Under the pieces are notes generated by a model. The model saw nothing but the letters and a program-made list of their open reading frames with translations. It made no database searches and had not been told where the DNA came from. Both the position numbers and the translations under genes were made by a program. From Pseudomonas versuta (GTDB taxonomy: Bacteria > Pseudomonadota > Gammaproteobacteria > Pseudomonadales > Pseudomonadaceae), in the NCBI RefSeq assembly GCF_001294575.1, contig NZ_CP012676.1:2170001-2234000 (forward strand): a stretch of DNA of 64,000 nucleotides, given 5' to 3'. Of the stretch, positions 1 to 64,000 are shown piece after piece. Numbering within the stretch: the stretch's first letter is position 1; every line of letters starts with the position of its first letter.

Positions 1-1038
1 GGCAAGTCGAAAATCTGCGCCGTACTCAAGGCTGATGCCTACGGTCACGGTATCGGTCTGCTGATGCCGTCAGTGATTGCCATGGGCGTTCCCTGTGTCG
101 GGGTCGCCAGCAACGAAGAGGCCCGTGTGGTGCGTGAAAGCGGCTTCAAGGGCCAGTTGATCCGCGTACGCACCGCCGCCCTCAGCGAACTGGAAGCGGC
201 ACTGCCCTACAACATGGAAGAACTGGTGGGCAACCTCGATTTCGCGGTCAAGGCCAGCCTGATTGCCGAGCAGCACGGCCGCCCGCTGGTGGTACACCTG
301 GGGCTGAACTCCAGCGGCATGAGCCGTAACGGCGTTGAGATGACCACCGCAGAAGGTCGCCGTGACGCGGTCGCCATCACCAAAGTGCCGAACCTGGAAA
401 TACGGGCGATCATGACCCACTTCGCGGTCGAGGATGCCGACGACGTACGCGCCGGGCTCAAGGCCTTCAATCAGCAGGCAGAGTGGCTGATGAATGTTGC
501 CGGGCTCGATCGCAGCAAAATAACCCTGCATGCCGCCAACTCGTTCGCCACCCTGGAAGTGCCCGAGTCGCACCTGGACATGGTCCGCCCGGGCGGCGCG
601 CTGTTCGGTGACACCGTGCCGTCGCACACCGATTACAAGCGCGTGATGCAGTTCAAGTCCCACGTGGCCTCGGTCAACAGCTACCCCAAGGGCAATACCG
701 TCGGTTATGACCGCACCTACACCCTGGGCCGTGACTCGAAACTGGCCAACATCACGGTTGGCTACTCCGACGGCTACCGCCGTGCGTTCACCAACAAAGG
801 CATCGTGCTGATCAACGGCCACCGCGTGCCAGTGGTGGGCAAAGTGTCGATGAACACACTGATGGTTGACGTCACCGATGCCACGGATGTGAAAAGCGGT
901 GATGAAGTGGTGCTGTTCGGCCAGCAGGGCAAGGCGCAAATCAGCCAGGCAGAAGTCGAAGACATCAACGGCGCGCTGCTTGCCGACCTGTACACCGTAT
1001 GGGGCAACTCCAACCCGAAAATCCTGATCGACCAATAA
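1..1038 (+). CDS. alr: Broad-specificity amino-acid (alanine-type) racemase, 5' end outside the window
   Basis: PLP-dependent racemase interconverting L- and D-amino acids. The open frame runs in from base 1 and already contains the PLP-lysine motif AVLKADAYGHG at window residues 7-17, so the true start (and any signal peptide) lies upstream. The second catalytic base is seen as the Tyr of TVGYDRTYT. The C-terminal beta domain (VGKVSMNTLMVDVT, then LLADLYTVWGNSNPKIL) is complete. The sequence style (LNSSGMSRNGVE, HAANSFATLEVPESH) resembles the periplasmic broad-specificity racemases (Bsr/BAR) of P. putida and P. taetrolens more than the short cytoplasmic Alr/DadX; that sub-assignment is inference because the N-terminus is missing. 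It is followed by a REP doublet, so it is probably the last gene of its transcript. Confidence 0.9.
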   Translation, partial: GKSKICAVLKADAYGHGIGLLMPSVIAMGVPCVGVASNEEARVVRESGFKGQLIRVRTAALSELEAALPYNMEELVGNLDFAVKASLIAEQHGRPLVVHLGLNSSGMSRNGVEMTTAEGRRDAVAITKVPNLEIRAIMTHFAVEDADDVRAGLKAFNQQAEWLMNVAGLDRSKITLHAANSFATLEVPESHLDMVRPGGALFGDTVPSHTDYKRVMQFKSHVASVNSYPKGNTVGYDRTYTLGRDSKLANITVGYSDGYRRAFTNKGIVLINGHRVPVVGKVSMNTLMVDVTDATDVKSGDEVVLFGQQGKAQISQAEVEDINGALLADLYTVWGNSNPKILIDQ

Positions 1039-1043
1039 CAACC

Positions 1044-1064
1044 TGAAATCTGAAATCTGAAATC
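1044..1064. repeat. Three tandem copies of a 7-bp unit (TGAAATC)
   Basis: Directly after the racemase stop codon the heptamer TGAAATC is repeated three times head to tail, followed by a fourth partial copy. It abuts the REP doublet and lies outside any gene. Confidence 0.8.
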
Positions 1065-1070
1065 TGAAGC

Positions 1071-1140
1071 TGTAGGAGCGAGCTTGCTCGCGAGCTCTAT
1101 CCATATGGCACCTCAAATCGCCAAAAGCTCGCTCCTACAG
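1071..1140. repeat. REP doublet (REPIN-like inverted pair)
   Basis: TGTAGGAGCGAGCTTGCTCG on the left and its inverted counterpart AGCTCGCTCCTACA on the right enclose a short AT-richer spacer. This is the common Pseudomonas REP sequence arranged as an inverted pair. Copies of the same family recur at about 3.4, 9.3, 58.2 and 59.9 kb; no RAYT transposase is in the window. Confidence 0.85.
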
Positions 1141-1206
1141 TCAGTCCGTCAGTCCTTCAACTGCATGAACACCCCCTCCGGCAAACGCGAATCGTAAAGA
1201 TTGGTA

Positions 1207-1225
1207 AATAGCATTGATTGTTATT
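1207..1225 (+). promoter_or_regulatory. Possible Fur box upstream of the siderophore receptor
   Basis: An AT-rich segment ATAGCATTGATTGTTATT about 70 bp before the receptor start matches the 19-bp Fur consensus at only about half its positions. Receptors of this class are normally Fur-repressed, so a site is expected here, but the match itself is weak. Confidence 0.3.
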
Positions 1226-1293
1226 TACGCAAATGTGAAAATTTGTAACCAATTCTCGTTTACGCAGTTCCTTGCCCGGAGTATTCGCAGATC

Positions 1294-3396
1294 ATGCGCA
1301 AAATATTCACCCTGCCCACGTCAGCCCTCACGCTGATCGCCCTGGGCGTTCTCAACAGTGCCGTTGCCGACACCCTGGACCTGCCCTCCACCAGCATCAC
1401 TGGCGACAGTGAGGACGCGCCGCAGGGTTATCAGGCCAGGCCGAATGCCAGCACCACGCGGCTGAACCTGACCGCAGGGCAAACTCCACAAGGCGTGACC
1501 AGCATCAAGCGCGAGCAACTGGATGACTTCAAACTCAACAGTATCCGCGACGTGCTGGACAGTACTCCGGGGGTCAACGTGCAGAAGATCGAGACCGATC
1601 GTACTTACTTCACGGCCCGCGGTTTCGACATCACCAACTTCCAGTACGACGGCATGGGGATGCCATTGAATGGCGGGTTGCTGGTGGGCGATATCGACAC
1701 GGCGCCTTATGAGCAAGTGGACATTTTGCACGGTGCCAACGGCCTGATGACCGGCAGCGGCAACCCCTCGGCCACGGTCAACTTTGTGCGCAAACGCCCC
1801 ACCTATGACACCGAAGCCAAGGTCAGTGTCAGTGCCGGTTCCTGGGACAAACGCCGCGTCGACCTCGATGTCTCCGGGCCTCTGACCGACTCGGGGAATG
1901 TGCGCGGACGGGTGATTTACGCCAACGAGGTGGGCAATTCCTACCTGGACCGCTACTCGCGGGAGAAGAATATTTTCAGCGGCCTGCTGGCCTTCGACCT
2001 GACTGACAACGACACCCTGACTCTGGGCATCGAAGACCAGAAGACCAATGCCAACGGCGCCAGCTGGGGCGCGCTGCCGCTGACCGATGCCAGCGGCAAG
2101 GCGCTGCACTACAGCAGCACCCGCTCCAGCATTGCCCAGCCGTGGGTGTACTGGGACGTGCACACCACCCGCGCCTTTGCCGAGTGGCAACACAGTTTCG
2201 CCAATGACTGGAAGTCGACGCTGACCCTGACCGCCATGGAGCACCGCGAAGACACCAACATGTTCTACGTGTACGGCAACAGCGGCTCGGCCACCGGTTT
2301 CACCGGCCTTGCCTCCAACTACAAGGACAAGACCCGGGAACTGGATGGCGACATCTCCTTCAGCGGCCCTTTCACCCTTGGCGGTCGTGAACACCAACTG
2401 ACCTTCGGCGCCAACGTGGCTCGCTCGCGCACCCAGGAGACTTCGCTGTATGGCACATCGTCGTACTACACCGACGTCTCGCTGCAAGATGCCCTCAACG
2501 GGGTCATCCCCAAGCCCACCTACAACATCGCCAACGCCGCTGATACTTCGAACTACACCGACCGCCAGAAAAGTGTCTACGCCGGTGCACGCTTTAGCCT
2601 GACCGACGATCTGCACCTGATCACCGGGGCACGCATGCTCAGCGCCGACAGCGACGGCGAGAACTACGGCTCGGCCCGGGATGTGAGCATCCACGGCAAG
2701 GTCACGCCGTATGCGGGCGTGGTCTACGACCTGACCCCGCACTACTCGCTGTATGCCAGCTACACCGAGATATTCAATCCCCAGTACTACCTCAACACCC
2801 AGGGCAAAGTGATCGACCCGCTGGAAGGCAAGAGTTACGAAGCAGGCATCAAGGGCCATTTGCTGGACAACAAACTGGATGTCAGCGCGGCAGTGTTCCA
2901 CACCAAACAGGACAACGTCGCGACCTATGCCGGCTTCAACCCGGCGCTGGGCGGCTACCTGTACGACGGCATGTCCTACAAGAGCAACGGGATCGAGCTT
3001 GAGGCATCCGGCGAACTAGCGCCGGGCCTGCAAATCAGCGGCGGCTACACCTACGTCTACATCACCGATGCCGACAATGACCGCGGGCGCAAATTCATCC
3101 CGCGCAATGCCCTGACCTCCTCCATGACGTACAAACTGCCGATGGCGCCGAAGGTCAAGGTGGGTGGCAGCCTGAAATGGCAAAGCAAGATCGAGAACGA
3201 CGCCGCGGCTGCGGCAAACCAGGCGGCCTATGCACTGGTGGGTTTGATGGCCAGCTACGACATCGACCCGCACTGGAGCACCCAGCTGAACCTGGATAAC
3301 CTCACCAACCAGAAGTACCTGCAAAGCGTGCGCTATGGGCAGAGCAACTACGGCGACCCGCGCAACCTGACCGCTTCGGTCAGCTGGAAGTTCTGA
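1294..3396 (+). CDS. TonB-dependent siderophore receptor (FhuE/FpvA-like)
   Basis: Outer-membrane 22-strand barrel with plug domain that imports a ferric siderophore using TonB energy. Residues 1-25 are a signal peptide cleaved after AVA. The plug domain runs roughly from residue 60 to 170 (VTSIKREQLDDFKLNSIRD, then TYFTARGFDITNFQYDG and GSGNPSATVNFVRKRP, all plug signatures of siderophore receptors). The C-terminus LTASVSWKF ends in aromatic Phe as required for barrel assembly. Length (700 aa) fits receptors without the N-terminal signalling domain, so no sigma/anti-sigma partner is expected and none is adjacent. The gene stands alone between two REP regions. Ligand cannot be read from sequence; hydroxamate siderophores of other species are typical for this subgroup (inference). 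Confidence 0.92.
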   Translation: MRKIFTLPTSALTLIALGVLNSAVADTLDLPSTSITGDSEDAPQGYQARPNASTTRLNLTAGQTPQGVTSIKREQLDDFKLNSIRDVLDSTPGVNVQKIETDRTYFTARGFDITNFQYDGMGMPLNGGLLVGDIDTAPYEQVDILHGANGLMTGSGNPSATVNFVRKRPTYDTEAKVSVSAGSWDKRRVDLDVSGPLTDSGNVRGRVIYANEVGNSYLDRYSREKNIFSGLLAFDLTDNDTLTLGIEDQKTNANGASWGALPLTDASGKALHYSSTRSSIAQPWVYWDVHTTRAFAEWQHSFANDWKSTLTLTAMEHREDTNMFYVYGNSGSATGFTGLASNYKDKTRELDGDISFSGPFTLGGREHQLTFGANVARSRTQETSLYGTSSYYTDVSLQDALNGVIPKPTYNIANAADTSNYTDRQKSVYAGARFSLTDDLHLITGARMLSADSDGENYGSARDVSIHGKVTPYAGVVYDLTPHYSLYASYTEIFNPQYYLNTQGKVIDPLEGKSYEAGIKGHLLDNKLDVSAAVFHTKQDNVATYAGFNPALGGYLYDGMSYKSNGIELEASGELAPGLQISGGYTYVYITDADNDRGRKFIPRNALTSSMTYKLPMAPKVKVGGSLKWQSKIENDAAAAANQAAYALVGLMASYDIDPHWSTQLNLDNLTNQKYLQSVRYGQSNYGDPRNLTASVSWKF

Positions 3397-3419
3397 GTAA
3401 CGCCTGACCGCCCCCCTAC

Positions 3420-3576
3420 TGTAGGAGCGAGCTTGTCTGTAGGAGCGAGCTTGCTCGCGAGCTTTTTATCGAGCCGATACTGATGACCGAGTGAACGCGA
3501 GATTCTCGAGAAGCTCGCGAGGCAAGCTCTTGGTCGAGGCATTGAAAAGGCTCGCGAGCAAGCTCGCTCCTACAGG
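3420..3576. repeat. REP cluster: truncated copy plus inverted pair
   Basis: A broken copy (CTGTAGGAGCGAGCTTG) is followed at once by a full copy reading GTAGGAGCGAGCTTGCTCGCGAGC, a degenerate inner inverted copy around 3510-3530 and a terminal inverted copy (GCTCGCGAGCAAGCTCGCTCC). It fills the space between the converging receptor and AhpD-like genes. Confidence 0.8.
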
Positions 3577-3611
3577 GTTATGTGGTGAATGTGACAGAGC
3601 AAGAGGCCCGA

Positions 3612-4064
3612 TTACCCCCGGGCCGCTGCCGGGGTCATGCGAAAGGCCACGCCGAAGCGGTTGAAGGCGTTCATCAGGCCGATGGCATAGGTCAGGTCCG
3701 CCAGTTCCTTGTCGCTGAATTCAGCCGCCGCCTGTTCATAGTCAGCATCACTTACCCCGCTCTGCTCTACCCGGGTCACGCTTTGTGCCCATCTCAACGC
3801 AACCCGCTCACGCCGGCTGAACAACTCGCCCCCTTCTTGCCACACCGGTAACAACACCAGCTTTTCAACGGCCATGCCGTGCTTGAGCAAATCGCGCGAG
3901 TGAAGATCGATGCAGTAGGCACAGCCATTTATTTGCGATACCCGCAGATACACCAGGTCGATCAACGCTTTTGGCAGACCGCTGTTTTGCACACAGGCGT
4001 AGACATTGGCAAATGCCTTGTTGCCCTCGGGTGAAGCCTTGGAGTAATCGATACGCGGGTTCAT
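3612..4064 (-). CDS. Carboxymuconolactone decarboxylase / AhpD-like protein
   Basis: Small all-helical AhpD-fold protein of 150 aa. The diagnostic redox motif is GCAYCIDLHSRDLLKHG (CxxC followed by H at +3), residues about 46-62, typical of AhpD-core alkylhydroperoxidase-like proteins rather than of true carboxymuconolactone decarboxylases. The start is supported by AAGGAC 5-10 bases upstream on the minus strand. It is divergent from a MocR-type regulator with an operator-like palindrome between them; this AhpD-like/MocR arrangement suggests that the regulator controls it. Likely role: thiol-dependent peroxide or electrophile detoxification (family inference). Confidence 0.85.
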   Translation of the reverse strand: MNPRIDYSKASPEGNKAFANVYACVQNSGLPKALIDLVYLRVSQINGCAYCIDLHSRDLLKHGMAVEKLVLLPVWQEGGELFSRRERVALRWAQSVTRVEQSGVSDADYEQAAAEFSDKELADLTYAIGLMNAFNRFGVAFRMTPAAARG

Positions 4065-4110
4065 GACTGTCCTTGCAGTGGCACATTAGGTGAGACCATA
4101 GTGCCGGCTC

Positions 4111-4133
4111 ATGGCTCTATCAAAAAGAGCCAT
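4111..4133. promoter_or_regulatory. Operator-like palindrome between ahpD-like gene and MocR gene
   Basis: A perfect inverted repeat with 8-bp arms ATGGCTCT / AGAGCCAT separated by 7 bp (ATCAAAA) lies in the divergent intergenic region, 47 bp from the minus-strand start and 43 bp from the plus-strand start. Neighbouring half-site-like words (GGCTCATGG, GGCCATGATT) suggest several half-sites, as is usual for dimeric MocR regulators. Confidence 0.65.
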
Positions 4134-4175
4134 GAATTGCCTTCTTCCATAGGCCATGATTCCTTCAGGCAGACC

Positions 4176-5576
4176 ATGAAAACCACTGTGCCGCGTATTT
4201 CCCCGCTGGACCCGACCTCCAGTGAACCCATTTACCGCCAGCTCTACGCACGCTTTCGTGCGGCCATAGCCAACGGCTCGCTCAAACCCGGTGAGCGTGT
4301 GCCCGCCGCACGGGCTCTGGCCAAAGAACTGGGACTGGCCAGAGGCACTGTGGATGGCGCGTATTCATTGCTGAGCTCCGAAGGCTATCTGCACGCGCGG
4401 GGCCAGGCAGGAACGGTGGTGGCGCAAGGGATCAGCAGTAAGCTTGAACCGACAACCGCCCCTGGCACAGCCAGCCCGGCCCTGCGCCAGCAACCGCAGA
4501 TCTTGCCCTTTCAAATGGGCCTGCCGGCGCTGGACGTTTTCCCCCGTAAAACCTGGGCCCAAATCGGCGCACGTTGCGTGCGCAGCGCCACCGTCGAGGA
4601 CATGGCCCTGCCCCCGGCCCAGGGCCTGGAAGCGTTACGCATCGCCATTGCCAGCTATTTACAGGTTGCCCGCGGGATTAGCTGTGCCCCGTCCCAGGTG
4701 TTCATCACCACGGGGTATCGGGACACTCTGTCGCTGATCGCCCATGCATTGCTCGAACCGGGCGACCGGGTGCTGGTGGAAGACCCCGGTTATCCGCCTA
4801 CCCGCCAGTTGCTCGGGCACTTGGGTATAGAGGCAGTCGCCACTGCCGTGGATCAGGACGGCATATGTTTGCCCCGGACCATGGACGACCGGTTTCGTGC
4901 GGCCGTGGTCACCCCCGCCCACCAGAGCCCTCTGTGTGTATCGCTGACACTGCCGCGCCGCCAGCAACTGCTGGCCTGGGCCAGCCGGCAACAGGGCTGG
5001 ATTGTCGAAGACGATTACGACGGCGAGTACCGCTACATCAGTCGTCCGCTGCCGGCACTCAAGAGCCTGGACCGCGATGGGCGGGTGATTTACAGCGGCA
5101 CCTTCAGCAAGGTGCTGTTTCCGGGGATACGCCTGGCTTATCTGGTGGTGCCCGAGGCGCAAATCGCGCGCTTTGAAAGTATCAGCCAGATTTTTCGCGG
5201 TGGTTGCCCGCAACTGACCCAGGCCATCGTCGCCTCCTTTATGGCGCAAGGTCACTTTGCCCGGCATATCCAGCGCATGCGCAAACTGTATGGCGAACGT
5301 CGCGCACTGACGGTGCGCGGGCTGAACAACGTACTGGGCGAGCATGTCAGCATCGATGCCAACCCCGGCGGCATGCACCTGATCATGCATCTCAAGGGCT
5401 CGCAATCGGACACCGTGCTGGTGCAACGCATGCGCCAGCACGGTCTGTTCGCCGAAGCACTGAGTGAATGGAGCCAGCAATACCCACCTCAATCGGCTCT
5501 TCTGCTGGGGTTTGCCAACATCCAGTCACAAGCCAGCGCCGAAGCACTGGGCCAGCGCATTCTGGCGCTTATGTAA
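4176..5576 (+). CDS. MocR/PdxR-type regulator (GntR wHTH fused to class I aminotransferase fold)
   Basis: PLP-binding transcription factor, 466 aa. N-terminal GntR winged helix at about residues 15-80 (PIYRQLYARFRAAIANGSLK, then PAARALAKELGLARGTVDGAY). The rest is an aminotransferase-like domain with the PLP lysine in YSGTFSKVLFPGIRLAYLV and the DDYDGEYRY signature of the family. An upstream in-frame ATG exists at 4101, but translation from there would run through the operator palindrome and lacks family similarity, so the ATG at 4176 is chosen; neither has a strong ribosome site. Divergent from the AhpD-like gene, which it probably regulates; the sensed amine/amino acid or PLP derivative is unknown. 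Confidence 0.88.
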   Translation: MKTTVPRISPLDPTSSEPIYRQLYARFRAAIANGSLKPGERVPAARALAKELGLARGTVDGAYSLLSSEGYLHARGQAGTVVAQGISSKLEPTTAPGTASPALRQQPQILPFQMGLPALDVFPRKTWAQIGARCVRSATVEDMALPPAQGLEALRIAIASYLQVARGISCAPSQVFITTGYRDTLSLIAHALLEPGDRVLVEDPGYPPTRQLLGHLGIEAVATAVDQDGICLPRTMDDRFRAAVVTPAHQSPLCVSLTLPRRQQLLAWASRQQGWIVEDDYDGEYRYISRPLPALKSLDRDGRVIYSGTFSKVLFPGIRLAYLVVPEAQIARFESISQIFRGGCPQLTQAIVASFMAQGHFARHIQRMRKLYGERRALTVRGLNNVLGEHVSIDANPGGMHLIMHLKGSQSDTVLVQRMRQHGLFAEALSEWSQQYPPQSALLLGFANIQSQASAEALGQRILALM

Positions 5577-5745
5577 CAGCGGCCATGGCACTGAAACAAT
5601 TAAAGATAGTTAGCTAAACATTTGTTATTGTTGCGCGCCCCTCTCTGGCGACTAACCACCGCCAGTGCCCTTCCCGCGCAATCACATCGTTGATTGCGCA
5701 AATGCTGCACCCCCATAACTAAAACCTGCAACGACAGGAAGAACC

Positions 5746-6276
5746 ATGAATTGCCTGAATGATCTGAAAAAGCCTACGCGGCGCGTGCTGCTGCAAGGAC
5801 TCTTGACTGCTTATACCGCGTCCCTGATTCCCTTCGCCTTAGCCGAAACGGTCGACACACCAGAACAAGGTGCCTTTGTGGCGCTGTCAGCGATCATCGC
5901 CGGGCGTCAAAGCCTCGACCCGGTGCTGGCCGGCATGCTGTTCAAAGCACTGGTTGAACAAGACCCCGGTTTTGCGCAGGCAGCCAAAGAGCTGCTGGTG
6001 CTGATCAATGAGCGCCAGATTGACCCCATGCAACTGCAAAAGACCCTGGATGACGAGAAATCGTCCCTGGCCAGCGTGCCGCGCAAAGTGGCCTTGGCCT
6101 GGTTCATGGGCGTAGTCGGCAGCGGTGCCCAGGCCCGTTGCCTGGCATACGAACACGCCTTGAATGCGCAGATCGTCGCTGATGTGCTCAAGCCCCCTAC
6201 GTATGCCTATGGCACTTATGGAAGCTGGGCTCGCAACCCGACAGTCGAATTGAAAAAAGAGGTGAACAATGTCTGA
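5746..6276 (+). CDS. Small Tat-exported subunit of a membrane FAD sugar/polyol dehydrogenase
   Basis: FAD-SLDH-type small subunit (176 aa) of a three-component periplasmic dehydrogenase. The N-terminus carries a twin-arginine signal (TRRVLLQG followed by a hydrophobic stretch ending ALAE). The domain signature ALSAIIAGRQSLDPVLAGML begins at about residue 46. Known family role: chaperones and co-exports the flavoprotein subunit, which has no signal of its own. Clear ribosome site (AGGAAG) before the ATG. It overlaps the next gene by 8 bp, so the two are translationally coupled. Length fits sorbitol/fructose dehydrogenase small subunits better than the longer gluconate dehydrogenase gamma subunit. 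Confidence 0.85.
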   Translation: MNCLNDLKKPTRRVLLQGLLTAYTASLIPFALAETVDTPEQGAFVALSAIIAGRQSLDPVLAGMLFKALVEQDPGFAQAAKELLVLINERQIDPMQLQKTLDDEKSSLASVPRKVALAWFMGVVGSGAQARCLAYEHALNAQIVADVLKPPTYAYGTYGSWARNPTVELKKEVNNV

Positions 6277-7891
6277 TCAACTGTCCGCGGACATCGTCAT
6301 CATCGGCTCGGGTATCTGCGGCGCCATGGCTGCCACTCACCTGCTCAAACAAGGCGCCTCGGTGCTGATTCTTGAAGCAGGCGGCCCTATCGATCGCGGG
6401 CGGGTGGTTGCCGCATTCCGCAATTCGACACGTAAAAGTGACTGGATGTCGCCCTATACCTGCAGCGACATCGCTGCGCACCCGATCTACAAGCCCACCG
6501 ACAACGGCTATCTGGTTCAGGGCGGCCCTTACCCGTATCCGGCCGAATACATCCGCGGCGTCGGCGGCACCACCTGGCACTGGGCCGCGCAGGCATGGCG
6601 CCTGGTGCCCGGCGACATGCGGATCAAGACCCTGTACAACCTGGGCGTCGACTGGCCCATGACATACGCAGAACTCGACCCTTTCTATCAGCAGGCGGAA
6701 GAGATCTGGGGCGTGTCAGGCGCTGAAAACACCGGTTCACCCCGCACCCAGCCGTTCCCGATGGAGCCCGTGACCGAGCCCTACGCCATGCGCCGCATCC
6801 GCGAACGCCTGGCCCCGGCGTTCCCGGTAGTGGGTAACACCACCGCCCGTAACAGCCGCGCCTATGACGGACGCCCGGCCTGCTGTGGCAACAACAGCTG
6901 CCAGCCGATTTGCCCGATTGACGCGCAATACCATGGCGGCATCGCGATTCAGACCGCAGTGGACGCAGGCGCCCGACTGCACGTCAACGCCGTGGTTTAT
7001 CGCATCGAACATGATGACCAGGGCCATATCGTGGCCGTGCACTACTTCGACGCGGACAAACAATCGCACCGGGTTACCGGCAAGACGTTCATCCTTGCCG
7101 CCAACGGCATCGAAAGCCCGAAACTGCTGCTGATGTCTGCCAGCGACAAGTACCCCAACGGCCTGGCCAACAGCTCCGGCATGGTGGGCCGCAACCTGAT
7201 GGACCACCCGAGCACCTCGCTGACCTTCGATGCCGATGAAGAACTGTGGCTGGGCCGCGGCCCGCAAAGCCCGAGTTCGATCAACACCATGCGCGATGGT
7301 GAGTTCCGCTCCGAGCATGCTCCGTATCGCCTGGACTTCACCAATATCTCCCGGGTCAACGGTGCCACTGACGCGCTGATCACGGCCGGGGTCTACGGTG
7401 CCGAATTCGAGAAGCAGTTGCGCCACCGCGCCGCCTTCGAAATGAGCCTCAAGGACGTGCTGGAAGTCCTGCCCAACCCTGAGAACCGCATCAGCCTGAG
7501 CGATCAGAAAGACAAGCTGGGGCTGCCCAAACCCAAGGTCAACTACGCCATCGACGAATACACCCGCAAGGGTACGGCGCGGTCCCACCAAGACTTCGCA
7601 CGGATTGCCGAAATGATGGGCGCCACCAATCTGCGCTATAGCGCCGAAGGCAGCTTTGCCAACAACCAGCACATCACCGGCACCATGAGCATGGGCAACG
7701 ACCCGAAGACCTCGGTGTGCGACAGCTATGGCCGTACCCACGACCACGACAACCTGTTCATTTGCAGCACCGGTGTGATGCCGACTTCGGCCACGATGAA
7801 CTCAACCCTGACCGCTGCGGCACTGACTTTGCGCACCGCGCAACACATCTTGCCGAACCGGATTATTGCCACTGAACAGGGACGGGGCTAA
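6269..7891 (+). CDS. GMC-family FAD dehydrogenase large subunit
   Basis: Catalytic flavoprotein of the complex, 540 aa. The Rossmann FAD motif is IVIIGSGICGAMAA at residues 9-22; GVGGTTWHWAAQAWR follows at about residue 98. A Cys-rich segment CCGNNSCQPICP (about residues 209-220) matches the 3Fe-4S ligand region known from fructose, sorbitol and gluconate dehydrogenases. The GMC C-terminal domain holds GTMSMGNDP and MNSTLTAAALTLRTAQHI with the catalytic His-Asn region. No signal peptide, consistent with hitch-hiker Tat export on the small subunit. Substrate (gluconate, 2-ketogluconate, sorbitol or fructose) cannot be fixed from sequence; the nearby secreted lactonase favours an aldose/aldonate oxidation route (inference). 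Confidence 0.88.
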   Translation: MSDQLSADIVIIGSGICGAMAATHLLKQGASVLILEAGGPIDRGRVVAAFRNSTRKSDWMSPYTCSDIAAHPIYKPTDNGYLVQGGPYPYPAEYIRGVGGTTWHWAAQAWRLVPGDMRIKTLYNLGVDWPMTYAELDPFYQQAEEIWGVSGAENTGSPRTQPFPMEPVTEPYAMRRIRERLAPAFPVVGNTTARNSRAYDGRPACCGNNSCQPICPIDAQYHGGIAIQTAVDAGARLHVNAVVYRIEHDDQGHIVAVHYFDADKQSHRVTGKTFILAANGIESPKLLLMSASDKYPNGLANSSGMVGRNLMDHPSTSLTFDADEELWLGRGPQSPSSINTMRDGEFRSEHAPYRLDFTNISRVNGATDALITAGVYGAEFEKQLRHRAAFEMSLKDVLEVLPNPENRISLSDQKDKLGLPKPKVNYAIDEYTRKGTARSHQDFARIAEMMGATNLRYSAEGSFANNQHITGTMSMGNDPKTSVCDSYGRTHDHDNLFICSTGVMPTSATMNSTLTAAALTLRTAQHILPNRIIATEQGRG

Positions 7892-7894
7892 GCC

Positions 7895-9256
7895 ATGAAC
7901 TGGAGTCTTACTTCCCTTACCGCGATGATGCTGCTGGCACTCAACGTCAATGCAGCCGATGACGCACAGATCAAGCGTGGCCAGTACCTGTCCACTGCCG
8001 GTGACTGCGTTGCCTGCCACAGCGTGCCCGGCGGCAAGCCGTTTGCCGGGGGCCTGGCGCTGCCTACGCCGATCGGCGACATCATCGCCACCAACATCAC
8101 CCCGTCGAAAACCGCCGGTATCGGCAACTACAGCCTGGAGCAGTTCAGCGATGCCCTGCGCAAGGGCGTGCGTGCCGATGGCCAGCATCTTTATCCCGCC
8201 ATGCCTTACACCGCTTACGCCAAAGTCAGCGATGAAGATATCAAGGATATGTACGCCTACTTCATGAACGCAGTGGAGCCGGTGGATGCACCGACCAAAG
8301 CCACCGACCTGCCGTTTCCGTTCAACATTCGCCTGTCCATGGCCGCGTGGAACCTGTTGTTTCTCGACAACAGCACCTTCGTTGCCGATACCGGCCGCGG
8401 TCCCGAGTGGAACCGTGGTGCCTATCTGGTCCAGGGCCTGACCCACTGCAGCACCTGCCACACCCCGCGCAATCTGCTGATGGCCGAAGTGGCATCCAAA
8501 GAACTGGCGGGCGGCGATGTGGGAACCTGGCACGCGCCCAACATCACCTCCGACCTCAACAGCGGTATCGGTGGCTGGGACAATTCTGAGCTGGTGGCGT
8601 ACCTGAAAACCGGCGAAGCCCGGGGCAAGGCACAAGCTGCCGGGCCGATGGCCGAAGCCGTGGATCACAGCCTGCAACACCTGAGCGACAGCGACCTCAA
8701 GGCCATTGCCGTTTACCTCAAGGCCCTGCCTGCGCAGCACAACCCGGCTGACAGCAAACCGGTGTATGCCCTGGGTCAAGCCACCGACGAGCTGAACAGC
8801 ATCCGTGGCGTAGCGTTGCCGGCTGATGGCGACAAAATGACCGGTGCCCAGATCTACGATGCCTATTGCAGTTCCTGCCACCAGGCCCAGGGCCAGGGCA
8901 GCTTCGAAGGCGGACTGCCCTCGTTGTTGCACAACACCGCGGTCGGACGCAGCAATCCGGCCAACCTGGTGATGGTGATTCTGGAAGGCGTGAAACGGGG
9001 TGCTGATGGCCAGGACATCCGCATGCAAGGTTTCGAAAAGACCTTGAGCGACCAGCAGGTAGCGACACTGGCGACCTGGCTGACCGGACAATACGGCAAC
9101 CCACAGGTCAACGTCAGCGCGGCCCAGGTCAAGCAAACCCGCGCAGGCGGCCCCGTCTCGCACCTCGCCACCCTGGCCCGAGGCGCGATGGCTGCAGGCG
9201 TCATCGTCTTGATCCTGCTGGTGGTATGGCGAGTACGCCGTAAACGCCGGAGCTGA
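7895..9256 (+). CDS. Triheme membrane cytochrome c subunit of the dehydrogenase
   Basis: Electron-accepting subunit that passes electrons from the flavoprotein to ubiquinone. Signal peptide at residues 1-20 (ending VNAA). Three CxxCH heme sites are visible: CVACH (about residue 42), CSTCH (about 188) and CSSCH (about 327). One C-terminal transmembrane helix (about residues 426-445) followed by RVRRKRRS anchors it to the inner membrane. It starts 4 bp after the large-subunit stop, completing a three-gene operon in the order small-large-cytochrome. 453 aa is normal for this family. Confidence 0.9.
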   Translation: MNWSLTSLTAMMLLALNVNAADDAQIKRGQYLSTAGDCVACHSVPGGKPFAGGLALPTPIGDIIATNITPSKTAGIGNYSLEQFSDALRKGVRADGQHLYPAMPYTAYAKVSDEDIKDMYAYFMNAVEPVDAPTKATDLPFPFNIRLSMAAWNLLFLDNSTFVADTGRGPEWNRGAYLVQGLTHCSTCHTPRNLLMAEVASKELAGGDVGTWHAPNITSDLNSGIGGWDNSELVAYLKTGEARGKAQAAGPMAEAVDHSLQHLSDSDLKAIAVYLKALPAQHNPADSKPVYALGQATDELNSIRGVALPADGDKMTGAQIYDAYCSSCHQAQGQGSFEGGLPSLLHNTAVGRSNPANLVMVILEGVKRGADGQDIRMQGFEKTLSDQQVATLATWLTGQYGNPQVNVSAAQVKQTRAGGPVSHLATLARGAMAAGVIVLILLVVWRVRRKRRS

Positions 9257-9259
9257 CCC

Positions 9260-9397
9260 GTAGGAGCCAGCTTGCTCGCGATGTCATCACGCACATCGCT
9301 GGCAAGCCAGCTCCCACATTTTCCTGGAGCGAGCCCCTCCTGTAGGAGCGAGCCTGCTCGCGAGCTCTTCATTGCCTGGCAAGCTCGCTCCTACAGA
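9260..9397. repeat. Two REP inverted pairs of different subtypes
   Basis: The first pair (9260-9318) uses the GTAGGAGCCAGCTTGCTCGCGA / GCTGGCAAGCCAGCTCCCAC form and the second (9341-9397) the TGTAGGAGCGAGCCTGCTCGCG / AGCTCGCTCCTACA form. They follow the cytochrome gene and could fold into stable 3' hairpins protecting its mRNA. Confidence 0.8.
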
Positions 9398-9423
9398 GGG
9401 CGGTAGAGCTGCGTATCCGCCAA

Positions 9424-9640
9424 TCACAAGGCTCGTGCGCGGCCGCCTGCAGCGGCAAACCCGTGCTGCAGATCCTCGATCAGCTCGGCGACATCTTCAA
9501 GCCCGACATGCAGGCGCAACACCGGGTTCAGCGCGCGATCCAGGGCGCTTTCGCTGTCCTTGAGGTCGGCGACAATCACCAGGCTTTCGTAACCACCCCA
9601 CGAAGCGCCCAGTCCAAACAGTTGCAACGCATCAATAAAG
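9424..9640 (-). pseudogene. metC: 3' remnant of a cystathionine beta-lyase (metC) gene
   Basis: The minus-strand frame ends with a sequence clearly matching the C-terminus of MetC-type PLP lyases: FIDALQLFGLGASWGGYESL followed by ALNPVLRLHVGLEDVAELIEDL. Upstream of about 9640 the similarity stops and continues as unrelated, frame-shifted sequence, so the catalytic core with the PLP lysine is missing. It is a truncated remnant lying between the dehydrogenase and lactonase genes and probably not expressed. Confidence 0.75.
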
Positions 9641-9895
9641 CGCGGTTTTACCGTCTGCCATTCAGGCTTGTGCCGTTGCATCTGCTTAACGTCATCGCGC
9701 TGGCGAATACCGCAAGTTGCTGGAAGGGATACGCCGGGCGGCGCGGGACCGCCGGGGCTGTCGGCATAGAGGGTGCTTGTGATAAAGCATCGCGGGCACC
9801 GGCGGCACTCGACAAACAGATTGACATAACAACGGTAGCCACCTAACAATCAAGCGAAGAGGTACGACAACATATAACAATAAGGAAACCTTGCG

Positions 9896-11035
9896 ATGCT
9901 TCGAGCTATACCCCTGAAAACCCTGGCCGGCGCCGTTCTTATGAGCCTCACTCCGCTGAGCTGGGCCAGTAGCTATGTCTACGTATCCAATGCTATCGAC
10001 GGCACCCTCAGCAGTTATACGTTGACTGCACAAGGCCAACTGCAACCCCTGGCCACCACCGAAGCCGGTCCGGGCGTCATGCCGCTGGCCCTGAGCCCCG
10101 ATCACAGCAAGCTCTATGCTTCCATTCGCGGCAAACCTTATGCCTTGGCCACCTTCGCTATCGACCCTGAGAGCGGCGCCCTCAAGCACCTGAAAAACTC
10201 GACCGTGGCCGACAGCCTGGCCTATATCTCGACCGACAAGAACGGTCACTACCTGTTGGGTGCCTCGTACGGCGAGGATCTGGTCAGCGTTAATAAGATC
10301 GATAACGACGGCGTTGTCAGCGATGACGTGCAGCAAGTGATCAAGACCGGGCCCAATGCGCATTCGATTATTGTCGATGGCACCAACCGCTTCGTATACG
10401 CCGCCAATCTGGGTGCCGATCACCTGCTGGAATTCAAGTTCGACGCCGCCAGCGGCAAGCTCACGGCCCTGGGTCAGGTCAAGCTGCCTGAAGGCAGCGG
10501 TCCACGTCACCCGGTGATTTCACCAGACAATCGTTTCCTCTATTTGCTTAACGAAATGGCGGGCAGTGTCACCACCTTTGCCATCGACCCGAAGACCGGG
10601 CGCCTGACCGGGCTCGCGGACGTCGGCGCGATACCGGCGGACTCTGGCCTGGTACGCGGGGTCGCCCGGCCCATGATCAAGCCCGGCCAGCCGACACCAC
10701 CGCCACTGGCGCCCAATCTGATATGGGCCGCGGATATCAAGCTGACCCCGGACGGACGCTACCTGTATACCTCCGAGCGCACGGGCAGCACGGTCAGCGT
10801 GTTTGCCATCGACAGCAAGACGGGGCTGCCCGGCTTTGTGCAGAACATTAAAGTCGAGCAACAACCACGGGGTATTGCAGTCGATCCCTCGGGGCAATGG
10901 TTGCTGGTGAGCGGGGAGAAAAGCCCGCAGGTCGGGGTGTATGCCATTAACCCCAAAGACGGCACCCTCACCCGCCACGCCACTGCGCCTTCGGGCAAAG
11001 GCGCGAACTGGGTCCAGGTGGTGAGTTACCCCTGA
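9896..11035 (+). CDS. Secreted lactonase, seven-bladed beta-propeller (Pgl/YbhE family)
   Basis: 379-aa protein of the 6-phosphogluconolactonase (YbhE-type) propeller family with an N-terminal signal peptide (residues 1-25, ending SWAS), so it acts in the periplasm rather than on cytoplasmic 6-phosphogluconolactone. Blade repeats are visible as SSYVYVSNAIDGTLSSY, NRFVYAANLGADHL, NRFLYLLNEMAGSV, GRYLYTSERTGSTV and GQWLLVSGEKSPQV. Position behind the sugar dehydrogenase operon suggests it hydrolyses the lactone formed by periplasmic aldose oxidation to the free acid (inference). Complete gene, followed by a strong hairpin. Confidence 0.85.
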   Translation: MLRAIPLKTLAGAVLMSLTPLSWASSYVYVSNAIDGTLSSYTLTAQGQLQPLATTEAGPGVMPLALSPDHSKLYASIRGKPYALATFAIDPESGALKHLKNSTVADSLAYISTDKNGHYLLGASYGEDLVSVNKIDNDGVVSDDVQQVIKTGPNAHSIIVDGTNRFVYAANLGADHLLEFKFDAASGKLTALGQVKLPEGSGPRHPVISPDNRFLYLLNEMAGSVTTFAIDPKTGRLTGLADVGAIPADSGLVRGVARPMIKPGQPTPPPLAPNLIWAADIKLTPDGRYLYTSERTGSTVSVFAIDSKTGLPGFVQNIKVEQQPRGIAVDPSGQWLLVSGEKSPQVGVYAINPKDGTLTRHATAPSGKGANWVQVVSYP

Positions 11036-11040
11036 CCCTG

Positions 11041-11075
11041 GCTAATCGCTGGCGCAGGTGGCACCAGCGATTAGC
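11041..11075 (+). terminator. Perfect 12-bp hairpin after the lactonase gene
   Basis: GCTAATCGCTGG and its exact complement CCAGCGATTAGC are separated by 11 bases. It starts 5 bp after the stop codon. Only a short GGTTT follows, so it is a weak intrinsic terminator or a 3' stabilising stem, possibly shared with the convergent gene. Confidence 0.6.
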
Positions 11076-11096
11076 GGTTTGGGGTGCTGGCCAGGT

Positions 11097-12887
11097 TCAA
11101 ATAAAACTGCGCGGCTGGCGCAGCAGCGGCTCCAGTTCGTTTGTCGGCAAGGGTCGGCAAAACAGAAAGCCCTGCACCTGGTCGCAACCGTTGTCGGTCA
11201 AAAAAGCCAGCTGCTCGCGGGTTTCCACACCTTCAGCAATGACCTGCAGATCAAGGCTGTGGGCCAGTTCAATGATGGTCCGGGCGATGGCCGCGTCCTG
11301 AGGATTGTTGGTGACCTCGCGAATGAATGCGATGTCGATTTTCAGCTTGTCGATGGGGAAACGGCTCAAATACGCGAGGCTCGAATAGCCTGTACCAAAG
11401 TCATCAATCGAGATCTTTACCCCGGTATCCCTGAGCTTTAGCAGGCTGGCGATGGTATGCGGCGTGTTGACCATCAGCGAGCTTTCGGTCAGCTCGACCT
11501 CCAGCCATTTGGCTTCTACGTGATGGTCTTCAAGCGCGCGCCGGATGTCATGGACCAAATCGCCGTCGATGAGCTGTTGCGCCGACACGTTCACCGCCAC
11601 CTGCACCGGCCCCAGGCCCGAACTCTTCCACAGGGCAATCTGCCGGCAAACAGTGTCGAGAACCCACTGCCCTACCCGGGAAATAAGCCCCAGGCTCTCA
11701 AGAACGGGGACGAACACGCCCGGGGAAATTGCGGCGAGCCCCGGGCGCGGCCAGCGCAATAACGCCTCGACCCCGCAGATCTGGCCATCTGCGAGGCCAA
11801 TCTTCGGTTGATAGAACACCTCGAATGCCTGCTTGCTCACCGCCTCGCCCAGCGCGGCTACCAGCTCCTGGCGCGCCAGAACATCCACATTCATTTGCGC
11901 GGTGTAAAAACGGTAGGTATCGCGCCCTACCTGTTTGGCACGGTGCATCGCGGTATTGGCCTGCTTGATCAGGCGGTGCGCATCCGAGCCATCATCGGGG
12001 TACAGGGCAATCCCGATACTGGCCGTCATCGGCACCTCCTGGTCGAGAATGCTGAAAGGCTCGTGCAGCACTTCACGTATCCGGTCAACCATCTGCTGAG
12101 CATTGGATTGACCTTCACGTAACATCAGGATCAACCCGAACTCTTCGCCCCCCATACGGCCCAGGGTGTCACTGACATTCAGGCAACTGCCCAGACGCTG
12201 GCCGAGTTCGGTCAACATCCGGTGCCCCTGCTCCTGGCCCCAGGTGTCATTGACACGCTTGAAGTCGTTGAGATCGACAATAAACACTGCCAATTGCCAG
12301 CCCCTGACCTCTGCCTGGGTCAGGCCCATGTGCAATGTGGTGTAAAAAAGCTGGCGATTGGGCAGGCCGGTCAAGCTGTCGTAGTGGGTCATATGCAGCA
12401 GGTGCTTATCGGAGTCGCTCTGCGTGCGCGCCTGCTCCAGGTCGGTGCTGCACTTATCCAGCCGCTCTTCGAGCATCAGGCTGTGGTCGGCCTGATAGTC
12501 GCCAAATGCGGTGAGCCGCAACAAATTGCGCACCCGCAACCACAGCTCAGTACTGACTACCGGCTTACCGAGAAAGTCCTCGGCGCCGGCTTCCAGGCCC
12601 GCGATGCGAGCTTTTTGATCACTTTGCGCAGAGAGCATGATGATCGGAATATTGGCGGTGGCAGAATTGCTCTTGAAGTGGCGGGCGACTGCGTAGCCAT
12701 CCATGTCCGGCAGCTGGATATCGAGCAGGATCAGATCCGGCGCGTGCTGCATCACCATGGCCAGCGCCTCTTTACCGGACCCGGCCGTCAGGGTCTGATA
12801 CCCCTGCCCTCGCAACAGAACTTCAAGCAGCTTTCGAACATGTACATCGTTGTCAACGATCAGCAACGTGGCGGGCATGGCGGACAT
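11097..12887 (-). CDS. Response regulator with GGDEF and EAL domains
   Basis: c-di-GMP signalling protein of 596 aa. Receiver at residues about 6-125 with phospho-acceptor Asp in LILLDIQLPD and conserved Lys in FLGKPV. A short coiled linker (about 135-165) leads to a GGDEF domain with the near-consensus active site GGEEF (Glu for Asp is tolerated in active cyclases). The EAL domain retains VEALLRW, NVSAQQL, ELTES, IDDFGTGYSSL, KIDIAFI, AEGVET and QGFLFCRPLP, i.e. all metal and catalytic positions, so phosphodiesterase activity is likely. No partner histidine kinase is adjacent. The second ATG (residue 4) is an equally possible start. Converges on the lactonase gene. Confidence 0.92.
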   Translation of the reverse strand: MSAMPATLLIVDNDVHVRKLLEVLLRGQGYQTLTAGSGKEALAMVMQHAPDLILLDIQLPDMDGYAVARHFKSNSATANIPIIMLSAQSDQKARIAGLEAGAEDFLGKPVVSTELWLRVRNLLRLTAFGDYQADHSLMLEERLDKCSTDLEQARTQSDSDKHLLHMTHYDSLTGLPNRQLFYTTLHMGLTQAEVRGWQLAVFIVDLNDFKRVNDTWGQEQGHRMLTELGQRLGSCLNVSDTLGRMGGEEFGLILMLREGQSNAQQMVDRIREVLHEPFSILDQEVPMTASIGIALYPDDGSDAHRLIKQANTAMHRAKQVGRDTYRFYTAQMNVDVLARQELVAALGEAVSKQAFEVFYQPKIGLADGQICGVEALLRWPRPGLAAISPGVFVPVLESLGLISRVGQWVLDTVCRQIALWKSSGLGPVQVAVNVSAQQLIDGDLVHDIRRALEDHHVEAKWLEVELTESSLMVNTPHTIASLLKLRDTGVKISIDDFGTGYSSLAYLSRFPIDKLKIDIAFIREVTNNPQDAAIARTIIELAHSLDLQVIAEGVETREQLAFLTDNGCDQVQGFLFCRPLPTNELEPLLRQPRSFI

Positions 12888-13271
12888 GTATAGCCCTCAA
12901 GAAATGCGGTTGTTTAGGCAAACCGGGGCCACCTGATGGCGGAGCGTTTCCGGTGGGACGTTAAAGTCTTAATCACGCTTTTTTCTTCGGGCGCCGCACT
13001 GCAAAAACAGACGCTGCTGAAGACGGCGCCCTGAAGCCTGCCGGTCTTGAGCAGGTTTTTTGTCAACGCAATTCAATAGTCTTTTCGAGGCGGGGTCGCA
13101 GCTGTGCGGGGCTAACGTGCAGGCTGCCTGCCCATTGGTTCGAACTCCGTCAACAACCTGCGAATCTGCGTACTAGAAATGGAGTAAAGCACCGTTATGG
13201 GCATTGCACCACGGGCGTTTCGTCAAAGCAGCGCAGCCGCTCTAACACAGCCACGGGCAGGTGCTACACCC
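12888..13271. other. Intergenic region, no gene recognised
   Basis: 384 bp between divergently facing neighbours. It holds the promoter region of the REC-GGDEF-EAL gene and a long-range inverted repeat (GGGCGCCG near 12990 and CGGCGCCC near 13024). The plus-strand frame at 13197 has no ribosome site and no family features. Confidence 0.6.
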
Positions 13272-13679
13272 TCAGCTTCGGGGCCCGCTGCCCCGTGCCG
13301 CCGCCTTGAGCAGCAACTGAAAACTCGGACATTCCACGTGCCGCTCCGCAGGACACACCGCAGCACGTCGCAGCTCATCACGGGCAGCACTGAGCCGCGC
13401 AATTACCTGTTCCAGCTCATCGGCCTTGTCCAGTAATTGCACGCGATCAAGCGCGGGCCTGCCATCCGCGCCGACCATAAGCGCAATATCTTCCAATGAA
13501 AAAGTCAGCCCCTGGGCCAGGGCAATCAGTGACAGTTTATCCAGCACATCAGGGGCAAACACCCGGCTTTGGCCGCGTCGCCCTATAGAGCGGACAAGCC
13601 CCTTTTCTTCGTAGTAGCGCAACGTCGATGCCGGGACACCCGAACGCCTCGCTACTTCACCAATGACCAGCTCTTTCAT
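13272..13679 (-). CDS. MerR-family regulator, SoxR-like but without the four-cysteine cluster
   Basis: 135-aa MerR regulator. Residues 4-40 form the winged helix (IGEVARRSGVPASTLRYYEE), followed by the usual coiled coil. In-frame ATG at 13727 would place the start inside the divergent gene's promoter; the ATG at 13679 gives the canonical MerR N-terminus MKELVIGEVA and is chosen. The C-terminal region has only two cysteines in CPAERHVEC, not the CxxCxCxxxxxC Fe-S motif of SoxR. The divergent DUF2938 gene and the palindrome between them suggest it regulates that gene. Signal unknown; a thiol or metal sensor is possible (inference). Confidence 0.85.
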   Translation of the reverse strand: MKELVIGEVARRSGVPASTLRYYEEKGLVRSIGRRGQSRVFAPDVLDKLSLIALAQGLTFSLEDIALMVGADGRPALDRVQLLDKADELEQVIARLSAARDELRRAAVCPAERHVECPSFQLLLKAAARGSGPRS

Positions 13680-13681
13680 GG

Positions 13682-13712
13682 TTGACCTCAAGTCGACTTG
13701 AACTTGCACACT
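13682..13712 (+). promoter_or_regulatory. SoxR-box-like MerR operator in a 19-bp-spaced promoter
   Basis: A perfect 14-bp palindrome TCAAGTCGACTTGA (13688-13701) starts right after a -35-like TTGACC (13682-13687); a weak -10-like CACACT sits 19 bp further on, the long spacing typical of MerR-activated promoters. The core CCTCAAGT-nn-ACTTGA matches the known SoxR site CCTCAAGTTAACTTGAGG except at its centre and outer right end. Confidence 0.65.
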
Positions 13713-13759
13713 TGTTGATTCAAGCAATCACTAGCCACGTCCAGCAAGGGGTATTTGAA

Positions 13760-14254
13760 ATGACCATGGTCGAACTCTTTATTAACGCAACCGGAGTGGG
13801 CATAGGCGCGACCCTGTTCATGGACCTTGTGGCCGTGATCAAGAAGCAGGTATTTAACGTGCCATCGCTGGACTACAGACTCGTAGGCCGCTGGCTGGGA
13901 CATATGCTGCAGGGGCAATTCACACACGCGTCGATTGCCGGCGCAGCCCCTGTCCCCTGCGAACGCCTGCTCGGCTGGGCCTTGCATTACCTGACGGGCA
14001 TTATTTTCGCCGGGTTACTCGTGGCCGTTGCGGGCAGCGCCTGGCTCGAACATCCGACCCTGCTGCCCGCACTGTTCACAGGCATCCTCAGCGTGGCTGC
14101 ACCCTGGCTGATCATGCAACCCGCATGGGGCATGGGCCTGGCAGCGGCCAACACCGCCAGACCGTGGGTGGCACGACAAAGAAGCCTGGTCACCCACCTG
14201 ACCTTTGGCCTTGGGCTGTATATAACCTGCCTGGCCTTCGTCAAACACCTCTAG
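13760..14254 (+). CDS. DUF2938 membrane protein
   Basis: 164-aa integral membrane protein of unknown function with four predicted transmembrane stretches (about residues 8-28, 72-95, 100-122, 140-160). The ATG at 13760 is preceded by AAGGGG; a longer frame from 13682 would include the MerR operator and is rejected. Conserved-looking loop motifs are GRWLGHMLQGQFTH and QPAWGMGLAAANT. Divergent from a MerR regulator through a SoxR-box-like promoter, which points to an inducible stress or efflux-related role, but no activity is known for the family. Confidence 0.82.
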   Translation: MTMVELFINATGVGIGATLFMDLVAVIKKQVFNVPSLDYRLVGRWLGHMLQGQFTHASIAGAAPVPCERLLGWALHYLTGIIFAGLLVAVAGSAWLEHPTLLPALFTGILSVAAPWLIMQPAWGMGLAAANTARPWVARQRSLVTHLTFGLGLYITCLAFVKHL

Positions 14255-14273
14255 GTGCTACCGAAGCCAGCAA

Positions 14274-14438
14274 CTAGCGCGGACCGCCCGGACCGCCACC
14301 GCCATATTGACCACCACCACCACCACCACCATGCCCCCCGCCATGGCCACCGCCTGGCGGCATAAACATCCAGCAGCCCGACAAGGACGACACCACAACC
14401 GCTACAAGGACGGCTTTAACGACAGACTTCAACTTCAT
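14274..14438 (-). CDS. Tiny Gly/His-rich lipoprotein (54 aa)
   Basis: Reading the minus strand from the ATG at 14438 gives MKLKSVVKAVLVAVVVSSLS followed by GCWMFMPPGGGHGG and a run of glycines to the end GGPGGPR. The N-terminus is a lipoprotein signal with lipobox LSGC (Cys22), so the mature part is about 33 residues, nearly all Gly with two His. The frame is intact over its whole length despite the CCACCA-repeat composition. No family recognised; the low-complexity tail could bind metal or be a cell-surface linker (speculation). Confidence 0.6.
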   Translation of the reverse strand: MKLKSVVKAVLVAVVVSSLSGCWMFMPPGGGHGGGHGGGGGGGQYGGGGPGGPR

Positions 14439-14543
14439 TACTGCACTCTCACATCAACAGAAAACAACGCCGCCTTATACCAAGGCCGGCATCGCCCGCA
14501 TCCAACATTTACCTAACTTCACATACCTTGTAGCCACAGAGAC

Positions 14544-14760
14544 CCGGGAACCGCACCAACCTTTGTGGGAGCCTGGCTTGCCCGCGATGGCAGCACCGCG
14601 ATCCGGCAGGCATACCGGGTTGCCTGCATCGCTGGCAATCGGGCGTCGAGTGGCGCTCCCACAGATACCGGGAACCTGCACCAACCTTTGTGGGAGCCGG
14701 GCTTGCCCGCGGTGGCAGCACCGCGATCCGGCAGGCATACCGGGTTGCCTGCTCTCACAA
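14544..14760. repeat. Long direct repeat of a REP-containing unit
   Basis: A unit of about 86 bp (CCGGGAACCnGCACCAACCTTTGTGGGAGC...GGTTGCCTGC) occurs twice in direct orientation, at about 14547-14632 and 14668-14752, with only a few differences. Each contains a GTGGGAGC-type REP (GTGGGAGCCTGGCTTGCCCG). Between them lies an inverted REP end (GGCGCTCCCACAGATA). Confidence 0.8.
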
Positions 14761-14796
14761 AAGGAAGGCACACCTGCCCCCCCACTCGTGCTGCTC

Positions 14797-16071
14797 TTAT
14801 GACACCCGCCAAAGCTGATCCAGCCGAGAGGTATAACCCTGACTCATCAGCTCCCGACGCATGCCCCATGCAGGATTCACCGGCACGCTGGCAGCCCGTA
14901 GCGTGCCCCGCCCCCAACGCTGGTTAATCTCATCCAGCACCGACATCACCTTCGTCGCCTGCACCGGCTGGTTAATTGCAAACAAATCATCGGAAAACTC
15001 CCCCGGTTGACGCAGATCCAGCAGCATCACTTCAGCCTTGCTGTACCTGAAACCCGGCTGAAACACGCTGTCTACCGCATCAACCGCTGCCTTTGTCAGC
15101 AGCCGTACATCATCGGTCGGGTATGGCAGCGTCACCACCACCCCCCTGGCGTATTTGGCTTCGTCAGGGTTGAACATGCCCGTGCGAATACTTACTCGCA
15201 CCTTAGTGCAATAAGAGTTCTGCGCGCGGAGCTTTTCCGAGGCCCGCATCATATAAGTCGCCACCGCCTCTTTAATTGGTGCCACCGTCGTCAGACGCTG
15301 GCCAAACATGCGGCTGCAACATATTTCCTGCTTCGGCGGATCAGGCTCATCCAGCTCCAGACACGGTGTGCCCGCCAGCTCCCGGGCAGTTTTCTCGATC
15401 ACCACGCTGAACTTCTTGCGCAGCATCCACGGCTCTGCGCTGGCCAGGTCCATGGCCGTGCGAATGCCCATGCCTTCCAGGTGAGCCGTCATGCGCCGCC
15501 CTACCCCCCACACTTCGCTCACCGCCGTATTGCGCAACACCCAGTGCCGCTGGTGTTCAGTGCACAGGTTGACCACCCCTCCGGTTTGCGCCTGCAGCCG
15601 CTTGGCCGTGTGATTGGCCAGCTTGGCCAGGGTTTTGGTATGGGCAATCCCGACCCCTACCGGAATCCCGGTGCACTGCAGGATCCGGCTGCGCAACTGG
15701 CAGCCCAGGGCGTTGACATCGGCAATGCCGGTCAGGTCCGCAAAACACTCATCGATGCTATAGACCTCCACCGCCGGCACCTGCGACTCGATCAGGCTCA
15801 TCACCCGCTCGCTCATATCGCCGTACAACGCATAGTTGGACGAAAACGCCACAATGCCCAACTGCTCCAGGCGGTGCCTGATCTGAAAGTAAGGCTCGCC
15901 CATCTTGATATGGGGTTTGGCGTCATAACTGCGGGCGATGACACAGCCATCGTTATTGCTCAGCACCACAATGGGTACTTTCGCCAGATCCGGGCGAAAC
16001 ACTCGCTCACAACTGGCATAAAAGCTGTTGCAATCGATCAGGGCGAAAACCGGATCAACCTTAATGCTCAT
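14797..16071 (-). CDS. umuC: DNA polymerase V catalytic subunit UmuC (RulB)
   Basis: Y-family translesion polymerase, 424 aa. Catalytic motifs: FALIDCNSFYASCERVF at the N-terminus (first metal Asp), SIDECF at about residue 105 (catalytic Asp-Glu pair), then helix-hairpin-helix region WGVGRRM. The little-finger domain and the typical C-terminus WGRGTLRAASVP...YTSRLDQLW are complete. It overlaps umuD by 11 bp in the normal umuDC order. SOS induced through the LexA box in front of umuD. A fragment of a second umuC copy is present near 49.2 kb. Confidence 0.96.
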   Translation of the reverse strand: MSIKVDPVFALIDCNSFYASCERVFRPDLAKVPIVVLSNNDGCVIARSYDAKPHIKMGEPYFQIRHRLEQLGIVAFSSNYALYGDMSERVMSLIESQVPAVEVYSIDECFADLTGIADVNALGCQLRSRILQCTGIPVGVGIAHTKTLAKLANHTAKRLQAQTGGVVNLCTEHQRHWVLRNTAVSEVWGVGRRMTAHLEGMGIRTAMDLASAEPWMLRKKFSVVIEKTARELAGTPCLELDEPDPPKQEICCSRMFGQRLTTVAPIKEAVATYMMRASEKLRAQNSYCTKVRVSIRTGMFNPDEAKYARGVVVTLPYPTDDVRLLTKAAVDAVDSVFQPGFRYSKAEVMLLDLRQPGEFSDDLFAINQPVQATKVMSVLDEINQRWGRGTLRAASVPVNPAWGMRRELMSQGYTSRLDQLWRVS

Positions 16072-16489
16072 GGCTGCGCACGGTATAAGTGATCACACCC
16101 CAAATCGAAAGGTCATCACCTTCCATAACATGGCGGTCCGGGTATCTGGGGTTCTCCGAACCCAGGATGACCTTCTTGCCCCGCAGGCACAGGCGCTTAC
16201 AGAGCGGATCATTATTGAGCAGCGCCACTACCACATGCCCGTGGGCAGGCTCGATCGAGCGGTCAACCACTGCCACATCCCCGGGGAAAATCCCGACACC
16301 CTGCATGCTGTCGCCATCGATCGTTACCAGATACACATGCGCAGCCCGCACGTTCAGCATCTCGTCCATCGAGATTTTCTTCTCCATATGATCGGTGGCC
16401 GGTGACGGAAAACCGGCAGGAATTCTGAACGAGTACATCGGCAGGCGAATGCCACCTTCAGCAAGAGGACCCAAAACAGTGAAGCCCAT
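16061..16489 (-). CDS. umuD: SOS mutagenesis protein UmuD (RulA)
   Basis: 142-aa LexA-like autoprotease that becomes UmuD' and activates UmuC. The self-cleavage site is seen as PAG-FPSPATDHMEK (Ala-Gly bond at about residues 25-26). The catalytic Ser is in GDSMQGVGI and the Lys in NNDPLCKRL. Ribosome site AAGGG lies 8 bases before the ATG on the minus strand. Start at 16489 agrees with the LexA box immediately upstream. Confidence 0.95.
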   Translation of the reverse strand: MGFTVLGPLAEGGIRLPMYSFRIPAGFPSPATDHMEKKISMDEMLNVRAAHVYLVTIDGDSMQGVGIFPGDVAVVDRSIEPAHGHVVVALLNNDPLCKRLCLRGKKVILGSENPRYPDRHVMEGDDLSIWGVITYTVRSHEH

Positions 16490-16508
16490 GACACGCGCCC
16501 TTATTAAG

Positions 16509-16524
16509 CTGTATGAATATACAG
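16509..16524. promoter_or_regulatory. LexA (SOS) box of umuDC
   Basis: CTGTATGAATATACAG is a full match to the LexA consensus CTGT-N8-ACAG with an alternating AT centre. It lies 20 bp upstream of umuD. Confidence 0.93.
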
Positions 16525-17153
16525 TTAACTGCCTAGAGCGAATCCGGTCAATTGCTCAGGCCGACATTTCGACGGATGGGCCATAACCGCTCAGCGGGCA
16601 TGGCAGCGTTGAAGCCCCCCCACAACCCAGAGCGCTGACAAGGCGGCTCGAACCCCCAAATGACACGGAACAACCGAATAACGCCCCCATATCACCTATC
16701 GATACTAAGTACGAACGCCCAAACTTAATGCATTGAATAAGTACAGTGAGTTATTAACGTGCGCTCAAGAGCATATCCATATGACCGAACAGTTACCCGT
16801 CAATTACCGCTTATCGCTGCAGATATTCTTCAAGAGCGGAACAGTGGTGCCAAATTGATATCACCTTAACTTAGGCCATTCAAATGAGCGTTTAACTTCT
16901 AACTGCCATGCCTCGCACAAGTTGATGACTGGCAGCACAGCAGCCTGCCTGAAGGAGGCCAGCCCAAAGCCGTCAACCCGTCTACCCCGCCCTGCGCACC
17001 CCTGTCACCACAGAAACGAAGGTTTCAAAAAATTAGCCGCTGTGTTAGGCCCCCTGGCAGTCAAAAACCCACTGAACACACTGAAAACCAAGGGAAAATG
17101 CAATGCAGCGCAATACCATGGGGCTGCCTGCATGACATTTCCCAGTCCGAAAA

Positions 17154-17169
17154 TGTTATTTTTAGTCAG
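17154..17169 (+). promoter_or_regulatory. EPS-locus motif, copy 1 (TGTTATTTTTAGTCAG)
   Basis: Matches TGTTATwwAnnGTCnG except for T at the ninth position. Copy 1 and copy 2 start exactly 32 bp apart, about three helical turns, so two bound proteins would lie on one face of the DNA. Confidence 0.5.
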
Positions 17170-17185
17170 GAATAAGAAGATGAAA

Positions 17186-17201
17186 TGTTATTTATTGTCC
17201 G
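17186..17201 (+). promoter_or_regulatory. EPS-locus motif, copy 2 (TGTTATTTATTGTCCG)
   Basis: Second tandem copy upstream of the wzb-wzc operon, same strand as the four other copies at 17154, 27892, 33612 and 35187. Confidence 0.5.
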
Positions 17202-17496
17202 CCAATAAAGATTGAAAACGCCTATATATAGCGTCTGCTGGCCCGTGCGGTATATAAAGGTTGATATTGCCAACCCTTCGCAGTTAATATTTTCGCATCT
17301 ACAAGTTCACACCGCCCTTTTATCAGCATTAAAAGAGGGGCAACTGTTGCCTCCCACAGGCCATTGACCCATCAAACATGATGTGCGCATAGCCCTTATT
17401 GGCGGACACAGCCCATTTCCGAGAATGGAAATAGCGGACGTGACGATAGTTAAGTGCTCTCGCCGGCTGAGCATGTTTGGCACAAAGGAAGCTGCC

Positions 17497-17937
17497 TTGT
17501 TTAAACGAATCATGATCGTCTGCGTCGGCAATATTTGTCGCAGCCCCACCGCAGAACATCTCCTGCGGGTCGCCCTTGCACCCTCCGACATCGTCGTGAG
17601 CTCCGCAGGGCTTGGCGCACTCAAAAATAAACCCATCGAAGCAACCGCGCGCTCAATTCTTGAGGAGCACGGGCACGTCCTGAGCGACCACAGCGGCCGC
17701 CAATTGAACTCTGCGCTGATCAACGAGTCTGACCTCATCCTCGTGATGGAGAAAAACCACATTGACGGCGTGCTGAGCATTGCCCCCGAAGCACGAGGCA
17801 AAGTATTCCTGCTGGGCAAATGGCAAGACAACCGCGAAATCCCCGACCCATACCGTCAAGGCAAGCCTGCCTTTGTGCACGCGTATGCGCTGATCGATGC
17901 CGCCGTAAATGCATGGGCCCAGCGGATTAAACGCTGA
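17497..17937 (+). CDS. wzb: Low-molecular-weight protein-tyrosine phosphatase (Wzb)
   Basis: Cytoplasmic phosphatase that removes tyrosine phosphates from the partner kinase Wzc, cycling it during polysaccharide assembly. Active-site P-loop VCVGNICRSP (CxxxxxR-S) at residues 7-16 and catalytic Asp in EIPDPYRQG near the C-terminus. A TTG codon at 17497 is chosen as start: AAAGGAAG is positioned 8 bp ahead and the resulting 146-aa protein aligns end to end with Wzb, whereas the ATGs at 17383 and 17473 add unrelated residues. First gene of the exopolysaccharide locus, 40 bp before wzc. Confidence 0.88.
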   Translation: MFKRIMIVCVGNICRSPTAEHLLRVALAPSDIVVSSAGLGALKNKPIEATARSILEEHGHVLSDHSGRQLNSALINESDLILVMEKNHIDGVLSIAPEARGKVFLLGKWQDNREIPDPYRQGKPAFVHAYALIDAAVNAWAQRIKR

Positions 17938-17977
17938 GCTATTTTTCGAATTATCTGTGAAGAAAAAGAATCGACTT

Positions 17978-20206
17978 ATGCAGCAAGCACCCGTGACAAA
18001 GCCCCACGACCAAGAAGACGATAGTGACGACATTGACCTGATGGGTCTGCTGGGCACCCTGCTCGATCATAAATGGTTGATCGCAGGTGTGACCGGGGCG
18101 TTTATGGCTGCGGGGGTTGCCTACGCCCTGCTGGCTACACCGGTGTACCAAGCGAATGCGCTGATCCAGGTTGAAGCCAAGAAGAATGATCCACTGGGGT
18201 TTTCTGATATCGGCAGCATGCTGGGTAAAGAGTCTCCATCGGCCACAGAAATTGAGCTGATCAAGTCACGTACAAATATCGGCGCAGCAATTGATAACCT
18301 GCAACTGGATATCGAGGTTGAGCCCAACTACTTCCCATTGATCGGCGAATTTATAGCGCGACGCTTTACACCCTCTGCGGAAAACAACGTAGCGAGCCCG
18401 CTGCTTGGAATGAACAGTTTTGCTTGGGGCGGTGAGCAACTAAAGCTTGCCCAATTAGAATTGCCTAAAGAGTTGCTAGGCGAAGAGCTGAGCCTGGTCA
18501 CCGGTGAAGCAGGAAGCTTTAGTCTATTCGATGAAGACAACAACTTATTGATCAAAGGCCAAGTGGGGCAGAGCTACAGCCAAAATGGCATCAGCATTCA
18601 GGTTGAAGTGCTTAAGGCAAACCCTGGCACTACCTTCAGTGTGACCCGCTACCCACGTCTGACAACAATTTTACGTTACCAGAAAGTACTGGACGTCTCA
18701 GAGCGCGGCAAAGAGTCCGGCATGATCGGAATAGCCCTTGAGAGCGAAGAACCCGATATTGCAATCAATACCCTGAATGAAATCGCACGCCTTTATGTGC
18801 AGCAAAATATTGAGCGTACTTCCGCAGAAGCAGCACAAAGCTTAGGCTTCCTCAAAGATCAAATACCGCAAGTGCGCAAGGATCTTGAAAAAGCCGAAAA
18901 CGCATTAAATCAGTTTCAGATACGCAGCAAGTCTATCGACATCAGTCTCGAAGCCAAGGCCATCCTTGACCAGATCGTCGCACTTGATACCAGCATATCA
19001 ACCCTGAAGCTGCAGCAGGCCGAGATGGACCGTAAGTTCACTCCCCAGCACCCAGCTTATCGAGCATTAATGGGGCAACTCGCAGAGCTGACAGGTAAAC
19101 AGCAGCGCTTAGCAAAACAAGTCGAAGGCTTACCTACAACCCAGCAAGAACTGCTAAGTCTGACCCGCGATTTAAAAGTCAGCACAGAAATTTATACCCA
19201 ACTGCTTAATAAGTCTCAGGAACTGGATGTGATGCGTGCCGGTGCTGTTGGCAACGTTCGCCTGATAGATACCGCAGATGTGGACCTGCGCAATCCGGTA
19301 AAACCGAAAAAAGCATTGATCGTGCTAATGGCAACTCTCTTAGGCGCTTTTTTGGCCATTGGTTATGTGCTATTTCGCAAAGCACTCAACCGTGGTGTTC
19401 AAAATCCGGATGACATCGAAAAACTAGGTTTACCGGTATATGCGTCTATTCCTTTCAGCTCCTTGCAAAAAGTTGAGGACGAAAAAAGTCCTGGCGGTCG
19501 CGGGACACGTATCACCCCGCTACTGGCGAGCAGTCATCCAACTGATCTTGCAATTGAAGGGCTACGCAGCCTGCGTACCAGCCTGCACTTCGCAATGCTG
19601 GAAGCAAATAACAACCGACTGATGATTTCTGGCCCTAGCCCTAAAGTCGGTAAATCTTTCGTTTCCGCCAACCTTGCGGCAGTTATTGCACAATCTGGCC
19701 AACGCGTATTGCTGGTCGATGTAGATATGCGCAAAGGCTATATCCACAAAATGTTTGGTATCCCGGTAGATAACGGCCTTTCTGATCTGCTGGCCAAACG
19801 CTGCGACCTCGATACGGCAACACACAAAACAGACATAGAAAACCTCGACGTGATCGGGCGCGGGCAAGTTCCGCCGAATCCGTCCGAATTACTGATGCAC
19901 AAAAACTTTAGCGAGTTCCTGGATCAGATCAGTGCAAGGTACGACCAAGTGATTCTCGATACTCCGCCGTTTCTGGCAGTGACCGACGCTGCAATTGTCG
20001 GTCGACAATCTGGCACGAACCTGATTGTGACCCGCTTTGAGCTAAATCCGGCGCGTGAAGTTGAATTGACCATGCGACGCTTTGCACAGAATGGAATTGA
20101 ACTTAAAGGCGCTATTTTTAATGGCGTCGAAAAACGCGCATCAGCCAAATATGGCTATGGCGCATATGGTTATTATAACTACGAGTACAAGTCTGACAGC
20201 GTTTAA
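17978..20206 (+). CDS. wzc: Polysaccharide co-polymerase/BY-kinase (Wzc)
   Basis: Inner-membrane chain-length regulator and tyrosine autokinase, 742 aa. Wzz domain at about residues 18-110 with TM1 (KWLIAGVTGAFMAAGVAY); long periplasmic coiled coil at 280-400; TM2 at about 445-463. Cytoplasmic BY-kinase domain: Walker A GPSPKVGKSFVSANLA, Walker A' VLLVDVDMRKG, Walker B VILDTPPF. The C-terminus is the expected tyrosine cluster (YGYGAYGYYNYEYKS), the autophosphorylation tail. Start at 17978 (MQQAPVTK) gives the usual N-terminus; the frame remains open upstream into wzb. Followed by an intrinsic terminator, so wzb-wzc may be transcribed separately from the rest. Confidence 0.93.
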   Translation: MQQAPVTKPHDQEDDSDDIDLMGLLGTLLDHKWLIAGVTGAFMAAGVAYALLATPVYQANALIQVEAKKNDPLGFSDIGSMLGKESPSATEIELIKSRTNIGAAIDNLQLDIEVEPNYFPLIGEFIARRFTPSAENNVASPLLGMNSFAWGGEQLKLAQLELPKELLGEELSLVTGEAGSFSLFDEDNNLLIKGQVGQSYSQNGISIQVEVLKANPGTTFSVTRYPRLTTILRYQKVLDVSERGKESGMIGIALESEEPDIAINTLNEIARLYVQQNIERTSAEAAQSLGFLKDQIPQVRKDLEKAENALNQFQIRSKSIDISLEAKAILDQIVALDTSISTLKLQQAEMDRKFTPQHPAYRALMGQLAELTGKQQRLAKQVEGLPTTQQELLSLTRDLKVSTEIYTQLLNKSQELDVMRAGAVGNVRLIDTADVDLRNPVKPKKALIVLMATLLGAFLAIGYVLFRKALNRGVQNPDDIEKLGLPVYASIPFSSLQKVEDEKSPGGRGTRITPLLASSHPTDLAIEGLRSLRTSLHFAMLEANNNRLMISGPSPKVGKSFVSANLAAVIAQSGQRVLLVDVDMRKGYIHKMFGIPVDNGLSDLLAKRCDLDTATHKTDIENLDVIGRGQVPPNPSELLMHKNFSEFLDQISARYDQVILDTPPFLAVTDAAIVGRQSGTNLIVTRFELNPAREVELTMRRFAQNGIELKGAIFNGVEKRASAKYGYGAYGYYNYEYKSDSV

Positions 20207-20231
20207 TACGTCTGACTTTTCGAATATATTC

Positions 20232-20266
20232 GAGCACCCAACTAGTGAAGCGGTGCTCTCATTTTT
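20232..20266 (+). terminator. Intrinsic terminator after wzc
   Basis: Stem GAGCACC / GGTGCTC with a 13-base loop followed by TCATTTTT. It would end or attenuate transcription between wzc and wecB. Confidence 0.7.
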
Positions 20267-20284
20267 ACCGCAATACAAAATTCC

Positions 20285-20336
20285 TACAATCGTGCAGCTC
20301 TCAGGGACTAGCAAATAATCTTGGGGCGGTAGCATG
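20285..20336 (+). promoter_or_regulatory. Promoter -10 and ops/JUMPstart-like element before wecB
   Basis: TACAAT at 20285-20290 fits a sigma-70 -10 box, with only a T-rich weak -35. About 35 bp further, GGCGGTAGCATG (20325-20336) carries the RfaH ops core GGCGGTAG with its usual downstream GC-TG context. The preceding bases (CAGGGACTAGC at 20302-20312, then GGGGCGG) resemble the larger JUMPstart sequence of polysaccharide operons. It sits in the untranslated leader of a long operon, as expected for RfaH-dependent antitermination. Confidence 0.6.
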
Positions 20337-20493
20337 CCTAAACGGCCTGCTGAGGTAGCACAAAGTGGGCAATATGAGCTTATTGATTGTTAAAACCAAA
20401 CCTCGACTGAAATCAGTACGCGACTTAACCTGCGTACAGTCTCATGTAGTAATTCATTCTCAGATATCCGTCATATAACTCACGAGCACATTA

Positions 20494-21639
20494 ATGAAAC
20501 GTTCAATGAAAACCCTGTGTATTTTTGGTACTCGTCCTGAAGCCATTAAAATGGCCCCGCTCGTACTAGCACTGGCGGCAGACGAACGTTTCGAGGCCAA
20601 GGTCTGCGTTACAGGCCAGCACCGCGAAATGCTTGATCAGGTACTGGAATTATTTTCCATAACACCAGAATTTGACTTAGACATAATGAAGCCTGGGCAA
20701 GATCTCACAGGTGTAACAACTGCAATTTTGCAAGGCATGAAAGCTGTACTGGAAGAGTTCAAGCCGGATATTGTTTTGGTTCACGGGGATACGGCTACAA
20801 CATTTGCAGCGAGTCTTGCTGCTTACTACCAACAGATTCCAGTAGCGCACGTAGAGGCAGGTTTACGAACAGGCAACCTTTACTCTCCTTGGCCGGAGGA
20901 AGGGAATCGTAAACTCACAGGTGCATTGGCAAGAATAAATTTCGCCCCTACTGAAACTTCAAAAGATAACCTGCTGCGCGAAGGCATTTCCTCAGACAAT
21001 ATCGTAGTTACAGGTAATACAGTAATTGATGCTTTACTGGATGTTGTTAAGCGCCTCGATCAAGACTCAAAATTATTAGCACAGGCTGCTGCCCCCGCTG
21101 CTTTTCTAGACCCAACTCGTAAACTGGTCCTGGTAACCGGCCATCGCCGTGAAAGCTTTGGAGATGGATTCGAACGCATCTGCCACGCGCTGATAGAAGT
21201 AGCTCAACAACATCCAGAAGTAGATATTGTATACCCTGTGCACTTAAATCCTAATGTACGCGAACCCGTAAATCGCCTACTAAATGGTATTAGAAATATA
21301 TATCTAATTGCACCTCTGGACTACCTGCCTTTCGTCCATATGATGACTCGCGCCCACATCATCTTGACTGACTCTGGTGGTATTCAGGAGGAAGCACCAT
21401 CGCTGGGTAAGCCTGTGCTGGTCATGCGTGAAACAACAGAGAGGCCAGAAGCAGTCTCAGCAGGTACAGTGAAACTGGTTGGAACTGACACAGCCGATAT
21501 TGTGCGCGAAATAAACCGTTTGCTGATAGACACAGCCGCTTATCGCGACATGAGTTATGCCCATAACCCGTATGGCGACGGCAATGCGTGTCAACGCATT
21601 TTAGAGGCGCTGATACATTATCACTCTGATGCAAAGTAA
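20494..21639 (+). CDS. wecB: UDP-GlcNAc 2-epimerase (non-hydrolysing)
   Basis: Converts UDP-GlcNAc to UDP-ManNAc in the cytoplasm. 381 aa. Signatures: [15 protein letters not shown] at the N-terminus, [36 protein letters not shown], and the C-terminal substrate loop [20 protein letters not shown], all typical of WecB/MnaA with the catalytic Asp, Glu and His residues. A second ATG four codons in is an alternative start. Pairs with wecC directly downstream to make UDP-ManNAcA. Confidence 0.95.
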
Positions 21640-21693
21640 TTCCGCACCCCTATTCATCACCAATTAGTAATCAATCTCTGTCAAGGATGCTCC

Positions 21694-22956
21694 ATGCCTT
21701 TTACAACCATTTCTGTCATTGGTCTCGGCTATATCGGTTTACCCACCGCAGCAGTTTTTGCATCGCGCAAAAAAAAGGTTATCGGAGTTGACGTCAATCA
21801 GAAAGCAGTCGACATTATTAATCGCGGGCAAATTCATATTGTTGAGCCAGATCTGGACATGGTTGTTCATGCCGCTGTGACTGAAGGTTACTTGCGCGCA
21901 ACGACTCAACCAGAGCCCGCAGATGCCTTTCTCATTGCCGTACCTACACCTTTCAAAGACGACTACGAACCAGATCTTGGATATATTGAATCCGCCAGCA
22001 AAAGCATTGCCCCAGTACTTAAGAAGGGGGATCTTGTAATCCTTGAATCTACATCGCCAGTGGGTGCAACAGAGCAAATGTCAGCTTGGCTTTCCGAGGC
22101 ACGGCCAGATCTGACGTTTCCACAAACTCATGGCGAAGACTCAGACATTCGCATTGCTCACTGTCCAGAGCGTGTACTACCGGGGCATGTACTACAAGAA
22201 TTGGTACAGAATGACCGCGTAATTGGAGGTATGACTCCGAAGTGTTCAGCACTGGCGATTAGTCTGTATAAGATATTTGTACAAGGTGAGTGCATTGTCA
22301 CAAATGCTCGTACTGCAGAAATGTGCAAGCTCACCGAAAATAGTTCTCGTGATGTAAGTATCGCCTTTGCCAACGAACTTTCGATGATTTGTGACAAACT
22401 TGATATTAACGTCTGGGAATTAATACGCCTAGCCAATCGCCACCCTCGTGTAAACATCCTGCAACCTGGGCCAGGCGTAGGCGGTCATTGTATTGCAGTG
22501 GACCCTTGGTTTATTGTGAGTAAAACGCCGGAGCAGGCCCGCCTAATACGGACTGCGCGAGAAGTGAATGACAGCAAGCCTCTATGGGTAATAGAAAAAG
22601 TTAAAATTGCAGTCGCTGAATATCTGCAAGCCAACCCAAGTAAAACCTCAAAAGAAGTAACTATTGCTTGTTTTGGATTGGCGTTCAAGCCTGATATAGA
22701 CGATCTGCGAGAAAGTCCTGCTCTGTTCATCACTAAGAAGATTGCAGACACCCACCCAGGCAAAGTCATGGTTGTGGAACCTAATATCCAAACACTCCCT
22801 AACAACTTAAAGGATATACTCTCTTTAGTGGATATAGCCACAGCCCTTAAGACAGCAGATATTACGATAGTACTAGTTGACCATAAAGAATTTAAAGAGT
22901 CCAAATCAAAGTTTGCGTCCGCCACACACTTAATTGACACGCGCGGACTAATCTAA
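21694..22956 (+). CDS. wecC: UDP-N-acetyl-D-mannosamine dehydrogenase
   Basis: Oxidises UDP-ManNAc to UDP-ManNAcA with two NAD+. 420 aa. NAD-binding GLGYIGLPTAAVFA at residues 8-21; catalytic Cys in PGPGVGGHCIAVDPWF (about residue 264); C-terminal UDP-binding region FKPDIDDLRESPAL. AAGGA precedes the ATG. The gene is noticeably more AT-rich than the chromosome backbone, the beginning of the low-GC core of the locus. Confidence 0.95.
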   Translation: MPFTTISVIGLGYIGLPTAAVFASRKKKVIGVDVNQKAVDIINRGQIHIVEPDLDMVVHAAVTEGYLRATTQPEPADAFLIAVPTPFKDDYEPDLGYIESASKSIAPVLKKGDLVILESTSPVGATEQMSAWLSEARPDLTFPQTHGEDSDIRIAHCPERVLPGHVLQELVQNDRVIGGMTPKCSALAISLYKIFVQGECIVTNARTAEMCKLTENSSRDVSIAFANELSMICDKLDINVWELIRLANRHPRVNILQPGPGVGGHCIAVDPWFIVSKTPEQARLIRTAREVNDSKPLWVIEKVKIAVAEYLQANPSKTSKEVTIACFGLAFKPDIDDLRESPALFITKKIADTHPGKVMVVEPNIQTLPNNLKDILSLVDIATALKTADITIVLVDHKEFKESKSKFASATHLIDTRGLI

Positions 22957-23069
22957 ACAGCAGACAAGAACCCAAGGCCAAAGTTAAAATCTAACTTTGG
23001 CCATTATAAATACTTATGCAAACAAACAAACTCTAGAATTAAGCGCCATATAAAGATGAGAAGTATACA

Positions 23070-24146
23070 ATGCGTCACCTAATTCGGCTTTGCATAGACC
23101 AAGGGCTTTCTTCACTATCTCTTTTTATGTTCTCCATAACATTAGCCCGTGAATTTGGAGCAGCCGAGTTCTCAACCTATGCGGTCGCGCTAAGCACAAG
23201 CTTGATGGTAATGGCGATTTTCAATTCTGCATATATAGAACCTACAGCATTTAAAGATAGTGATGGTATATCTAGAAGAACCGTAGCCACAAAAATCTTG
23301 ACCCTAACATTAACAACATCTATTGCGTGTCTTTTCTTCATAGATAAAACACAATTTTTCTCGGTTTTTTCGTTCGTTGCAGGTAGTTCTACGCTGTATG
23401 CTGTAAGAAGAATTAAAGCATTGAACGGAGAGCAAAACAAACTCACCATAATATCCACAACCAGCTTCGCCTTGACAATTCTGGCACTATTGGTCCTTGA
23501 CTACAAACAGGCCCCACTTAGTTTGTGGCTAATTACTTATGGACTAATAGGCGTATCGTATATATTTTTCATCCCAGAAACTAAACACAAAAGTAAAACA
23601 TCACCACCTGCAGACTTTAAGAGCTTGTTTATAGCTATAATGTTCTGGGTATGCAGTAATTATTTTTTCTATTACCTCCCCGCTATTGGCCGAGCTGTCG
23701 AAGGCGGCCAGCTTAGAATCATATACACTTTGTTTATGCCTATACTTCAAGCAGGAACAATAGCGGGATCTATTTATATTTCTAAAAAATCCTCACGCAA
23801 AATAGTTCTCCCTGCAACAATATTCATCACTATCATTTACGGCCTAATGTTAATAGCAGTAGGACCTGACACCATATTTAAAATCACTAACATCCCAATA
23901 AGCAGAGTTGAATTACTATTTGCAACGATTATGGTCGTAGCTAATAGTAGTGCTGGATTGCAATCGATCTCTATGCGCATGCAAAATTGTGTAAAACCAC
24001 TCCTAGCCTCCAGCACCCTATCCGCCGCTGCGTTGATCTCGCTTGGATTCCTAGCTGACGACCTAAACAAGATTATGATGTGCATAACACTAAGCTTTTT
24101 ACTAAGCACTACTCTATCGCAAGCCATTAGGCACATGCAAAAGTGA
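23070..24146 (+). CDS. Wzx-like polysaccharide flippase candidate
   Basis: Very hydrophobic 358-aa protein with about ten predicted membrane segments and no catalytic motif. Position before a Wzy-like gene, AT-rich codon use, and MATE/PST-like N-terminus (LIRLCIDQGLSSLSLFMFS) make it the best candidate for the lipid-linked repeat-unit flippase. It is shorter than the usual 400-480 aa Wzx, and overall similarity is too low to name it firmly; a second transporter is not present in the locus. Its last codons overlap the next start (GTGA). Confidence 0.6.
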   Translation: MRHLIRLCIDQGLSSLSLFMFSITLAREFGAAEFSTYAVALSTSLMVMAIFNSAYIEPTAFKDSDGISRRTVATKILTLTLTTSIACLFFIDKTQFFSVFSFVAGSSTLYAVRRIKALNGEQNKLTIISTTSFALTILALLVLDYKQAPLSLWLITYGLIGVSYIFFIPETKHKSKTSPPADFKSLFIAIMFWVCSNYFFYYLPAIGRAVEGGQLRIIYTLFMPILQAGTIAGSIYISKKSSRKIVLPATIFITIIYGLMLIAVGPDTIFKITNIPISRVELLFATIMVVANSSAGLQSISMRMQNCVKPLLASSTLSAAALISLGFLADDLNKIMMCITLSFLLSTTLSQAIRHMQK

Positions 24147-25336
24147 AAATCTCAAAAATAATTACAGCCGCCATAGTTTTATTCTCATTTGACAGTCTCA
24201 TAAAAATCACATTTGACGACTTCAGAATCCATATATCACACTTACTTATACTTGGTGCGCTCTTATTGTGCACAATATCTTCGAAAAAATGGGCAGTACC
24301 GTATGCACGGAGCAACAAAACGATAATACTCTTACTTGCATACTTACTACTCCATGCATTTATTGCAACAGATCTAAAAACTTATGTAATAGTACTATCA
24401 TACTTCCTCCTAGCAGTGATAATGCATATAGCAATTTTCACATATTCGCAAAAAATAAATTTTAGCTACTTTTTCAAAATATCTCTTTTGATTTTAATTA
24501 TCACTGGATTAGCTCAATTTATATTGCAACATGTATTTAACTTTCAAATCTCACTCGGAGGCCTTTCAGAGGAATATTACAATAATGGTGGCAGCATTGT
24601 TGACCGCATGCGAGGATTATTCCTTGAGCCCAACTGGTACGGCCTCTACTTAGCGGCATGCCTAATAGGTTACATAACAACAACACGCGTCAGAAAAAAC
24701 CACACGTGGATTATATTGGCTTCCTTGATCTGCTTATACTTAAGCGGCAATCGGCTAACACTATATTTTTCGCTCATCTCTATCGCAGCTTTTTTCTACG
24801 AAAAGCACGCACACCGAATTCCAAGACTGGTACTTATATGCGCCTGTTTGGCACCTATAGCCTTTTTGATTGCATTAACCTTTAGTAGTTCTTTGTCAGA
24901 GTCATTTGGAGAAGACCGTTCTGCGTCAGCGAGAAGCGTAACAGCCCTAAAAACTGCGACCTACATGCAAAGTAACTTTTCCTTTCCGTCATTATTATTG
25001 GGGAATGGATTATCGACATGGGGAGAAATTTCCTTTCAAGCAAATCTATCCTCTCGTGCCGATTCCGAAAAAAGCAAAACTGCAAGAGACACTAGCGAAT
25101 CATATGTTATTTTGTTCGAACTCGGCATAATCGGCGCAATATTATTCCTTCTTGATTTTTATGCCGTATGCAACCTTTGCAAAAAAAGACCCGAAGGTTC
25201 ACAAATGATGATCCTGGCGTCTTTAATATTCAGCGCAGCATTTTATTATCCAATATTTTATTTTATGATGTATCTCGCACCATACTTCGCTGCCAGAACC
25301 TACTGCTCCTTAAGAAGTGGAGAACCCAATGTTTAA
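24143..25336 (+). CDS. wzy: Wzy-like O-antigen/EPS polymerase
   Basis: 397-aa inner-membrane protein with about ten transmembrane segments. The sequence RMRGLFLEPNWYGLYLAACL in the first half resembles the G-x-EPN motif region of Wzy/WaaL-type polymerases and a large periplasmic loop follows (about residues 250-320, SSSLSESFGEDRSASARSV). It starts with GTG overlapping the preceding stop and is strongly AT-rich. Predicted to polymerise repeat units in the periplasm; sequence alone does not separate Wzy from ligase, but cluster context favours Wzy. Confidence 0.75.
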   Translation: MKISKIITAAIVLFSFDSLIKITFDDFRIHISHLLILGALLLCTISSKKWAVPYARSNKTIILLLAYLLLHAFIATDLKTYVIVLSYFLLAVIMHIAIFTYSQKINFSYFFKISLLILIITGLAQFILQHVFNFQISLGGLSEEYYNNGGSIVDRMRGLFLEPNWYGLYLAACLIGYITTTRVRKNHTWIILASLICLYLSGNRLTLYFSLISIAAFFYEKHAHRIPRLVLICACLAPIAFLIALTFSSSLSESFGEDRSASARSVTALKTATYMQSNFSFPSLLLGNGLSTWGEISFQANLSSRADSEKSKTARDTSESYVILFELGIIGAILFLLDFYAVCNLCKKRPEGSQMMILASLIFSAAFYYPIFYFMMYLAPYFAARTYCSLRSGEPNV

Positions 25337-25889
25337 TCGCATAAGAGCCGACCTCGTTTTTATAGCTAAAAACAAAGGTTTAAACTGCAATCTCGTTAAT
25401 CACCTCAGATGTGCTCTTTCGCCCTCTTTCATTTGCTCTTCCCTTTATAGAACATCACACAAAATACACACACTAAAAATCCCGATACTTGCAAAAGTAT
25501 TCTGGTGGATCAATTTTATTTTATTCAAAGTCGACATTGACTACAGAGCAAAACTTTGCCTCGGGATATACATGCCTCACCCCATAGGTATTGTAATCGG
25601 AGACGGAGTGTACTCGTCTGCAAATTTAAAAATCATGCAAGGTAGTACTCTGGGGGGGAGTTTAGGACAGAGCGCCATATTTGATGGCACAACAATAAAG
25701 CAACCTCACTTTTTAGCTGATAGCTTTATTGGTATAAACTCAGTAATTGTCGGGCCACTTATTTTTGAGGACAGCATATTCGTTGCCGCCAACTCAACAA
25801 TAACAAAACAAATAGAGTCAGGTTTTTTATACGGATCAAACAAGCAAAAACCACTTAATACTCTCCACAAAGAGAGCCTTTTCATATGA
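25329..25889 (+). CDS. Serine-acetyltransferase-like (left-handed beta-helix) acetyltransferase
   Basis: 186-aa CysE/WcaB-like O-acetyltransferase. The hexapeptide helix carries the catalytic-His region MPHPIGIVIGDGVYSSANL and QGSTLGGS, equivalent to the HATGIVVG...QxVTLGG stretch of serine acetyltransferases. The ATG at 25329 has GGAG six bases upstream and is preferred to a GTG at 25317. It overlaps the wzy stop and shares an ATGA with the next gene. Inferred role: acetyl-CoA-dependent O-acetylation of a sugar in the repeat unit rather than cysteine synthesis. Confidence 0.8.
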   Translation: MFNRIRADLVFIAKNKGLNCNLVNHLRCALSPSFICSSLYRTSHKIHTLKIPILAKVFWWINFILFKVDIDYRAKLCLGIYMPHPIGIVIGDGVYSSANLKIMQGSTLGGSLGQSAIFDGTTIKQPHFLADSFIGINSVIVGPLIFEDSIFVAANSTITKQIESGFLYGSNKQKPLNTLHKESLFI

Positions 25890-26887
25890 AAAAAGTATTA
25901 CATCTTATAAATGACGCTACTCCCTCTAGAGGAGGCGCGCAAAAAATACTCGCCATTTTAAGAGAAGATGAACTGAATCAAGGGAAAGAAACCTTTAGCT
26001 TCAGTAAATACAGAAATGACAAAATACAGAACCAAAAAAACTTTATAGGCGGTAGAGGCTGGATTATAAAAGTTTTACGCGCATCAATTAAAATCAGACC
26101 AGAATGGATCATTATCCACTCACGGTTTTATTTGCCTTTAGTGCCTTTTTTTACACTATTTGGCATCAAAAGCTGCTTTTACGCACATGCTAACTACAAA
26201 TCAGCCCCTTACTTGTTTAAACTTTTCAAAACTACTTCTTATATTGCAGTCTCGGAAACCGTACAAGAGAACCTGATAGGTGCAGGTGTACCTATAAAAA
26301 AAGTAAATCTAATTAAAAACCCTATAACTCCAAGCGCTATCGCATTCCCCAAGTACCCATCGACAAGCATTAACCTAAGCTATGTTGGAGGCCTTCATGC
26401 CTGGAAAGGAGTCCTCAATCTTATTGATTACATCTCTATTTCCGACCTTGACATCCGGCTAATCATCATTGGTGACGGGCCTTTAAAGCACCAAATAATA
26501 GATCGAATAAAGCTACTCCCTAGCAATATTAAAATCGAACTACTTGGCGAAGTTAACAACCCATTTTCAAGAATCGAACATTGCCATATCAATGTAATGC
26601 CTTCTATAGAAGAAGGCTTTGGACTCGTAGCTATAGAGTCAATGTATCACGGAAGAGTACTTATTCACTCGGATGCACCTGCACTAACCGAAATATGCAG
26701 AAACGACCGTTTGTCATTTTCTTTTAGTCACTCATCCCCCTCTTCCTTTTCAATAGCGCTATGTAACGCCATAAAAATTATACAAACCGAAATTTCGCCA
26801 TATACTTTAGAAAAAAGAAGCGAACTAATTCTTGAAAACTATGGTGAAAATAAATTCTTAGACGATTACCGCACCGCCTTAAAGTAA
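25886..26887 (+). CDS. Glycosyltransferase family 4
   Basis: GT-B fold retaining glycosyltransferase, 333 aa. N-terminal donor-side loop LINDATPSRGGAQKILA; C-terminal nucleotide-sugar domain with SYVGGLHAWKGVLNL, IIGDGPLK and the EEGFGLVAIESMYHGR E-x7-E motif. Starts in an ATGA overlap with the acetyltransferase gene. One of only two dedicated transferases in the locus besides the initiating enzyme, so it should add the second sugar. Very AT-rich, consistent with recent acquisition of the wzx-GT4 block. Confidence 0.88.
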   Translation: MKKVLHLINDATPSRGGAQKILAILREDELNQGKETFSFSKYRNDKIQNQKNFIGGRGWIIKVLRASIKIRPEWIIIHSRFYLPLVPFFTLFGIKSCFYAHANYKSAPYLFKLFKTTSYIAVSETVQENLIGAGVPIKKVNLIKNPITPSAIAFPKYPSTSINLSYVGGLHAWKGVLNLIDYISISDLDIRLIIIGDGPLKHQIIDRIKLLPSNIKIELLGEVNNPFSRIEHCHINVMPSIEEGFGLVAIESMYHGRVLIHSDAPALTEICRNDRLSFSFSHSSPSSFSIALCNAIKIIQTEISPYTLEKRSELILENYGENKFLDDYRTALK

Positions 26888-26988
26888 GCAACTTGGTTTT
26901 TTATTCAGCTTCTTAATGTTGTAAAAACAGGTAGCACCTTTGCTATACCAAGTTACACCTCACCAACTCAGGATCACTGCGTTTCGAT

Positions 26989-27735
26989 ATGAAGAGAATA
27001 ACTGTACTAGGCTGCCCGATGGACGTCGCTTCCATGGGCGATACGGTCGAAACTATTCGAAGTTCGATCGCAAAGGGTCACTTCACCCAGCACGTGGTTG
27101 TGAATGTCGCCAAACTTGTAAATATGCGTGACGACCCTCAACTTAAAGAGTCTGTTCATTCATGTGACATCATTAATATTGATGGCATGGGCGTGGTATT
27201 AGGCGCTCGATTTCTCGGCCACTCCGTGCCAGAGCGGGTTGCAGGTGTCGACCTGTTTCATGAACTGCTGAAAATGAGTGAGGCCAACCAGTATTCAGTA
27301 TTTTTATTGGGCGCAAGAGACGAAGTAGTTTCAACCGCCACCAATAATGTATTGGCGCTCTACCCAAGACTAAAAGTAGCTGGTTATCATCACGGCTATT
27401 TCTGGGATGACGAGGCCGCACTGGTCGAGAAGGTTCGCGCTTCCGGTGCGCAGTTGTTGTTTGTTGCTATCACCTCACCGAAGAAGGAAAACTTCATTAA
27501 CCGCTGGCGTGACCAGTTGGGTGTCGACTTCGTGATGGGTGTAGGCGGAACCTTCGACGTGGTCGCAGGCAAAGTCAAGCGAGCTCCGAAGTGGATGCAA
27601 CAATACGGTTTGGAATGGCTGTACCGTGTCATTCAGGAACCTAGCCGGATGTGGAAACGCTACCTCAGTACCAACCTGAAGTTCGCAGCATTGCTGGCCA
27701 AAGAGAAAATTAAGCCCCTGGCTGACAGAAAATGA
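26989..27735 (+). CDS. WecG/TagA/CpsF-family glycosyltransferase
   Basis: GT26-family transferase, 248 aa. Family signatures: INIDGMGVVLGARFLG, FLLGARDEVV, SPKKENFINRW, and the C-terminal GVGGTFDVVAGKVKRAP followed by GLEWLYRVIQEPSRMWKRY. E. coli WecG transfers ManNAcA, and wecB/wecC in this locus make that donor, so ManNAcA transfer is the simplest prediction. Base composition returns to the chromosomal level here, unlike the four genes before it. Confidence 0.9.
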   Translation: MKRITVLGCPMDVASMGDTVETIRSSIAKGHFTQHVVVNVAKLVNMRDDPQLKESVHSCDIINIDGMGVVLGARFLGHSVPERVAGVDLFHELLKMSEANQYSVFLLGARDEVVSTATNNVLALYPRLKVAGYHHGYFWDDEAALVEKVRASGAQLLFVAITSPKKENFINRWRDQLGVDFVMGVGGTFDVVAGKVKRAPKWMQQYGLEWLYRVIQEPSRMWKRYLSTNLKFAALLAKEKIKPLADRK

Positions 27736-28065
27736 ATGTTACTGTCACAATAAGAACTTATCTTCGTAGTGGAAAGATAACAAGCAACTCGCACGGCTGA
27801 TACTAGTGCAGCCCTAGATTTTTCAGCATTAAAAAGGCTACGCAGCCCTGGATGTCTGCACTCGCAGCGAGTAGGCTGGAATTGCTAGCGATGTTATAAA
27901 ACGTCAGTAACCATTCTCGCCCTGCACAGGTATTCTTGAAGCGTTATTGCGAATTATAATGCCTGTACAGACTTCGCTTGATTGGTACCCATGGCGTTCG
28001 TAGTAGTGTGTTTACCGACTCAAGTCTCAATGACAATACAGACGATTTATCAAAAGGATTTATCT
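27736..28065. other. Intergenic leader of the yjbE-wza-yjbFGH unit
   Basis: 330 bp with a 7-bp-arm inverted repeat (TTATCTT / AAGATAA, 27758-27780), the EPS-locus motif at 27892, and a perfect TATAAT at 27955-27960 lacking a good -35. A separate, regulated promoter for the export genes is therefore likely. Confidence 0.6.
27892..27907 (+). promoter_or_regulatory. EPS-locus motif, copy 3 (TGTTATAAAACGTCAG)
   Basis: Same strand and pattern as the other four copies. It lies 63 bp upstream of the TATAAT at 27955, a typical distance for an activator site. Confidence 0.55.
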
Positions 28066-28380
28066 ATGAACAAATTTCTCGTTTCCGCATTTGCTCTGAC
28101 CCTAAGCGCATCGGCTTTCGCTGTTGAACCTGTTCCAGTTGCTGTAGCCCCAGCTGCAGATGCGTCTGTCGATGCTGATGTTGCTGCCGCTGAATCCTTG
28201 GAAACTACAACCGGCGTTTTGGGCGGAGTTAGCACCGCAACAGCCGTTGGCGCAGGCGTTGCAGTAGCTGCTGGTGCTGCCGCAATTGCTGCAGGCGGTG
28301 GTGGCGGTGGCGGCAGCAATGGCGGTACTACAGGTACTACAGGTACCACCGGCACTACAGGCACCACCGGCACAAGGTAA
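28066..28380 (+). CDS. yjbE: YjbE/GfcA-like small secreted exopolysaccharide protein
   Basis: 104-aa exported protein. Signal peptide at residues 1-20 (MNKFLVSAFALTLSASAFA). The mature part is Ala/Val-rich with a hydrophobic stretch, a run of seven glycines and a C-terminal Gly-Thr-Thr repeat built from a 9-bp DNA repeat. E. coli YjbE has the same plan (Thr-rich tail, signal peptide). AAAGGA lies 8 bp ahead of the ATG at 28066; the frame upstream is open but lacks signals. First gene of a yjbEFGH-type set into which a Wza gene is inserted. Confidence 0.8.
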   Translation: MNKFLVSAFALTLSASAFAVEPVPVAVAPAADASVDADVAAAESLETTTGVLGGVSTATAVGAGVAVAAGAAAIAAGGGGGGGSNGGTTGTTGTTGTTGTTGTR

Positions 28381-28464
28381 ACACCTGGTCAGGATGACGG
28401 GAAATAACTACCTGGATTTTTCCAGGTATTTGATTTTGATGTGTTTCTTTTACAAGTGTCCTCA

Positions 28465-29580
28465 ATGATGATTCGTAGTTTGTCGCTCGCGGTACTTGCA
28501 GGGCTCGCCCTGCAAGGTTGTATGTTTGCGCCCGGTCAATACCTGGACACCAGTGAAATCGGTACTGAAGGCTCTCCAGAAAGCAGTCGGGTCGAGTTGA
28601 TTCCCATCACTCCCAAGCTGATCGCGCAAAACGCGGCGACACACGTCTCAAGCTCGGTGCCAGCAGAATTGCTGGCATTCAAGCCGCAGGCTTACAGGAT
28701 CGGGGCCAATGACGTGTTGTACATCACGGTTTGGGACCATCCTGAGTTGACAGCACCTTCAGGGCCGCAACAACAGATTGACGCGAACGGTCGCTTGGTG
28801 CGCCCGGATGGCACAATCTTTTATCCCTACATTGGCAAGCTCGACGCGGCGGGTAAAACCATCGAAGAACTGCGTTCGACCATTGCTCAACGCTTGGCGC
28901 AATACGTTGATAGCCCACAAGTAGACTTGAGCGTATTACGCTTTGCTAGTCAAAAAGCGATTCTAGCGGGCGCTGTGGTCAAGGCCGGGCCAGTACCTAT
29001 TACAACCTCCCCACTTAGCGTTGTCGAGGCAATAGGGGCCGCAGAAATTGACCCTCTCAATGCCGATTTATCCGGACTGGTTCTTACCCGGGATGGCAGA
29101 GAATATGTACTGGATCTGGATACTCTCAATAGCCAAGGGTCGCAGTTGCAGAACGTATTTCTGAAAGATGGCGACCAGTTATACCTGCCCTACAACGATC
29201 GTAAAAAGATTTATGTGATGGGTGAGGTACTGGTGCCGCAGGCGATCAGATTCAGAACAAAACACATGAACCTTGCGGACGTAGTCGGCTCGGTTGGCGG
29301 GCTCAATCAAACCACTTCCAATGGTAATGCGCTGTATGTCATTCGTGGTGCAGACAACATTGAGACCGAGCCGGCCAAGGTGTTTCAGCTGGACGCGCAG
29401 TCACCTACCGCTTTTGCGATTGCCAACCGCTTTGAACTCAAGCCCCAGGACATCGTTTACGTTGGCCCGGCTCAGGTAACGCGCTGGAACCGTTTGATCA
29501 GCCAACTGCTACCATCGGCGACCATTCTCGGTACCGGCGCTGCCGCAGGTAACAACCTCAGTGAAGCCAACAGCCGATAA
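28465..29580 (+). CDS. wza: Outer-membrane polysaccharide export lipoprotein (Wza family)
   Basis: 371-aa secretin-like exporter. Lipobox ALQGC near residue 19 of MMIRSLSLAVLAGLALQGC. Poly_export domain begins with YRIGANDVLYITVWDHPEL (about residue 80), followed by SLBB domains (KAILAGAVVKAGPVPI; KKIYVMGEVLVPQAIRF). The C-terminal amphipathic region is short. Start is uncertain: ATGs at 28465 and 28468 and a GTG at 28441 are in frame and none has a clear ribosome site. It forms the export channel with Wzc and lies inside the yjb operon, the order seen in E. coli group-4 capsule loci (gfcA...etp/etk) in rearranged form. Confidence 0.92.
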   Translation: MMIRSLSLAVLAGLALQGCMFAPGQYLDTSEIGTEGSPESSRVELIPITPKLIAQNAATHVSSSVPAELLAFKPQAYRIGANDVLYITVWDHPELTAPSGPQQQIDANGRLVRPDGTIFYPYIGKLDAAGKTIEELRSTIAQRLAQYVDSPQVDLSVLRFASQKAILAGAVVKAGPVPITTSPLSVVEAIGAAEIDPLNADLSGLVLTRDGREYVLDLDTLNSQGSQLQNVFLKDGDQLYLPYNDRKKIYVMGEVLVPQAIRFRTKHMNLADVVGSVGGLNQTTSNGNALYVIRGADNIETEPAKVFQLDAQSPTAFAIANRFELKPQDIVYVGPAQVTRWNRLISQLLPSATILGTGAAAGNNLSEANSR

Positions 29581-29593
29581 GGTTTGAGCCGTT

Positions 29594-30253
29594 TTGAAAA
29601 CTCTTCGTAACCGCTCATGCCTGGTGGCGTGCTTGTTGCTGTGTGGCTGCAGCCCGCTGATGAAAGGCTCTCTGGACACCTTCAAAGCTACTGTCCACAA
29701 CGTTGAGCCGCTGCAAGTTACAGCGGCCGACGTCGCAAAGGTGCCGTTTGCGCAAATCAAGGTCACCACCCCTTCTAGCGAAGGTGTAATGGCCAAACTT
29801 CGTCAGCTGGGCGATCTGCAGTTCTGGGTCGCCTCTGGCAAGCAAGTGTTACTGATGCGCGACGGTCTGGTAGTGCGCTCCATAGGACTGCAACCAAGTT
29901 TGGATGGCACCCGTTTCGACGGAGAGTCGCCGTTCAAGCGAGGCTTACAGCATGTGGTTGACGGTGAAACCAGTACCCGCTGGATTGATATCTATGAAGG
30001 CGAGCAAGTCGGCCTGATGGTCAACAGCCGCTTTATCCGCAAAGGTCTGGAAACCGTGACCATCGTCGATCAGCGCTACGTGGCACAGCGGATTGACGAG
30101 GAGTTCGAGATCCCTGCCTTGGGGTTTAAGGCAACCAACCGTTATTGGGTCCGGCCAGACGATGGCCTGGTGCTGCAGAGCAGACAGTATCTGACGCCGG
30201 AGCTTGAGTTGAAAATTGTGCACCTGCGTCCTGACTGGGAGAGCTCCCGGTGA
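29594..30253 (+). CDS. yjbF: YjbF/GfcB-like lipoprotein
   Basis: 219-aa lipoprotein (lipobox LLLCGC at residues 14-19). The remainder is a predicted beta-rich domain (FWVASGKQVLLMRDGLVVRS, YWVRPDDGLVLQSRQYLTPE) matching the YjbF/GfcB family required for group-4 capsule and yjb EPS production. Start is TTG (29594) with AAGG about 12 bases upstream; no ATG fits the signal peptide. Overlaps yjbG by 4 bp. Confidence 0.85.
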   Translation: MKTLRNRSCLVACLLLCGCSPLMKGSLDTFKATVHNVEPLQVTAADVAKVPFAQIKVTTPSSEGVMAKLRQLGDLQFWVASGKQVLLMRDGLVVRSIGLQPSLDGTRFDGESPFKRGLQHVVDGETSTRWIDIYEGEQVGLMVNSRFIRKGLETVTIVDQRYVAQRIDEEFEIPALGFKATNRYWVRPDDGLVLQSRQYLTPELELKIVHLRPDWESSR

Positions 30254-31017
30254 AGCATTTGAAAAAACTGACCCTATTCCTGTTGCTCAGCCATGGCGCA
30301 CTTAGCCACGCCGATGTGACAGTAAGCGGTGATGCAGCGAAGCCGGGGACCTTCCCTTTTACTCCGGGCTCGCGCTTGCTGGATGTGGTCAAGCAAGCCA
30401 GGCCTAATCCTGAAAGCTACTGGTTCGCCGCTGCCTGGTTGCACCAGCCATTGCTGGAGCAACAGACACGGTTGAAAGCCGGAGTGCTTTTCGACCTGAA
30501 AATGCTGCAACGTGGCGCGCTGTTAAACAACAACAGCACCCTTGCAGCCCTGGCTGCACGTCTGTTTGAAGATGTGAGCCAAATGCCCGTTACTGGTCGC
30601 AAGGTCGCTGTACTTGACCCGGTTGCGCTGGAAGTTGGTTTTGCCCGCAACTATGCGCTCAGTGATGGTGATCAGCTTGTTTACCCGGCTCGCACCAATA
30701 CCGTCAAAGTAGTCGGAGCTGTGGAGAAACCTTGCACCCTGCCCTATCAGGTGCAGCAAGAAGCACGTGATTACCTGGACAACTGCCCGGCATTACCAGA
30801 GGCAGAAGCTGACTATCTGTGGCTGATCCATCCGGACGGCAAATACCGTCGTGTCGCTATCGCCGCTTGGAATCGCGAGGACGGGGTGCATGCCACCGCC
30901 GGCAGCACGATTCTTGTGCCTGTGCGCAACGACATTCCCGATTTGCCCACGCCTGATTTGAATGAGCAATTGGCCCAGTTTCTCGCCACTCAACCGTTGG
31001 CCGAGGTTGCACCTTGA
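30250..31017 (+). CDS. yjbG: YjbG/GfcC-like periplasmic capsule protein
   Basis: 255-aa exported protein with signal peptide (residues 1-21, ending LSHA). Two beta-grasp, SLBB-like domains are suggested by VTVSGDAAKPGTFPFTPGSR and TVKVVGAVEKPCTLPYQV; LPYQVQQEARDYLDNCP is typical of GfcC. Starts with GTG in a GTGA overlap with yjbF. Family function: accessory protein of polysaccharide export, thought to work with Wza; exact activity unknown. Confidence 0.85.
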   Translation: MKHLKKLTLFLLLSHGALSHADVTVSGDAAKPGTFPFTPGSRLLDVVKQARPNPESYWFAAAWLHQPLLEQQTRLKAGVLFDLKMLQRGALLNNNSTLAALAARLFEDVSQMPVTGRKVAVLDPVALEVGFARNYALSDGDQLVYPARTNTVKVVGAVEKPCTLPYQVQQEARDYLDNCPALPEAEADYLWLIHPDGKYRRVAIAAWNREDGVHATAGSTILVPVRNDIPDLPTPDLNEQLAQFLATQPLAEVAP

Positions 31018-33095
31018 AGTTACGTTTTGCTGTTGTTGTATTACTGCCTTACAGCCTGGCCCATGCAGAGCCACGCTATACCCAAAATGATTTCGGTGGT
31101 GTGGGCCTGTTGCAAACCCCTACGGCACGCATGGCTCCTGCTGGTGAGTTGAGTTTGAACGCCAACCGTACAGATCCTTACTCGCGTTATAGCTTATCTT
31201 TACAACCGCTGGACTGGCTGGAAGGTACATTCCGCTATACCGCGTTTAGCAACCGCAAGTACGGCGTTGAGGCGCTTAGCGGAAGTCAAAGCTATAAGGA
31301 TAAAGCAGTTGATGCTAAAGCACGTTTATGGCAAGAGACTCATTGGTTACCAGAAATTGCATTAGGCTTTCGAGATATCGGTGGTACAGGGCTTTTTTCC
31401 AGTGAGTACTTTGTAGCAAACAAGCGCTTTAACAACCTGGACTTTAGTCTAGGTATTGCTTGGGGTTATATCGGTAACCGTGGGGATTTTGATAACCCAC
31501 TAGGCTACATAGATGGTCGCTTTGAAACAAGACCAACTAGTTCTACCGCTGGCAATGTAAATACAAGCTCGTACTTTAGAGGGTCCCCATCTTTGTTTGG
31601 CGGTGTCACGTACCAAACTCCTTGGACTCCATTAAGTATGAAGTTCGAGTTCGATGGCAATGACTACAAACATGAACCATTAAATAGCAGCTTGAAACAG
31701 GACTCCCCCATAAATATTGGCGCAGTCTATAAACTTAATGAAAACATTGACCTTACTGCTGGATGGGAACGCGGCAATACCGCGCTATTCGGCATCACGC
31801 TGCATACCAACTTTGTTAGTCGCAAGGCACCAGCCAAAACCTACGATCCACCTGCCGAGCCGCTACCTTCTAAAGCACCGACCACGCCATTGAATCAGGT
31901 TGACTGGGCAGAGGTTTCGAAAAAGCTGGAAAACAACGCTGGCTATAAAGTGGAACGAATTGCTCAGCGTGATTCAGAACTGATGGTGTACGGCGAGCAA
32001 TCGAAGTACTTCTATCCGGCCAAGGCCGTGGGAAGAGCCAGCAGGATTTTGGACAATACTGCGAATGACGATATTCAGTGGTTCACGATGGTTGGGAAGC
32101 GTTATGGCATGCCAGTTGAAGAAACCAGCGTGCCGCGCAAAACGTTCCGCGACGTAGTCAACAACGAACAGGATCTGGTTGCCCTGCACCGCACTGCCGA
32201 GATTAACCGGGCCGATCCGCATGTGGAGAACACACTGTACAGCCAGAAAGCTGATCCTTTTACCTATGGTTTCGGTTTGGGATATCAACAGAACCTCGGC
32301 GGCCCCGACGGATTTCTTCTGTACCAGATCAATGCCTATGCAGAAGGCCAATACCGATTTACTCCTGGTACCTGGGCAAGTGGTGGCATCAGCGCCAACC
32401 TGCTGAACAATTATGACAAATTTAAATACGACGCCCCAAGCAACCTGCCGCGAGTGCGTACGGATATACGTCAATACGTCACCACTTCCGAAGTGACTAT
32501 GCCAGCACTGCAATTGAACCACGCTCAAAAACTGGGCCAGGATTTATATGGCATGGTCTACGGCGGTTATCTCGAACCCATGTACGCAGGTGTCGGCGGC
32601 GAGTTGCTATACCGTCCGATGGGCGAGCGCTGGTCGATTGGAGCCGATTTGAATTATGTGAGCCAGCGTGAGTTTGATCAGGGTTTTGGACTGCGGGACT
32701 ACAGAACGCTGACCGGTCACGTAACTACCTACACCAAACTGCCATTCGACCTTGATGCAGCAGTAAGTGTCGGTCGTTATCTGGCACGCGACTGGGGCAC
32801 CACAATCGATATCTCACGCGAATTCGGCAATGGCGTGAAATTCGGTGGCTGGGTGACACGAACTACTGCTTCTGCAGAAGAATATGGTGAAGGTAGCTTC
32901 GACAAAGGGATTTATATCTCTATTCCATTCGACGAAATGATGAGCGTATCCACCATGAGCCGCGCCAACATAGCGTGGGCGCCACTTACTCGAGACGGTG
33001 GCGCGATGCTTCATCGCCAATACTCGTTGCACACGATGACTGATGGCAGAAACCGGGATGCATTCTATGAAAACATCGAAAAAATCACAGAGTGA
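31014..33095 (+). CDS. yjbH: YjbH/GfcD-like outer-membrane beta-barrel protein
   Basis: 693-aa exported protein predicted to form an outer-membrane barrel. Signal peptide ends at SLAHA (about residue 18). N-terminal YjbH motif NDFGGVGLLQTPTARMAPAG; C-terminal half has alternating beta strands (GYLEPMYAGVGGELLYRPMG, RYLARDWGTTIDISREFGNG). Starts with TTG overlapping yjbG. Family members accompany Wza in group-4 capsule and yjb EPS secretion and may be an outer channel or surface anchor. Last gene of the yjb unit; no clear terminator follows. Confidence 0.87.
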   Translation: MKLRFAVVVLLPYSLAHAEPRYTQNDFGGVGLLQTPTARMAPAGELSLNANRTDPYSRYSLSLQPLDWLEGTFRYTAFSNRKYGVEALSGSQSYKDKAVDAKARLWQETHWLPEIALGFRDIGGTGLFSSEYFVANKRFNNLDFSLGIAWGYIGNRGDFDNPLGYIDGRFETRPTSSTAGNVNTSSYFRGSPSLFGGVTYQTPWTPLSMKFEFDGNDYKHEPLNSSLKQDSPINIGAVYKLNENIDLTAGWERGNTALFGITLHTNFVSRKAPAKTYDPPAEPLPSKAPTTPLNQVDWAEVSKKLENNAGYKVERIAQRDSELMVYGEQSKYFYPAKAVGRASRILDNTANDDIQWFTMVGKRYGMPVEETSVPRKTFRDVVNNEQDLVALHRTAEINRADPHVENTLYSQKADPFTYGFGLGYQQNLGGPDGFLLYQINAYAEGQYRFTPGTWASGGISANLLNNYDKFKYDAPSNLPRVRTDIRQYVTTSEVTMPALQLNHAQKLGQDLYGMVYGGYLEPMYAGVGGELLYRPMGERWSIGADLNYVSQREFDQGFGLRDYRTLTGHVTTYTKLPFDLDAAVSVGRYLARDWGTTIDISREFGNGVKFGGWVTRTTASAEEYGEGSFDKGIYISIPFDEMMSVSTMSRANIAWAPLTRDGGAMLHRQYSLHTMTDGRNRDAFYENIEKITE

Positions 33096-33611
33096 ATGAA
33101 CATCACCAATAGTTGATGATTTGGCAAGGTACTTGAATTTTACCGTATCCGTGCTGGTCTGCAGCAGCAGCCAGCACTCGCAACCTATTACGGAAGTTTT
33201 TGCTCTGGAAGACCAAGTGCTTCATCCCCTGCAAGCTTGCCTGCCCTGTCAACGAGTAGTCACGCTTCCTCTGCAGATCAAGCCCCACTGGACAGAACTG
33301 ACTACAAGCATCAACGGATGTTCAGAAATATGCCTAAGCGTCTTTTCTAATGCAGAGATGCTCTCTTTGCAAGGTAACGACCAATTCCTGAGGCGTTGTG
33401 AGCATACTGCGTATGACCTGGGCCTTACGTAGATAACCACTCGAAATGCGTTAAAAACGTCTAACCGAATACGGTACAAGCTAGAATCATGCCTTCCACG
33501 CAATTCAAAATCCTCGGCCGTGTACGTCATCTGGCAGTGTGCAGTGAACACCTCTCTAGGTTATGACCTGTGGACAGACTTTCATCGAGCTATGAAATGC
33601 ACACCCCCTAA
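33096..33611. other. Gene-free stretch after yjbH
   Basis: About 520 bp. Several frames of about 100 codons exist on both strands (for example minus 33249-33551) but none has a ribosome site, known domain or consistent codon use. No hairpin terminator was found. Confidence 0.5.
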
Positions 33612-33627
33612 TGTTATAAATTGTCGG
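33612..33627 (+). promoter_or_regulatory. EPS-locus motif, copy 4 (TGTTATAAATTGTCGG)
   Basis: Differs from copy 5 at one of 16 positions. It lies 60 bp before the orphan regulator gene at 33687, which suggests autoregulation. Its first ten bases also resemble an extended -10 box (TGnTATAAT), so it might be a promoter element itself. Confidence 0.55.
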
Positions 33628-33686
33628 TTTTCACATGGGCGGGTATGGCAAAATCAGGCCGCCTCTAGGTATTTGGGTTAGGTGAT

Positions 33687-34391
33687 ATGCTTTCCGCAGG
33701 ATACAAGGTCGATTTAAATACAGCTTCCGTATTGAGTTGTATACAAACTGAAGCGCTTAATGACGATATTAAAAAGCTTATCTCTTCAGACGCTAAGCAT
33801 ATAGACGCCTACGATTACGTAAAAGCCAAGGAGCATAATTTTTACGGCACAAGTGCATTTTTTATAGAGGTAGGATTATCGGAAAACGTCATTGACAGTT
33901 TTGAATTAGTTAAAAAATTCCGCCAGGTCAATCAAACAGCTTGTATCTTCATATTGGCAACCTATACCAAATCTTTTTCAAGTATAAATTATTACCTTGC
34001 CGGGGCGGACCACTGTATAAAATTGCCAACAGATCCTGATGAAAAGTCAAAGCTCTTAATGCGTACAATCAACGAGTCACACTGGAAGAAAAAAACTCAG
34101 TTATTCCTTGACCGTACACGACTTTTATTAAGCACCAACACCAGCAAACTTGAAATTTCGTACACCGAAATGATCATCATTGATGCACTGCTGCGAGCAC
34201 CAAATCATGCGATGAGTCAGGATGACATTGCAAAAACACTTGACCCAAATATCGTCTTTTATGATCCAAGGGCCTTGGAAAAAACCATCAGCCGCTTAAG
34301 AACCAAAATAAAAAAAGCTTACCATCTAGAACTTATATTCAGTATTCGAGCATTTGGTTATCGACTGCGTAGGGAGACGGTTTCGGGATAA
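33687..34391 (+). CDS. OmpR-type regulator with degenerate, phospho-mimetic receiver
   Basis: 234-aa protein with a divergent receiver-like domain (residues about 5-125) and a winged-helix output domain (about 150-230, ending RALEKTISRLRTKIKKAYH and FSIRAFGYRLRRE). At the phospho-Asp position the strand reads AFFIEVGLSEN, with Glu61 in place of Asp; the acidic pair of the first strand is absent, while Thr92 and Lys112 (IKLP) equivalents remain. It therefore probably acts without a histidine kinase, and none is nearby. AT-rich. Position between export genes and the initiating transferase, with the 16-bp motif upstream, makes it a likely local regulator of the polysaccharide locus. Confidence 0.8.
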   Translation: MLSAGYKVDLNTASVLSCIQTEALNDDIKKLISSDAKHIDAYDYVKAKEHNFYGTSAFFIEVGLSENVIDSFELVKKFRQVNQTACIFILATYTKSFSSINYYLAGADHCIKLPTDPDEKSKLLMRTINESHWKKKTQLFLDRTRLLLSTNTSKLEISYTEMIIIDALLRAPNHAMSQDDIAKTLDPNIVFYDPRALEKTISRLRTKIKKAYHLELIFSIRAFGYRLRRETVSG

Positions 34392-34516
34392 TATATATTT
34401 TCAAATCTCATAGCAACGAACCGAAAAGGTTTACCAGAGATTCGTGGCTCTGTGATGGTGAAATATATGATGCCGGATTTACCGTATCAACAGTGACACA
34501 GGGATGTAGTTAAATT

Positions 34517-34747
34517 ATGAAACCTGAGTTTAAAATTGTTAATCACGCGCCCTATATAAATGGATATATTCCAGCACAGAGAAGTAGCATAGCAGACGGC
34601 ATTATTTTCGTAGGAACAGGTAGCGCGTCACACCGTAAAAGTTACCCAAGAAAACAGCCGTCTCTAAAAACTCATTTCCACTACCTCAAGGTTTTTGCGA
34701 CTCCAGCCTTGAGCATAACGTCGGCGCAGCGTTCCAATGCCACCTAA
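34517..34747 (+). CDS. Uncertain short open frame
   Basis: 76 codons starting with an ATG 9 bases after AGGGAT and ending 11 bp into the following regulator gene. No known domain, signal peptide or compositional support. It may be a leader peptide gene or the decayed receiver part of the next protein, but no receiver motifs can be recognised. Reported because it is the only candidate in the 345-bp gap between the two regulators. Confidence 0.25.
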   Translation: MKPEFKIVNHAPYINGYIPAQRSSIADGIIFVGTGSASHRKSYPRKQPSLKTHFHYLKVFATPALSITSAQRSNAT

Positions 34748-35072
34748 TCAAACGCCTCCCCCGCACTCCTCTGTACATGAAACTTGGCTGTTCGATCTCC
34801 AGTCACGAGAACTGTTCACAGTCTCAGCCCGGATTCAGCTTACAGCAATTGAATCCCTGCTAATAAAGACACTGATATTCAACGAAGCACGTATTTGCAG
34901 CAAGCAAGAGCTGATTCTCGGCATCGATAAAGACGCAGATAATTATAGAGGATTGGAGATGTGCCTAAGTCGGCTTCAGAGCAAATTCAAAAATGCTTTT
35001 GGCGAACGCCTTTTTCGCTCCGTGCGCAACCGAGGCTACTGCCTGGTCCAAGAAGTGAAAAGCGCGTACTAA
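34737..35072 (+). CDS. Receiver-less winged-helix (OmpR/PhoB C-terminal type) regulator
   Basis: 111-aa protein consisting almost only of a Trans_reg_C winged helix: QLTAIESLLIKTLIF, then RGLEMCLSRLQSKFKNAFG and LFRSVRNRGYCLVQE. The recognition-helix and wing region parallels the preceding regulator (SRLRTKIKKAY versus SRLQSKFKNAF), so the two are paralogous outputs in tandem. No receiver, membrane segment or ligand domain, hence constitutive DNA binding or partnership with the other regulator is likely. The ATG at 34737 has no good ribosome site and overlaps the short frame upstream, so translation may be coupled or the start may differ. Confidence 0.7.
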   Translation: MPPNQTPPPHSSVHETWLFDLQSRELFTVSARIQLTAIESLLIKTLIFNEARICSKQELILGIDKDADNYRGLEMCLSRLQSKFKNAFGERLFRSVRNRGYCLVQEVKSAY

Positions 35073-35186
35073 TGCTTGATGCGTAACACCAATACCCTTA
35101 TTAAATATCGACAGTTGATAGCACGCAGTCTGAGTATTAAAGTTGAGCTCCACGAAAGAGAAGATGGCTATCCGCCATCATCCCAA

Positions 35187-35202
35187 TTGTTATAAATAGT
35201 CG
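35187..35202 (+). promoter_or_regulatory. EPS-locus motif, copy 5 (TGTTATAAATAGTCGG)
   Basis: Lies in the 280-bp leader of the initiating transferase gene. Flanking bases (CCCAAT on the left) also agree with copy 4. An 11-bp word TATCGACAGTT occurs twice in the same leader (near 35106 and 35229). Confidence 0.55.
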
Positions 35203-35352
35203 GGCACTGAATTTTAATATCCCTTATTATCGACAGTTAGTTCAGCCCCCCATAATCAAAGCACCGCCGATCCGACACATGAGAAATGCAGCGCGCACGA
35301 TTATATCGCCAGCAATTTTCATTTAGACAAGAACTTATACAAGGCTGATACC

Positions 35353-36741
35353 TTGATACATACTCGTATAGATAGAAAATCCATCACCAAAGGGCTCACC
35401 TTTTGGGGACAGTGGTTCATTTCTATGAGCCTCGTCATATCAGCACTATTTATTATGGTGTATTCCAAAAATGGTGCTATTGATCTCCATTACAGAACAC
35501 TTGCCATTTTAACTGTGCTCCTTTCAGTGCCCGCCTATTCCGCAACCCGTGCTTTTTATAAAAGACACACATACTTTAACGGACTCATTCGCCTGCTGTG
35601 CGGATGGACGTTTATATTGGCATCCCTAAGCATTATTGGATTTATCACCAAATCCAACGAATTATTTTCTCGTGAGATCTTGATTAGTTGGGCTTTCCTC
35701 GCCTATGCCATTCAAGTTCCTGCTTATTTGATACTTCATTACTTATCCCGCTACTATCACCAACGGATAAATCATCACTACAACAGCCTTATTATTGGTT
35801 CTGACGGTGTTGCCTTAAAGCTTGCAGACAGTTTTGTTCAACAAAACCACTTCCCTCTTGTTGGCGTGGTCAGCGCATCCCCCTTTGAGGATTCTGAAAA
35901 CTCTCCACTAATTGTCGGCGAGTTGACACAGCTACGGGCACTGATTACTGAGCACAACATACGACGTCTTTACATTGCTTTATCATTACAAGATGCGCAG
36001 CGTATTGAAGCTCTTTATATTGACCTCTTAGATATGAATGTTGATGTGGTCTGGGTACCAGACCTGGACAGCATGTTATTGCTGAACCACTCTGTCAGTG
36101 AAGTTGGCGGTCGTCCAGCTATTCACTTAAATGAAAGCCCGTTGACTAGCCATCCTACGGCCGCTTTTAGCAAGGCACTTATGGAGCGATCTTTATCGTT
36201 AAGCGCAATCATATTGCTTAGCCCGGTCCTGATTGTCATTGCATTAGCCGTTAAATTAAGCTCACCTGGGCCTATTCTTTTCAAACAACAACGTCATGGA
36301 TGGAACGGTAAAGTAATACAAGTCTGGAAGTTTCGTTCCATGCAGGTTCATGACGACAAACACGTACAACAAGCTAGTCGACATGACTCTCGTGTGACTG
36401 CGGTCGGCCGCTTTATACGGAGAACTTCACTGGATGAGTTACCGCAGCTGTTCAACGTTCTTCATGGTGATATGGCCCTTGTAGGACCACGCCCACATGC
36501 CGTTGCCCACAATGATTATTACACCGGGAAAATCCATGCCTACATGGCCCGCCATCGGATCAAGCCCGGTATCACGGGCCTGGCACAAATAAGTGGATGC
36601 CGCGGTGAAACAGACACCCTTGACAAGATGCAAAAACGGGTCGAGATCGACCTTGACTACATCAACAACTGGTCGTTGTGGCTCGATATAAAAATCATGA
36701 TCAAGACCCCGTTCACCCTAATATCAAAAGATATTTATTGA
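35353..36741 (+). CDS. wcaJ: Undecaprenyl-phosphate hexose-1-phosphate transferase (WcaJ/WbaP type)
   Basis: Polyprenyl-phosphate transferase that starts repeat-unit synthesis by placing Glc-1-P or Gal-1-P on undecaprenyl phosphate. 462 aa. Four to five N-terminal membrane helices (to about residue 135), a central nucleotide-binding-like domain (SLIIGSDGVALKLADSF), then a hydrophobic reentrant helix and the bacterial sugar-transferase domain: VWKFRSMQVH, RRTSLDELPQLFNVLHGDM, LVGPRPHAV, HRIKPGITGLAQISGCRGET. TTG start at 35353 with AAGG 9 bases upstream. Closed by a strong terminator. Separated from the rest of the locus by the two regulators. Confidence 0.93.
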   Translation: MIHTRIDRKSITKGLTFWGQWFISMSLVISALFIMVYSKNGAIDLHYRTLAILTVLLSVPAYSATRAFYKRHTYFNGLIRLLCGWTFILASLSIIGFITKSNELFSREILISWAFLAYAIQVPAYLILHYLSRYYHQRINHHYNSLIIGSDGVALKLADSFVQQNHFPLVGVVSASPFEDSENSPLIVGELTQLRALITEHNIRRLYIALSLQDAQRIEALYIDLLDMNVDVVWVPDLDSMLLLNHSVSEVGGRPAIHLNESPLTSHPTAAFSKALMERSLSLSAIILLSPVLIVIALAVKLSSPGPILFKQQRHGWNGKVIQVWKFRSMQVHDDKHVQQASRHDSRVTAVGRFIRRTSLDELPQLFNVLHGDMALVGPRPHAVAHNDYYTGKIHAYMARHRIKPGITGLAQISGCRGETDTLDKMQKRVEIDLDYINNWSLWLDIKIMIKTPFTLISKDIY

Positions 36742-36763
36742 TCTAATTATGTAACTACACCAG

Positions 36764-36797
36764 AAAACCCTGCAGACTTGAGCCTGTAGGGTTTTTT
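36764..36797 (+). terminator. Intrinsic terminator after wcaJ
   Basis: AAAACCCTGCAG pairs with CTGTAGGGTTTT (one G-T pair) around an 8-base loop and runs into six T residues. Confidence 0.9.
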
Positions 36798-37024
36798 ATG
36801 CTCAAGTGTTTATAAATTAATGACTTACACCATCAACCCTCGGATTTACAAGTGCAAGGTTAAGGAGATGATTAACACATTAAAATAAGGGAGACTTAGA
36901 CCATCTTAAATTTCGCTGTTTGTAATGTTCTGAGCTGTCTTCCTTCTCTATCGGGCCAGCCTGTATGTAATCCTAGCTGTTAGCTACACATCTTATAATG
37001 CTGTTACCCATCATAAAGTTCGTA

Positions 37025-37636
37025 TTAATCGCTACCCGGAAACACCCGTTTGAATACATGCTTGCCCCCCGACAGCGATATTGCTATTTGATCCAACAGA
37101 CCTTCAGCCGTATATTTTGGAATCCAGCTGCAGACCAATACCACAGCCAACCCAGCAGCTATCACCGGTTTGGAAATTTCACCGATGTCTTCTTTCTCCA
37201 ACCTAAATAGGAAAATACACGCGGCAAGTGACCCAATCAGTGCACCAGCTATTGCTTCAGCTAAAGGATGAATTGTTCGCCCTACGTAATTAAGACAGAA
37301 CCACCAGGCTACCAGCAGTCCTACGCCGAGCGCGGGCCAACGAAACCGGCGGTCCAACTGCTGAAGCAACAGACTTAACATCACAGAAAACACCAAACAG
37401 GCGTTCATCGCATGACCGCTAAAGACCGCTATATTCAACGCCTCAAGGCCAATACCCCAGCCTTTGAATAGAACCTTGCTTACGCACACGACGAAATAGG
37501 CAGAGAGCAACACAGCCAACCATAAAAAAGCGATTCTCTTCGACGCAGCAGACCATAGCCATGCGGCGACGACTAGCGCTGCCGGTAACATCACGGTAAT
37601 ACCCGCGTATTGTGTGATATATAGCCTCACGTCCAT
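37025..37636 (-). CDS. PAP2-family membrane phosphatase
   Basis: 203-aa protein with six predicted membrane helices. PAP2 motifs: KVLFKGWG (motif 1 Lys), FSGHAMNA (motif 2, SGH) and VGRTIHPLAEAIAG (motif 3 with Arg and His; the usual final Asp is replaced by Glu). Likely dephosphorylates a lipid pyrophosphate such as undecaprenyl-PP, recycling the carrier used by the neighbouring EPS pathway, though phosphatidic-acid phosphatase activity cannot be excluded. It converges on wcaJ. The Glu substitution leaves activity uncertain. Confidence 0.8.
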   Translation of the reverse strand: MDVRLYITQYAGITVMLPAALVVAAWLWSAASKRIAFLWLAVLLSAYFVVCVSKVLFKGWGIGLEALNIAVFSGHAMNACLVFSVMLSLLLQQLDRRFRWPALGVGLLVAWWFCLNYVGRTIHPLAEAIAGALIGSLAACIFLFRLEKEDIGEISKPVIAAGLAVVLVCSWIPKYTAEGLLDQIAISLSGGKHVFKRVFPGSD

Positions 37637-38128
37637 GCAACCCTCTTTCTCACCATATTAGCTTCAGAAACATCTTTTCCGCCCGCCCCAATAAATGTGA
37701 AATACTTGGAAGTCTGGCAGCACCTAAGTCGAAGATTTAAAATCAGAAGTTGCTAAGTACACGATTGCAGTGCCGATTATAAACCATTAATTTCTAGTCA
37801 CACTTATTCCAAATTGGCAGATCGCACTAAAATTCAATCGAGGTGGGAGGAAATTAAATCCGGAGCATAAACCCTTAAAGCACTTGCCCAGCAATTGACT
37901 TAAAAACTTCATACTTAAACCCACTCAGACTGCTGCTGTTAATCTATCCAAGCTAATATCAGAAAAAACCTAACTAGCACGAAACTCTCAATCTCTTCCT
38001 GAAACTCTATTAACCCAATCAGTTGAAAACCACCACACATATCTTGGCTAGCAGCTCGTACTTTCAAAAAACCGATCACTAAATTAATTTAATTCAGACA
38101 GCATAAAACCCAACACCACTCATAAAAT
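37637..38128. other. AT-rich gene-free stretch
   Basis: 492 bp between the PAP2 gene start and the tailspike-like gene stop. No coding frame, hairpin with T-run or clear repeat was seen. It contains the promoter region of the PAP2 gene. Confidence 0.5.
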
Positions 38129-40162
38129 TCATGTAAAAGTGAATGTCCGTATATCACCATTTGGCATACGGATTTTCAGTTGGCCGTCTGAAGAGTCTAG
38201 AAATAAACGAGCATACCCATTCACTGCGCTAGGCGTTGAGATACCATCAGCCACCATTAAGGTACTCGCCTGAATGCCGCCCGAGCAAGTTATCATTTCA
38301 GGAGTGACTCTCTTCAGGGATACATCTACAGATTTATTTCCCGCACCCCAACTCATTGCGCCGTCGCCGTCAATAATAAATCTGGGTTCCAAGTCACTCA
38401 GAGAGTTACGAGTCTGCAAAAAACTCGCTCCAGACTCTACAACGTGCTGCACAACTTTATTTGACATAATATTACGAAGATTAGACTCATCCACGTCATC
38501 ATCAAATGTATAAGTAGTACCAACTACCCCTGATTTAATTTCAAGCATAGCCTCTGTAGTCAGATCTTTAAAATGGTTTCCTGATATAGCTATACCTTCT
38601 GCATAATCACCAAGGTAGATCATTGATTTCTGACCAGTACCATAGAAGTAGTTAGCCAGAATATTAATACCTTTGGAAGCGTAGATCGAAACCTCGCGAC
38701 TAGAAGTTGACAATTTACCATTAGCCCCAAAAAGATTGGCAAATATCAATCCGGCCTCAGTGTATTTTATTGAACCTAAAGGGACGCCACTAAACGCTAG
38801 ACCTCCTCCTCCATTCCGATTAAATCCATTATGAGTAATCATCGGCTGCTCACACCGGAATGCGTATACCCCATAGCGCTTATTATCGGCAATTAGTGTG
38901 TGCGTTACTGCATTAGTACTTGCCACCTGGTTAAGTTCCACTCCATCTCGAGCACTGAGCGTGATATTACACCCCAACACATTTATCATATTTGTCTGGC
39001 CGACACCTACAATTCCCGTTCTGCCACTACAACGTATTACGGACCCAATTATATTAACAGAGTTTCCCGCTCCCTCTGTCGAATTTCGACCTACCTGGAT
39101 ACCATTTTTTCCGCTATTCATTACTTTAAGTTTATGGATATTGGTTACACTCGCCTCTTTGGCATCGACGTCATACCACCCTAGTCTATCGAGACGCAGG
39201 CCATCTCCGCTTGCGGGATTACCTTCTAGAGTCAGTGAAGAAATATCTAATCCGTAAGTACGATCTTCCGCAATATCACCGCGCACCCAGATGCCGTGAG
39301 CACAAGTCCTGCTATTATTTTTAATCACAGATTTCCAACCCATCCCCGTGATTTTTAGGTTGTGAGCACTCGAAAATTCAAGCCCTGTAGTATTGAAGGT
39401 TACTGGAGGAAGGGTCAGCTCTCCACCGTTAATCATTGACGCGAACGCCTCATTAATATTGGTGGTGTAATCTTTTTCAGAATCGCCTGCATACAATGCA
39501 GCATGCTCATCTCGACTGATGAACCGCATCACTGAAACACTGCCAGCATTCAAAATATCGCTTACTGTTTTCAAATAGGAGGGAGCAAGCCTGTCTGAGA
39601 ACCCGATCATCCGAGCCCCTTTTTTTGGATCGGAGGAGTCTGCCACGTCCTGTCTCAGGGCATCATCCCCGACCAGTTTAAGCTTTGACTCATCAACTAC
39701 CCAGTTGGTAGTGATCAGAGGTAGAAAGGCACTCTTAGCCCTATATTCCTTACCAAGATAGGTGATCGTCTGAGTAGGGCGAACCAGCGAAAAACCTGAG
39801 GCATATGGCACAGGGGCCTCATATCCACTGGCATCTAAGAACGATGAAAACTTAACTTCCCGTTTATCCTGATCTGTAACAAACACTGATTCCCGATGAG
39901 CCTGGCCCGCATTAAATTCCCCCTCCATCCCCTTCCATGACTTACGCGGTACACCATTGCGATCAGGGTATAACGGATTATCTCCGTTCAAAAACAGATC
40001 CAGATTTTTGGTGTTATCGGTCAGATCTTTCGGCGACGTTGACCCTATCGGATTTCCAGTGTTATGCGTCATGGTTATATTGCTCGCAGAATACGCTAGC
40101 GGCGCTGCGAAGGATGCGGTGCTGAGGGCGCTCAGTTTTAACAATTGCCGGCGACTTACCAT
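38129..40162 (-). CDS. Tat-exported phage-tailspike-like right-handed beta-helix protein (putative polysaccharide depolymerase)
   Basis: 677 aa. Residues 1-27 are a twin-arginine signal (MVSRRQLLKLSALSTASFAA, cleavage near AYSAS). Residues about 45-130 resemble the capsid-binding N-terminal domain of phage tailspikes (TKNLDLFLNGDNPLYPDRNG, RKSWKGMEGEFNAGQAHRES, then YLGKEYRAKSAFLPLITTNW). From about 210 to 560 there is a right-handed parallel beta-helix with pectate-lyase-like coils (GIWVRGDIAEDRTYGLDISS, KNGIQVGRNS, RDGVELNQV, RYGVYAFRCEQPMITHNGF, GINILANYFYGTGQKSM). Enzymatic residues cannot be assigned. Placed next to the EPS locus and exported by the cell itself, it is best read as a domesticated depolymerase or EPS-processing enzyme (inference). 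Confidence 0.85.
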   Translation of the reverse strand: MVSRRQLLKLSALSTASFAAPLAYSASNITMTHNTGNPIGSTSPKDLTDNTKNLDLFLNGDNPLYPDRNGVPRKSWKGMEGEFNAGQAHRESVFVTDQDKREVKFSSFLDASGYEAPVPYASGFSLVRPTQTITYLGKEYRAKSAFLPLITTNWVVDESKLKLVGDDALRQDVADSSDPKKGARMIGFSDRLAPSYLKTVSDILNAGSVSVMRFISRDEHAALYAGDSEKDYTTNINEAFASMINGGELTLPPVTFNTTGLEFSSAHNLKITGMGWKSVIKNNSRTCAHGIWVRGDIAEDRTYGLDISSLTLEGNPASGDGLRLDRLGWYDVDAKEASVTNIHKLKVMNSGKNGIQVGRNSTEGAGNSVNIIGSVIRCSGRTGIVGVGQTNMINVLGCNITLSARDGVELNQVASTNAVTHTLIADNKRYGVYAFRCEQPMITHNGFNRNGGGGLAFSGVPLGSIKYTEAGLIFANLFGANGKLSTSSREVSIYASKGINILANYFYGTGQKSMIYLGDYAEGIAISGNHFKDLTTEAMLEIKSGVVGTTYTFDDDVDESNLRNIMSNKVVQHVVESGASFLQTRNSLSDLEPRFIIDGDGAMSWGAGNKSVDVSLKRVTPEMITCSGGIQASTLMVADGISTPSAVNGYARLFLDSSDGQLKIRMPNGDIRTFTFT

Positions 40163-40224
40163 GACGACTCAACCTCGAAAACAGGAAAAGGCAACAGTAT
40201 ACCGATGGAAATTCGGTACAGATG

Positions 40225-40245
40225 TAATGGCCAGAGTGGCCATTA
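40225..40245. promoter_or_regulatory. Perfect 9-bp inverted repeat upstream of the tailspike-like gene (AmrZ-like)
   Basis: TAATGGCCA-GAG-TGGCCATTA lies 63 bp ahead of the start. Each arm contains GGCCATTA, the core of known AmrZ sites (GGCCATTACCAGCC), and one arm continues GGCCATTACCGG. AmrZ controls polysaccharides and motility in Pseudomonas. Assignment is by motif resemblance only. Confidence 0.55.
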
Positions 40246-40524
40246 CCGGAATGACTCAATCTTCATATTGTCGAGGTCAATTCTGGCTCTCACAGACGTT
40301 TTTTACATCGCCGAAAGCTGAGCCGCCCAAAACTTGACCGGACAGAGCTGTGAGCGACCAGGTAGCGATTTCCTCGCTCGCCCCGGCAACTCTGATAATC
40401 GCGGACTCGCCCAACCCTTTGTGAGCAACGCTCAAAAGCTGCGCACATGAAATTTCTGTTCCTATAGACATTACAAAGAGAGGGTATCCTTGACCTATCG
40501 ACCAGTTAGAGCGATACCACGATC

Positions 40525-40619
40525 TTTTTTGCCACAGTTGTATTTCCCGTTGACCTTCTTCAGTACGGAGCCCCGCCTCCCATTTACCTGCTTATGGAAG
40601 GCGGGGCTGGGATTTTTTT
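40525..40619 (+). ncRNA. Candidate small RNA with promoter and strong terminator
   Basis: A textbook terminator (AGCCCCGCCT 40569-40578 / AGGCGGGGCT 40599-40608, then seven T) points rightward, but no plus-strand gene ends within 3.8 kb upstream of it. About 75 bp earlier a -35-like TTGACC (40490-40495) is followed at 17 bp by GATACC, giving a predicted transcript of about 95 nt. No homology to a named sRNA is recognised. Alternatively it is a leftover terminator of a deleted gene. Confidence 0.45.
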
Positions 40620-40698
40620 CTTGAGCTCGCAATTCAATCACTCAAATTCTGCAAAACGTCTGTACCTCAAGCGCTTATTAGCCGATTCCAAAAGATGT

Positions 40699-41920
40699 TC
40701 ACAATCTAATAGCACTGTTCAAGAACCATCCGGATAGCCCACTACCCAACACGACCAACCAAGGGGGTATCTTCCAAAACTTTAAGGCTACAAAAGCTAT
40801 CAGCGCCAATCCGAAGTCCTGAGGTTTCACTATGGCACTCGTCCAGACCGGGTTATACAAAGCGGCCAATAGAAGCCCCACTACCCCCGCATTGACCCCT
40901 GCCAGTGCAGCCTGGGTACGAACGCTGCGCCTCAGTTGCTCCCAAAATGGCAGAACGCCAACCACGAGCAGAAATGAAGGGGTAAAAATGGCTATAAGGC
41001 ACGTAGGAGCACCTGCCCAGCCAGAAGGCGCGACGTTCATGGAAGCACCAAGAAATGCTGCAAAGGTCGTAAGTGGCCTGGTACGGCCTGCGCCAAGCCA
41101 TACCCTGCCAAAAAGGTTTCGCTGTTAACCCAACCATTGGGGACCGTCGCGGCCTGAAGGAGTGGTAACACCACATGCCCCCGCCGAATACTAATGAGCC
41201 CGCACGGTAGAAGACGTTAACCATAGCCAGGGTTTGCGTGGGCCAGACCTGCTGTAATACTGGTATTCCCACCAATAAAGCGAAGAACACGGCTAACGAA
41301 ATCCCTCCAGCCTTGCGACTCACCGATATCGGGAGGGGCTCCGTTGTTTGACCTAAAACGGGCTTAAACAAGAACAAACCAACAATGGCAGTGAAGAGTA
41401 TTACTCCGACCTGTCCCATTACATTGGGCCAAAAGAGCACAACGCAGGTAGACAACACTGCGATTGTCACGCGAATAGCATCGGGGCATAAATGACGCGC
41501 CATCCCCCGCACGGCTTGCGCCACCACTGCAACAGCAACAATCTTTAGTCCGTGCGTTATCCCCTCAGGCAAATAATTGCCCCAAGTAGACATTCCCTGG
41601 GCGAACACAACCAGAATGATTGCCGACGGCAATGCGAACCCTAGCCATGCAGCAATAGCGCCGGGGAGCCCTGCTCTCGATAACCCTAATCCGATGCCTA
41701 CCTGGCTACTCGCTGGGCCGGGCAGGAAATGGCATAGCGCAACCAAATCAATATAACTACGTTCACTTAGCCACTGGCGACGGGCAACGAACTCTTCATG
41801 AAAGTATGCTAAATGCGCAATCGGGCCTCCAAAAGACGATAACCCTAAACGCAGGAAAATCAGAAAGACCAACCAGGGAGAATCAGGCGCAACCACCCGG
41901 GGACTAGGTTGTTCTGACAT
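40699..41920 (-). pseudogene. chrA: Chromate-transporter (ChrA/CHR family) gene with two frameshifts
   Basis: Minus-strand gene for a CHR-family inner-membrane transporter. The N-terminal half is intact (LRLGLSSFGGPIAHLAYFHE, LVALCHFLPGPASSQVGIGL). Inside the second CHR half, the run of five C at 41178-41182 and the GTGG at 41073-41076 are each one base short: restoring them rejoins GSLVFGGG to HVVLPLLQAATVPNGWVNSE and then to TTFAAFLGASMNVAPSGWAG, and the frame continues to 40699. The ATG at 41920 has AGGG nine bases ahead. Either a genuine double-frameshift pseudogene or two homopolymer errors in the assembly. Confidence 0.85.
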
Positions 41921-41935
41921 GATCATCATCCCTAA

Positions 41936-42163
41936 TTGCCTAAAGGGTGTACCGTTTCTGAGTTGGTGGGTGATGCCGTCGCCACCGCTTACCGGCAGGC
42001 AGGCTACGAGGTGGTTAGCATTCCTGGTGCCCGTGATGTCAGTGCAGTGAACGTTCGAATCATTGAGTTCTGGTCATGGTATTCGGCTGAAGGGGTGCTC
42101 GATAAGGTACTAAGCAAAAAGTCGTTATTGCAGAGTATCAGGGCCGGTTCACGCCATAAATAG
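41936..42163 (+). pseudogene. Gene fragment, possible lipoprotein C-terminus
   Basis: Frame without proper start (first possible codon is TTG, no ribosome site) encoding LVGDAVATAYRQAGYEVVS followed by VNVRIIEFWSWYSAEGVLDK. The style is that of the C-terminal part of exported YajG-like lipoproteins, which suggests a 3' remnant. Identity not established. Confidence 0.35.
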
Positions 42164-42187
42164 ACAGGGACTTGGGACGCAGTGGGA

Positions 42188-42757
42188 TCAATGTTCCGGT
42201 GTCACTATCCGCAATCGTATGTCGATATCGTCGGAAACAAAACTGTCAGACCACTCGCCTGCGCCAACGTTGAAGTCACTGCGTTTGAGCAGCAACTCTG
42301 CGTCGAAGATGCCGATGGTTCGCTCAGACTTCAGAAGCACCGGCACTGTCACCTCCTTGGTAAGCCCCCTGAGTGTAAGGTTGCCAATGAACTGGTAGCG
42401 GTTATTGCCCAGGTCTTTAATGCGGGTCGACTCAAAGATCGCCACTGGATAAGCAGTGGTGTCGAACCAGGCAGGCTTTTGCAACTCAGTGTTGGCGTCT
42501 TCGCTACCGGCATCGATGCTGTCGAGGTCGATGGTCAGTTTGGCCCGGGCCGCCTCGGGGTGTTCGGTGTCGAAATCGAGGGTCCCGACAAATTTTCCAA
42601 ACGTGCCATATACCTTTGATCCCATCTGGTTGTAGGTAAAACTTAGGGTGCTGGCGCTGGGGTTGACGTTGGTGTATTCGGCGGCATCAGCTCCAGGAGA
42701 AGAGCCGAGCGTGAAAGTGACAGCCAGTGCGATGGTGCGTAGCGATCGAGGGCTCAT
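42188..42757 (-). CDS. YceI-family periplasmic lipid-binding protein
   Basis: 189 aa with signal peptide (residues 1-25, ending GADAA). The lipocalin-like YceI domain covers the rest: STLSFTYNQMGSKVYGTFGK, LDFDTEHPEAARAKLTIDL, FESTRIKDLGNNRYQFIGNL, TLRGLTKEVTVPV. GGAGAG lies before the ATG. YceI proteins bind polyisoprenoids or other amphiphiles in the periplasm; the physiological role here is unknown. No operon partner on the same strand. Confidence 0.9.
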   Translation of the reverse strand: MSPRSLRTIALAVTFTLGSSPGADAAEYTNVNPSASTLSFTYNQMGSKVYGTFGKFVGTLDFDTEHPEAARAKLTIDLDSIDAGSEDANTELQKPAWFDTTAYPVAIFESTRIKDLGNNRYQFIGNLTLRGLTKEVTVPVLLKSERTIGIFDAELLLKRSDFNVGAGEWSDSFVSDDIDIRLRIVTPEH

Positions 42758-43282
42758 TGCACTCTCCAGGACCGGATCCTTACCGATTGTAGTCTGTCAG
42801 CACTGGCTGCAATCGACGAAAAGCAGTTGCCCGCGGGTTGCTTGGCTATCAGCATGGGCAGTTACATCGCCAGTGAAAGTTTCAATGGTGCGGTGAACGG
42901 GGAAGAAGGCGCCTTCAATTTCGTCCATTCTAATACAGGTTACATACTGATCAGCGCGGGTATGTACTGGATCTGTACAAAGTATAAAATCAAAGAAAAC
43001 TCAAAGCGCCCCAGGAAACTAAACTCAAGCGCGATGGGCTGAAGGGGACGCCCGTTCTGGCGCTCTAATTCGATCCAGCACACCCCTCGCCTCCGGGCCG
43101 ACACCAACAGCGCGCGAGTTTTCAGATAGCTCCAGCTGGAATTATTAGTTCATATTATTAAAAACTCGACTATAAGTAATACAGCGCCCAACCGAACAGA
43201 TGATTTAGGCGCTATCTTCTATGTTGTCAAAATACTGACAATAACACTCGGCTGCATTACTTCTATAAGCAGAAAATTTATA
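42758..43282. other. Gene-free stretch
   Basis: 525 bp. Frames at 42648-42896 and 42827-43042 lack ribosome sites and known features. The region turns AT-rich toward 43.2 kb ahead of the protease remnant. Confidence 0.5.
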
Positions 43283-43993
43283 ATGATCAAGATAATAAGC
43301 ATTTTGCTAATAGCACTTTCTATTGCAGGATGCAACGGCTTCGTCAAACCCGACTTTTCGGGCCCCATTAATGACTCATACTTTGTAGTCTACTCAGGCT
43401 TTCCAGCACCGTTTCTATATACGGGCTCGGCAGTGCAGTGGAACGAAGATTACGCCGTAACGACACGACATACTCCATTCTTGCCCGACGTCGCATACAC
43501 CTGCAGTACAGGCTGCGACCTCGCCTTCATCAAGCACAAAGCAGACGGTCACTATCCTTCGTGGCGAGCACCATGCCTGGGTGAGAACGTAACTTCCGCG
43601 GGCATCAGTCCCTATCTGATGACCACCACGGGCAAGGGTAAGGTATATCAAACCCCCTTCCGTAATTTAAAATAAAATAGCGGTGATCTTTATGGCATCC
43701 ACGATGCGCCAGTAATTAAAGGGATGTCAGGTGGGCCGGTGATCGGAAGTGACGGCAGTGTTGTCGGTATAAATGCAGGTTACTACTCGGTGACACCACA
43801 CGATGTAGCGACTCAGGCCGGTTTAAGAGGTGCCGAGAGGGTGAGTATCTTTGTCCCTTACTCAATTATTGCGCGCGAGTGGAGAATGTTCCAGGCTCAG
43901 CTTAATAACCAACATAGCCCGACAGGCCCTGCCCCGAAAACTGATTTCTGCTCTAGTTTAGGTTTGAGCCCACTGAATATAAAAGCCACATAA
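43283..43993 (+). pseudogene. Trypsin-like serine-protease lipoprotein split by one in-frame stop
   Basis: A single reading frame encodes a lipoprotein signal (lipobox IAGC near residue 17), the three catalytic regions VTTRHTPF (His), CDLAFIKH (Asp) and KGMSGGPVIGSDG (Ser), and continues to 43993. It is interrupted only by TAA at 43673-43675; the 16 codons after it (NSGDLYGIHDAPVIKG) restore the expected sequence before the active-site Ser. So a single nonsense change has inactivated a chymotrypsin-fold protease of about 236 aa. The downstream ATG at 43724 cannot give an active enzyme. Confidence 0.8.
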
Positions 43994-44425
43994 ACAAGAA
44001 CATTTTTTACGGCCTGCAAACATAACTTGAGCACGTTTAGTAATTATACTTTCAGGGCTGACTTTTCAGTCGTCCTGAATTTATTGTTCATAGATCACGA
44101 AAGTCTTTCGCCATTAGCCCTGTGTACCGCCTCGTTGTACCTGCGCGCTACCAACCCTGACGTGTATGACGTAGTGCCTGATATGGATTGAGGCGACAAG
44201 TAATCCGGACAACAGAGCTCCCGCGTATTCAAAAAGCCATGCTGCTGAAATCTCTTGGCGGCATGAACCTTTACATTCCCACAGTTAATTTTTGCGGGTA
44301 GTGCGATCCGCGAGGCGAAATCGCCAGCGGCTGACGTCGCTGCGTATCAGGGGTCGTTAACCGAATGGAAACCCGTGATGAGGGAGGATTGGCAATCCAT
44401 AGTTAACCCAGAGGAGTCCCCCATC
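43994..44425. other. Gene-free stretch before the DUF2388 gene
   Basis: 432 bp with no supported frame on either strand. It includes the promoter region and the AGAGGAG ribosome site of the next gene. Confidence 0.5.
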
Positions 44426-44743
44426 ATGCGTCTTAAACCTGCTATCGCTACCCTCGCCTGCTTGTCCCTCACTGTCGGCACAGCGATGGCTAACAGCTTT
44501 TTGGGTGACGTCATCTCGTCCGGCGCCACCAGTAGTTCGACTTACCTGACGCTCAAGGATCGCAAGCTGATCGTTGCAGCCCGGGACGATGCAAGCAGTT
44601 TTGTCGCAAGCGACGGTGGCATCCGAGGCCCGTACCTTGAAGCCGCCATGCAAAAAGCCCGCTTCGACAACCCTGATCTGCAGGCCACGGACATGGAACT
44701 GGCGAATGCGATTCTGGCGAAAAACGCCGTAGCTTGGGAGTAA
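44426..44743 (+). CDS. DUF2388 small exported protein
   Basis: 105-aa protein found mainly in pseudomonads. Signal peptide MRLKPAIATLACLSLTVGTA-MA, then the family core SFLGDVISSGATSSSTYLTL and KLIVAARDDASSFVASDGGI, ending in a helical segment. The ATG at 44426 is preceded by AGAGGAG at good spacing, whereas the upstream in-frame ATGs are not. Function unknown; single gene. Confidence 0.85.
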   Translation: MRLKPAIATLACLSLTVGTAMANSFLGDVISSGATSSSTYLTLKDRKLIVAARDDASSFVASDGGIRGPYLEAAMQKARFDNPDLQATDMELANAILAKNAVAWE

Positions 44744-45083
44744 CGGGACAACACCTCACATAGTGTCGCGCAGACGCCAGGCCTGAAGGTAAGGGTTGGG
44801 CGTTTGCTGCGGGTCGCCGTTGTGGCGGTATGGGGCTGCTGCCACGCTTGAACACCGGGTCGTCGCCGCGTGCGGCGGCGAGGTTGCAGGTGCTGACCGT
44901 GTTCGCCAGTCCCTCGGTCGCATGGGTCGCATAACCCGCCCCCTGCAATGCAAACGACAAAACCTGTCGGCCCGCAGAATTAAAGAAAAGGCAGTTCATG
45001 GCCAAGCCAGTAAAGGAGCGGTCAACTAAGCCGCGTAGAAGCTCATGGCAGTATTACAAGTCCGCCAAATCTTGCTCCACACT
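44744..45083. other. Gene-free stretch, possible decayed sequence
   Basis: 340 bp. A minus-strand frame (44756-45005) and a plus-strand frame (44796-45029) are open but have no ribosome site, no domain and no neighbour logic. Confidence 0.4.
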
Positions 45084-45500
45084 TTAGTCTTCTGGGTTGT
45101 TATCAGAGAAGGACTTGTTTAGAAGCCCCTCGACAACGTTGTCAGGGTTGCCCAGCAGCTGTTTGTTGAAGGCCTCTCCATCCGCTGAACGCGTCGCGAG
45201 AAGTCCCCAGGACTTGGTTCCATCGGCATTAAAAACAACACTGAGCTGATTGTCTGCACAGTCGTGTGGCTTGCACATATGCCCAACGGTGAAGCTTTTT
45301 CCTTCAACCGAAACCCTCTCAACCGGCGATGCGGTGCCCTGGGCTTTGCTGACCCAGCCAGGGAAGCTGAGCATCTCAGCATAGGCTTTTTTGTACGGAG
45401 TCTTACTGGCCAACTCGGGCAAATATTGCTCCGCTGAAGCTCCAGCCGCGATTAACATCATGCAAGATCCAGCCAGGATTGAGAGGCGTGCTTTTTTCAT
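45084..45500 (-). CDS. ivy: Ivy-type inhibitor of C-type lysozyme
   Basis: 138-aa periplasmic protein with signal peptide (MKKARLSILAGSCMMLIAAG...SAE). The lysozyme-inhibiting loop is recognisable as GHMCKPHDCADNQL, the conserved CKPHDC disulfide loop whose His occludes the lysozyme active site. GGGAG lies 9 bp before the ATG at 45500; the longer frame to 45539 is not used. Protects peptidoglycan against host or predator lysozyme, and Ivy also restrains the cell's own lytic transglycosylases in some species. Confidence 0.9.
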   Translation of the reverse strand: MKKARLSILAGSCMMLIAAGASAEQYLPELASKTPYKKAYAEMLSFPGWVSKAQGTASPVERVSVEGKSFTVGHMCKPHDCADNQLSVVFNADGTKSWGLLATRSADGEAFNKQLLGNPDNVVEGLLNKSFSDNNPED

Positions 45501-45657
45501 TTCAATAACTCCCTGTAAGCAACTTGGTGAGCGCATCACGCGATGCGGGACCTAATAGGTCGGACACAGCCTCGCCTGAGAAGTTTCGATAACCCTGCGC
45601 AGCAAGCATTCGAGACATGCCGCACGTCCACGACTGCTCTTTTTAGAAGACGTTTAA

Positions 45658-45858
45658 GGATTCAGCGATTGGGGCCCGATCGACGACAGTGGACAGCTGA
45701 TAAAAGCAGAAAACAGACGCACCTTCCGGTCATTTATCGCCGCACTCAGCACCGGGCTCGCTGCAGACCATCCGGACATGCCGGCGGTCCTCCATTCAAT
45801 CGGTGACTTTGTGCCAGCCACAGACCTTATGCGCGGCCTCGGCTACAACGTCGAATGA
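45658..45858 (+). pseudogene. Unidentified 3' gene fragment
   Basis: An open frame after a stop at 45655 encodes about 66 residues with coding-like composition (SDWGPIDDSGQLIKAENRRT, ending ATDLMRGLGYNVE) but no start codon before its last third. It looks like the C-terminus of an enzyme whose 5' part has been lost. Not identified. Confidence 0.3.
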
Positions 45859-45914
45859 CGCCGTGGACAGGGAGGCAAGCTTTATCAATGCTAACGCCTC
45901 CCACGGCTGGCCTC

Positions 45915-47117
45915 TCAGGCAATAGGGATCAATGGATCAGCCGCTGCCCACGCTGCATCACGGTTGGCGATTGGAGGGTAGATCCACACCGTGTTGATTT
46001 GCTTCTTGAGGGACTTGCCTTCGTGCCGGGTCAACTTGACCTGGCGATCCCATCCTTCGGTATAGACCGCACCCCAGCCCCCCAAGTCCAGGCAGGTCAC
46101 GTACTTGGGCTGACTGTACGAGATCGGGTCCACACCTAAAATCTGCGCGGCAACGTTGTTGCCTGCGTGACGGCCCAGGACGATGGCGTGCTGGCAAGTC
46201 ATCAGTGCATGGTTGCCAAGATCATCGGTGGCGGCGTAGGCAACATCGCCGGTGGCAAAGATGTCTTGCTGGCCGATGACTTTAAGGTGGGAATCCACAT
46301 GCAGACGACCGAGATAATCGCGTTCCCCCGGGATCTGTTCGGTTAACGAACTGGCCCGCACACCAGTAGTCCAGACCACGGTCTTCGCTTCAATACGCTG
46401 GCCATCGTCAAGGGTTACTCCGTTTTCATCGACTGCCACCACAGACGATTTCAAGCGCCATTTCACGCCTAGCTCATCGCAGGCCTCGGCGATCGACTGG
46501 CTGATTTCGTCCCCCATTGACGCCCCGACTTTTTCACTGCGATCCACAATAATCACTTCCAGGTCCACATGTTCACCCAGGATGACCCGCAGACGAGCCG
46601 GCATTTCGGTCGCTGTTTCAATGCCGGTGAAGCCGCCACCGGCAACCACTACAGTGTTGCGGCCTTTGCTTTCTGGAAGGCCTGCCAGGGACTTGAGGTG
46701 GTTCTCCAAACGCACGGCTTGCTCGATCTGGTCCACATCGAAGGCGTATTCCGCTACACCTTGAGTGTTGGGCATTGCGAGCCGGCTGCCAGTAGCCAAG
46801 ACCAGTTTGTCGTAACCGAGGACTTGCGGGGTGCCCGAAGTATCGATGTAACCAACAGATTTCTGTCGAATGTCGATGCTTTCTGCGGCTCCCTGGATGA
46901 ACTTGACACCTACCGCTTCTAACAACTCGTCAATCGGCGCGACCAGTCGATGCGCATCAGGCTCGTAGAAACGTGGACGCACGCGCAACTCGGCCTGAGG
47001 GGCCAGCACGGTCACTTCAGCGTCGTGATGACCATGAATGTCGAACAAACGCGTTGCACTCAAAGCCGTCCACATGCCACCGAAACCGGCGCCAATAATC
47101 AGAATCTGCTGCTTCAT
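45915..47117 (-). CDS. FAD-dependent pyridine nucleotide oxidoreductase (type II NADH dehydrogenase-like)
   Basis: 400-aa two-dinucleotide-binding flavoprotein. FAD motif ILIIGAGFGGMWTAL at the N-terminus; KLVLATGSRL; NAD motif TVVVAGGGFTGIETATEMP at about residue 165; FAD-ribityl motif IFATGDVAYA with NHALMTCQHA following. The C-terminal membrane-binding helix of classical Ndh is short, so it could be a soluble or peripheral quinone reductase. Divergent from an Rrf2 regulator, with a long palindrome between them; the pair probably responds to redox or electrophile stress (inference). Confidence 0.88.
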   Translation of the reverse strand: MKQQILIIGAGFGGMWTALSATRLFDIHGHHDAEVTVLAPQAELRVRPRFYEPDAHRLVAPIDELLEAVGVKFIQGAAESIDIRQKSVGYIDTSGTPQVLGYDKLVLATGSRLAMPNTQGVAEYAFDVDQIEQAVRLENHLKSLAGLPESKGRNTVVVAGGGFTGIETATEMPARLRVILGEHVDLEVIIVDRSEKVGASMGDEISQSIAEACDELGVKWRLKSSVVAVDENGVTLDDGQRIEAKTVVWTTGVRASSLTEQIPGERDYLGRLHVDSHLKVIGQQDIFATGDVAYAATDDLGNHALMTCQHAIVLGRHAGNNVAAQILGVDPISYSQPKYVTCLDLGGWGAVYTEGWDRQVKLTRHEGKSLKKQINTVWIYPPIANRDAAWAAADPLIPIA

Positions 47118-47228
47118 TTGTAACCTCTGGTGCGAAGTAATGAATTCGTTGAATAGTCACGCTCATCGATAGCGGGCGTGAAGCCGGGGCAAGGGAACCG
47201 TGAAACACAGCCACTGTTGAACCCCGAG

Positions 47229-47255
47229 AAACTACGACTATATTGATCGTAGTTT
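47229..47255. promoter_or_regulatory. Perfect 9-bp inverted repeat between ndh-like and rrf2 genes
   Basis: AAACTACGA and TCGTAGTTT are separated by 9 bp (CTATATTGA), a 27-bp dyad of the size bound by Rrf2-family dimers. It lies 112 bp upstream of the oxidoreductase gene, whose expression it most likely controls. Confidence 0.7.
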
Positions 47256-47464
47256 ATGAAGACAAGATATTTATTAAGACCCTCGCTTGGCGATTTCATG
47301 AAAAAAACAGGGATGGCAAAATGCCAAAACACCATTTTTTCGCCATAAAACAGGCAACTAAGTGCTTCGAAAAGATAGAAACACCTCTCTCACTGCGTGC
47401 GAGGATCATTGCCCTATTCACTAATCGCCGATAGGATATGCGACCAATACAGTCGGAGATATAC

Positions 47465-48028
47465 ATGTCTCTTTACAGCGCAGGCGTGGAATACGGCATT
47501 CATTGCCTGATTTTTTTGGTGGGCGATGGCGGCGAGAGCCGCGAGGCGAGTGTGCGTGATCTTGCAGAACTGCAAGGCGTACCTGCGGATTACCTGGCGA
47601 AAATCTTCACCAAGCTGGCCAAGTCCAAACTGGTCGTAGCCACAGAAGGTGTGCGCGGCGGGTTCAAGCTGGCGAGACCTTCTGACGAAATCAGCCTTCT
47701 TGATATCGTCAACGCCATCGACGGCCAGAAGCTCATTTTCGATTGCCGGGAAATTCGTGGCCGCTGTGCTCTGTTCGAGGGCTCTGCGCCTGCCTGGGCC
47801 TTAGACGGCTATTGCTCAGTTCACGCAGCGATGATGACGGCACAAAAGCGCATGGAAGAAGCCCTCGCGCAACAAACCATTCTTGATCTTGCGAGAAAAG
47901 TCGGACGAAAATCTCCCACTGACTTCCCTGCCCAGGTAGACAGATGGATAAACGATCGTCGAGAAAAGAAAAGCAGCGCTCATACTTCTGACGACCGGAC
48001 CATCCAGGTCACCGACATTTCCAACTAA
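47465..48028 (+). CDS. Rrf2-family transcriptional regulator
   Basis: 187 aa from the ATG at 47465 (GGAG 6 bp ahead; an earlier ATG at 47438 lacks a ribosome site). Winged helix at residues 3-80 (YSAGVEYGIHCLIFLVG, RDLAELQGVPADYLAKIFTK, EGVRGGFKLARP). Three cysteines follow in FDCREIRGRC and DGYCSVH, a spacing wider than IscR/NsrR but compatible with Fe-S or thiol sensing. The C-terminal tail of about 40 polar residues is an extension. Divergent from the NADH-oxidoreductase gene, its probable target. Confidence 0.88.
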   Translation: MSLYSAGVEYGIHCLIFLVGDGGESREASVRDLAELQGVPADYLAKIFTKLAKSKLVVATEGVRGGFKLARPSDEISLLDIVNAIDGQKLIFDCREIRGRCALFEGSAPAWALDGYCSVHAAMMTAQKRMEEALAQQTILDLARKVGRKSPTDFPAQVDRWINDRREKKSSAHTSDDRTIQVTDISN

Positions 48029-48156
48029 AGAACCGGCGCCCTCAAGGCGCTAGTTTCACCTTAAGGGAAAGAGGCAACGTTCACTCACGACCACATTTGC
48101 GCTTCAAAAGAAGCCTGGTTGCGGAACGGATCGTAAAATCCCGCCCATAAAAAAAA

Positions 48157-48235
48157 CCCGCAGACCTTGATCTGCGGGGCTTTCGAATGTGGAGGCCGAA
48201 GCCGGAATCGAACCGGCGTGGGCGGATTCGCAATC
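48157..48235 (-). repeat. Duplicated 3' half of tRNA-Cys plus its terminator (att-like copy)
   Basis: Bases 48157-48228 are identical over 72 bp to 50054-50125, covering the tRNA-Cys terminator hairpin (CCCGCAGA...TCTGCGGGG) and the CCA end, T-arm and anticodon-stem half of the tRNA. One mismatch at 48229 is followed by six more matches, after which similarity stops at 48235. A non-functional half-tRNA of this kind is the mark left by integration at a tRNA 3' end. Confidence 0.9.
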
Positions 48236-48806
48236 TGGGCTATAAGTTCTTTAAAACCGAGGCCTGCAGCCTGCTTGGCGTTCCACTAATAGAAGTTTTA
48301 CAACAGCCTGCAGCCCGCATTCTATCTAAGCTATGTCTTGAGTTATGGACCCAAAAAACATCTTTACTACACCTTTCTGCTGACCAAAAAACAACTCCAG
48401 ACCAATACCGCATCGCCGCCTTGCGGCCCAATGCGTGAAAAAGCTTCATAACGCCTTATATAAAAAAATTTACGTGAGCTCTCGCTATAATCGATATTCA
48501 ACGATCTAATCCAATGGGAGGGTTAACACCCCCCTCAGGCTGAGAAAAACGTGACGTCGTAGCCGGAATTAGTTGCCCCCTGCATTAGCAATTCAACATA
48601 ACTGGAACTGTCAGTTTCGCCGTAAACAAAACAAAGCCGCTACCGCTCGTCGCTGCTTTTGCAAATAATTAAAACTTTATTTTCCGTTACCTGCTCGTAC
48701 TGACTATGGGGCGTCTTGTTCGTCCCCTGAGAGACCGGCTTTATTGCGATGGCAAGTTCAAGCTTCATGAATCCGGGTCATTAGTCTTAATTGCGAGGAA
48801 TTAACG
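48236..48806. other. Left part of the island scar, no gene recognised
   Basis: About 570 bp. The frame 48187-48438 runs through the half-tRNA and is not a gene. A short inverted repeat GGAGGGTTAACACCCCCC lies near 48516. The right end holds the ribosome site GAGGAA of the next gene. Confidence 0.5.
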
Positions 48807-49145
48807 ATGAAATCTCAACGTGTAAAAGCTCTACTGTTAGCTGGCGTGCTGTGTGCTTTTGGAACACCGGCATTCGCTATTGGTAGTGGCGACGCAACGA
48901 CTAACAGCGGTTCACCTGCACCAAATGCAAATGGTGAGGATTCCGCGTTAACCCCAGGCAATATGCCGAGCGCCCCCAAAGATGGAAATGGCGCAGATGC
49001 TGAGAGAGCTACTCCAGCGCCCGGCAGTGGCAACAGTGACAAAATGGACAAAGGAAGTACTAACGACACCCACGGCACAGATGATCAAAAGGGTCATGAC
49101 AGCATTGGTAGTGGAAACTCCGGATCCAAATCTTCAACTGAGTAA
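48807..49145 (+). CDS. Small secreted low-complexity protein
   Basis: 112 aa: signal peptide [24 protein letters not shown] followed by a disordered Gly/Ser/Asn/Asp/Thr-rich chain ([34 protein letters not shown]). Good ribosome site (GAGGAA) 8 bp ahead of the ATG. No domain recognised. It is the only apparently intact gene in the island scar besides the spanin-like one and may be cargo. Confidence 0.65.
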
Positions 49146-49174
49146 AGCAATGCGCGGGTAGTCTTGGCGTCCAG

Positions 49175-49299
49175 TTTGAGGCGCCAAGCCGCTTGCGGAT
49201 GTACGCTCCTCTCCTCCAGAATCTGACCGACTTAACCCCCCAATCGGGGTTGCACGGCACACTCGCTGCACGCAGCGCTCCCCTTCCACAGCGATCATT
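49175..49299 (-). pseudogene. umuC: umuC 3' fragment fused to an IS remnant
   Basis: Minus-strand residues [20 protein letters not shown] match the UmuC C-terminus (NQRWGRGTLRAASVPVNPAW in the intact gene at 14.8 kb); the rest is frame-shifted. The frame enters directly from IS3-type transposase sequence at about 49299, so the remaining 90% of this umuC copy has been lost. Confidence 0.75.
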
Positions 49300-49610
49300 G
49301 ATTTCATCCAGTGCGCGCATCACCCGACCAGCCAGTAGCGAGAGATCAATTTCCATACTAAGGGCCACACGATTGAAGTCGTCAATCACATTAAAGACCC
49401 GAAAACTACGTCCATCCGCTAATTGATCGTGAATGAAGTCCATTCACCAGCACTGGTTGGTTGCCTCAGGAACGGCCAGTGGCTGGGGCCGGGCTTCCAG
49501 CCTCGGCTTGCTTGAGAATGGCCATGATTTGACTGTCCGAAAACCGCGATGTCTTCACGCAAAATTTCCTTGATCCGATCAGGAGAAAATTCTACTTCTG
49601 GTGCGTACTT
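49300..49610 (-). mobile_element. Internally deleted IS3-family (IS407-like) element
   Basis: On the minus strand an OrfA N-terminus (RFSDSQIMAILKQAEAGSPA, 49560-49503) is joined to an OrfB segment (PLAVPEATNQCW, then after a TGA stop [20 protein letters not shown] and [12 protein letters not shown]). The OrfA-OrfB middle and the OrfB C-terminus with the last DDE residue are absent, and the stop replaces the usual Ser of CWSMDF. The element is dead and is cut at its 3' side by umuC sequence. Confidence 0.8.
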
Positions 49611-49623
49611 TTTTCAGGGGGGA

Positions 49624-49935
49624 TTACCCTGCGCCTCGCGTTTTAGTAAGCCCACTCAACTTTCTCCGCTCTCTTACCTTGAGGCTTCTTTGACATAGGC
49701 CTGACAGACCTGCAGCGCGATCAGTCCTTGATCGCGCTGCAGGTGATTCAGATAATTCGTTGAGCATGCGCTGGGTCAAGTTTGGCTCTCGTGGTTCCAT
49801 GAACCACCCCGCTGGCTCTGGTGGTGGCTTGCATTCCGTAATCACCATTTGCGGAGGTGCTGTCCAGCTGGACTGACAACCGCAGGTCAGCAGTAGCAAG
49901 GCGATCACACAGGCGTGCTTATTTAGCTTGCTCAT
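49624..49935 (-). CDS. Rz1-like outer-membrane spanin lipoprotein (prophage remnant)
   Basis: 103-aa frame with lipoprotein signal MSKLNKHACVIALLLLTCGC and the proline-rich Rz1 signature VITECKPPPEPAGWFMEPRE followed by LTQRMLNELSESPAA. o-Spanins are short lipoproteins of phage lysis cassettes, normally overlapping an Rz gene in another frame; an overlapping frame (YLNHLQRDQGLIALQVCQAY) is indeed open here. The C-terminal third looks out of frame, so the protein is probably altered. It is the best evidence that the tRNA-Cys island was a prophage. Confidence 0.65.
   Translation of the reverse strand: MSKLNKHACVIALLLLTCGCQSSWTAPPQMVITECKPPPEPAGWFMEPREPNLTQRMLNELSESPAARSRTDRAAGLSGLCQRSLKVRERRKLSGLTKTRGAG
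49709..49743. repeat. Perfect 15-bp inverted repeat with 5-base loop
   Basis: CCTGCAGCGCGATCA / TGATCGCGCTGCAGG with loop GTCCT, inside the spanin-like frame. A very stable stem in either transcript; no T-run follows. Confidence 0.85.
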
Positions 49936-50043
49936 CGGTGAGGGCTCAGTGAAGGGATTACGGAGCGGGTTTACCGGCGGATCGGAGCCATCGCCAAACC
50001 CTCAAAATGAAATAGTTGCGGAAGTGATCGTCAAATCCCAGGC

Positions 50044-50080
50044 ATAAAAAAACCCCGCAGACCTTGATCTGCGGGGCTTT
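50044..50080 (-). terminator. Intrinsic terminator of tRNA-Cys
   Basis: On the minus strand CCCCGCAGA / TCTGCGGGG forms the stem and is followed by seven U (plus-strand AAAAAAA at 50046-50052). It starts about 10 bp after the CCA end. Confidence 0.9.
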
Positions 50081-50086
50081 CGAATG

Positions 50087-50160
50087 TGGAGGCCGAAGCC
50101 GGAATCGAACCGGCGTGGGCGGATTTGCAATCCGCTGCATAACCATTTTGCTATTCGGCC
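50087..50160 (-). tRNA. tRNA-Cys (anticodon GCA)
   Basis: 74-nt cloverleaf on the minus strand: acceptor GGCCGAA/TTCGGCC, D-arm TAGCAAAATGGTTATGC, anticodon stem-loop GCGGATTGCAAATCCGC with GCA anticodon, T-arm CGCCGGTTCGATTCCGGC and encoded CCA. A 3' half copy occurs at 48190-48235, marking it as the integration target of a mobile element. Confidence 0.95.
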
Positions 50161-50366
50161 AATTGTGCTTGAGGCTTCGTGAGAAACATCAAAAACAAAG
50201 GTTGCTGCTGCGATCTTATCGCTACAAGCATTTGATTCTTCAGCGATTCAGGTTGTTGCCCCGAGCTGATGGCGCGCATTATGTACTAGAAGATTGAAGC
50301 TGGCAACCCCCTGAATTCTAATAATTTTTAGTTAATCATCAACCCCGGTCATACCCTGCCCAGCTC

Positions 50367-50930
50367 TCAAATCACCACGTTACGGATGAAGCGCAGTACC
50401 ACATCACCTTCATTTCTGTAGGAGTGCGGCTTGTTGCTGGCGTACATGTAGAACTCTCCCGCACCAAAGCGTAATGACTGCTCGCTTATGACCAGGGTCA
50501 GACATCCTTCGAACACGTATAACTGCTCACTCCAACCCTCGGCATCGGCTTGCGACTGATACTCCTCTCCGGGTTCCAGTGTCCATTCCCACAACTCTAC
50601 TTCCCTTGAAGCTACAGCCTTGGCTAATAACACCGCCTTGCTCCCCGGCGCAGTGCCCGTCCAGGCCACTTCATTGATGCGGCTCGGATCTACAGAACCC
50701 GGGGCCTGGATCAAGTCGCTGAACGCAACATTGAGAGCTTCCGCAACTCGATCCAGGGTGCTGAGACTGACGTTCTTTTCGCCCGCTTCTATAGCTACCA
50801 ACATCCGCCGGCTTACACCAGACAGCTCGGCCAGAGCACTTTGACTGAGGTGTGCGACCAGCCTCAGGCGCCGGACGTTCTGACTGACGTGTTGTAACAC
50901 CGACGCACGTTGTGAATTTTCTTTGGGCAC
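50367..50930 (-). CDS. XRE-family regulator with C-terminal cupin
   Basis: 187-aa regulator. HTH_3 domain at about residues 15-70 (RLRLVAHLSQSALAELSGVS, then RRMLVAIEAGEKNVSLSTL), cupin_2 domain at about 105-187 (WTLEPGEEYQSQADAEGWSE, LYVFEGCLTLVI, YMYASNKPHSYRNEGD). Two GTG starts are possible: 50942 has AAGG touching it, whereas 50930 has AAGGTGAG at normal distance and is chosen. Divergent from an EamA transporter gene with palindromes between, so it probably controls that exporter in response to a small ligand bound by the cupin. Confidence 0.85.
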   Translation of the reverse strand: MPKENSQRASVLQHVSQNVRRLRLVAHLSQSALAELSGVSRRMLVAIEAGEKNVSLSTLDRVAEALNVAFSDLIQAPGSVDPSRINEVAWTGTAPGSKAVLLAKAVASREVELWEWTLEPGEEYQSQADAEGWSEQLYVFEGCLTLVISEQSLRFGAGEFYMYASNKPHSYRNEGDVVLRFIRNVVI

Positions 50931-50955
50931 TATATTGCTCACCTTGTGGGACTGC

Positions 50956-50990
50956 GCAGTATACTGCTCAGCTTTGACGCATTGTGCGTC
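50956..50990. promoter_or_regulatory. Two palindromes in the XRE-cupin/EamA intergenic region
   Basis: GCAGTATACTGC (50956-50967, perfect 12-bp dyad) and GACGCA-TTG-TGCGTC (50976-50990, perfect 6-bp arms) lie between the divergent starts, centre-to-centre about 21 bp apart. Both are plausible HTH_3 dimer sites; the second overlaps a region rich in GCAT words that could hold the transporter promoter. Confidence 0.6.
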
Positions 50991-51014
50991 TCTCTTCCGG
51001 CAGCGTGCAAGGCT

Positions 51015-51953
51015 ATGACAACGTTGAAACCTTCAAAACTAATGTCTTTGACCTCCCGTTTCAGCAAAGCCGAATGTGTGCTGGTGCTGATTACCATGGT
51101 TTGGGGCGTCACTTTTCTATTAGTGCAGCATGCGCTGACGTCCAGCGGGCCGATGTTTTTTGTGGGGCTGCGCTTTGCTGCCGCAGCGCTGATTGTTTCT
51201 CTGTTTTCAATTCGCAGTTTGCGCGGCATTACCCTTTTTGAACTCAAGGCCGGGGTATTTATCGGGGTGTCTATCATGCTCGGTTATGGCTTGCAGACCA
51301 TTGGCCTGCAGACTATTCCGAGTAGCCAGTCAGCTTTCATTACCGCGCTGTATGTACCTTTCGTCCCGCTGCTGCAGTGGCTGGTGCTGGGGCGTCGACC
51401 TGGCTTGATGCCCAGCCTGGGTATCATCCTGGCGTTTAGCGGCTTGATGCTGTTGTCAGGCCCGAGCGGCGCATCTCTTGATTTCAGCCCTGGCGAGATC
51501 GCAACACTGATCAGCGCCATCGCCATAGCGGCAGAAATAATCCTGATCAGCGCCTATGCTGGCAAAGTCGATGTTCGCCGGGTCACTGTGGTGCAACTCA
51601 GTACCGCATCGATCATGGCCTTCCTGATGACTATTCCGACAGGAGAGACCGCTCCTGATTTCTCATGGCTTTTGTTAGCCAGTGCCATAGGCCTTGGCGC
51701 TGCAAGTGCGGTGATTCAGGTAGCAATGAACTGGGCCCAGAAAAGCGTTTCACCCACCCGCGCCACGCTCATTTATGCAGGTGAACCGGTATGGGCCGGC
51801 ATTGCCGGACGCCTGGCCGGGGAACGTTTGCCGGGTATCGCCTTGCTGGGAGCAGTATTGATTGTTGCAGCGGTGATCGTCAGTGAGTTAAAAACAAAGG
51901 CTAAAGCGCCCGACCAGGTGCAAGACAAGCAAAGCAACGAAGCATGCGACTGA
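51015..51953 (+). CDS. EamA/DMT-family transporter
   Basis: 312-aa inner-membrane protein with ten predicted helices in two EamA repeats (first repeat opens AECVLVLITMVWGVTFLLVQ, second includes ATLIYAGEPVWAGIAGRLAG, the conserved final-helix motif). Start at 51015 follows CAAGG closely; an ATG at 51042 is an alternative. Drug/metabolite exporters of this family often export amino acids or their derivatives. Controlled probably by the divergent XRE-cupin regulator. Confidence 0.88.
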   Translation: MTTLKPSKLMSLTSRFSKAECVLVLITMVWGVTFLLVQHALTSSGPMFFVGLRFAAAALIVSLFSIRSLRGITLFELKAGVFIGVSIMLGYGLQTIGLQTIPSSQSAFITALYVPFVPLLQWLVLGRRPGLMPSLGIILAFSGLMLLSGPSGASLDFSPGEIATLISAIAIAAEIILISAYAGKVDVRRVTVVQLSTASIMAFLMTIPTGETAPDFSWLLLASAIGLGAASAVIQVAMNWAQKSVSPTRATLIYAGEPVWAGIAGRLAGERLPGIALLGAVLIVAAVIVSELKTKAKAPDQVQDKQSNEACD

Positions 51954-52133
51954 TACGCACGCGCTGATACTGGAAGCAAAGACTTACACTCTGGAGTGTT
52001 CATACAGGGAAGATGCCGCGCCGCATTACTTGCGGTTTGCACACATTTTGTAGGATTCATCTACAGCTTCTTTGTTGGTGATATACAAGTCGCCACGTAT
52101 GATCGCTCACAAACTCCTGCAGATTAGAAGCCT

Positions 52134-55064
52134 ATGTCCCTGATAGTTCTACTGCTTCTGCCATTTATCGGCAGCTGTCTGGCGGCTGTTTTGCCGCACA
52201 ACGCACGTAACAGTGCATCACTGTTGGCCGGTCTGATTGCTCTGATCGGTACCATTCAAGTAGCCCTGCTCTACCCGCAAATTGCCCATGGCGGAGTGAT
52301 TCGCGAAGAGTTCATGTGGCTGCCCAGTCTCGGCTTGAATTTCGTCCTGCGGCTGGACGGTTTCGCCTGGCTGTTCTCGATTCTGGTGCTTGGCATCGGC
52401 ACGCTGGTGTCGCTGTACGCCCGTTATTACATGTCACCCGAAGATCCGGTACCGCGCTTCTTTGCCTTTTTCCTGGCGTTCATGGGCGCGATGCTCGGCC
52501 TGGTGGTGTCCGGCAACCTGATCCAGATCGTATTTTTCTGGGAGCTGACCAGCCTCTTCTCTTTTCTGCTGATTGGATATTGGCACCACCGTTCTGATGC
52601 CCGACGCGGCGCTTATATGGCGCTGATGGTTACAGGCGCGGGCGGATTGTGCTTGCTGGCGGGGGTCATGCTGCTTGGCCATGTCGTCGGCAGCTATGAT
52701 CTGGATGCAGTGCTAGCTGCCGGCGACAAGATTCGCGCACACAGCCTGTATCCAGTTCTGCTCCCGCTTATCCTGATCGGCGCGCTGAGTAAAAGTGCGC
52801 AATTCCCGTTTCACTTCTGGCTGCCCCACGCGATGGCAGCACCCACCCCCGTCTCGGCTTATCTACACTCGGCGACCATGGTCAAGGCCGGGGTGTTCCT
52901 GCTGGCCCGCCTCTGGCCCTCCCTGTCGGGCAGCGAAGAATGGTTCTGGATTGTCAGCGGCGCCGGAGCCTGCACGCTGGTGCTGGGCGCTTACTGCGCG
53001 ATGTTTCAAAACGACCTCAAAGGCTTGCTGGCCTATTCAACCATCAGTCATCTTGGCCTGATTACCCTGCTGCTGGGCCTCAACAGCCCGTTGGCAGCGG
53101 TCGCCGCAGTGTTCCACATCCTTAACCATGCAACGTTCAAGGCCTCGCTGTTCATGGCGGCAGGCATCATCGACCACGAGAGTGGCACGCGCGATATTCG
53201 CAAGCTCAGCGGCCTGTTCAAGCTCATGCCCTACACCGCTACCCTGGCCATGGTGGCCAGTGCCTCGATGGCCGGTGTACCGCTGCTCAACGGATTTCTG
53301 TCCAAAGAGATGTTCTTCGCCGAAACCGTGTTCATCAACTCCACGGCCTGGGTTGAGATTGCCCTGCCCGTCATCGCTACCATCGCCGGCACGTTCAGCG
53401 TGGCCTACGCGTTGCGCTTTACCGTAGACGTGTTTTTCGGTCCGCCTCCCACCGACTTGCCCCTGACTCCGCACGAGCCTCCTCGCTGGATGCGGGCTCC
53501 GGTCGAGCTGCTGGTGTTCACCTGCCTGATGGTCGGGATCTTCCCGGCACAAACCGTCGGCCCGTTGCTTGCGGCTGCAGCGCAACCAGTAGTCGGCGGC
53601 GAACTGCCCGAATACAGCCTGGCGATCTGGCACGGTCTGAATGCACCGATGATCATGAGCCTGATCGCAATGTCCTGCGGCATCCTGCTGTATGTGGTGC
53701 TGCGTAAACAGCTCAAACTCGGGCGTTATCCGCTGCCGCCCCTGATCACATATTTCAATGGCAAGCGTTTCTTCGAGCGCTGCCTGGTGGTGATCATGCG
53801 CTGGGCACGACGCATTGAGCGGCGTATCAGCTCTCACCGCCTGCAAACCCAGTTATTCCTGTTGATTCTGGCTGCCGTGATCGCCGGTCTGATTCCTATG
53901 CTCTACAGCGGCCTGAGCTGGGGTGACCGTCCGAAAATACCGGGCTCGATCGTGTTCGTGACGCTCTGGCTGCTTGCCATAGCCTGCGCCCTGGGCGCCG
54001 CCTGGCAAGCCAAATACCACCGGCTAGCAGCCCTGACGATGGTCAGCGTATGCGGCTTGATGACCTGCGTGACCTTCGTCTGGTTCTCCGCACCTGACCT
54101 GGCACTGACCCAGCTGGTGGTAGAAGTGGTCACCACGGTCCTTATCCTGCTCGGGTTGCGCTGGTTGCCGCGGCGGATAGAAGAAGTCTCGCCATTACCG
54201 GGGACATTGCGCAAAGCGCAGATCCGCCGCTTGCGTGACTTGCTGCTGTCAGCCGCAGTCGGCGGCGGCATGGCGCTGCTGTCCTATGCGATGCTCACCC
54301 GCCAGACCCCGAACGACACCTCATCTTTCTACCTGAGTCGTGCCCTGCCCGATGGCGGCGGGAGCAATGTGGTGAATGTGATGCTGGTGGACTTCCGGGG
54401 TTTCGATACCCTGGGTGAAATCACCGTACTGGCCGCCGTGGCACTCACCGTCTTTGCCCTGCTGCGCCGTTTCCGCCCGCCCAAAGAAAGCATGCAACTG
54501 CCTTCCCAGCAGCGCCTGCTGGCCAAAGACGTTATGACCGACCTGGTCAACCCGCGCAGCGCCAGCGACACGGCCCTGGGCTTCATGATGGTGCCCGCGG
54601 TGCTGGTGCGCCTGCTGTTGCCGATTGCCTTTGTAGTGTCGATGTACCTGTTCATGCGCGGCCATAACCAGCCGGGCGGCGGCTTTGTTGCCGGCTTGGT
54701 GATGTCGGTGGCGTTCATCCTGCAATACATGGTGGCTGGCACCCAGTGGGTCGAAGCGCAGATGAGCCTGCGGCCACTGCGCTGGATGGGCACCGGCCTG
54801 TTGTGCGCCACCCTCACCGGGCTCGGCGCGATTCCTCTGGGCTACCCGTTCCTGACCACCCACACGGCGCACTTCAGCTTGCCGCTGCTGGGTGACATCC
54901 ATGTTGCCAGCGCCCTGTTCTTCGATATTGGCGTGTATGCCGTAGTGGTCGGCGCCACGTTGCTGATCCTCACGGCACTGGCTCACCAGTCGGTACGCGC
55001 CCATCGCCCGAGCAATCAGTCTGCCTCTCAACCCGCCACCCAACCCAAGACGGGAGCCGCCTGA
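52134..55064 (+). CDS. mnhA: Na+/H+ antiporter subunit A fused with subunit B (MnhA-MnhB/ShaAB)
   Basis: 976-aa membrane protein of the Mrp-type multi-subunit cation/proton antiporter. N-terminal part homologous to complex I subunit NuoL (FFWELTSLFSFLLIGYWHHR, SAQFPFHFWLPHAMAAPTPV, SAYLHSATMVKAGVFLLARL with the key Lys residues). Central MnhA-specific segment, then a MnhB domain from about residue 820 (YLFMRGHNQPGGGFVAGLVM). Fusion of A and B is normal in Pseudomonas. Its stop overlaps the next start by one base (TGATG). Supports Na+ and pH homeostasis. Confidence 0.95.
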   Translation: MSLIVLLLLPFIGSCLAAVLPHNARNSASLLAGLIALIGTIQVALLYPQIAHGGVIREEFMWLPSLGLNFVLRLDGFAWLFSILVLGIGTLVSLYARYYMSPEDPVPRFFAFFLAFMGAMLGLVVSGNLIQIVFFWELTSLFSFLLIGYWHHRSDARRGAYMALMVTGAGGLCLLAGVMLLGHVVGSYDLDAVLAAGDKIRAHSLYPVLLPLILIGALSKSAQFPFHFWLPHAMAAPTPVSAYLHSATMVKAGVFLLARLWPSLSGSEEWFWIVSGAGACTLVLGAYCAMFQNDLKGLLAYSTISHLGLITLLLGLNSPLAAVAAVFHILNHATFKASLFMAAGIIDHESGTRDIRKLSGLFKLMPYTATLAMVASASMAGVPLLNGFLSKEMFFAETVFINSTAWVEIALPVIATIAGTFSVAYALRFTVDVFFGPPPTDLPLTPHEPPRWMRAPVELLVFTCLMVGIFPAQTVGPLLAAAAQPVVGGELPEYSLAIWHGLNAPMIMSLIAMSCGILLYVVLRKQLKLGRYPLPPLITYFNGKRFFERCLVVIMRWARRIERRISSHRLQTQLFLLILAAVIAGLIPMLYSGLSWGDRPKIPGSIVFVTLWLLAIACALGAAWQAKYHRLAALTMVSVCGLMTCVTFVWFSAPDLALTQLVVEVVTTVLILLGLRWLPRRIEEVSPLPGTLRKAQIRRLRDLLLSAAVGGGMALLSYAMLTRQTPNDTSSFYLSRALPDGGGSNVVNVMLVDFRGFDTLGEITVLAAVALTVFALLRRFRPPKESMQLPSQQRLLAKDVMTDLVNPRSASDTALGFMMVPAVLVRLLLPIAFVVSMYLFMRGHNQPGGGFVAGLVMSVAFILQYMVAGTQWVEAQMSLRPLRWMGTGLLCATLTGLGAIPLGYPFLTTHTAHFSLPLLGDIHVASALFFDIGVYAVVVGATLLILTALAHQSVRAHRPSNQSASQPATQPKTGAA

Positions 55065-55408
55065 TGGAAGAAGTCATCGCTATCGCAATCGGCGTGCTCG
55101 CCGCGTCCGGAACCTGGCTGGTACTGCGCCCGCGAACCTTTCAGGTGGTCATGGGCCTGTGCCTGCTGTCTTACGGGGTCAACCTGTTCATCTTCAGCAT
55201 GGGCAGCCTGTTTATCGGCAAGGAGCCGGTGATCAAGGACGGCGTGCCCCAAGACCTGCTCAACTACACAGACCCGCTGCCCCAGGCATTGGTACTGACC
55301 GCAATCGTCATCAGTTTTGCCATGACCGCGCTGTTTCTGGTGGTCTTGCTGGCCTCTCGGGGCCTGACCGGTACCGACCACGTCGATGGCCGGGAGCCTA
55401 AAGAATGA
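55064..55408 (+). CDS. mnhC: Na+/H+ antiporter subunit C
   Basis: 114-aa three-helix protein homologous to NuoK. Motifs VVMGLCLLSYGVNLFIFSMG and DPLPQALVLTAIVISFAMTA, the second being the MnhC signature. It overlaps mnhD by 4 bp. Confidence 0.94.
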   Translation: MEEVIAIAIGVLAASGTWLVLRPRTFQVVMGLCLLSYGVNLFIFSMGSLFIGKEPVIKDGVPQDLLNYTDPLPQALVLTAIVISFAMTALFLVVLLASRGLTGTDHVDGREPKE

Positions 55409-57090
55409 ATTTGATGCCGCATCTGATCGTCGCGCCCATTCTGTTACCGCTGCTGACCGCAGCCTGCATGCTGTTGCTGGGAGAAAAGCGCCGCCCGCTC
55501 AAAGCCCGGATCAATCTGATCTCGACTTTTTTGGGCCTGGGGATTTCCGTGCTGTTGCTACTCTGGACCCAACAGCAAGCGGCGCCGGCAGCGATTGGCG
55601 TGTATCTGCCAAGCAACTGGCAGGTTCCATTCGGGATCGCGCTGGTAGTTGATCGCCTGTCGGCCCTGATGCTGGTGCTGACCGGCATCATCGCCAGCTG
55701 CGCGCTGCTGTTCGCCATGGCCCGCTGGGACCGTGCCGGTGCCAGCTTCCACGCGTTATTCCAGATCCAGCTAATGGGTTTGTACGGCGCCTTCCTGACC
55801 GCAGACCTGTTCAATCTGTTCGTGTTTTTCGAAGTTTTGCTGGCCGCCTCTTACGGGCTGATGCTCCATGGTTCCGGCAAAGCGCGGGTATCTGCAGGCC
55901 TGCATTACATCTCGATCAACCTGCTGGCATCGTCCTTGTTCCTGATCGGTGCAGCGCTGATCTATGGCGTCACCGGCACCCTGAACATGGCCGATCTGGC
56001 CCTGAAAATCCCCTTGGTACCCGAGGCCGACCGTGGCTTGCTGCATGCGGGCGCCGCCGTCCTGGCCATTGCCTTTCTGGCCAAGGCCGGCATGTGGCCG
56101 CTGAACTTCTGGCTGGTTCCGGCCTACTCGGCAGCCAGCGCCCCGGTCGCCGCCCTGTTCGCGATCATGACCAAAGTCGGCATTTACACGGTGCTGCGCC
56201 TGTGGACCCTGCTGTTTTCCGGTCAGGCCGGCGCTTCGGCCTACTTTGCCAGTGACTGGCTGATCTACGGCGGCATGGCGACCATCACCTGTGCTGCCAT
56301 TGCCATCCTGGCCGCCCAGCGCCTTGAGCGCCTGGCCAGCCTGAGTATCCTGGTCTCTGCCGGCATCCTGTTGTCTGCCGTCGGTTTCGCCCAGCCCAAC
56401 CTGACCGCTGCCGCGCTGTTCTATCTGGTCAGCTCCTCGCTCGCCCTGTGTGCACTGTTCCTGCTGTCCGAGTTGATCGAGCGCTCGCGCTCATCCAACG
56501 AAATGATGCTGGAAGACGATGTGGGGCAGTTGCCAGGCTTGATGGAGTCTTTGAATCCGCCACGGGGCACCAATCTCGACGACGAGCAAAAAGCGGTAGT
56601 GGGGCAAATCATTCCCTGGACCATGGCCTTCCTGGGCCTGAGCTTTATTGCTTGCGCCCTGCTGATTATCGGTATGCCGCCGCTGTCCGGGTTTATTGGC
56701 AAGCTCAGTTTGCTCAATGCCCTGCTCAACCCCATGGGGCTGGGCAATGCCGCTGATGCGCCAGTTTCGACGGCTGCCTGGGGCCTGTTTGCGCTGTTGA
56801 TCTTCTCGGGGCTCGCGTCCCTGATCGCCTTCGCACGAATGGGCATCCAGCGTTTCTGGACCCCCTTAGAACGCCCGTCCCCGCTGTTGCGCCGCTTCGA
56901 ATACCTGCCCATAGTGTTGCTGATCGGGCTGTGCATAGGGTTGACGTTCAAGGCCGAGCCCGTACTGCGTTATACCCAGGCCGCCGCCGACACCCTGAAC
57001 AATCCCGAGCGTTACGTGATGGCCGTGATTGGCACCCGCCCGGTGCCTAGCCCTGAAGCCAAGGCTGCCATGCGGGAGGTACAACCATGA
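55405..57090 (+). CDS. mnhD: Na+/H+ antiporter subunit D
   Basis: 561-aa NuoN/M-like proton-translocating subunit with about 14 helices. Signatures FNLFVFFEVLLAASYGLMLH, KAGMWPLNFWLVPAYSAAS (conserved Lys and His surroundings) and GMPPLSGFIGKLSLLNALL. A hydrophilic loop at about residues 360-395 is longer than in Bacillus MrpD, as is usual for Pseudomonas ShaD. Four-base overlaps on both sides keep the operon tightly coupled. Confidence 0.95.
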   Translation: MNLMPHLIVAPILLPLLTAACMLLLGEKRRPLKARINLISTFLGLGISVLLLLWTQQQAAPAAIGVYLPSNWQVPFGIALVVDRLSALMLVLTGIIASCALLFAMARWDRAGASFHALFQIQLMGLYGAFLTADLFNLFVFFEVLLAASYGLMLHGSGKARVSAGLHYISINLLASSLFLIGAALIYGVTGTLNMADLALKIPLVPEADRGLLHAGAAVLAIAFLAKAGMWPLNFWLVPAYSAASAPVAALFAIMTKVGIYTVLRLWTLLFSGQAGASAYFASDWLIYGGMATITCAAIAILAAQRLERLASLSILVSAGILLSAVGFAQPNLTAAALFYLVSSSLALCALFLLSELIERSRSSNEMMLEDDVGQLPGLMESLNPPRGTNLDDEQKAVVGQIIPWTMAFLGLSFIACALLIIGMPPLSGFIGKLSLLNALLNPMGLGNAADAPVSTAAWGLFALLIFSGLASLIAFARMGIQRFWTPLERPSPLLRRFEYLPIVLLIGLCIGLTFKAEPVLRYTQAAADTLNNPERYVMAVIGTRPVPSPEAKAAMREVQP

Positions 57091-57575
57091 AGCGTCTGTT
57101 CCCGGCTCCCTGGCTGTCGCTTGCGCTTTGGCTGCTGTGGCTGGTGCTCAACCTGTCATTGAGCGCCGGCAATCTGTTGCTCGGTGCCGTGCTGGGCTTC
57201 TTGGCACCGCTGATGTTCGCGCCCCTGCGTCCGCTGCCGATCCGTATCCACCGTCCCGGCGTGATCATCAAGCTGTTCTTTATGGTGGGTCGTGATGTGC
57301 TGGCCTCCAATATTGCAGTGGCCCGCGGCGTGCTCAGAGCGGGCAAAAACCCGCCGCGCTCGCGCTTCGTCAAGATCCCCCTGGACTTGCGCGATGCCAA
57401 CGGCCTGGCGGCTTTGTCGATGATTACCACCGTGGTGCCCGGCACCATCTGGTCGGAACTGGCATTGGACCGCAGCGTGCTGCTGTTGCATGTGTTCGAC
57501 CTGGATGACGAAGCGCAGTTTATCGAGCACTTCAAAACTGCCTACGAACGCCCCCTGATGGAGATCTTTGAATGA
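57087..57575 (+). CDS. mnhE: Na+/H+ antiporter subunit E
   Basis: 162-aa protein with two or three N-terminal helices and a cytoplasmic domain. MnhE signatures WLVLNLSLSAGNLLLGAVLG and LSMITTVVPGTIWSELALDR. ATGA overlaps with mnhD and mnhF. Confidence 0.93.
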   Translation: MKRLFPAPWLSLALWLLWLVLNLSLSAGNLLLGAVLGFLAPLMFAPLRPLPIRIHRPGVIIKLFFMVGRDVLASNIAVARGVLRAGKNPPRSRFVKIPLDLRDANGLAALSMITTVVPGTIWSELALDRSVLLLHVFDLDDEAQFIEHFKTAYERPLMEIFE

Positions 57576-57850
57576 GTGCCCTGCTCTCCAATGCCATCCT
57601 GACCAGCCTGTTTCTGTTCAGCCTGGCGATGGTCCTGACCGTGATCCGGCTGTTCAAGGGCCCATCGGCCCAGGACCGGGTTCTGGCGCTGGACTACCTG
57701 TATATCCTCGCCATGCTGGTGATGCTGGTGCTGGGTATCCGCTACGCCAGTGACACTTACTTTGAAGGCGCGCTGCTGATTGCCCTGTTCGGCTTTGTAG
57801 GCTCTTTTGCACTGGCCAAATTCTTGCTGCGTGGCGAGGTGATCGAATGA
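57572..57850 (+). CDS. mnhF: Na+/H+ antiporter subunit F
   Basis: 92-aa, three predicted helices. Family motif IRLFKGPSAQDRVLALDYLY between helices 1 and 2. ATGA overlaps with both neighbours. Confidence 0.93.
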   Translation: MSALLSNAILTSLFLFSLAMVLTVIRLFKGPSAQDRVLALDYLYILAMLVMLVLGIRYASDTYFEGALLIALFGFVGSFALAKFLLRGEVIE

Positions 57851-58218
57851 ATTCAATCAGCGAGTTATCGCTCTGGATTGAAATACCGGTGGCAGTGCTG
57901 CTGGTGCTGAGCAGCCTGTTTGCCTTGTGCGGTGCTATCGGGTTGTTGCGCCTGAAGGACTTTTTTCAACGCATGCACCCACCCGCACTGGCTTCAACCC
58001 TTGGCGCCTGGTGCGTGGCCCTGGCGTCGATCCTGTACTTCTCGGCACTTAAATCGTCACCGGTGCTGCACGCCTGGCTGATCCCGATCTTGCTGGCGAT
58101 TACCGTCCCGGTCACCACTTTGTTGCTGGCTCGTACTTCCCTGTTCCGCAAGCGCATTGCCGGCGAAGATGTACCGCCCGAAGTCAGCAGCGGCGGACGC
58201 AGCGAAGGCGGAAACTAA
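57847..58218 (+). CDS. mnhG: Na+/H+ antiporter subunit G
   Basis: 123-aa, three helices. Family motif GAIGLLRLKDFFQRMHPPAL (RxxDxxxRxHxP-type signature). Last gene of the six-gene operon, followed by a REP doublet that could protect or end the message. Confidence 0.93.
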   Translation: MNSISELSLWIEIPVAVLLVLSSLFALCGAIGLLRLKDFFQRMHPPALASTLGAWCVALASILYFSALKSSPVLHAWLIPILLAITVPVTTLLLARTSLFRKRIAGEDVPPEVSSGGRSEGGN

Positions 58219-58225
58219 CCCCCCC

Positions 58226-58300
58226 CTGCAGGAGCGAGCTTGCTCGCGAGCTCTTCGTCGCGACCTCCCAAAAGATCGCGAGCAAGCTCGCTCCTGCAGG
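58226..58300. repeat. REP doublet between mnhG and the DASS transporter gene
   Basis: CTGCAGGAGCGAGCTTGCTC and its inverted partner GCGAGCAAGCTCGCTCCTGCAG form a long near-perfect hairpin between convergent genes. Confidence 0.85.
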
Positions 58301-58304
58301 TGAG

Positions 58305-59795
58305 TTACATCCAGCCCAGCCAGCTCCAGTAGGTGGCGCCAAACAGCAGCATCAGCAAATAACCCACCGCAGTGACGATCAAACCGACCTTGGCGAATTG
58401 TTTGGCGGTGAAGGTTTGCGTGCCCAGGCACACCATGTTTTGCGGAGCGTTGATCGGCAGGATAAACCCGTAGCTGACCACAAAGCCCAGGAGCATGGTC
58501 ATGCCCAAGCGGTTGAATTCACCCGGCAAGGTTTGCAGCACCGCAATCAGAATCGGCAGCAAGGCCGAGGTCAACGCCGTCGCACTGGCAAACCCCAGGT
58601 GAATCAAAATCAGGAACGCCCCCAGAATCGCAAAGATCCCCAACGGACCGACTTGATCCAGACCGGTGTTGTTCACCACCTGCGCGCCCAGCCATTGCCC
58701 GGCCTGCGTGGTGAGCAAGGCAGTGCCCAGGCTGATACCGACGCCGAACACAATCACCGTGCCCCACGGAATTCTCGACTGCACGTCTTTCCAGGTCATC
58801 ACCCCAAAACGCGGCAACAACAAAAACACCAGCCCGGCGTAGGTCGTCGAGGTGGTGTCAAAACTGTGCAGTTTGCCTTCGGTGGCCCAGGCCAGCAGCA
58901 ACGCCACAGAGACCGCCATCAGGCGTTTCTGTGGCCCGGTCATCGGCCCCAGTTCGGCCAGTGACTTCTCGACGGCTTCCTTGCCGCCGGGGATGCTGTC
59001 GCTCTCGGGGGGCAGCATCTTGAGCACCACAAACAGCAATACCGCCGACATGATGATGGCCCAGGGCGCCCCGGCAATCAGCCAGTCGAGCCAGTTCACG
59101 CGCTCACCCAGCATCTTGTCCATAAAGCCCACAGTCAGCAGGTTCTGCGCGGCTGCGGTTTGAATCCCGACGTTCCAGATACTGGTGCCCTGAGCCACGA
59201 CAATCATGATGCCTGCTGCGATGTTCGAGCGCTTGTCCACGCCAAACGCCATGATCACCCCCATCATGATCGGCACCACACAAGCACTGCGGGCCGTGGC
59301 GCTGGGTACCACCAGACTGAGCAGGATGGTGACCGCAATCGCCCCCAGCAGGATGCGCCGGGTGCTGGTGCCAATGCGTGACAGAGTGACCAGGGCAATG
59401 CGTCGATCCAGCCCGGTATGGGTCATGGCCGCCGCGATAAACAGCGCACCGGCCACCAGCGCCAGCGCGGCATTGGAGAAACCGGTCAGGGCCATGGTGA
59501 TGCCGGCAGAGGTGCCGTACAGCTTCGACGGATCTTGCAGGGTGGGCGCCATGCCGATCAGGAACGCCATCAGCGACGTGATCATGATGGCACTGGCTTC
59601 ATAGGACACCGCTTCAGTGATCCACACCACCACGGCAAACGCCAGTATCGCCAGCATGCGGTGGCCGGCGACCGGTAGATCGGCAGGTAATGGCAGCAGC
59701 AAGATACCGATCATCACCAGGACCGCAATCACCAGGCCTATGGGGAGTTTTGCTTTGGCCGTTGCAGGCTCCGGGGTGGTTGCAGGCGCATTCAT
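58305..59795 (-). CDS. DASS-family anion symporter (SLC13/CitT-like)
   Basis: 496-aa inner-membrane transporter with about twelve helices. DASS signatures: ITEAVSYEASAIMITSLMAF, LALVAGALFIAAAMTHTGLD, and the paired re-entrant substrate loops VPSATARSACVVPIM and LPINAPQNMVCLGTQTF. The ATG at 59795 has AAGGAAC ahead; the frame upstream to 59843 is not needed. Transports dicarboxylates, tricarboxylates or sulfate with Na+; substrate not assignable. Monocistronic between REP elements. Confidence 0.9.
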   Translation of the reverse strand: MNAPATTPEPATAKAKLPIGLVIAVLVMIGILLLPLPADLPVAGHRMLAILAFAVVVWITEAVSYEASAIMITSLMAFLIGMAPTLQDPSKLYGTSAGITMALTGFSNAALALVAGALFIAAAMTHTGLDRRIALVTLSRIGTSTRRILLGAIAVTILLSLVVPSATARSACVVPIMMGVIMAFGVDKRSNIAAGIMIVVAQGTSIWNVGIQTAAAQNLLTVGFMDKMLGERVNWLDWLIAGAPWAIIMSAVLLFVVLKMLPPESDSIPGGKEAVEKSLAELGPMTGPQKRLMAVSVALLLAWATEGKLHSFDTTSTTYAGLVFLLLPRFGVMTWKDVQSRIPWGTVIVFGVGISLGTALLTTQAGQWLGAQVVNNTGLDQVGPLGIFAILGAFLILIHLGFASATALTSALLPILIAVLQTLPGEFNRLGMTMLLGFVVSYGFILPINAPQNMVCLGTQTFTAKQFAKVGLIVTAVGYLLMLLFGATYWSWLGWM

Positions 59796-59872
59796 GGCCA
59801 GTTCCTTATGCTTGAAATCCTGTGCAGCATAGGCCAGGGGCACAACAGCGGTGTTGATGCTTGTCAGCTTCC

Positions 59873-59928
59873 TGTAGGAGCGAGCTTGCTCGCGAGCTTT
59901 TAGGTCGTAACAACAAAAAGCTCGCTCG
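59873..59928. repeat. Degenerate REP doublet upstream of the DASS transporter
   Basis: TGTAGGAGCGAGCTTGCTCG on the left and a shortened inverted end AAAGCTCGCTC on the right, lying between the transporter start and the tonB stop. Confidence 0.75.
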
Positions 59929-59936
59929 GTTCAGCA

Positions 59937-60695
59937 TTACTGAATCTTGTAGTGAAAGGTGTTGCGTACCCCCGGCACTGTGACCGCCTGGCCATCAATG
60001 ACCCTTGGCTGATACCGGAAGGTGGCAGCCGCAACCAATGACGGCCGGATAAACGCCGGGTGGCAGTTGCCCACCACTTTGGGATTGTCGACCGTGCCCT
60101 GCGGGGTCACCGAATACTCCACGGTGCAATCGCCTTGTATGCCTTTGTCCAGCGCCCGCTGCGGGTAGTCGGGGGCTTGTTTGCTGATGGGTAAATACTG
60201 GCGTACATCCGCAGCGCCAGCCGCCGCCGACTGCCGGGCCAGCCTGGCATTATCGGCCGCCACCCGGGCCTGTTGCGCTGCCGCGTCGGCCAGGGCTTGC
60301 AGGCGCTGAGTCTCGGCTTGCTCCACGCGCTGGCGAGCGATGTGTTGTTGCTCGAGCTGCGCCTGTTTTTTCTCCTCGACACGCTTGCGCGCCAGCGCGG
60401 CCTGCTCCAGTTTGCGCGCCTGAATCGGCGGCGGCACTGGCGCAGGTATTACGACCTGCGGTTCGGCCTGCGCCACCGGTTGCGGCGCCGCAGGTGCAAC
60501 AGGTGCAGGAGGCGCTGCCAATGGCTCGGCCGGCAGCATCACCAGCCGGGTTTTGAGCATCGACGGTGCTGGCTCCGGCAGTGCCTGCTGCTGGCTCCAG
60601 CCCAGCACCAAAAAGGCAATTACGGCACTGTGCAATACAACCGTCACCAGCAGCGCCTGGCCATTGCCCCTTGCTTCGCTCAGCGCGCCGATCAT
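59937..60695 (-). CDS. tonB: TonB-type energy transducer
   Basis: 252-aa periplasm-spanning protein. N-terminal membrane anchor (LLVTVVLHSAVIAFLVLGWS, containing the conserved His), proline-rich region (residues 45-92), a long Ala/Gln/Arg coiled-coil spacer (about 92-160), and the C-terminal TonB fold (PISKQAPDYPQRALDKGIQG, DCTVEYSVTPQGTVDNPKVV). Overlaps exbD by 4 bp (ATGA). The exbB-exbD-tonB order with a phytase and receptor upstream suggests a dedicated TonB complex. Confidence 0.92.
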   Translation of the reverse strand: MIGALSEARGNGQALLVTVVLHSAVIAFLVLGWSQQQALPEPAPSMLKTRLVMLPAEPLAAPPAPVAPAAPQPVAQAEPQVVIPAPVPPPIQARKLEQAALARKRVEEKKQAQLEQQHIARQRVEQAETQRLQALADAAAQQARVAADNARLARQSAAAGAADVRQYLPISKQAPDYPQRALDKGIQGDCTVEYSVTPQGTVDNPKVVGNCHPAFIRPSLVAAATFRYQPRVIDGQAVTVPGVRNTFHYKIQ

Positions 60696-61138
60696 TGCGG
60701 GGCCTCGGTCACCAACCCCAGGTGGGTCACGCCACCTTGCTGCAACGCAGCCATGGCCTTGACCACGCTGCCGTAACCGGCTTCATTGTCCGCACGGATA
60801 TACACCTGGGTGTCGGCGTTCTGCGCGACTACCTGGCCGACCTTGGCTTGCAACTCTTCCAGGCTGAGCGCGCTGTCGGTCTGGTTTTTTGTGTCCAGTT
60901 CGTTGCCCAGATTCCAGAAATAGCCCCCCTCGGCTTTTACCGACAGCGTGAGGATTTTTTGCTGACTGTCACTGACCAGTGCTTCACTGGCCACCTTGGG
61001 CAACTCAATGTTCACCCCCTGGGTCAGCATCGGCGCGGTCACCATAAAGATCACCAGTAGCACCAGCATCACATCGATGTAAGGCACCACGTTCATTTCG
61101 GCCTTGGGCCCGTGTTTGCGCTGTGGTCGAGCAAGCAT
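60692..61138 (-). CDS. exbD: ExbD biopolymer transport protein
   Basis: 148-aa inner-membrane protein, one helix. Signature AEMNVVPYIDVMLVLLVIFM with the proton-carrying Asp. The frame could open with TTG two codons earlier, but AGGGAG is at ideal distance from the ATG at 61138. Sits between exbB and tonB. Confidence 0.93.
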   Translation of the reverse strand: MLARPQRKHGPKAEMNVVPYIDVMLVLLVIFMVTAPMLTQGVNIELPKVASEALVSDSQQKILTLSVKAEGGYFWNLGNELDTKNQTDSALSLEELQAKVGQVVAQNADTQVYIRADNEAGYGSVVKAMAALQQGGVTHLGLVTEAPQ

Positions 61139-61153
61139 GTTCAAACTCCCTGT

Positions 61154-61864
61154 TTAAGCGACTGCAGCCATGGTCCGTGAACCGGCATGCAAGCTGCGGT
61201 ACAAGCGCATCTGCACTTCGTTGCCCAGGCTGTAATAGCGGGTCAGCAAGGTCTGGCCACGGGCCGAAAAGCGGTTATAGGCAATCACCGCCGGAATCGC
61301 CGCAAACAGGCCGATGGCGGTAGCAATCAAGGCTTCGGCAATGCCGGGAGCCACGGTCGACAGCGTCGCCTGTTGCACCTGGGACAGGCCGATAAAGGAG
61401 TTCATGATCCCCCAGACCGTACCGAACAGTCCGATATACGGGCTCACCGAACCCACCGTTGCCAAAAATTGCAGACCCTTCTCCAGACGGATTTCCTGTT
61501 CGCTGATCGCCACATACAGTGCCCGCTCTATCCCTTGCATCACCCCTTCGGCGTCCACCCCGGGCTGCTGCCTGAGCTGGGCGTACTCGTTGTACGCCGC
61601 AGAAAAGACTTGCTCGGCACCGGCATCGGCATGGCCCGCCTCACGGCTCTCGCGGTACAGCGCGCTCAACTCCCCCGGCGCCCGTAACTGCCGGGCAAAA
61701 CTGTCCATGTCGCGCTCACTGCGACGCAGAATGGCACTGCGCCGCACGATCAGGAACCAGCTCAGCACCGACGCCGCCAGCAGAATCAGCATCACGCCCT
61801 TGACCAGCAGACTGGCGTCGTTGATCAGGCCCCAAATGGTCATGTGTTCCATGGTTGCTTGCAT
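61154..61864 (-). CDS. exbB: ExbB/TolQ-type proton channel
   Basis: 236-aa protein with three helices. MotA/TolQ/ExbB signatures: FLATVGSVSPYIGLFGTVWG and GIAEALIATAIGLFAAIPAV. CAGGAG precedes the ATG at 61864. The Ala and Gly rich helix 3 and TVG-S-PYIGLFGTV arrangement fit ExbB/TolQ equally; the adjoining exbD and tonB genes decide for ExbB. Confidence 0.93.
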   Translation of the reverse strand: MQATMEHMTIWGLINDASLLVKGVMLILLAASVLSWFLIVRRSAILRRSERDMDSFARQLRAPGELSALYRESREAGHADAGAEQVFSAAYNEYAQLRQQPGVDAEGVMQGIERALYVAISEQEIRLEKGLQFLATVGSVSPYIGLFGTVWGIMNSFIGLSQVQQATLSTVAPGIAEALIATAIGLFAAIPAVIAYNRFSARGQTLLTRYYSLGNEVQMRLYRSLHAGSRTMAAVA

Positions 61865-61926
61865 GTTGTTGCTCCTGCGGGGTTATCCGGCTGTGATTGC
61901 GATTGAAAGCCATTGAGATGACCGGA

Positions 61927-63843
61927 TCAGGGCAAGTGCAGAGCCCTGGTCACTTCGGTCCACGGGATAAATTTGAAGTTCTGGCCGTCTTCGGGCATGC
62001 GCTTGCGCCCGTCCTGCACCACCAGCATGCCTTTGCTCCAGGGCCCGCCGAGATTGGCCGACGTCACGTCCAGACCGTCGGTTTCAGAGGTGCCATCGAT
62101 CCCCGCCGCGGCATTGACCCCCACCCGGAAGGCGCCACGCACCGCGAAGGGCGGCTCGGCATCCAGCACCACATAGCTGTCATTGCCCTGGCTGGAGATC
62201 ACCAGGTAGTCGTTGTGCTCGCCCCGGTACAGCGCCAGCCCTTCAATGTCGTCGTGTACCTGCTCGCCCACCCTGATCACGTCGGTGGGGGTTGCCGGCT
62301 GGTCCGGGCGCGCATCCACTGCCCACACCGCCACGTCCTCTTCACCCAGGAACAGGCGCTGGCGTTTATCGTCCGCCACACAGCCTTCAGGCTGGCTAGC
62401 AACCTTGAACTGGCGCACCAGTTCGCCTTCTACCTTGTCGCCCTTGGCAAACAGCCGGTGCTGGACGAAGGTGCCGTCCTTGTCGTTGGCAAAACTGTAA
62501 ATCTCGCCCGTTGGCGCCTTGAACAGGCACAGGCCATAGATATCCTTGACCGGGGTCGCAATCTCGCCGGCGTGTGCAAGCTGCCCCGTAGCGCGATCAA
62601 TGCTGAACACGCTCAGGCTGTTGTGATCGCGATTGGTCGCCACCGCCAGGTCCACGGTGCGTGAGCCCAGCGTGAAGCCGGGGCGCACATCCACGTTGTT
62701 CAGACGCCCTACCGGCAAATGCTGCACCCGCTTGCCCTGCAAGTCGTACACCTCAAGCCCTTGCTGTTTGTTGGTACCCAGCACCCGGCTCAGGGCCGGT
62801 GTTTGCGGGTGCAGCCAGATGGCAGGGTCATCGGCCGCGTCGCCACGGTTCGCTACGCTTTGGGTTTGCACTGCAGGCTTTACGGCCGGCAACACCGGTG
62901 GCTGATTCACCGGGGTGGCTTTCCAGTCCAGGGTGCCTTCCAGCAACTGGTTAGTGGCTGCATCCTGCACCAGCACCTGAAGGCCTTCAGGCGTCTGGCG
63001 CAGGGCCAGATGCTCGGGTTCGACCACCCCGCCGAGCGCCAGGCTGGCCACCGGCGACCAGCGTTTGCCGTGCTGCTGATAGAGGTTCAACTGCGCGGCT
63101 TGAGGGTCAAGCCCTAGCATCCCGCCCGGCACCGGCACCATGGCCCCGGCGCTTTGTTTTACGTTGCCAAAGGGTTCGATCATGGCCACGGGCAAACGCG
63201 ACACGTCGGACTCGGCATGGGCCGGGTAGGCCCACCAGCCGACATTCTCTTCGTTGACGAACAGCTGCTGCGCGCTGTCGTCGACCTGGCAAAACTTCGC
63301 CTGCGGCGGCAACGGCAGGCCGCGCACCAGGCGCGGGGCGGGCAGCCGTTGGTGGTCGGCAGCCACCAGCCACTGCTCGCCCTTGCCTTCTTCACCCACG
63401 GTGAACAGATAGATATTGCTCGCCTCGTCCTGATACAGACAGACGCCATCGACCCCATAGTCCCGGGGCGGCAGGTACACGGGGGGCTGCCATTGATGGC
63501 TGCCCGGGTCGAGGTCAAACAGCGCCACTTGCTGCTTGTCCTTGTCGTTGCCGGCCACCAGTACCCGGTCCCCCAGCCTGCGGCTGTCCAGTCCGGCAAA
63601 TGCACCCGCGACCCGGCTCAGGGTCTTGCCCTGTTTATCGAGCAGCACTATGCCCTCGCGCTTGCTGACCGCCAGGCGCCCGTCACCCATGCCGTCCGGT
63701 AAAAACCCCAGGGCCTGGGCTTTGCTCGCGGTCCACGGCTGCAGGGCCGGGGCGGCTATATCAGTGGCCGCCTGAGTGCTGCCCGCGGTCAGGCATGCCA
63801 GTAACGGCAGCAGGAGAGGTTTGCGTTTAAACAAAAAAGTCAT
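61927..63843 (-). CDS. phy: Two-domain beta-propeller phytase
   Basis: 638-aa secreted alkaline phytase releasing phosphate from Ca-phytate. Signal peptide from the ATG at 63843 (MTFLFKRKPLLLPLLACLTA, ending STQAA); the frame upstream of it lies in REP sequence and is rejected. Residues about 25-320 form a degenerate N-terminal propeller; residues about 335-638 are the catalytic BPP domain with DDPAIWLHPQ, NNVDVRPGF, DIYGLCLF, QPEGCVADD, GEEDVAVW, HDDIEGLALY and GLDVTSANLG, which hold the calcium and phosphate ligands. Tandem-domain phytases with an incomplete first domain are known to hydrolyse phytate better than single ones. Downstream of a TonB receptor and upstream of exbBD-tonB. Confidence 0.9.
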   Translation of the reverse strand: MTFLFKRKPLLLPLLACLTAGSTQAATDIAAPALQPWTASKAQALGFLPDGMGDGRLAVSKREGIVLLDKQGKTLSRVAGAFAGLDSRRLGDRVLVAGNDKDKQQVALFDLDPGSHQWQPPVYLPPRDYGVDGVCLYQDEASNIYLFTVGEEGKGEQWLVAADHQRLPAPRLVRGLPLPPQAKFCQVDDSAQQLFVNEENVGWWAYPAHAESDVSRLPVAMIEPFGNVKQSAGAMVPVPGGMLGLDPQAAQLNLYQQHGKRWSPVASLALGGVVEPEHLALRQTPEGLQVLVQDAATNQLLEGTLDWKATPVNQPPVLPAVKPAVQTQSVANRGDAADDPAIWLHPQTPALSRVLGTNKQQGLEVYDLQGKRVQHLPVGRLNNVDVRPGFTLGSRTVDLAVATNRDHNSLSVFSIDRATGQLAHAGEIATPVKDIYGLCLFKAPTGEIYSFANDKDGTFVQHRLFAKGDKVEGELVRQFKVASQPEGCVADDKRQRLFLGEEDVAVWAVDARPDQPATPTDVIRVGEQVHDDIEGLALYRGEHNDYLVISSQGNDSYVVLDAEPPFAVRGAFRVGVNAAAGIDGTSETDGLDVTSANLGGPWSKGMLVVQDGRKRMPEDGQNFKFIPWTEVTRALHLP

Positions 63844-63883
63844 GGGTAATGCCATTCCATTAGAGGTAAGAGACCGGGTTGAC

Positions 63884-63956
63884 CGGATCGCTGGCAAGCC
63901 AGCTCCCACAGAGGGAAACACCAAAAATTGTGGGGGCCGGCTTGCCGGCGATGGCA
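63884..63956. repeat. REP doublet between receptor and phytase genes
   Basis: GGATCGCTGGCAAGCCAGCT / GGCCGGCTTGCCGGCGATGG inverted pair of the GTGGGAGC-type REP, as at 14.6 kb. Confidence 0.8.
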
Positions 63957-63965
63957 TCAAGCCGA

Positions 63966-64000
63966 TTAAAAATGAGTGAAGGTCAGGCCCAGCGAGAAAG
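63966..64000 (-). CDS. 3' end of a TonB-dependent receptor gene (rest outside the window)
   Basis: Reading the minus strand from the window edge gives FSLGLTFTHF and a TAA stop at 63966. Alternating hydrophobic residues and the terminal Phe are the signature of the last strand of an outer-membrane barrel. With phytase and exbBD-tonB downstream, a TonB-dependent receptor is the obvious reading, although only ten codons are visible. Confidence 0.6.
   Translation of the reverse strand, partial: FSLGLTFTHF

Follow-up and report, generated by a model that had tools for sequence, protein, structure and literature searches.

A 16-bp direct-repeat box in the leaders of a colanic-acid-like polysaccharide locus of Pseudomonas versuta as a probable operator of locus-encoded OmpR-type regulators

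A short DNA motif recurs in front of the genes of a polysaccharide locus in Pseudomonas versuta, which raises the question of what reads it. The locus lies in the stretch of 64,000 nucleotides that was analyzed (hereafter the window), and Pfam searches identified Wzb, Wzc, Wza, YjbF, GfcC/YjbG, YjbH, and a WcaJ-type transferase in it, all encoded on the plus strand. The gene for the low-molecular-weight protein tyrosine phosphatase, wzb (17497..17937, start approximate; PF01451), is followed by wzc, which encodes a tyrosine autokinase and chain-length regulator (17909..20206; Wzz, WZC_N, and GNVR). Genes for sugar enzymes and glycosyltransferases, also recognized by Pfam, occupy the region between wzc and a gene for a yjbE-like small protein (plus strand, 28067..28380), which was putatively named by its position. 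The export genes wza, yjbF, yjbG, and yjbH (28441..33095; PF02563, PF11102, PF06251, and PF06082) come next, and wcaJ, the gene for the initiating sugar-phosphate transferase, is located at 35353..36741 (PF02397). This set of export, sugar, and transferase genes identifies the region, as judged from gene content, as a colanic-acid-like polysaccharide locus. Upstream of wcaJ are two plus-strand genes for winged-helix regulators, for which we coined the names regA (33687..34391, 234 amino acid residues) and regB (34737..35072, 111 residues). A first-pass annotation of the window had reported five copies of a motif, TGTTATwwAnnGTCnG, confined to leaders of this locus. It suggested that one of these OmpR-type regulators binds the motif in a self-contained regulon, named an extended −10 promoter element (TGnTATAAT) as the alternative, and proposed a genome-wide scan and a comparison of related Pseudomonas leaders as checks.

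The window contains four exact matches to this consensus, all on the plus strand, a number not reached in any of 100 dinucleotide shuffles of its sequence (shuffle mean, 0.01). They are box 2, the proximal copy of the wzb-wzc leader (17186..17201, TGTTATTTATTGTCCG); box 3 in the yjbE-wza leader (27892..27907, TGTTATAAAACGTCAG); box 4 in the regA leader (33612..33627, TGTTATAAATTGTCGG); and box 5 in the wcaJ leader (35188..35203, TGTTATAAATAGTCGG). Box 1, the distal copy of the wzb-wzc leader (17154..17169, TGTTATTTTTAGTCAG), has one mismatch, a T at consensus position 9. Of the five positions first given, 17186, 27892, and 33612 were thus exact, the copy at 17154 departs from the consensus, and the last copy begins at 35188 rather than 35187. 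The other claims about these copies held: boxes 4 and 5 are identical at 15 of 16 positions, and all five boxes are intergenic, on the plus strand, and in gene leaders. A weight matrix trained on 21 boxes from the window and its relatives, the five window copies included, ranked precisely these five on top of the window with 22.6 to 25.3 bits; the next site, at 9864 on the minus strand, scored 15.5 bits. The distance from box to start codon in the window varies from about 60 to about 300 bases.

Comparison with relatives showed that the box is kept before regA, wcaJ, and yjbE-wza. In ten orthologous loci, the core of the box (TGTTA-N6-GTCnG) preceded regA and wcaJ in 9 of 10 each, and yjbE-wza in 7 of the 8 with that leader within the stretch. 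We then used 80 named Pseudomonas loci, which were the best 80 of 104 relatives. The core was found on the coding strand in 77/80 regA, 61/80 wcaJ, and 55/62 wza leaders, and among the comparison leaders in 1/80 for regB and 0/63 for each of yjbF, yjbG, and yjbH. On the opposite strand, it occurred in 0 regA, 2 wcaJ, 6 (of 62) wza, and 1 regB leaders. A looser half-site pattern, [TCA]GTTA-N6-GTC, was examined in a set of 91 loci, consisting of the 80 loci plus the window, L045, L046, and further loci; it was present in 87/91 regA leaders (200 bp), 88/88 wcaJ leaders (320 bp), and 1/91 regB leaders, and the same pattern read backward was present in none of the three. Leaders cut by the end of a contig or locus were dropped from the counts in both sets. 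Box 4 and box 5 are therefore supported by relatives in addition to their exact match and matrix score. The core also preceded wzb in the three genomes looked at (G058, G185, and G182), and the wzb gene of G058 has a tandem pair 30 bp apart (L216), as the window has. In L045, L139, L213, and L215, the sole good site in the vicinity of yjbE has the opposite orientation. The core further precedes an epimerase gene, which we take to be galE, in L063, L220, and L222 (the L063 gene was assigned by Pfam), and a gene for a ParA/MinD-like ATPase in L212 (Pfam). Because the box precedes these epimerase and ParA-like genes, the predicted regulon appears to be somewhat wider in the relatives than in the window.

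The aligned sites indicate what is conserved within the 16 bp. The half-sites GTTA and GTCr start 10 bp apart, so that the box is, in sequence terms, a direct repeat with unequal halves; half-sites about 10 to 11 bp apart in direct orientation are the arrangement of an OmpR/PhoB-type operator, with the halves here being unequal. In 132 distinct 30-base contexts, where positions 1 to 5, 12 to 14, and 16 were fixed by the search pattern and the remaining columns were free, positions 8 to 10 were rich in A or T (0.97, 0.82, and 0.83), position 15 was mostly A or G (0.78), and position 6 was free, with T in only 18%. In diverged wcaJ leaders, the first base of the box is C or A, and GTTA-N6-GTC is retained. 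Most relatives do not keep the TAT of TATAAA; examples are TGTTAGAACTCGTCAG before wcaJ and TGTTACCAATTGTCAG before regA. Non-homologous leaders have, by eye, little in common outside the 16 bp.

We next examined the distance from the box to a −10-like hexamer, dropping sites with too little downstream sequence. The hexamer [TC]AnnnT begins 22 or 23 bases after the gene-proximal box in 14 of 14 regA and wcaJ leader clusters, which is to be read as conserved spacing and not as 14 independent events, the clusters within one gene being homologous. The stricter TAnnnT was found at these offsets in 12 of the 14, and the best two-base offset in 2000 shuffled sets reached at most 8 and 6 clusters, respectively. 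Addition of six more boxes (four before wzb, the window yjbE box, and that of the ParA-like gene) gave 15/20 at offset 22 to 23. When 30 leader clusters including distal copies were considered, TAnnnT occurred at 22 to 24 in 9, compared with 1.86 in shuffles, and none of 5000 shuffles reached 9. In the window, the plus-strand hexamers are CAAAAT 22 bases after box 4 (33649..33654), TATTAT 22 bases after box 5 (35225..35230), and TATTCT 24 bases after box 3 (27931..27936), the last being the same in L212; a second −10 candidate downstream of box 3 is TATAAT (27955..27960). A possible −10, TATATA, was noted by eye 22 bases after box 2 (17223..17228) and was rejected as a fit to the spacing rule, since the strict TAnnnT pattern excludes it and likewise finds nothing at three other wzb boxes. 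None of the four wzb boxes tested is followed by a −10-like hexamer at 22 to 24, and the spacing rule is therefore confined to regA and wcaJ; singly, it may also apply to the window yjbE (offset 24) and to the ParA-like gene of L212 (offset 23). In yjbE leaders of the L063 type, which carry a tandem pair, TAnnnT lies at 24 for the distal copy only and not for the proximal one. Taking this hexamer as the −10 would place the box at about −50 to −35. A fixed place upstream of a predicted −10, as in OmpR/PhoB-type operators, was thus seen at regA and wcaJ and was missing at all four wzb boxes. Separately, copies about 380 to 440 bases upstream of regA were observed (60 sites in the 80 loci), with a −10-like hexamer in none of the clusters tested.

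The whole genome of P. versuta was then scanned (5,149,788 bases in one contig). The exact pattern has six matches, four of them in this locus, and the pattern read backward has none. The relaxed core TGTTAN6GTCNG has 17 matches in 5.15 Mb, five of which fall within these 18 kb; its backward control has 53, and the core is thus rarer than its own mirror image. Among the 12 core matches outside the five boxes, one of which is in the window (50884, minus strand), 11 are inside a frame of at least 130 amino acids. One of these 11, L006, is so only by virtue of what is probably a falsely extended 5′ end ahead of a porin-like gene (by eye), and this match is in the opposite orientation; the remaining match, L005, overlaps a frame at its 3′ end. 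A −10-like hexamer at offset 22 to 24 follows 0 of the 12 (one has it at offset 21), compared with 4 of the 5 locus copies. Regarding the tandem pair, the −10-like match of the 17154 copy at 22 to 24 sits inside the neighboring box, and the 17186 copy has none. The core matches outside the locus look like chance occurrences, located mostly in frames and with no convincing promoter site among them.

To relate the box to the regulator genes, we searched 249 genomes of the genus, including that of P. versuta, with a threshold of E up to 1e-25 for regA. Here, regA was found in 65 and YjbH in 67 genomes: 62 had both, 3 had regA only, 5 had YjbH only, and 179 had neither. Genomes with regA contain on average 17.85 core copies (n = 65) versus 8.82 in those without (n = 184), a contrast that is not a set of independent trials given that the genomes are related. 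The backward control was 39.5 versus 32.0 per genome, and after regression on this control, the excess of the core with regA was about 7.5 copies. In the five genomes with YjbH and without regA, the wza leader has no box (0/5; best score, 8.5). Because the wza genes of these five are more distant (59–61% identity), these genomes may hold a different type of locus. Three genomes have homologues of RegA and RegB but lack yjbH (L207–L209), and no site is present by regA in them; two of these homologues are distant, with about 32% identity. In L208 (G137), the regulator genes are near UmuC-like and response-regulator frames that resemble, by eye, the left flank of the window, and this looks like a locus that has lost both the polysaccharide genes and the box.

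RegA has a C-terminal Trans_reg_C winged helix (PF00486, 38.1 bits over a threshold of 26.2), and the Pfam receiver domain gave no match to it. Its predicted model (mean pLDDT, 81.6) displays alternating strands and helices, four strands being assigned, and Foldseek gave 67 PDB hits at E up to 0.001, headed by full-length OmpR-type response regulators. The lowest E-value was obtained for DNA-bound CosR, an atypical regulator (E = 3.5e-9, TM-score 0.37). Matches to CosR and KdpE extend over both domains, with E of about 1e-8 and a full-length TM-score of about 0.4, and a profile match to 1kgs covers positions 13 to 227. Because the TM-score to CosR is low, the model appears to match both of its domains without their mutual placement. 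These matches suggest that the N-terminal part of RegA adopts a receiver-like fold. At the presumed phospho-Asp position, 38 aligned sequences have Glu, Ile, Val, or Asn, with Glu in the RegA of the window, and the acidic pair after strand 1 is missing (both by eye); RegA is therefore OmpR-type with a degenerate, aspartate-less receiver that lacks both the phospho-Asp and the acid pocket. The recognition-helix stretch YD-RA-EK-ISRLR-KI is nearly invariant in the RegA alignment, as is the core of the box. Among the matches listed, the closest RegA homologue assigned to a named organism comes from Pseudomonas versuta (79% identity), and another has 97% identity. RegB is a lone winged-helix regulator (PF00486) without a receiver, and a RegB match is found beside RegA in 91/91 loci. 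A gene of at least 200 codons lies between regA and regB in 30/91 loci, and for the two products of it that were scanned, the match to EAL is limited to its C-terminal part; in the window, there is no long frame, and hence no third regulator gene, in 34391–34737. Since neither RegA nor RegB has a working phospho-receiver, the activity of these regulators is likely set by their amount rather than by a kinase.

Because the leaders are conserved, the presence of the box is tied to regA, and no convincing promoter copies occur elsewhere, we consider the box to be, most likely, an activator site of RegA and/or RegB. One or both proteins would bind the direct repeat GTTA-N6-GTCr at about −50 to −35, bringing RNA polymerase to a −10 box that starts 22 to 24 bases downstream, and would thereby govern the promoters of wzb-wzc, yjbE-wza-yjbFGH, regA itself, and wcaJ. 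The single box before regA would give positive feedback, and because regA carries the box and neither regulator has a working phospho-receiver, the amount of regulator would set the output and, in turn, respond to it. The comparison gives good support to a regulator box of a locus-encoded regulon, one that seems to be somewhat wider in relatives than in the window. The halves of the box are unequal and the two regulators are constantly paired, and it is therefore worth testing whether a RegA-RegB heterodimer reads the box, each regulator on one half-site (TGTTA or GTCrG) and both being required, a possibility that we hold only tentatively. If so, together with the box before regA, the locus would have a two-key switch that works without a kinase and whose state depends on how much of the regulators is present.

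The box could instead belong to a regulator found throughout the genus, such as MvaT, AmrZ, or another two-component regulator, with RegA and RegB acting elsewhere. Global regulators such as MvaT and AmrZ are expected in nearly all these genomes, whereas the excess of copies goes with regA and export leaders without regA have no box (0/5). We consider this reading unlikely, even though passages on Pseudomonas fluorescens SBW25 report that its capsule genes also depend on GacA and are repressed by MvaT (PMC4357382, PMC6519391).

An extended −10 element of sigma-70 promoters (TGn-TATAAA) was suggested by copies 3 to 5, which read TGTTATAAA, and the A/T-richness of positions 8 to 10 persists in relatives. 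TGnTATAAT is not preserved in orthologous leaders, however: positions 6 to 9 vary, T is rare at position 6, and regA and wcaJ have a separate −10-like hexamer 22 to 23 bases downstream at fixed spacing. Dependence on regulator genes also misfits a general promoter box, and we rejected this reading as quite improbable. Conservation for some other reason, for instance because the leader RNAs have a 5′ element in common or because the promoters arose by duplication, would fit the location of all window copies in leaders on the coding strand; the varying distances to the start codon, the reversal of some copies in relatives, and the flanks that different leaders do not share make it scarcely credible, and the box would be outside the RNA if the downstream hexamer is the −10.

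The operator that most probably serves RegA and/or RegB is, together with its regulon, new but of a known kind; a literature search found no title or abstract opening describing the box. Activator boxes of the OmpR/PhoB family, such as the pho box, are direct repeats with about one helical turn between half-sites, located beside or over the −35 region. The window box is likewise a direct repeat next to or over the predicted −35 region, but its halves, GTTA and then GTCrG, are unequal and 10 bp apart, and it ends 21 to 23 bases before the −10-like hexamer. The RcsAB box is a shared box before enterobacterial colanic acid genes and before the gene of their regulator. The present box similarly stands before colanic-acid-type genes and before a regulator gene, whereas the regulators belong to another protein family. 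In aspartate-less receivers, the phospho-Asp and the acid pocket are missing, and ChxR has Glu at the phospho position, according to passages of PMC4395418 and, for the former, PMC12632262. RegA resembles ChxR, HP1043, and CosR in its receiver-like domain without an acid pocket, with Glu at the phospho position as in ChxR, and differs from them in being accompanied by a second regulator, receiver-less in the window, in 91/91 loci.

The closest parallel is the CAP locus of SBW25, likened here by gene order and description in passages of two papers. There, pflu3654–pflu3657 lie directly upstream of the capsule genes, activate the capsule, and are required for it; gfp fused to the sequence upstream of pflu3655, which holds a promoter, is switched on in capsulated cells (PMC4357382). 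The pflu3655 mRNA is 572-fold higher in capsulated 6B4 than in 6A4 cells, nonpolar insertions in pflu3656 and pflu3657 lower capsulation, and a positive feedback loop was proposed for the capsule regulators (PMC6519391). Regulators at this position of the locus drive a bistable capsule switch, and the passages of both papers describe no operator for them (PMC4357382, PMC6519391); no record named SBW25 was among the matches listed. With its defined promoter spacing, the 16-bp box offers a candidate DNA target for the feedback proposed next to wcaJ. It predicts transcript starts, outlines a regulon, and opens the feedback loop to a test in which only a few bases are altered. As in the window, the SBW25 regulators are directly upstream of capsule genes beginning with wcaJ; unlike the window, which has none, the gene numbers of SBW25 imply a third gene between the outer two, the place where 30/91 loci have a degenerate-EAL gene. 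Capsule switching of the SBW25 type serves as a model for the evolution of a phenotype switch, and if the heterodimer reading is true, the box would provide the cis element that underlies bistable capsulation in SBW25-type pseudomonads.

The box, a 16-bp candidate operator with the core TGTTA-N6-GTCnG, has a second conserved copy approximately 380 to 440 bases upstream of regA, the first of the two OmpR-type regulator genes ahead of wcaJ, and 60 such sites were present in 80 loci (L062–L141, the best 80 of 104 relatives). In the leader clusters examined, these distal boxes had no −10-like hexamer at the usual distance, that is, starting 22 to 24 bases after the box. In relatives, the box also precedes a galE-like epimerase gene upstream of yjbE, the small-protein gene ahead of wza (positions 20259 in L063, 729 in L220, and 7078 in L222), with a near-copy approximately 30 bases downstream.

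Comparison of 91 regA loci showed that the interval between regA and regB, the second regulator gene, holds a gene for a protein of approximately 250 amino acids in 30 of them (e.g., L045, L124, L129, L139, and L213), and this gene is missing from the window and 60 other loci. Two of the intervening proteins were scanned against Pfam, and in both the match covered only the C-terminal portion of EAL (37.8 and 37.5 bits). The EAL-like gene may tie the proposed capsule control by regA and regB to c-di-GMP.

At L208 (8754–9856, genome G137), regA and regB homologues are retained, and the adjoining frames resemble, by eye, the left flank of the window. No box was found at these regulator genes, nor was yjbH, a polysaccharide export gene, found anywhere in G137. 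L208 is apparently a locus stripped of its polysaccharide genes.

The polysaccharide locus in the window is adjoined by a gene for a beta-helix protein (38129–40162, minus strand; PF13229) with a Tat-like signal sequence recognized by eye, and the polymer of this locus is possibly its target. Two overlapping minus-strand frames at 40699–41929, separated by an apparent frameshift, resemble two parts of a single ChrA-type transporter.
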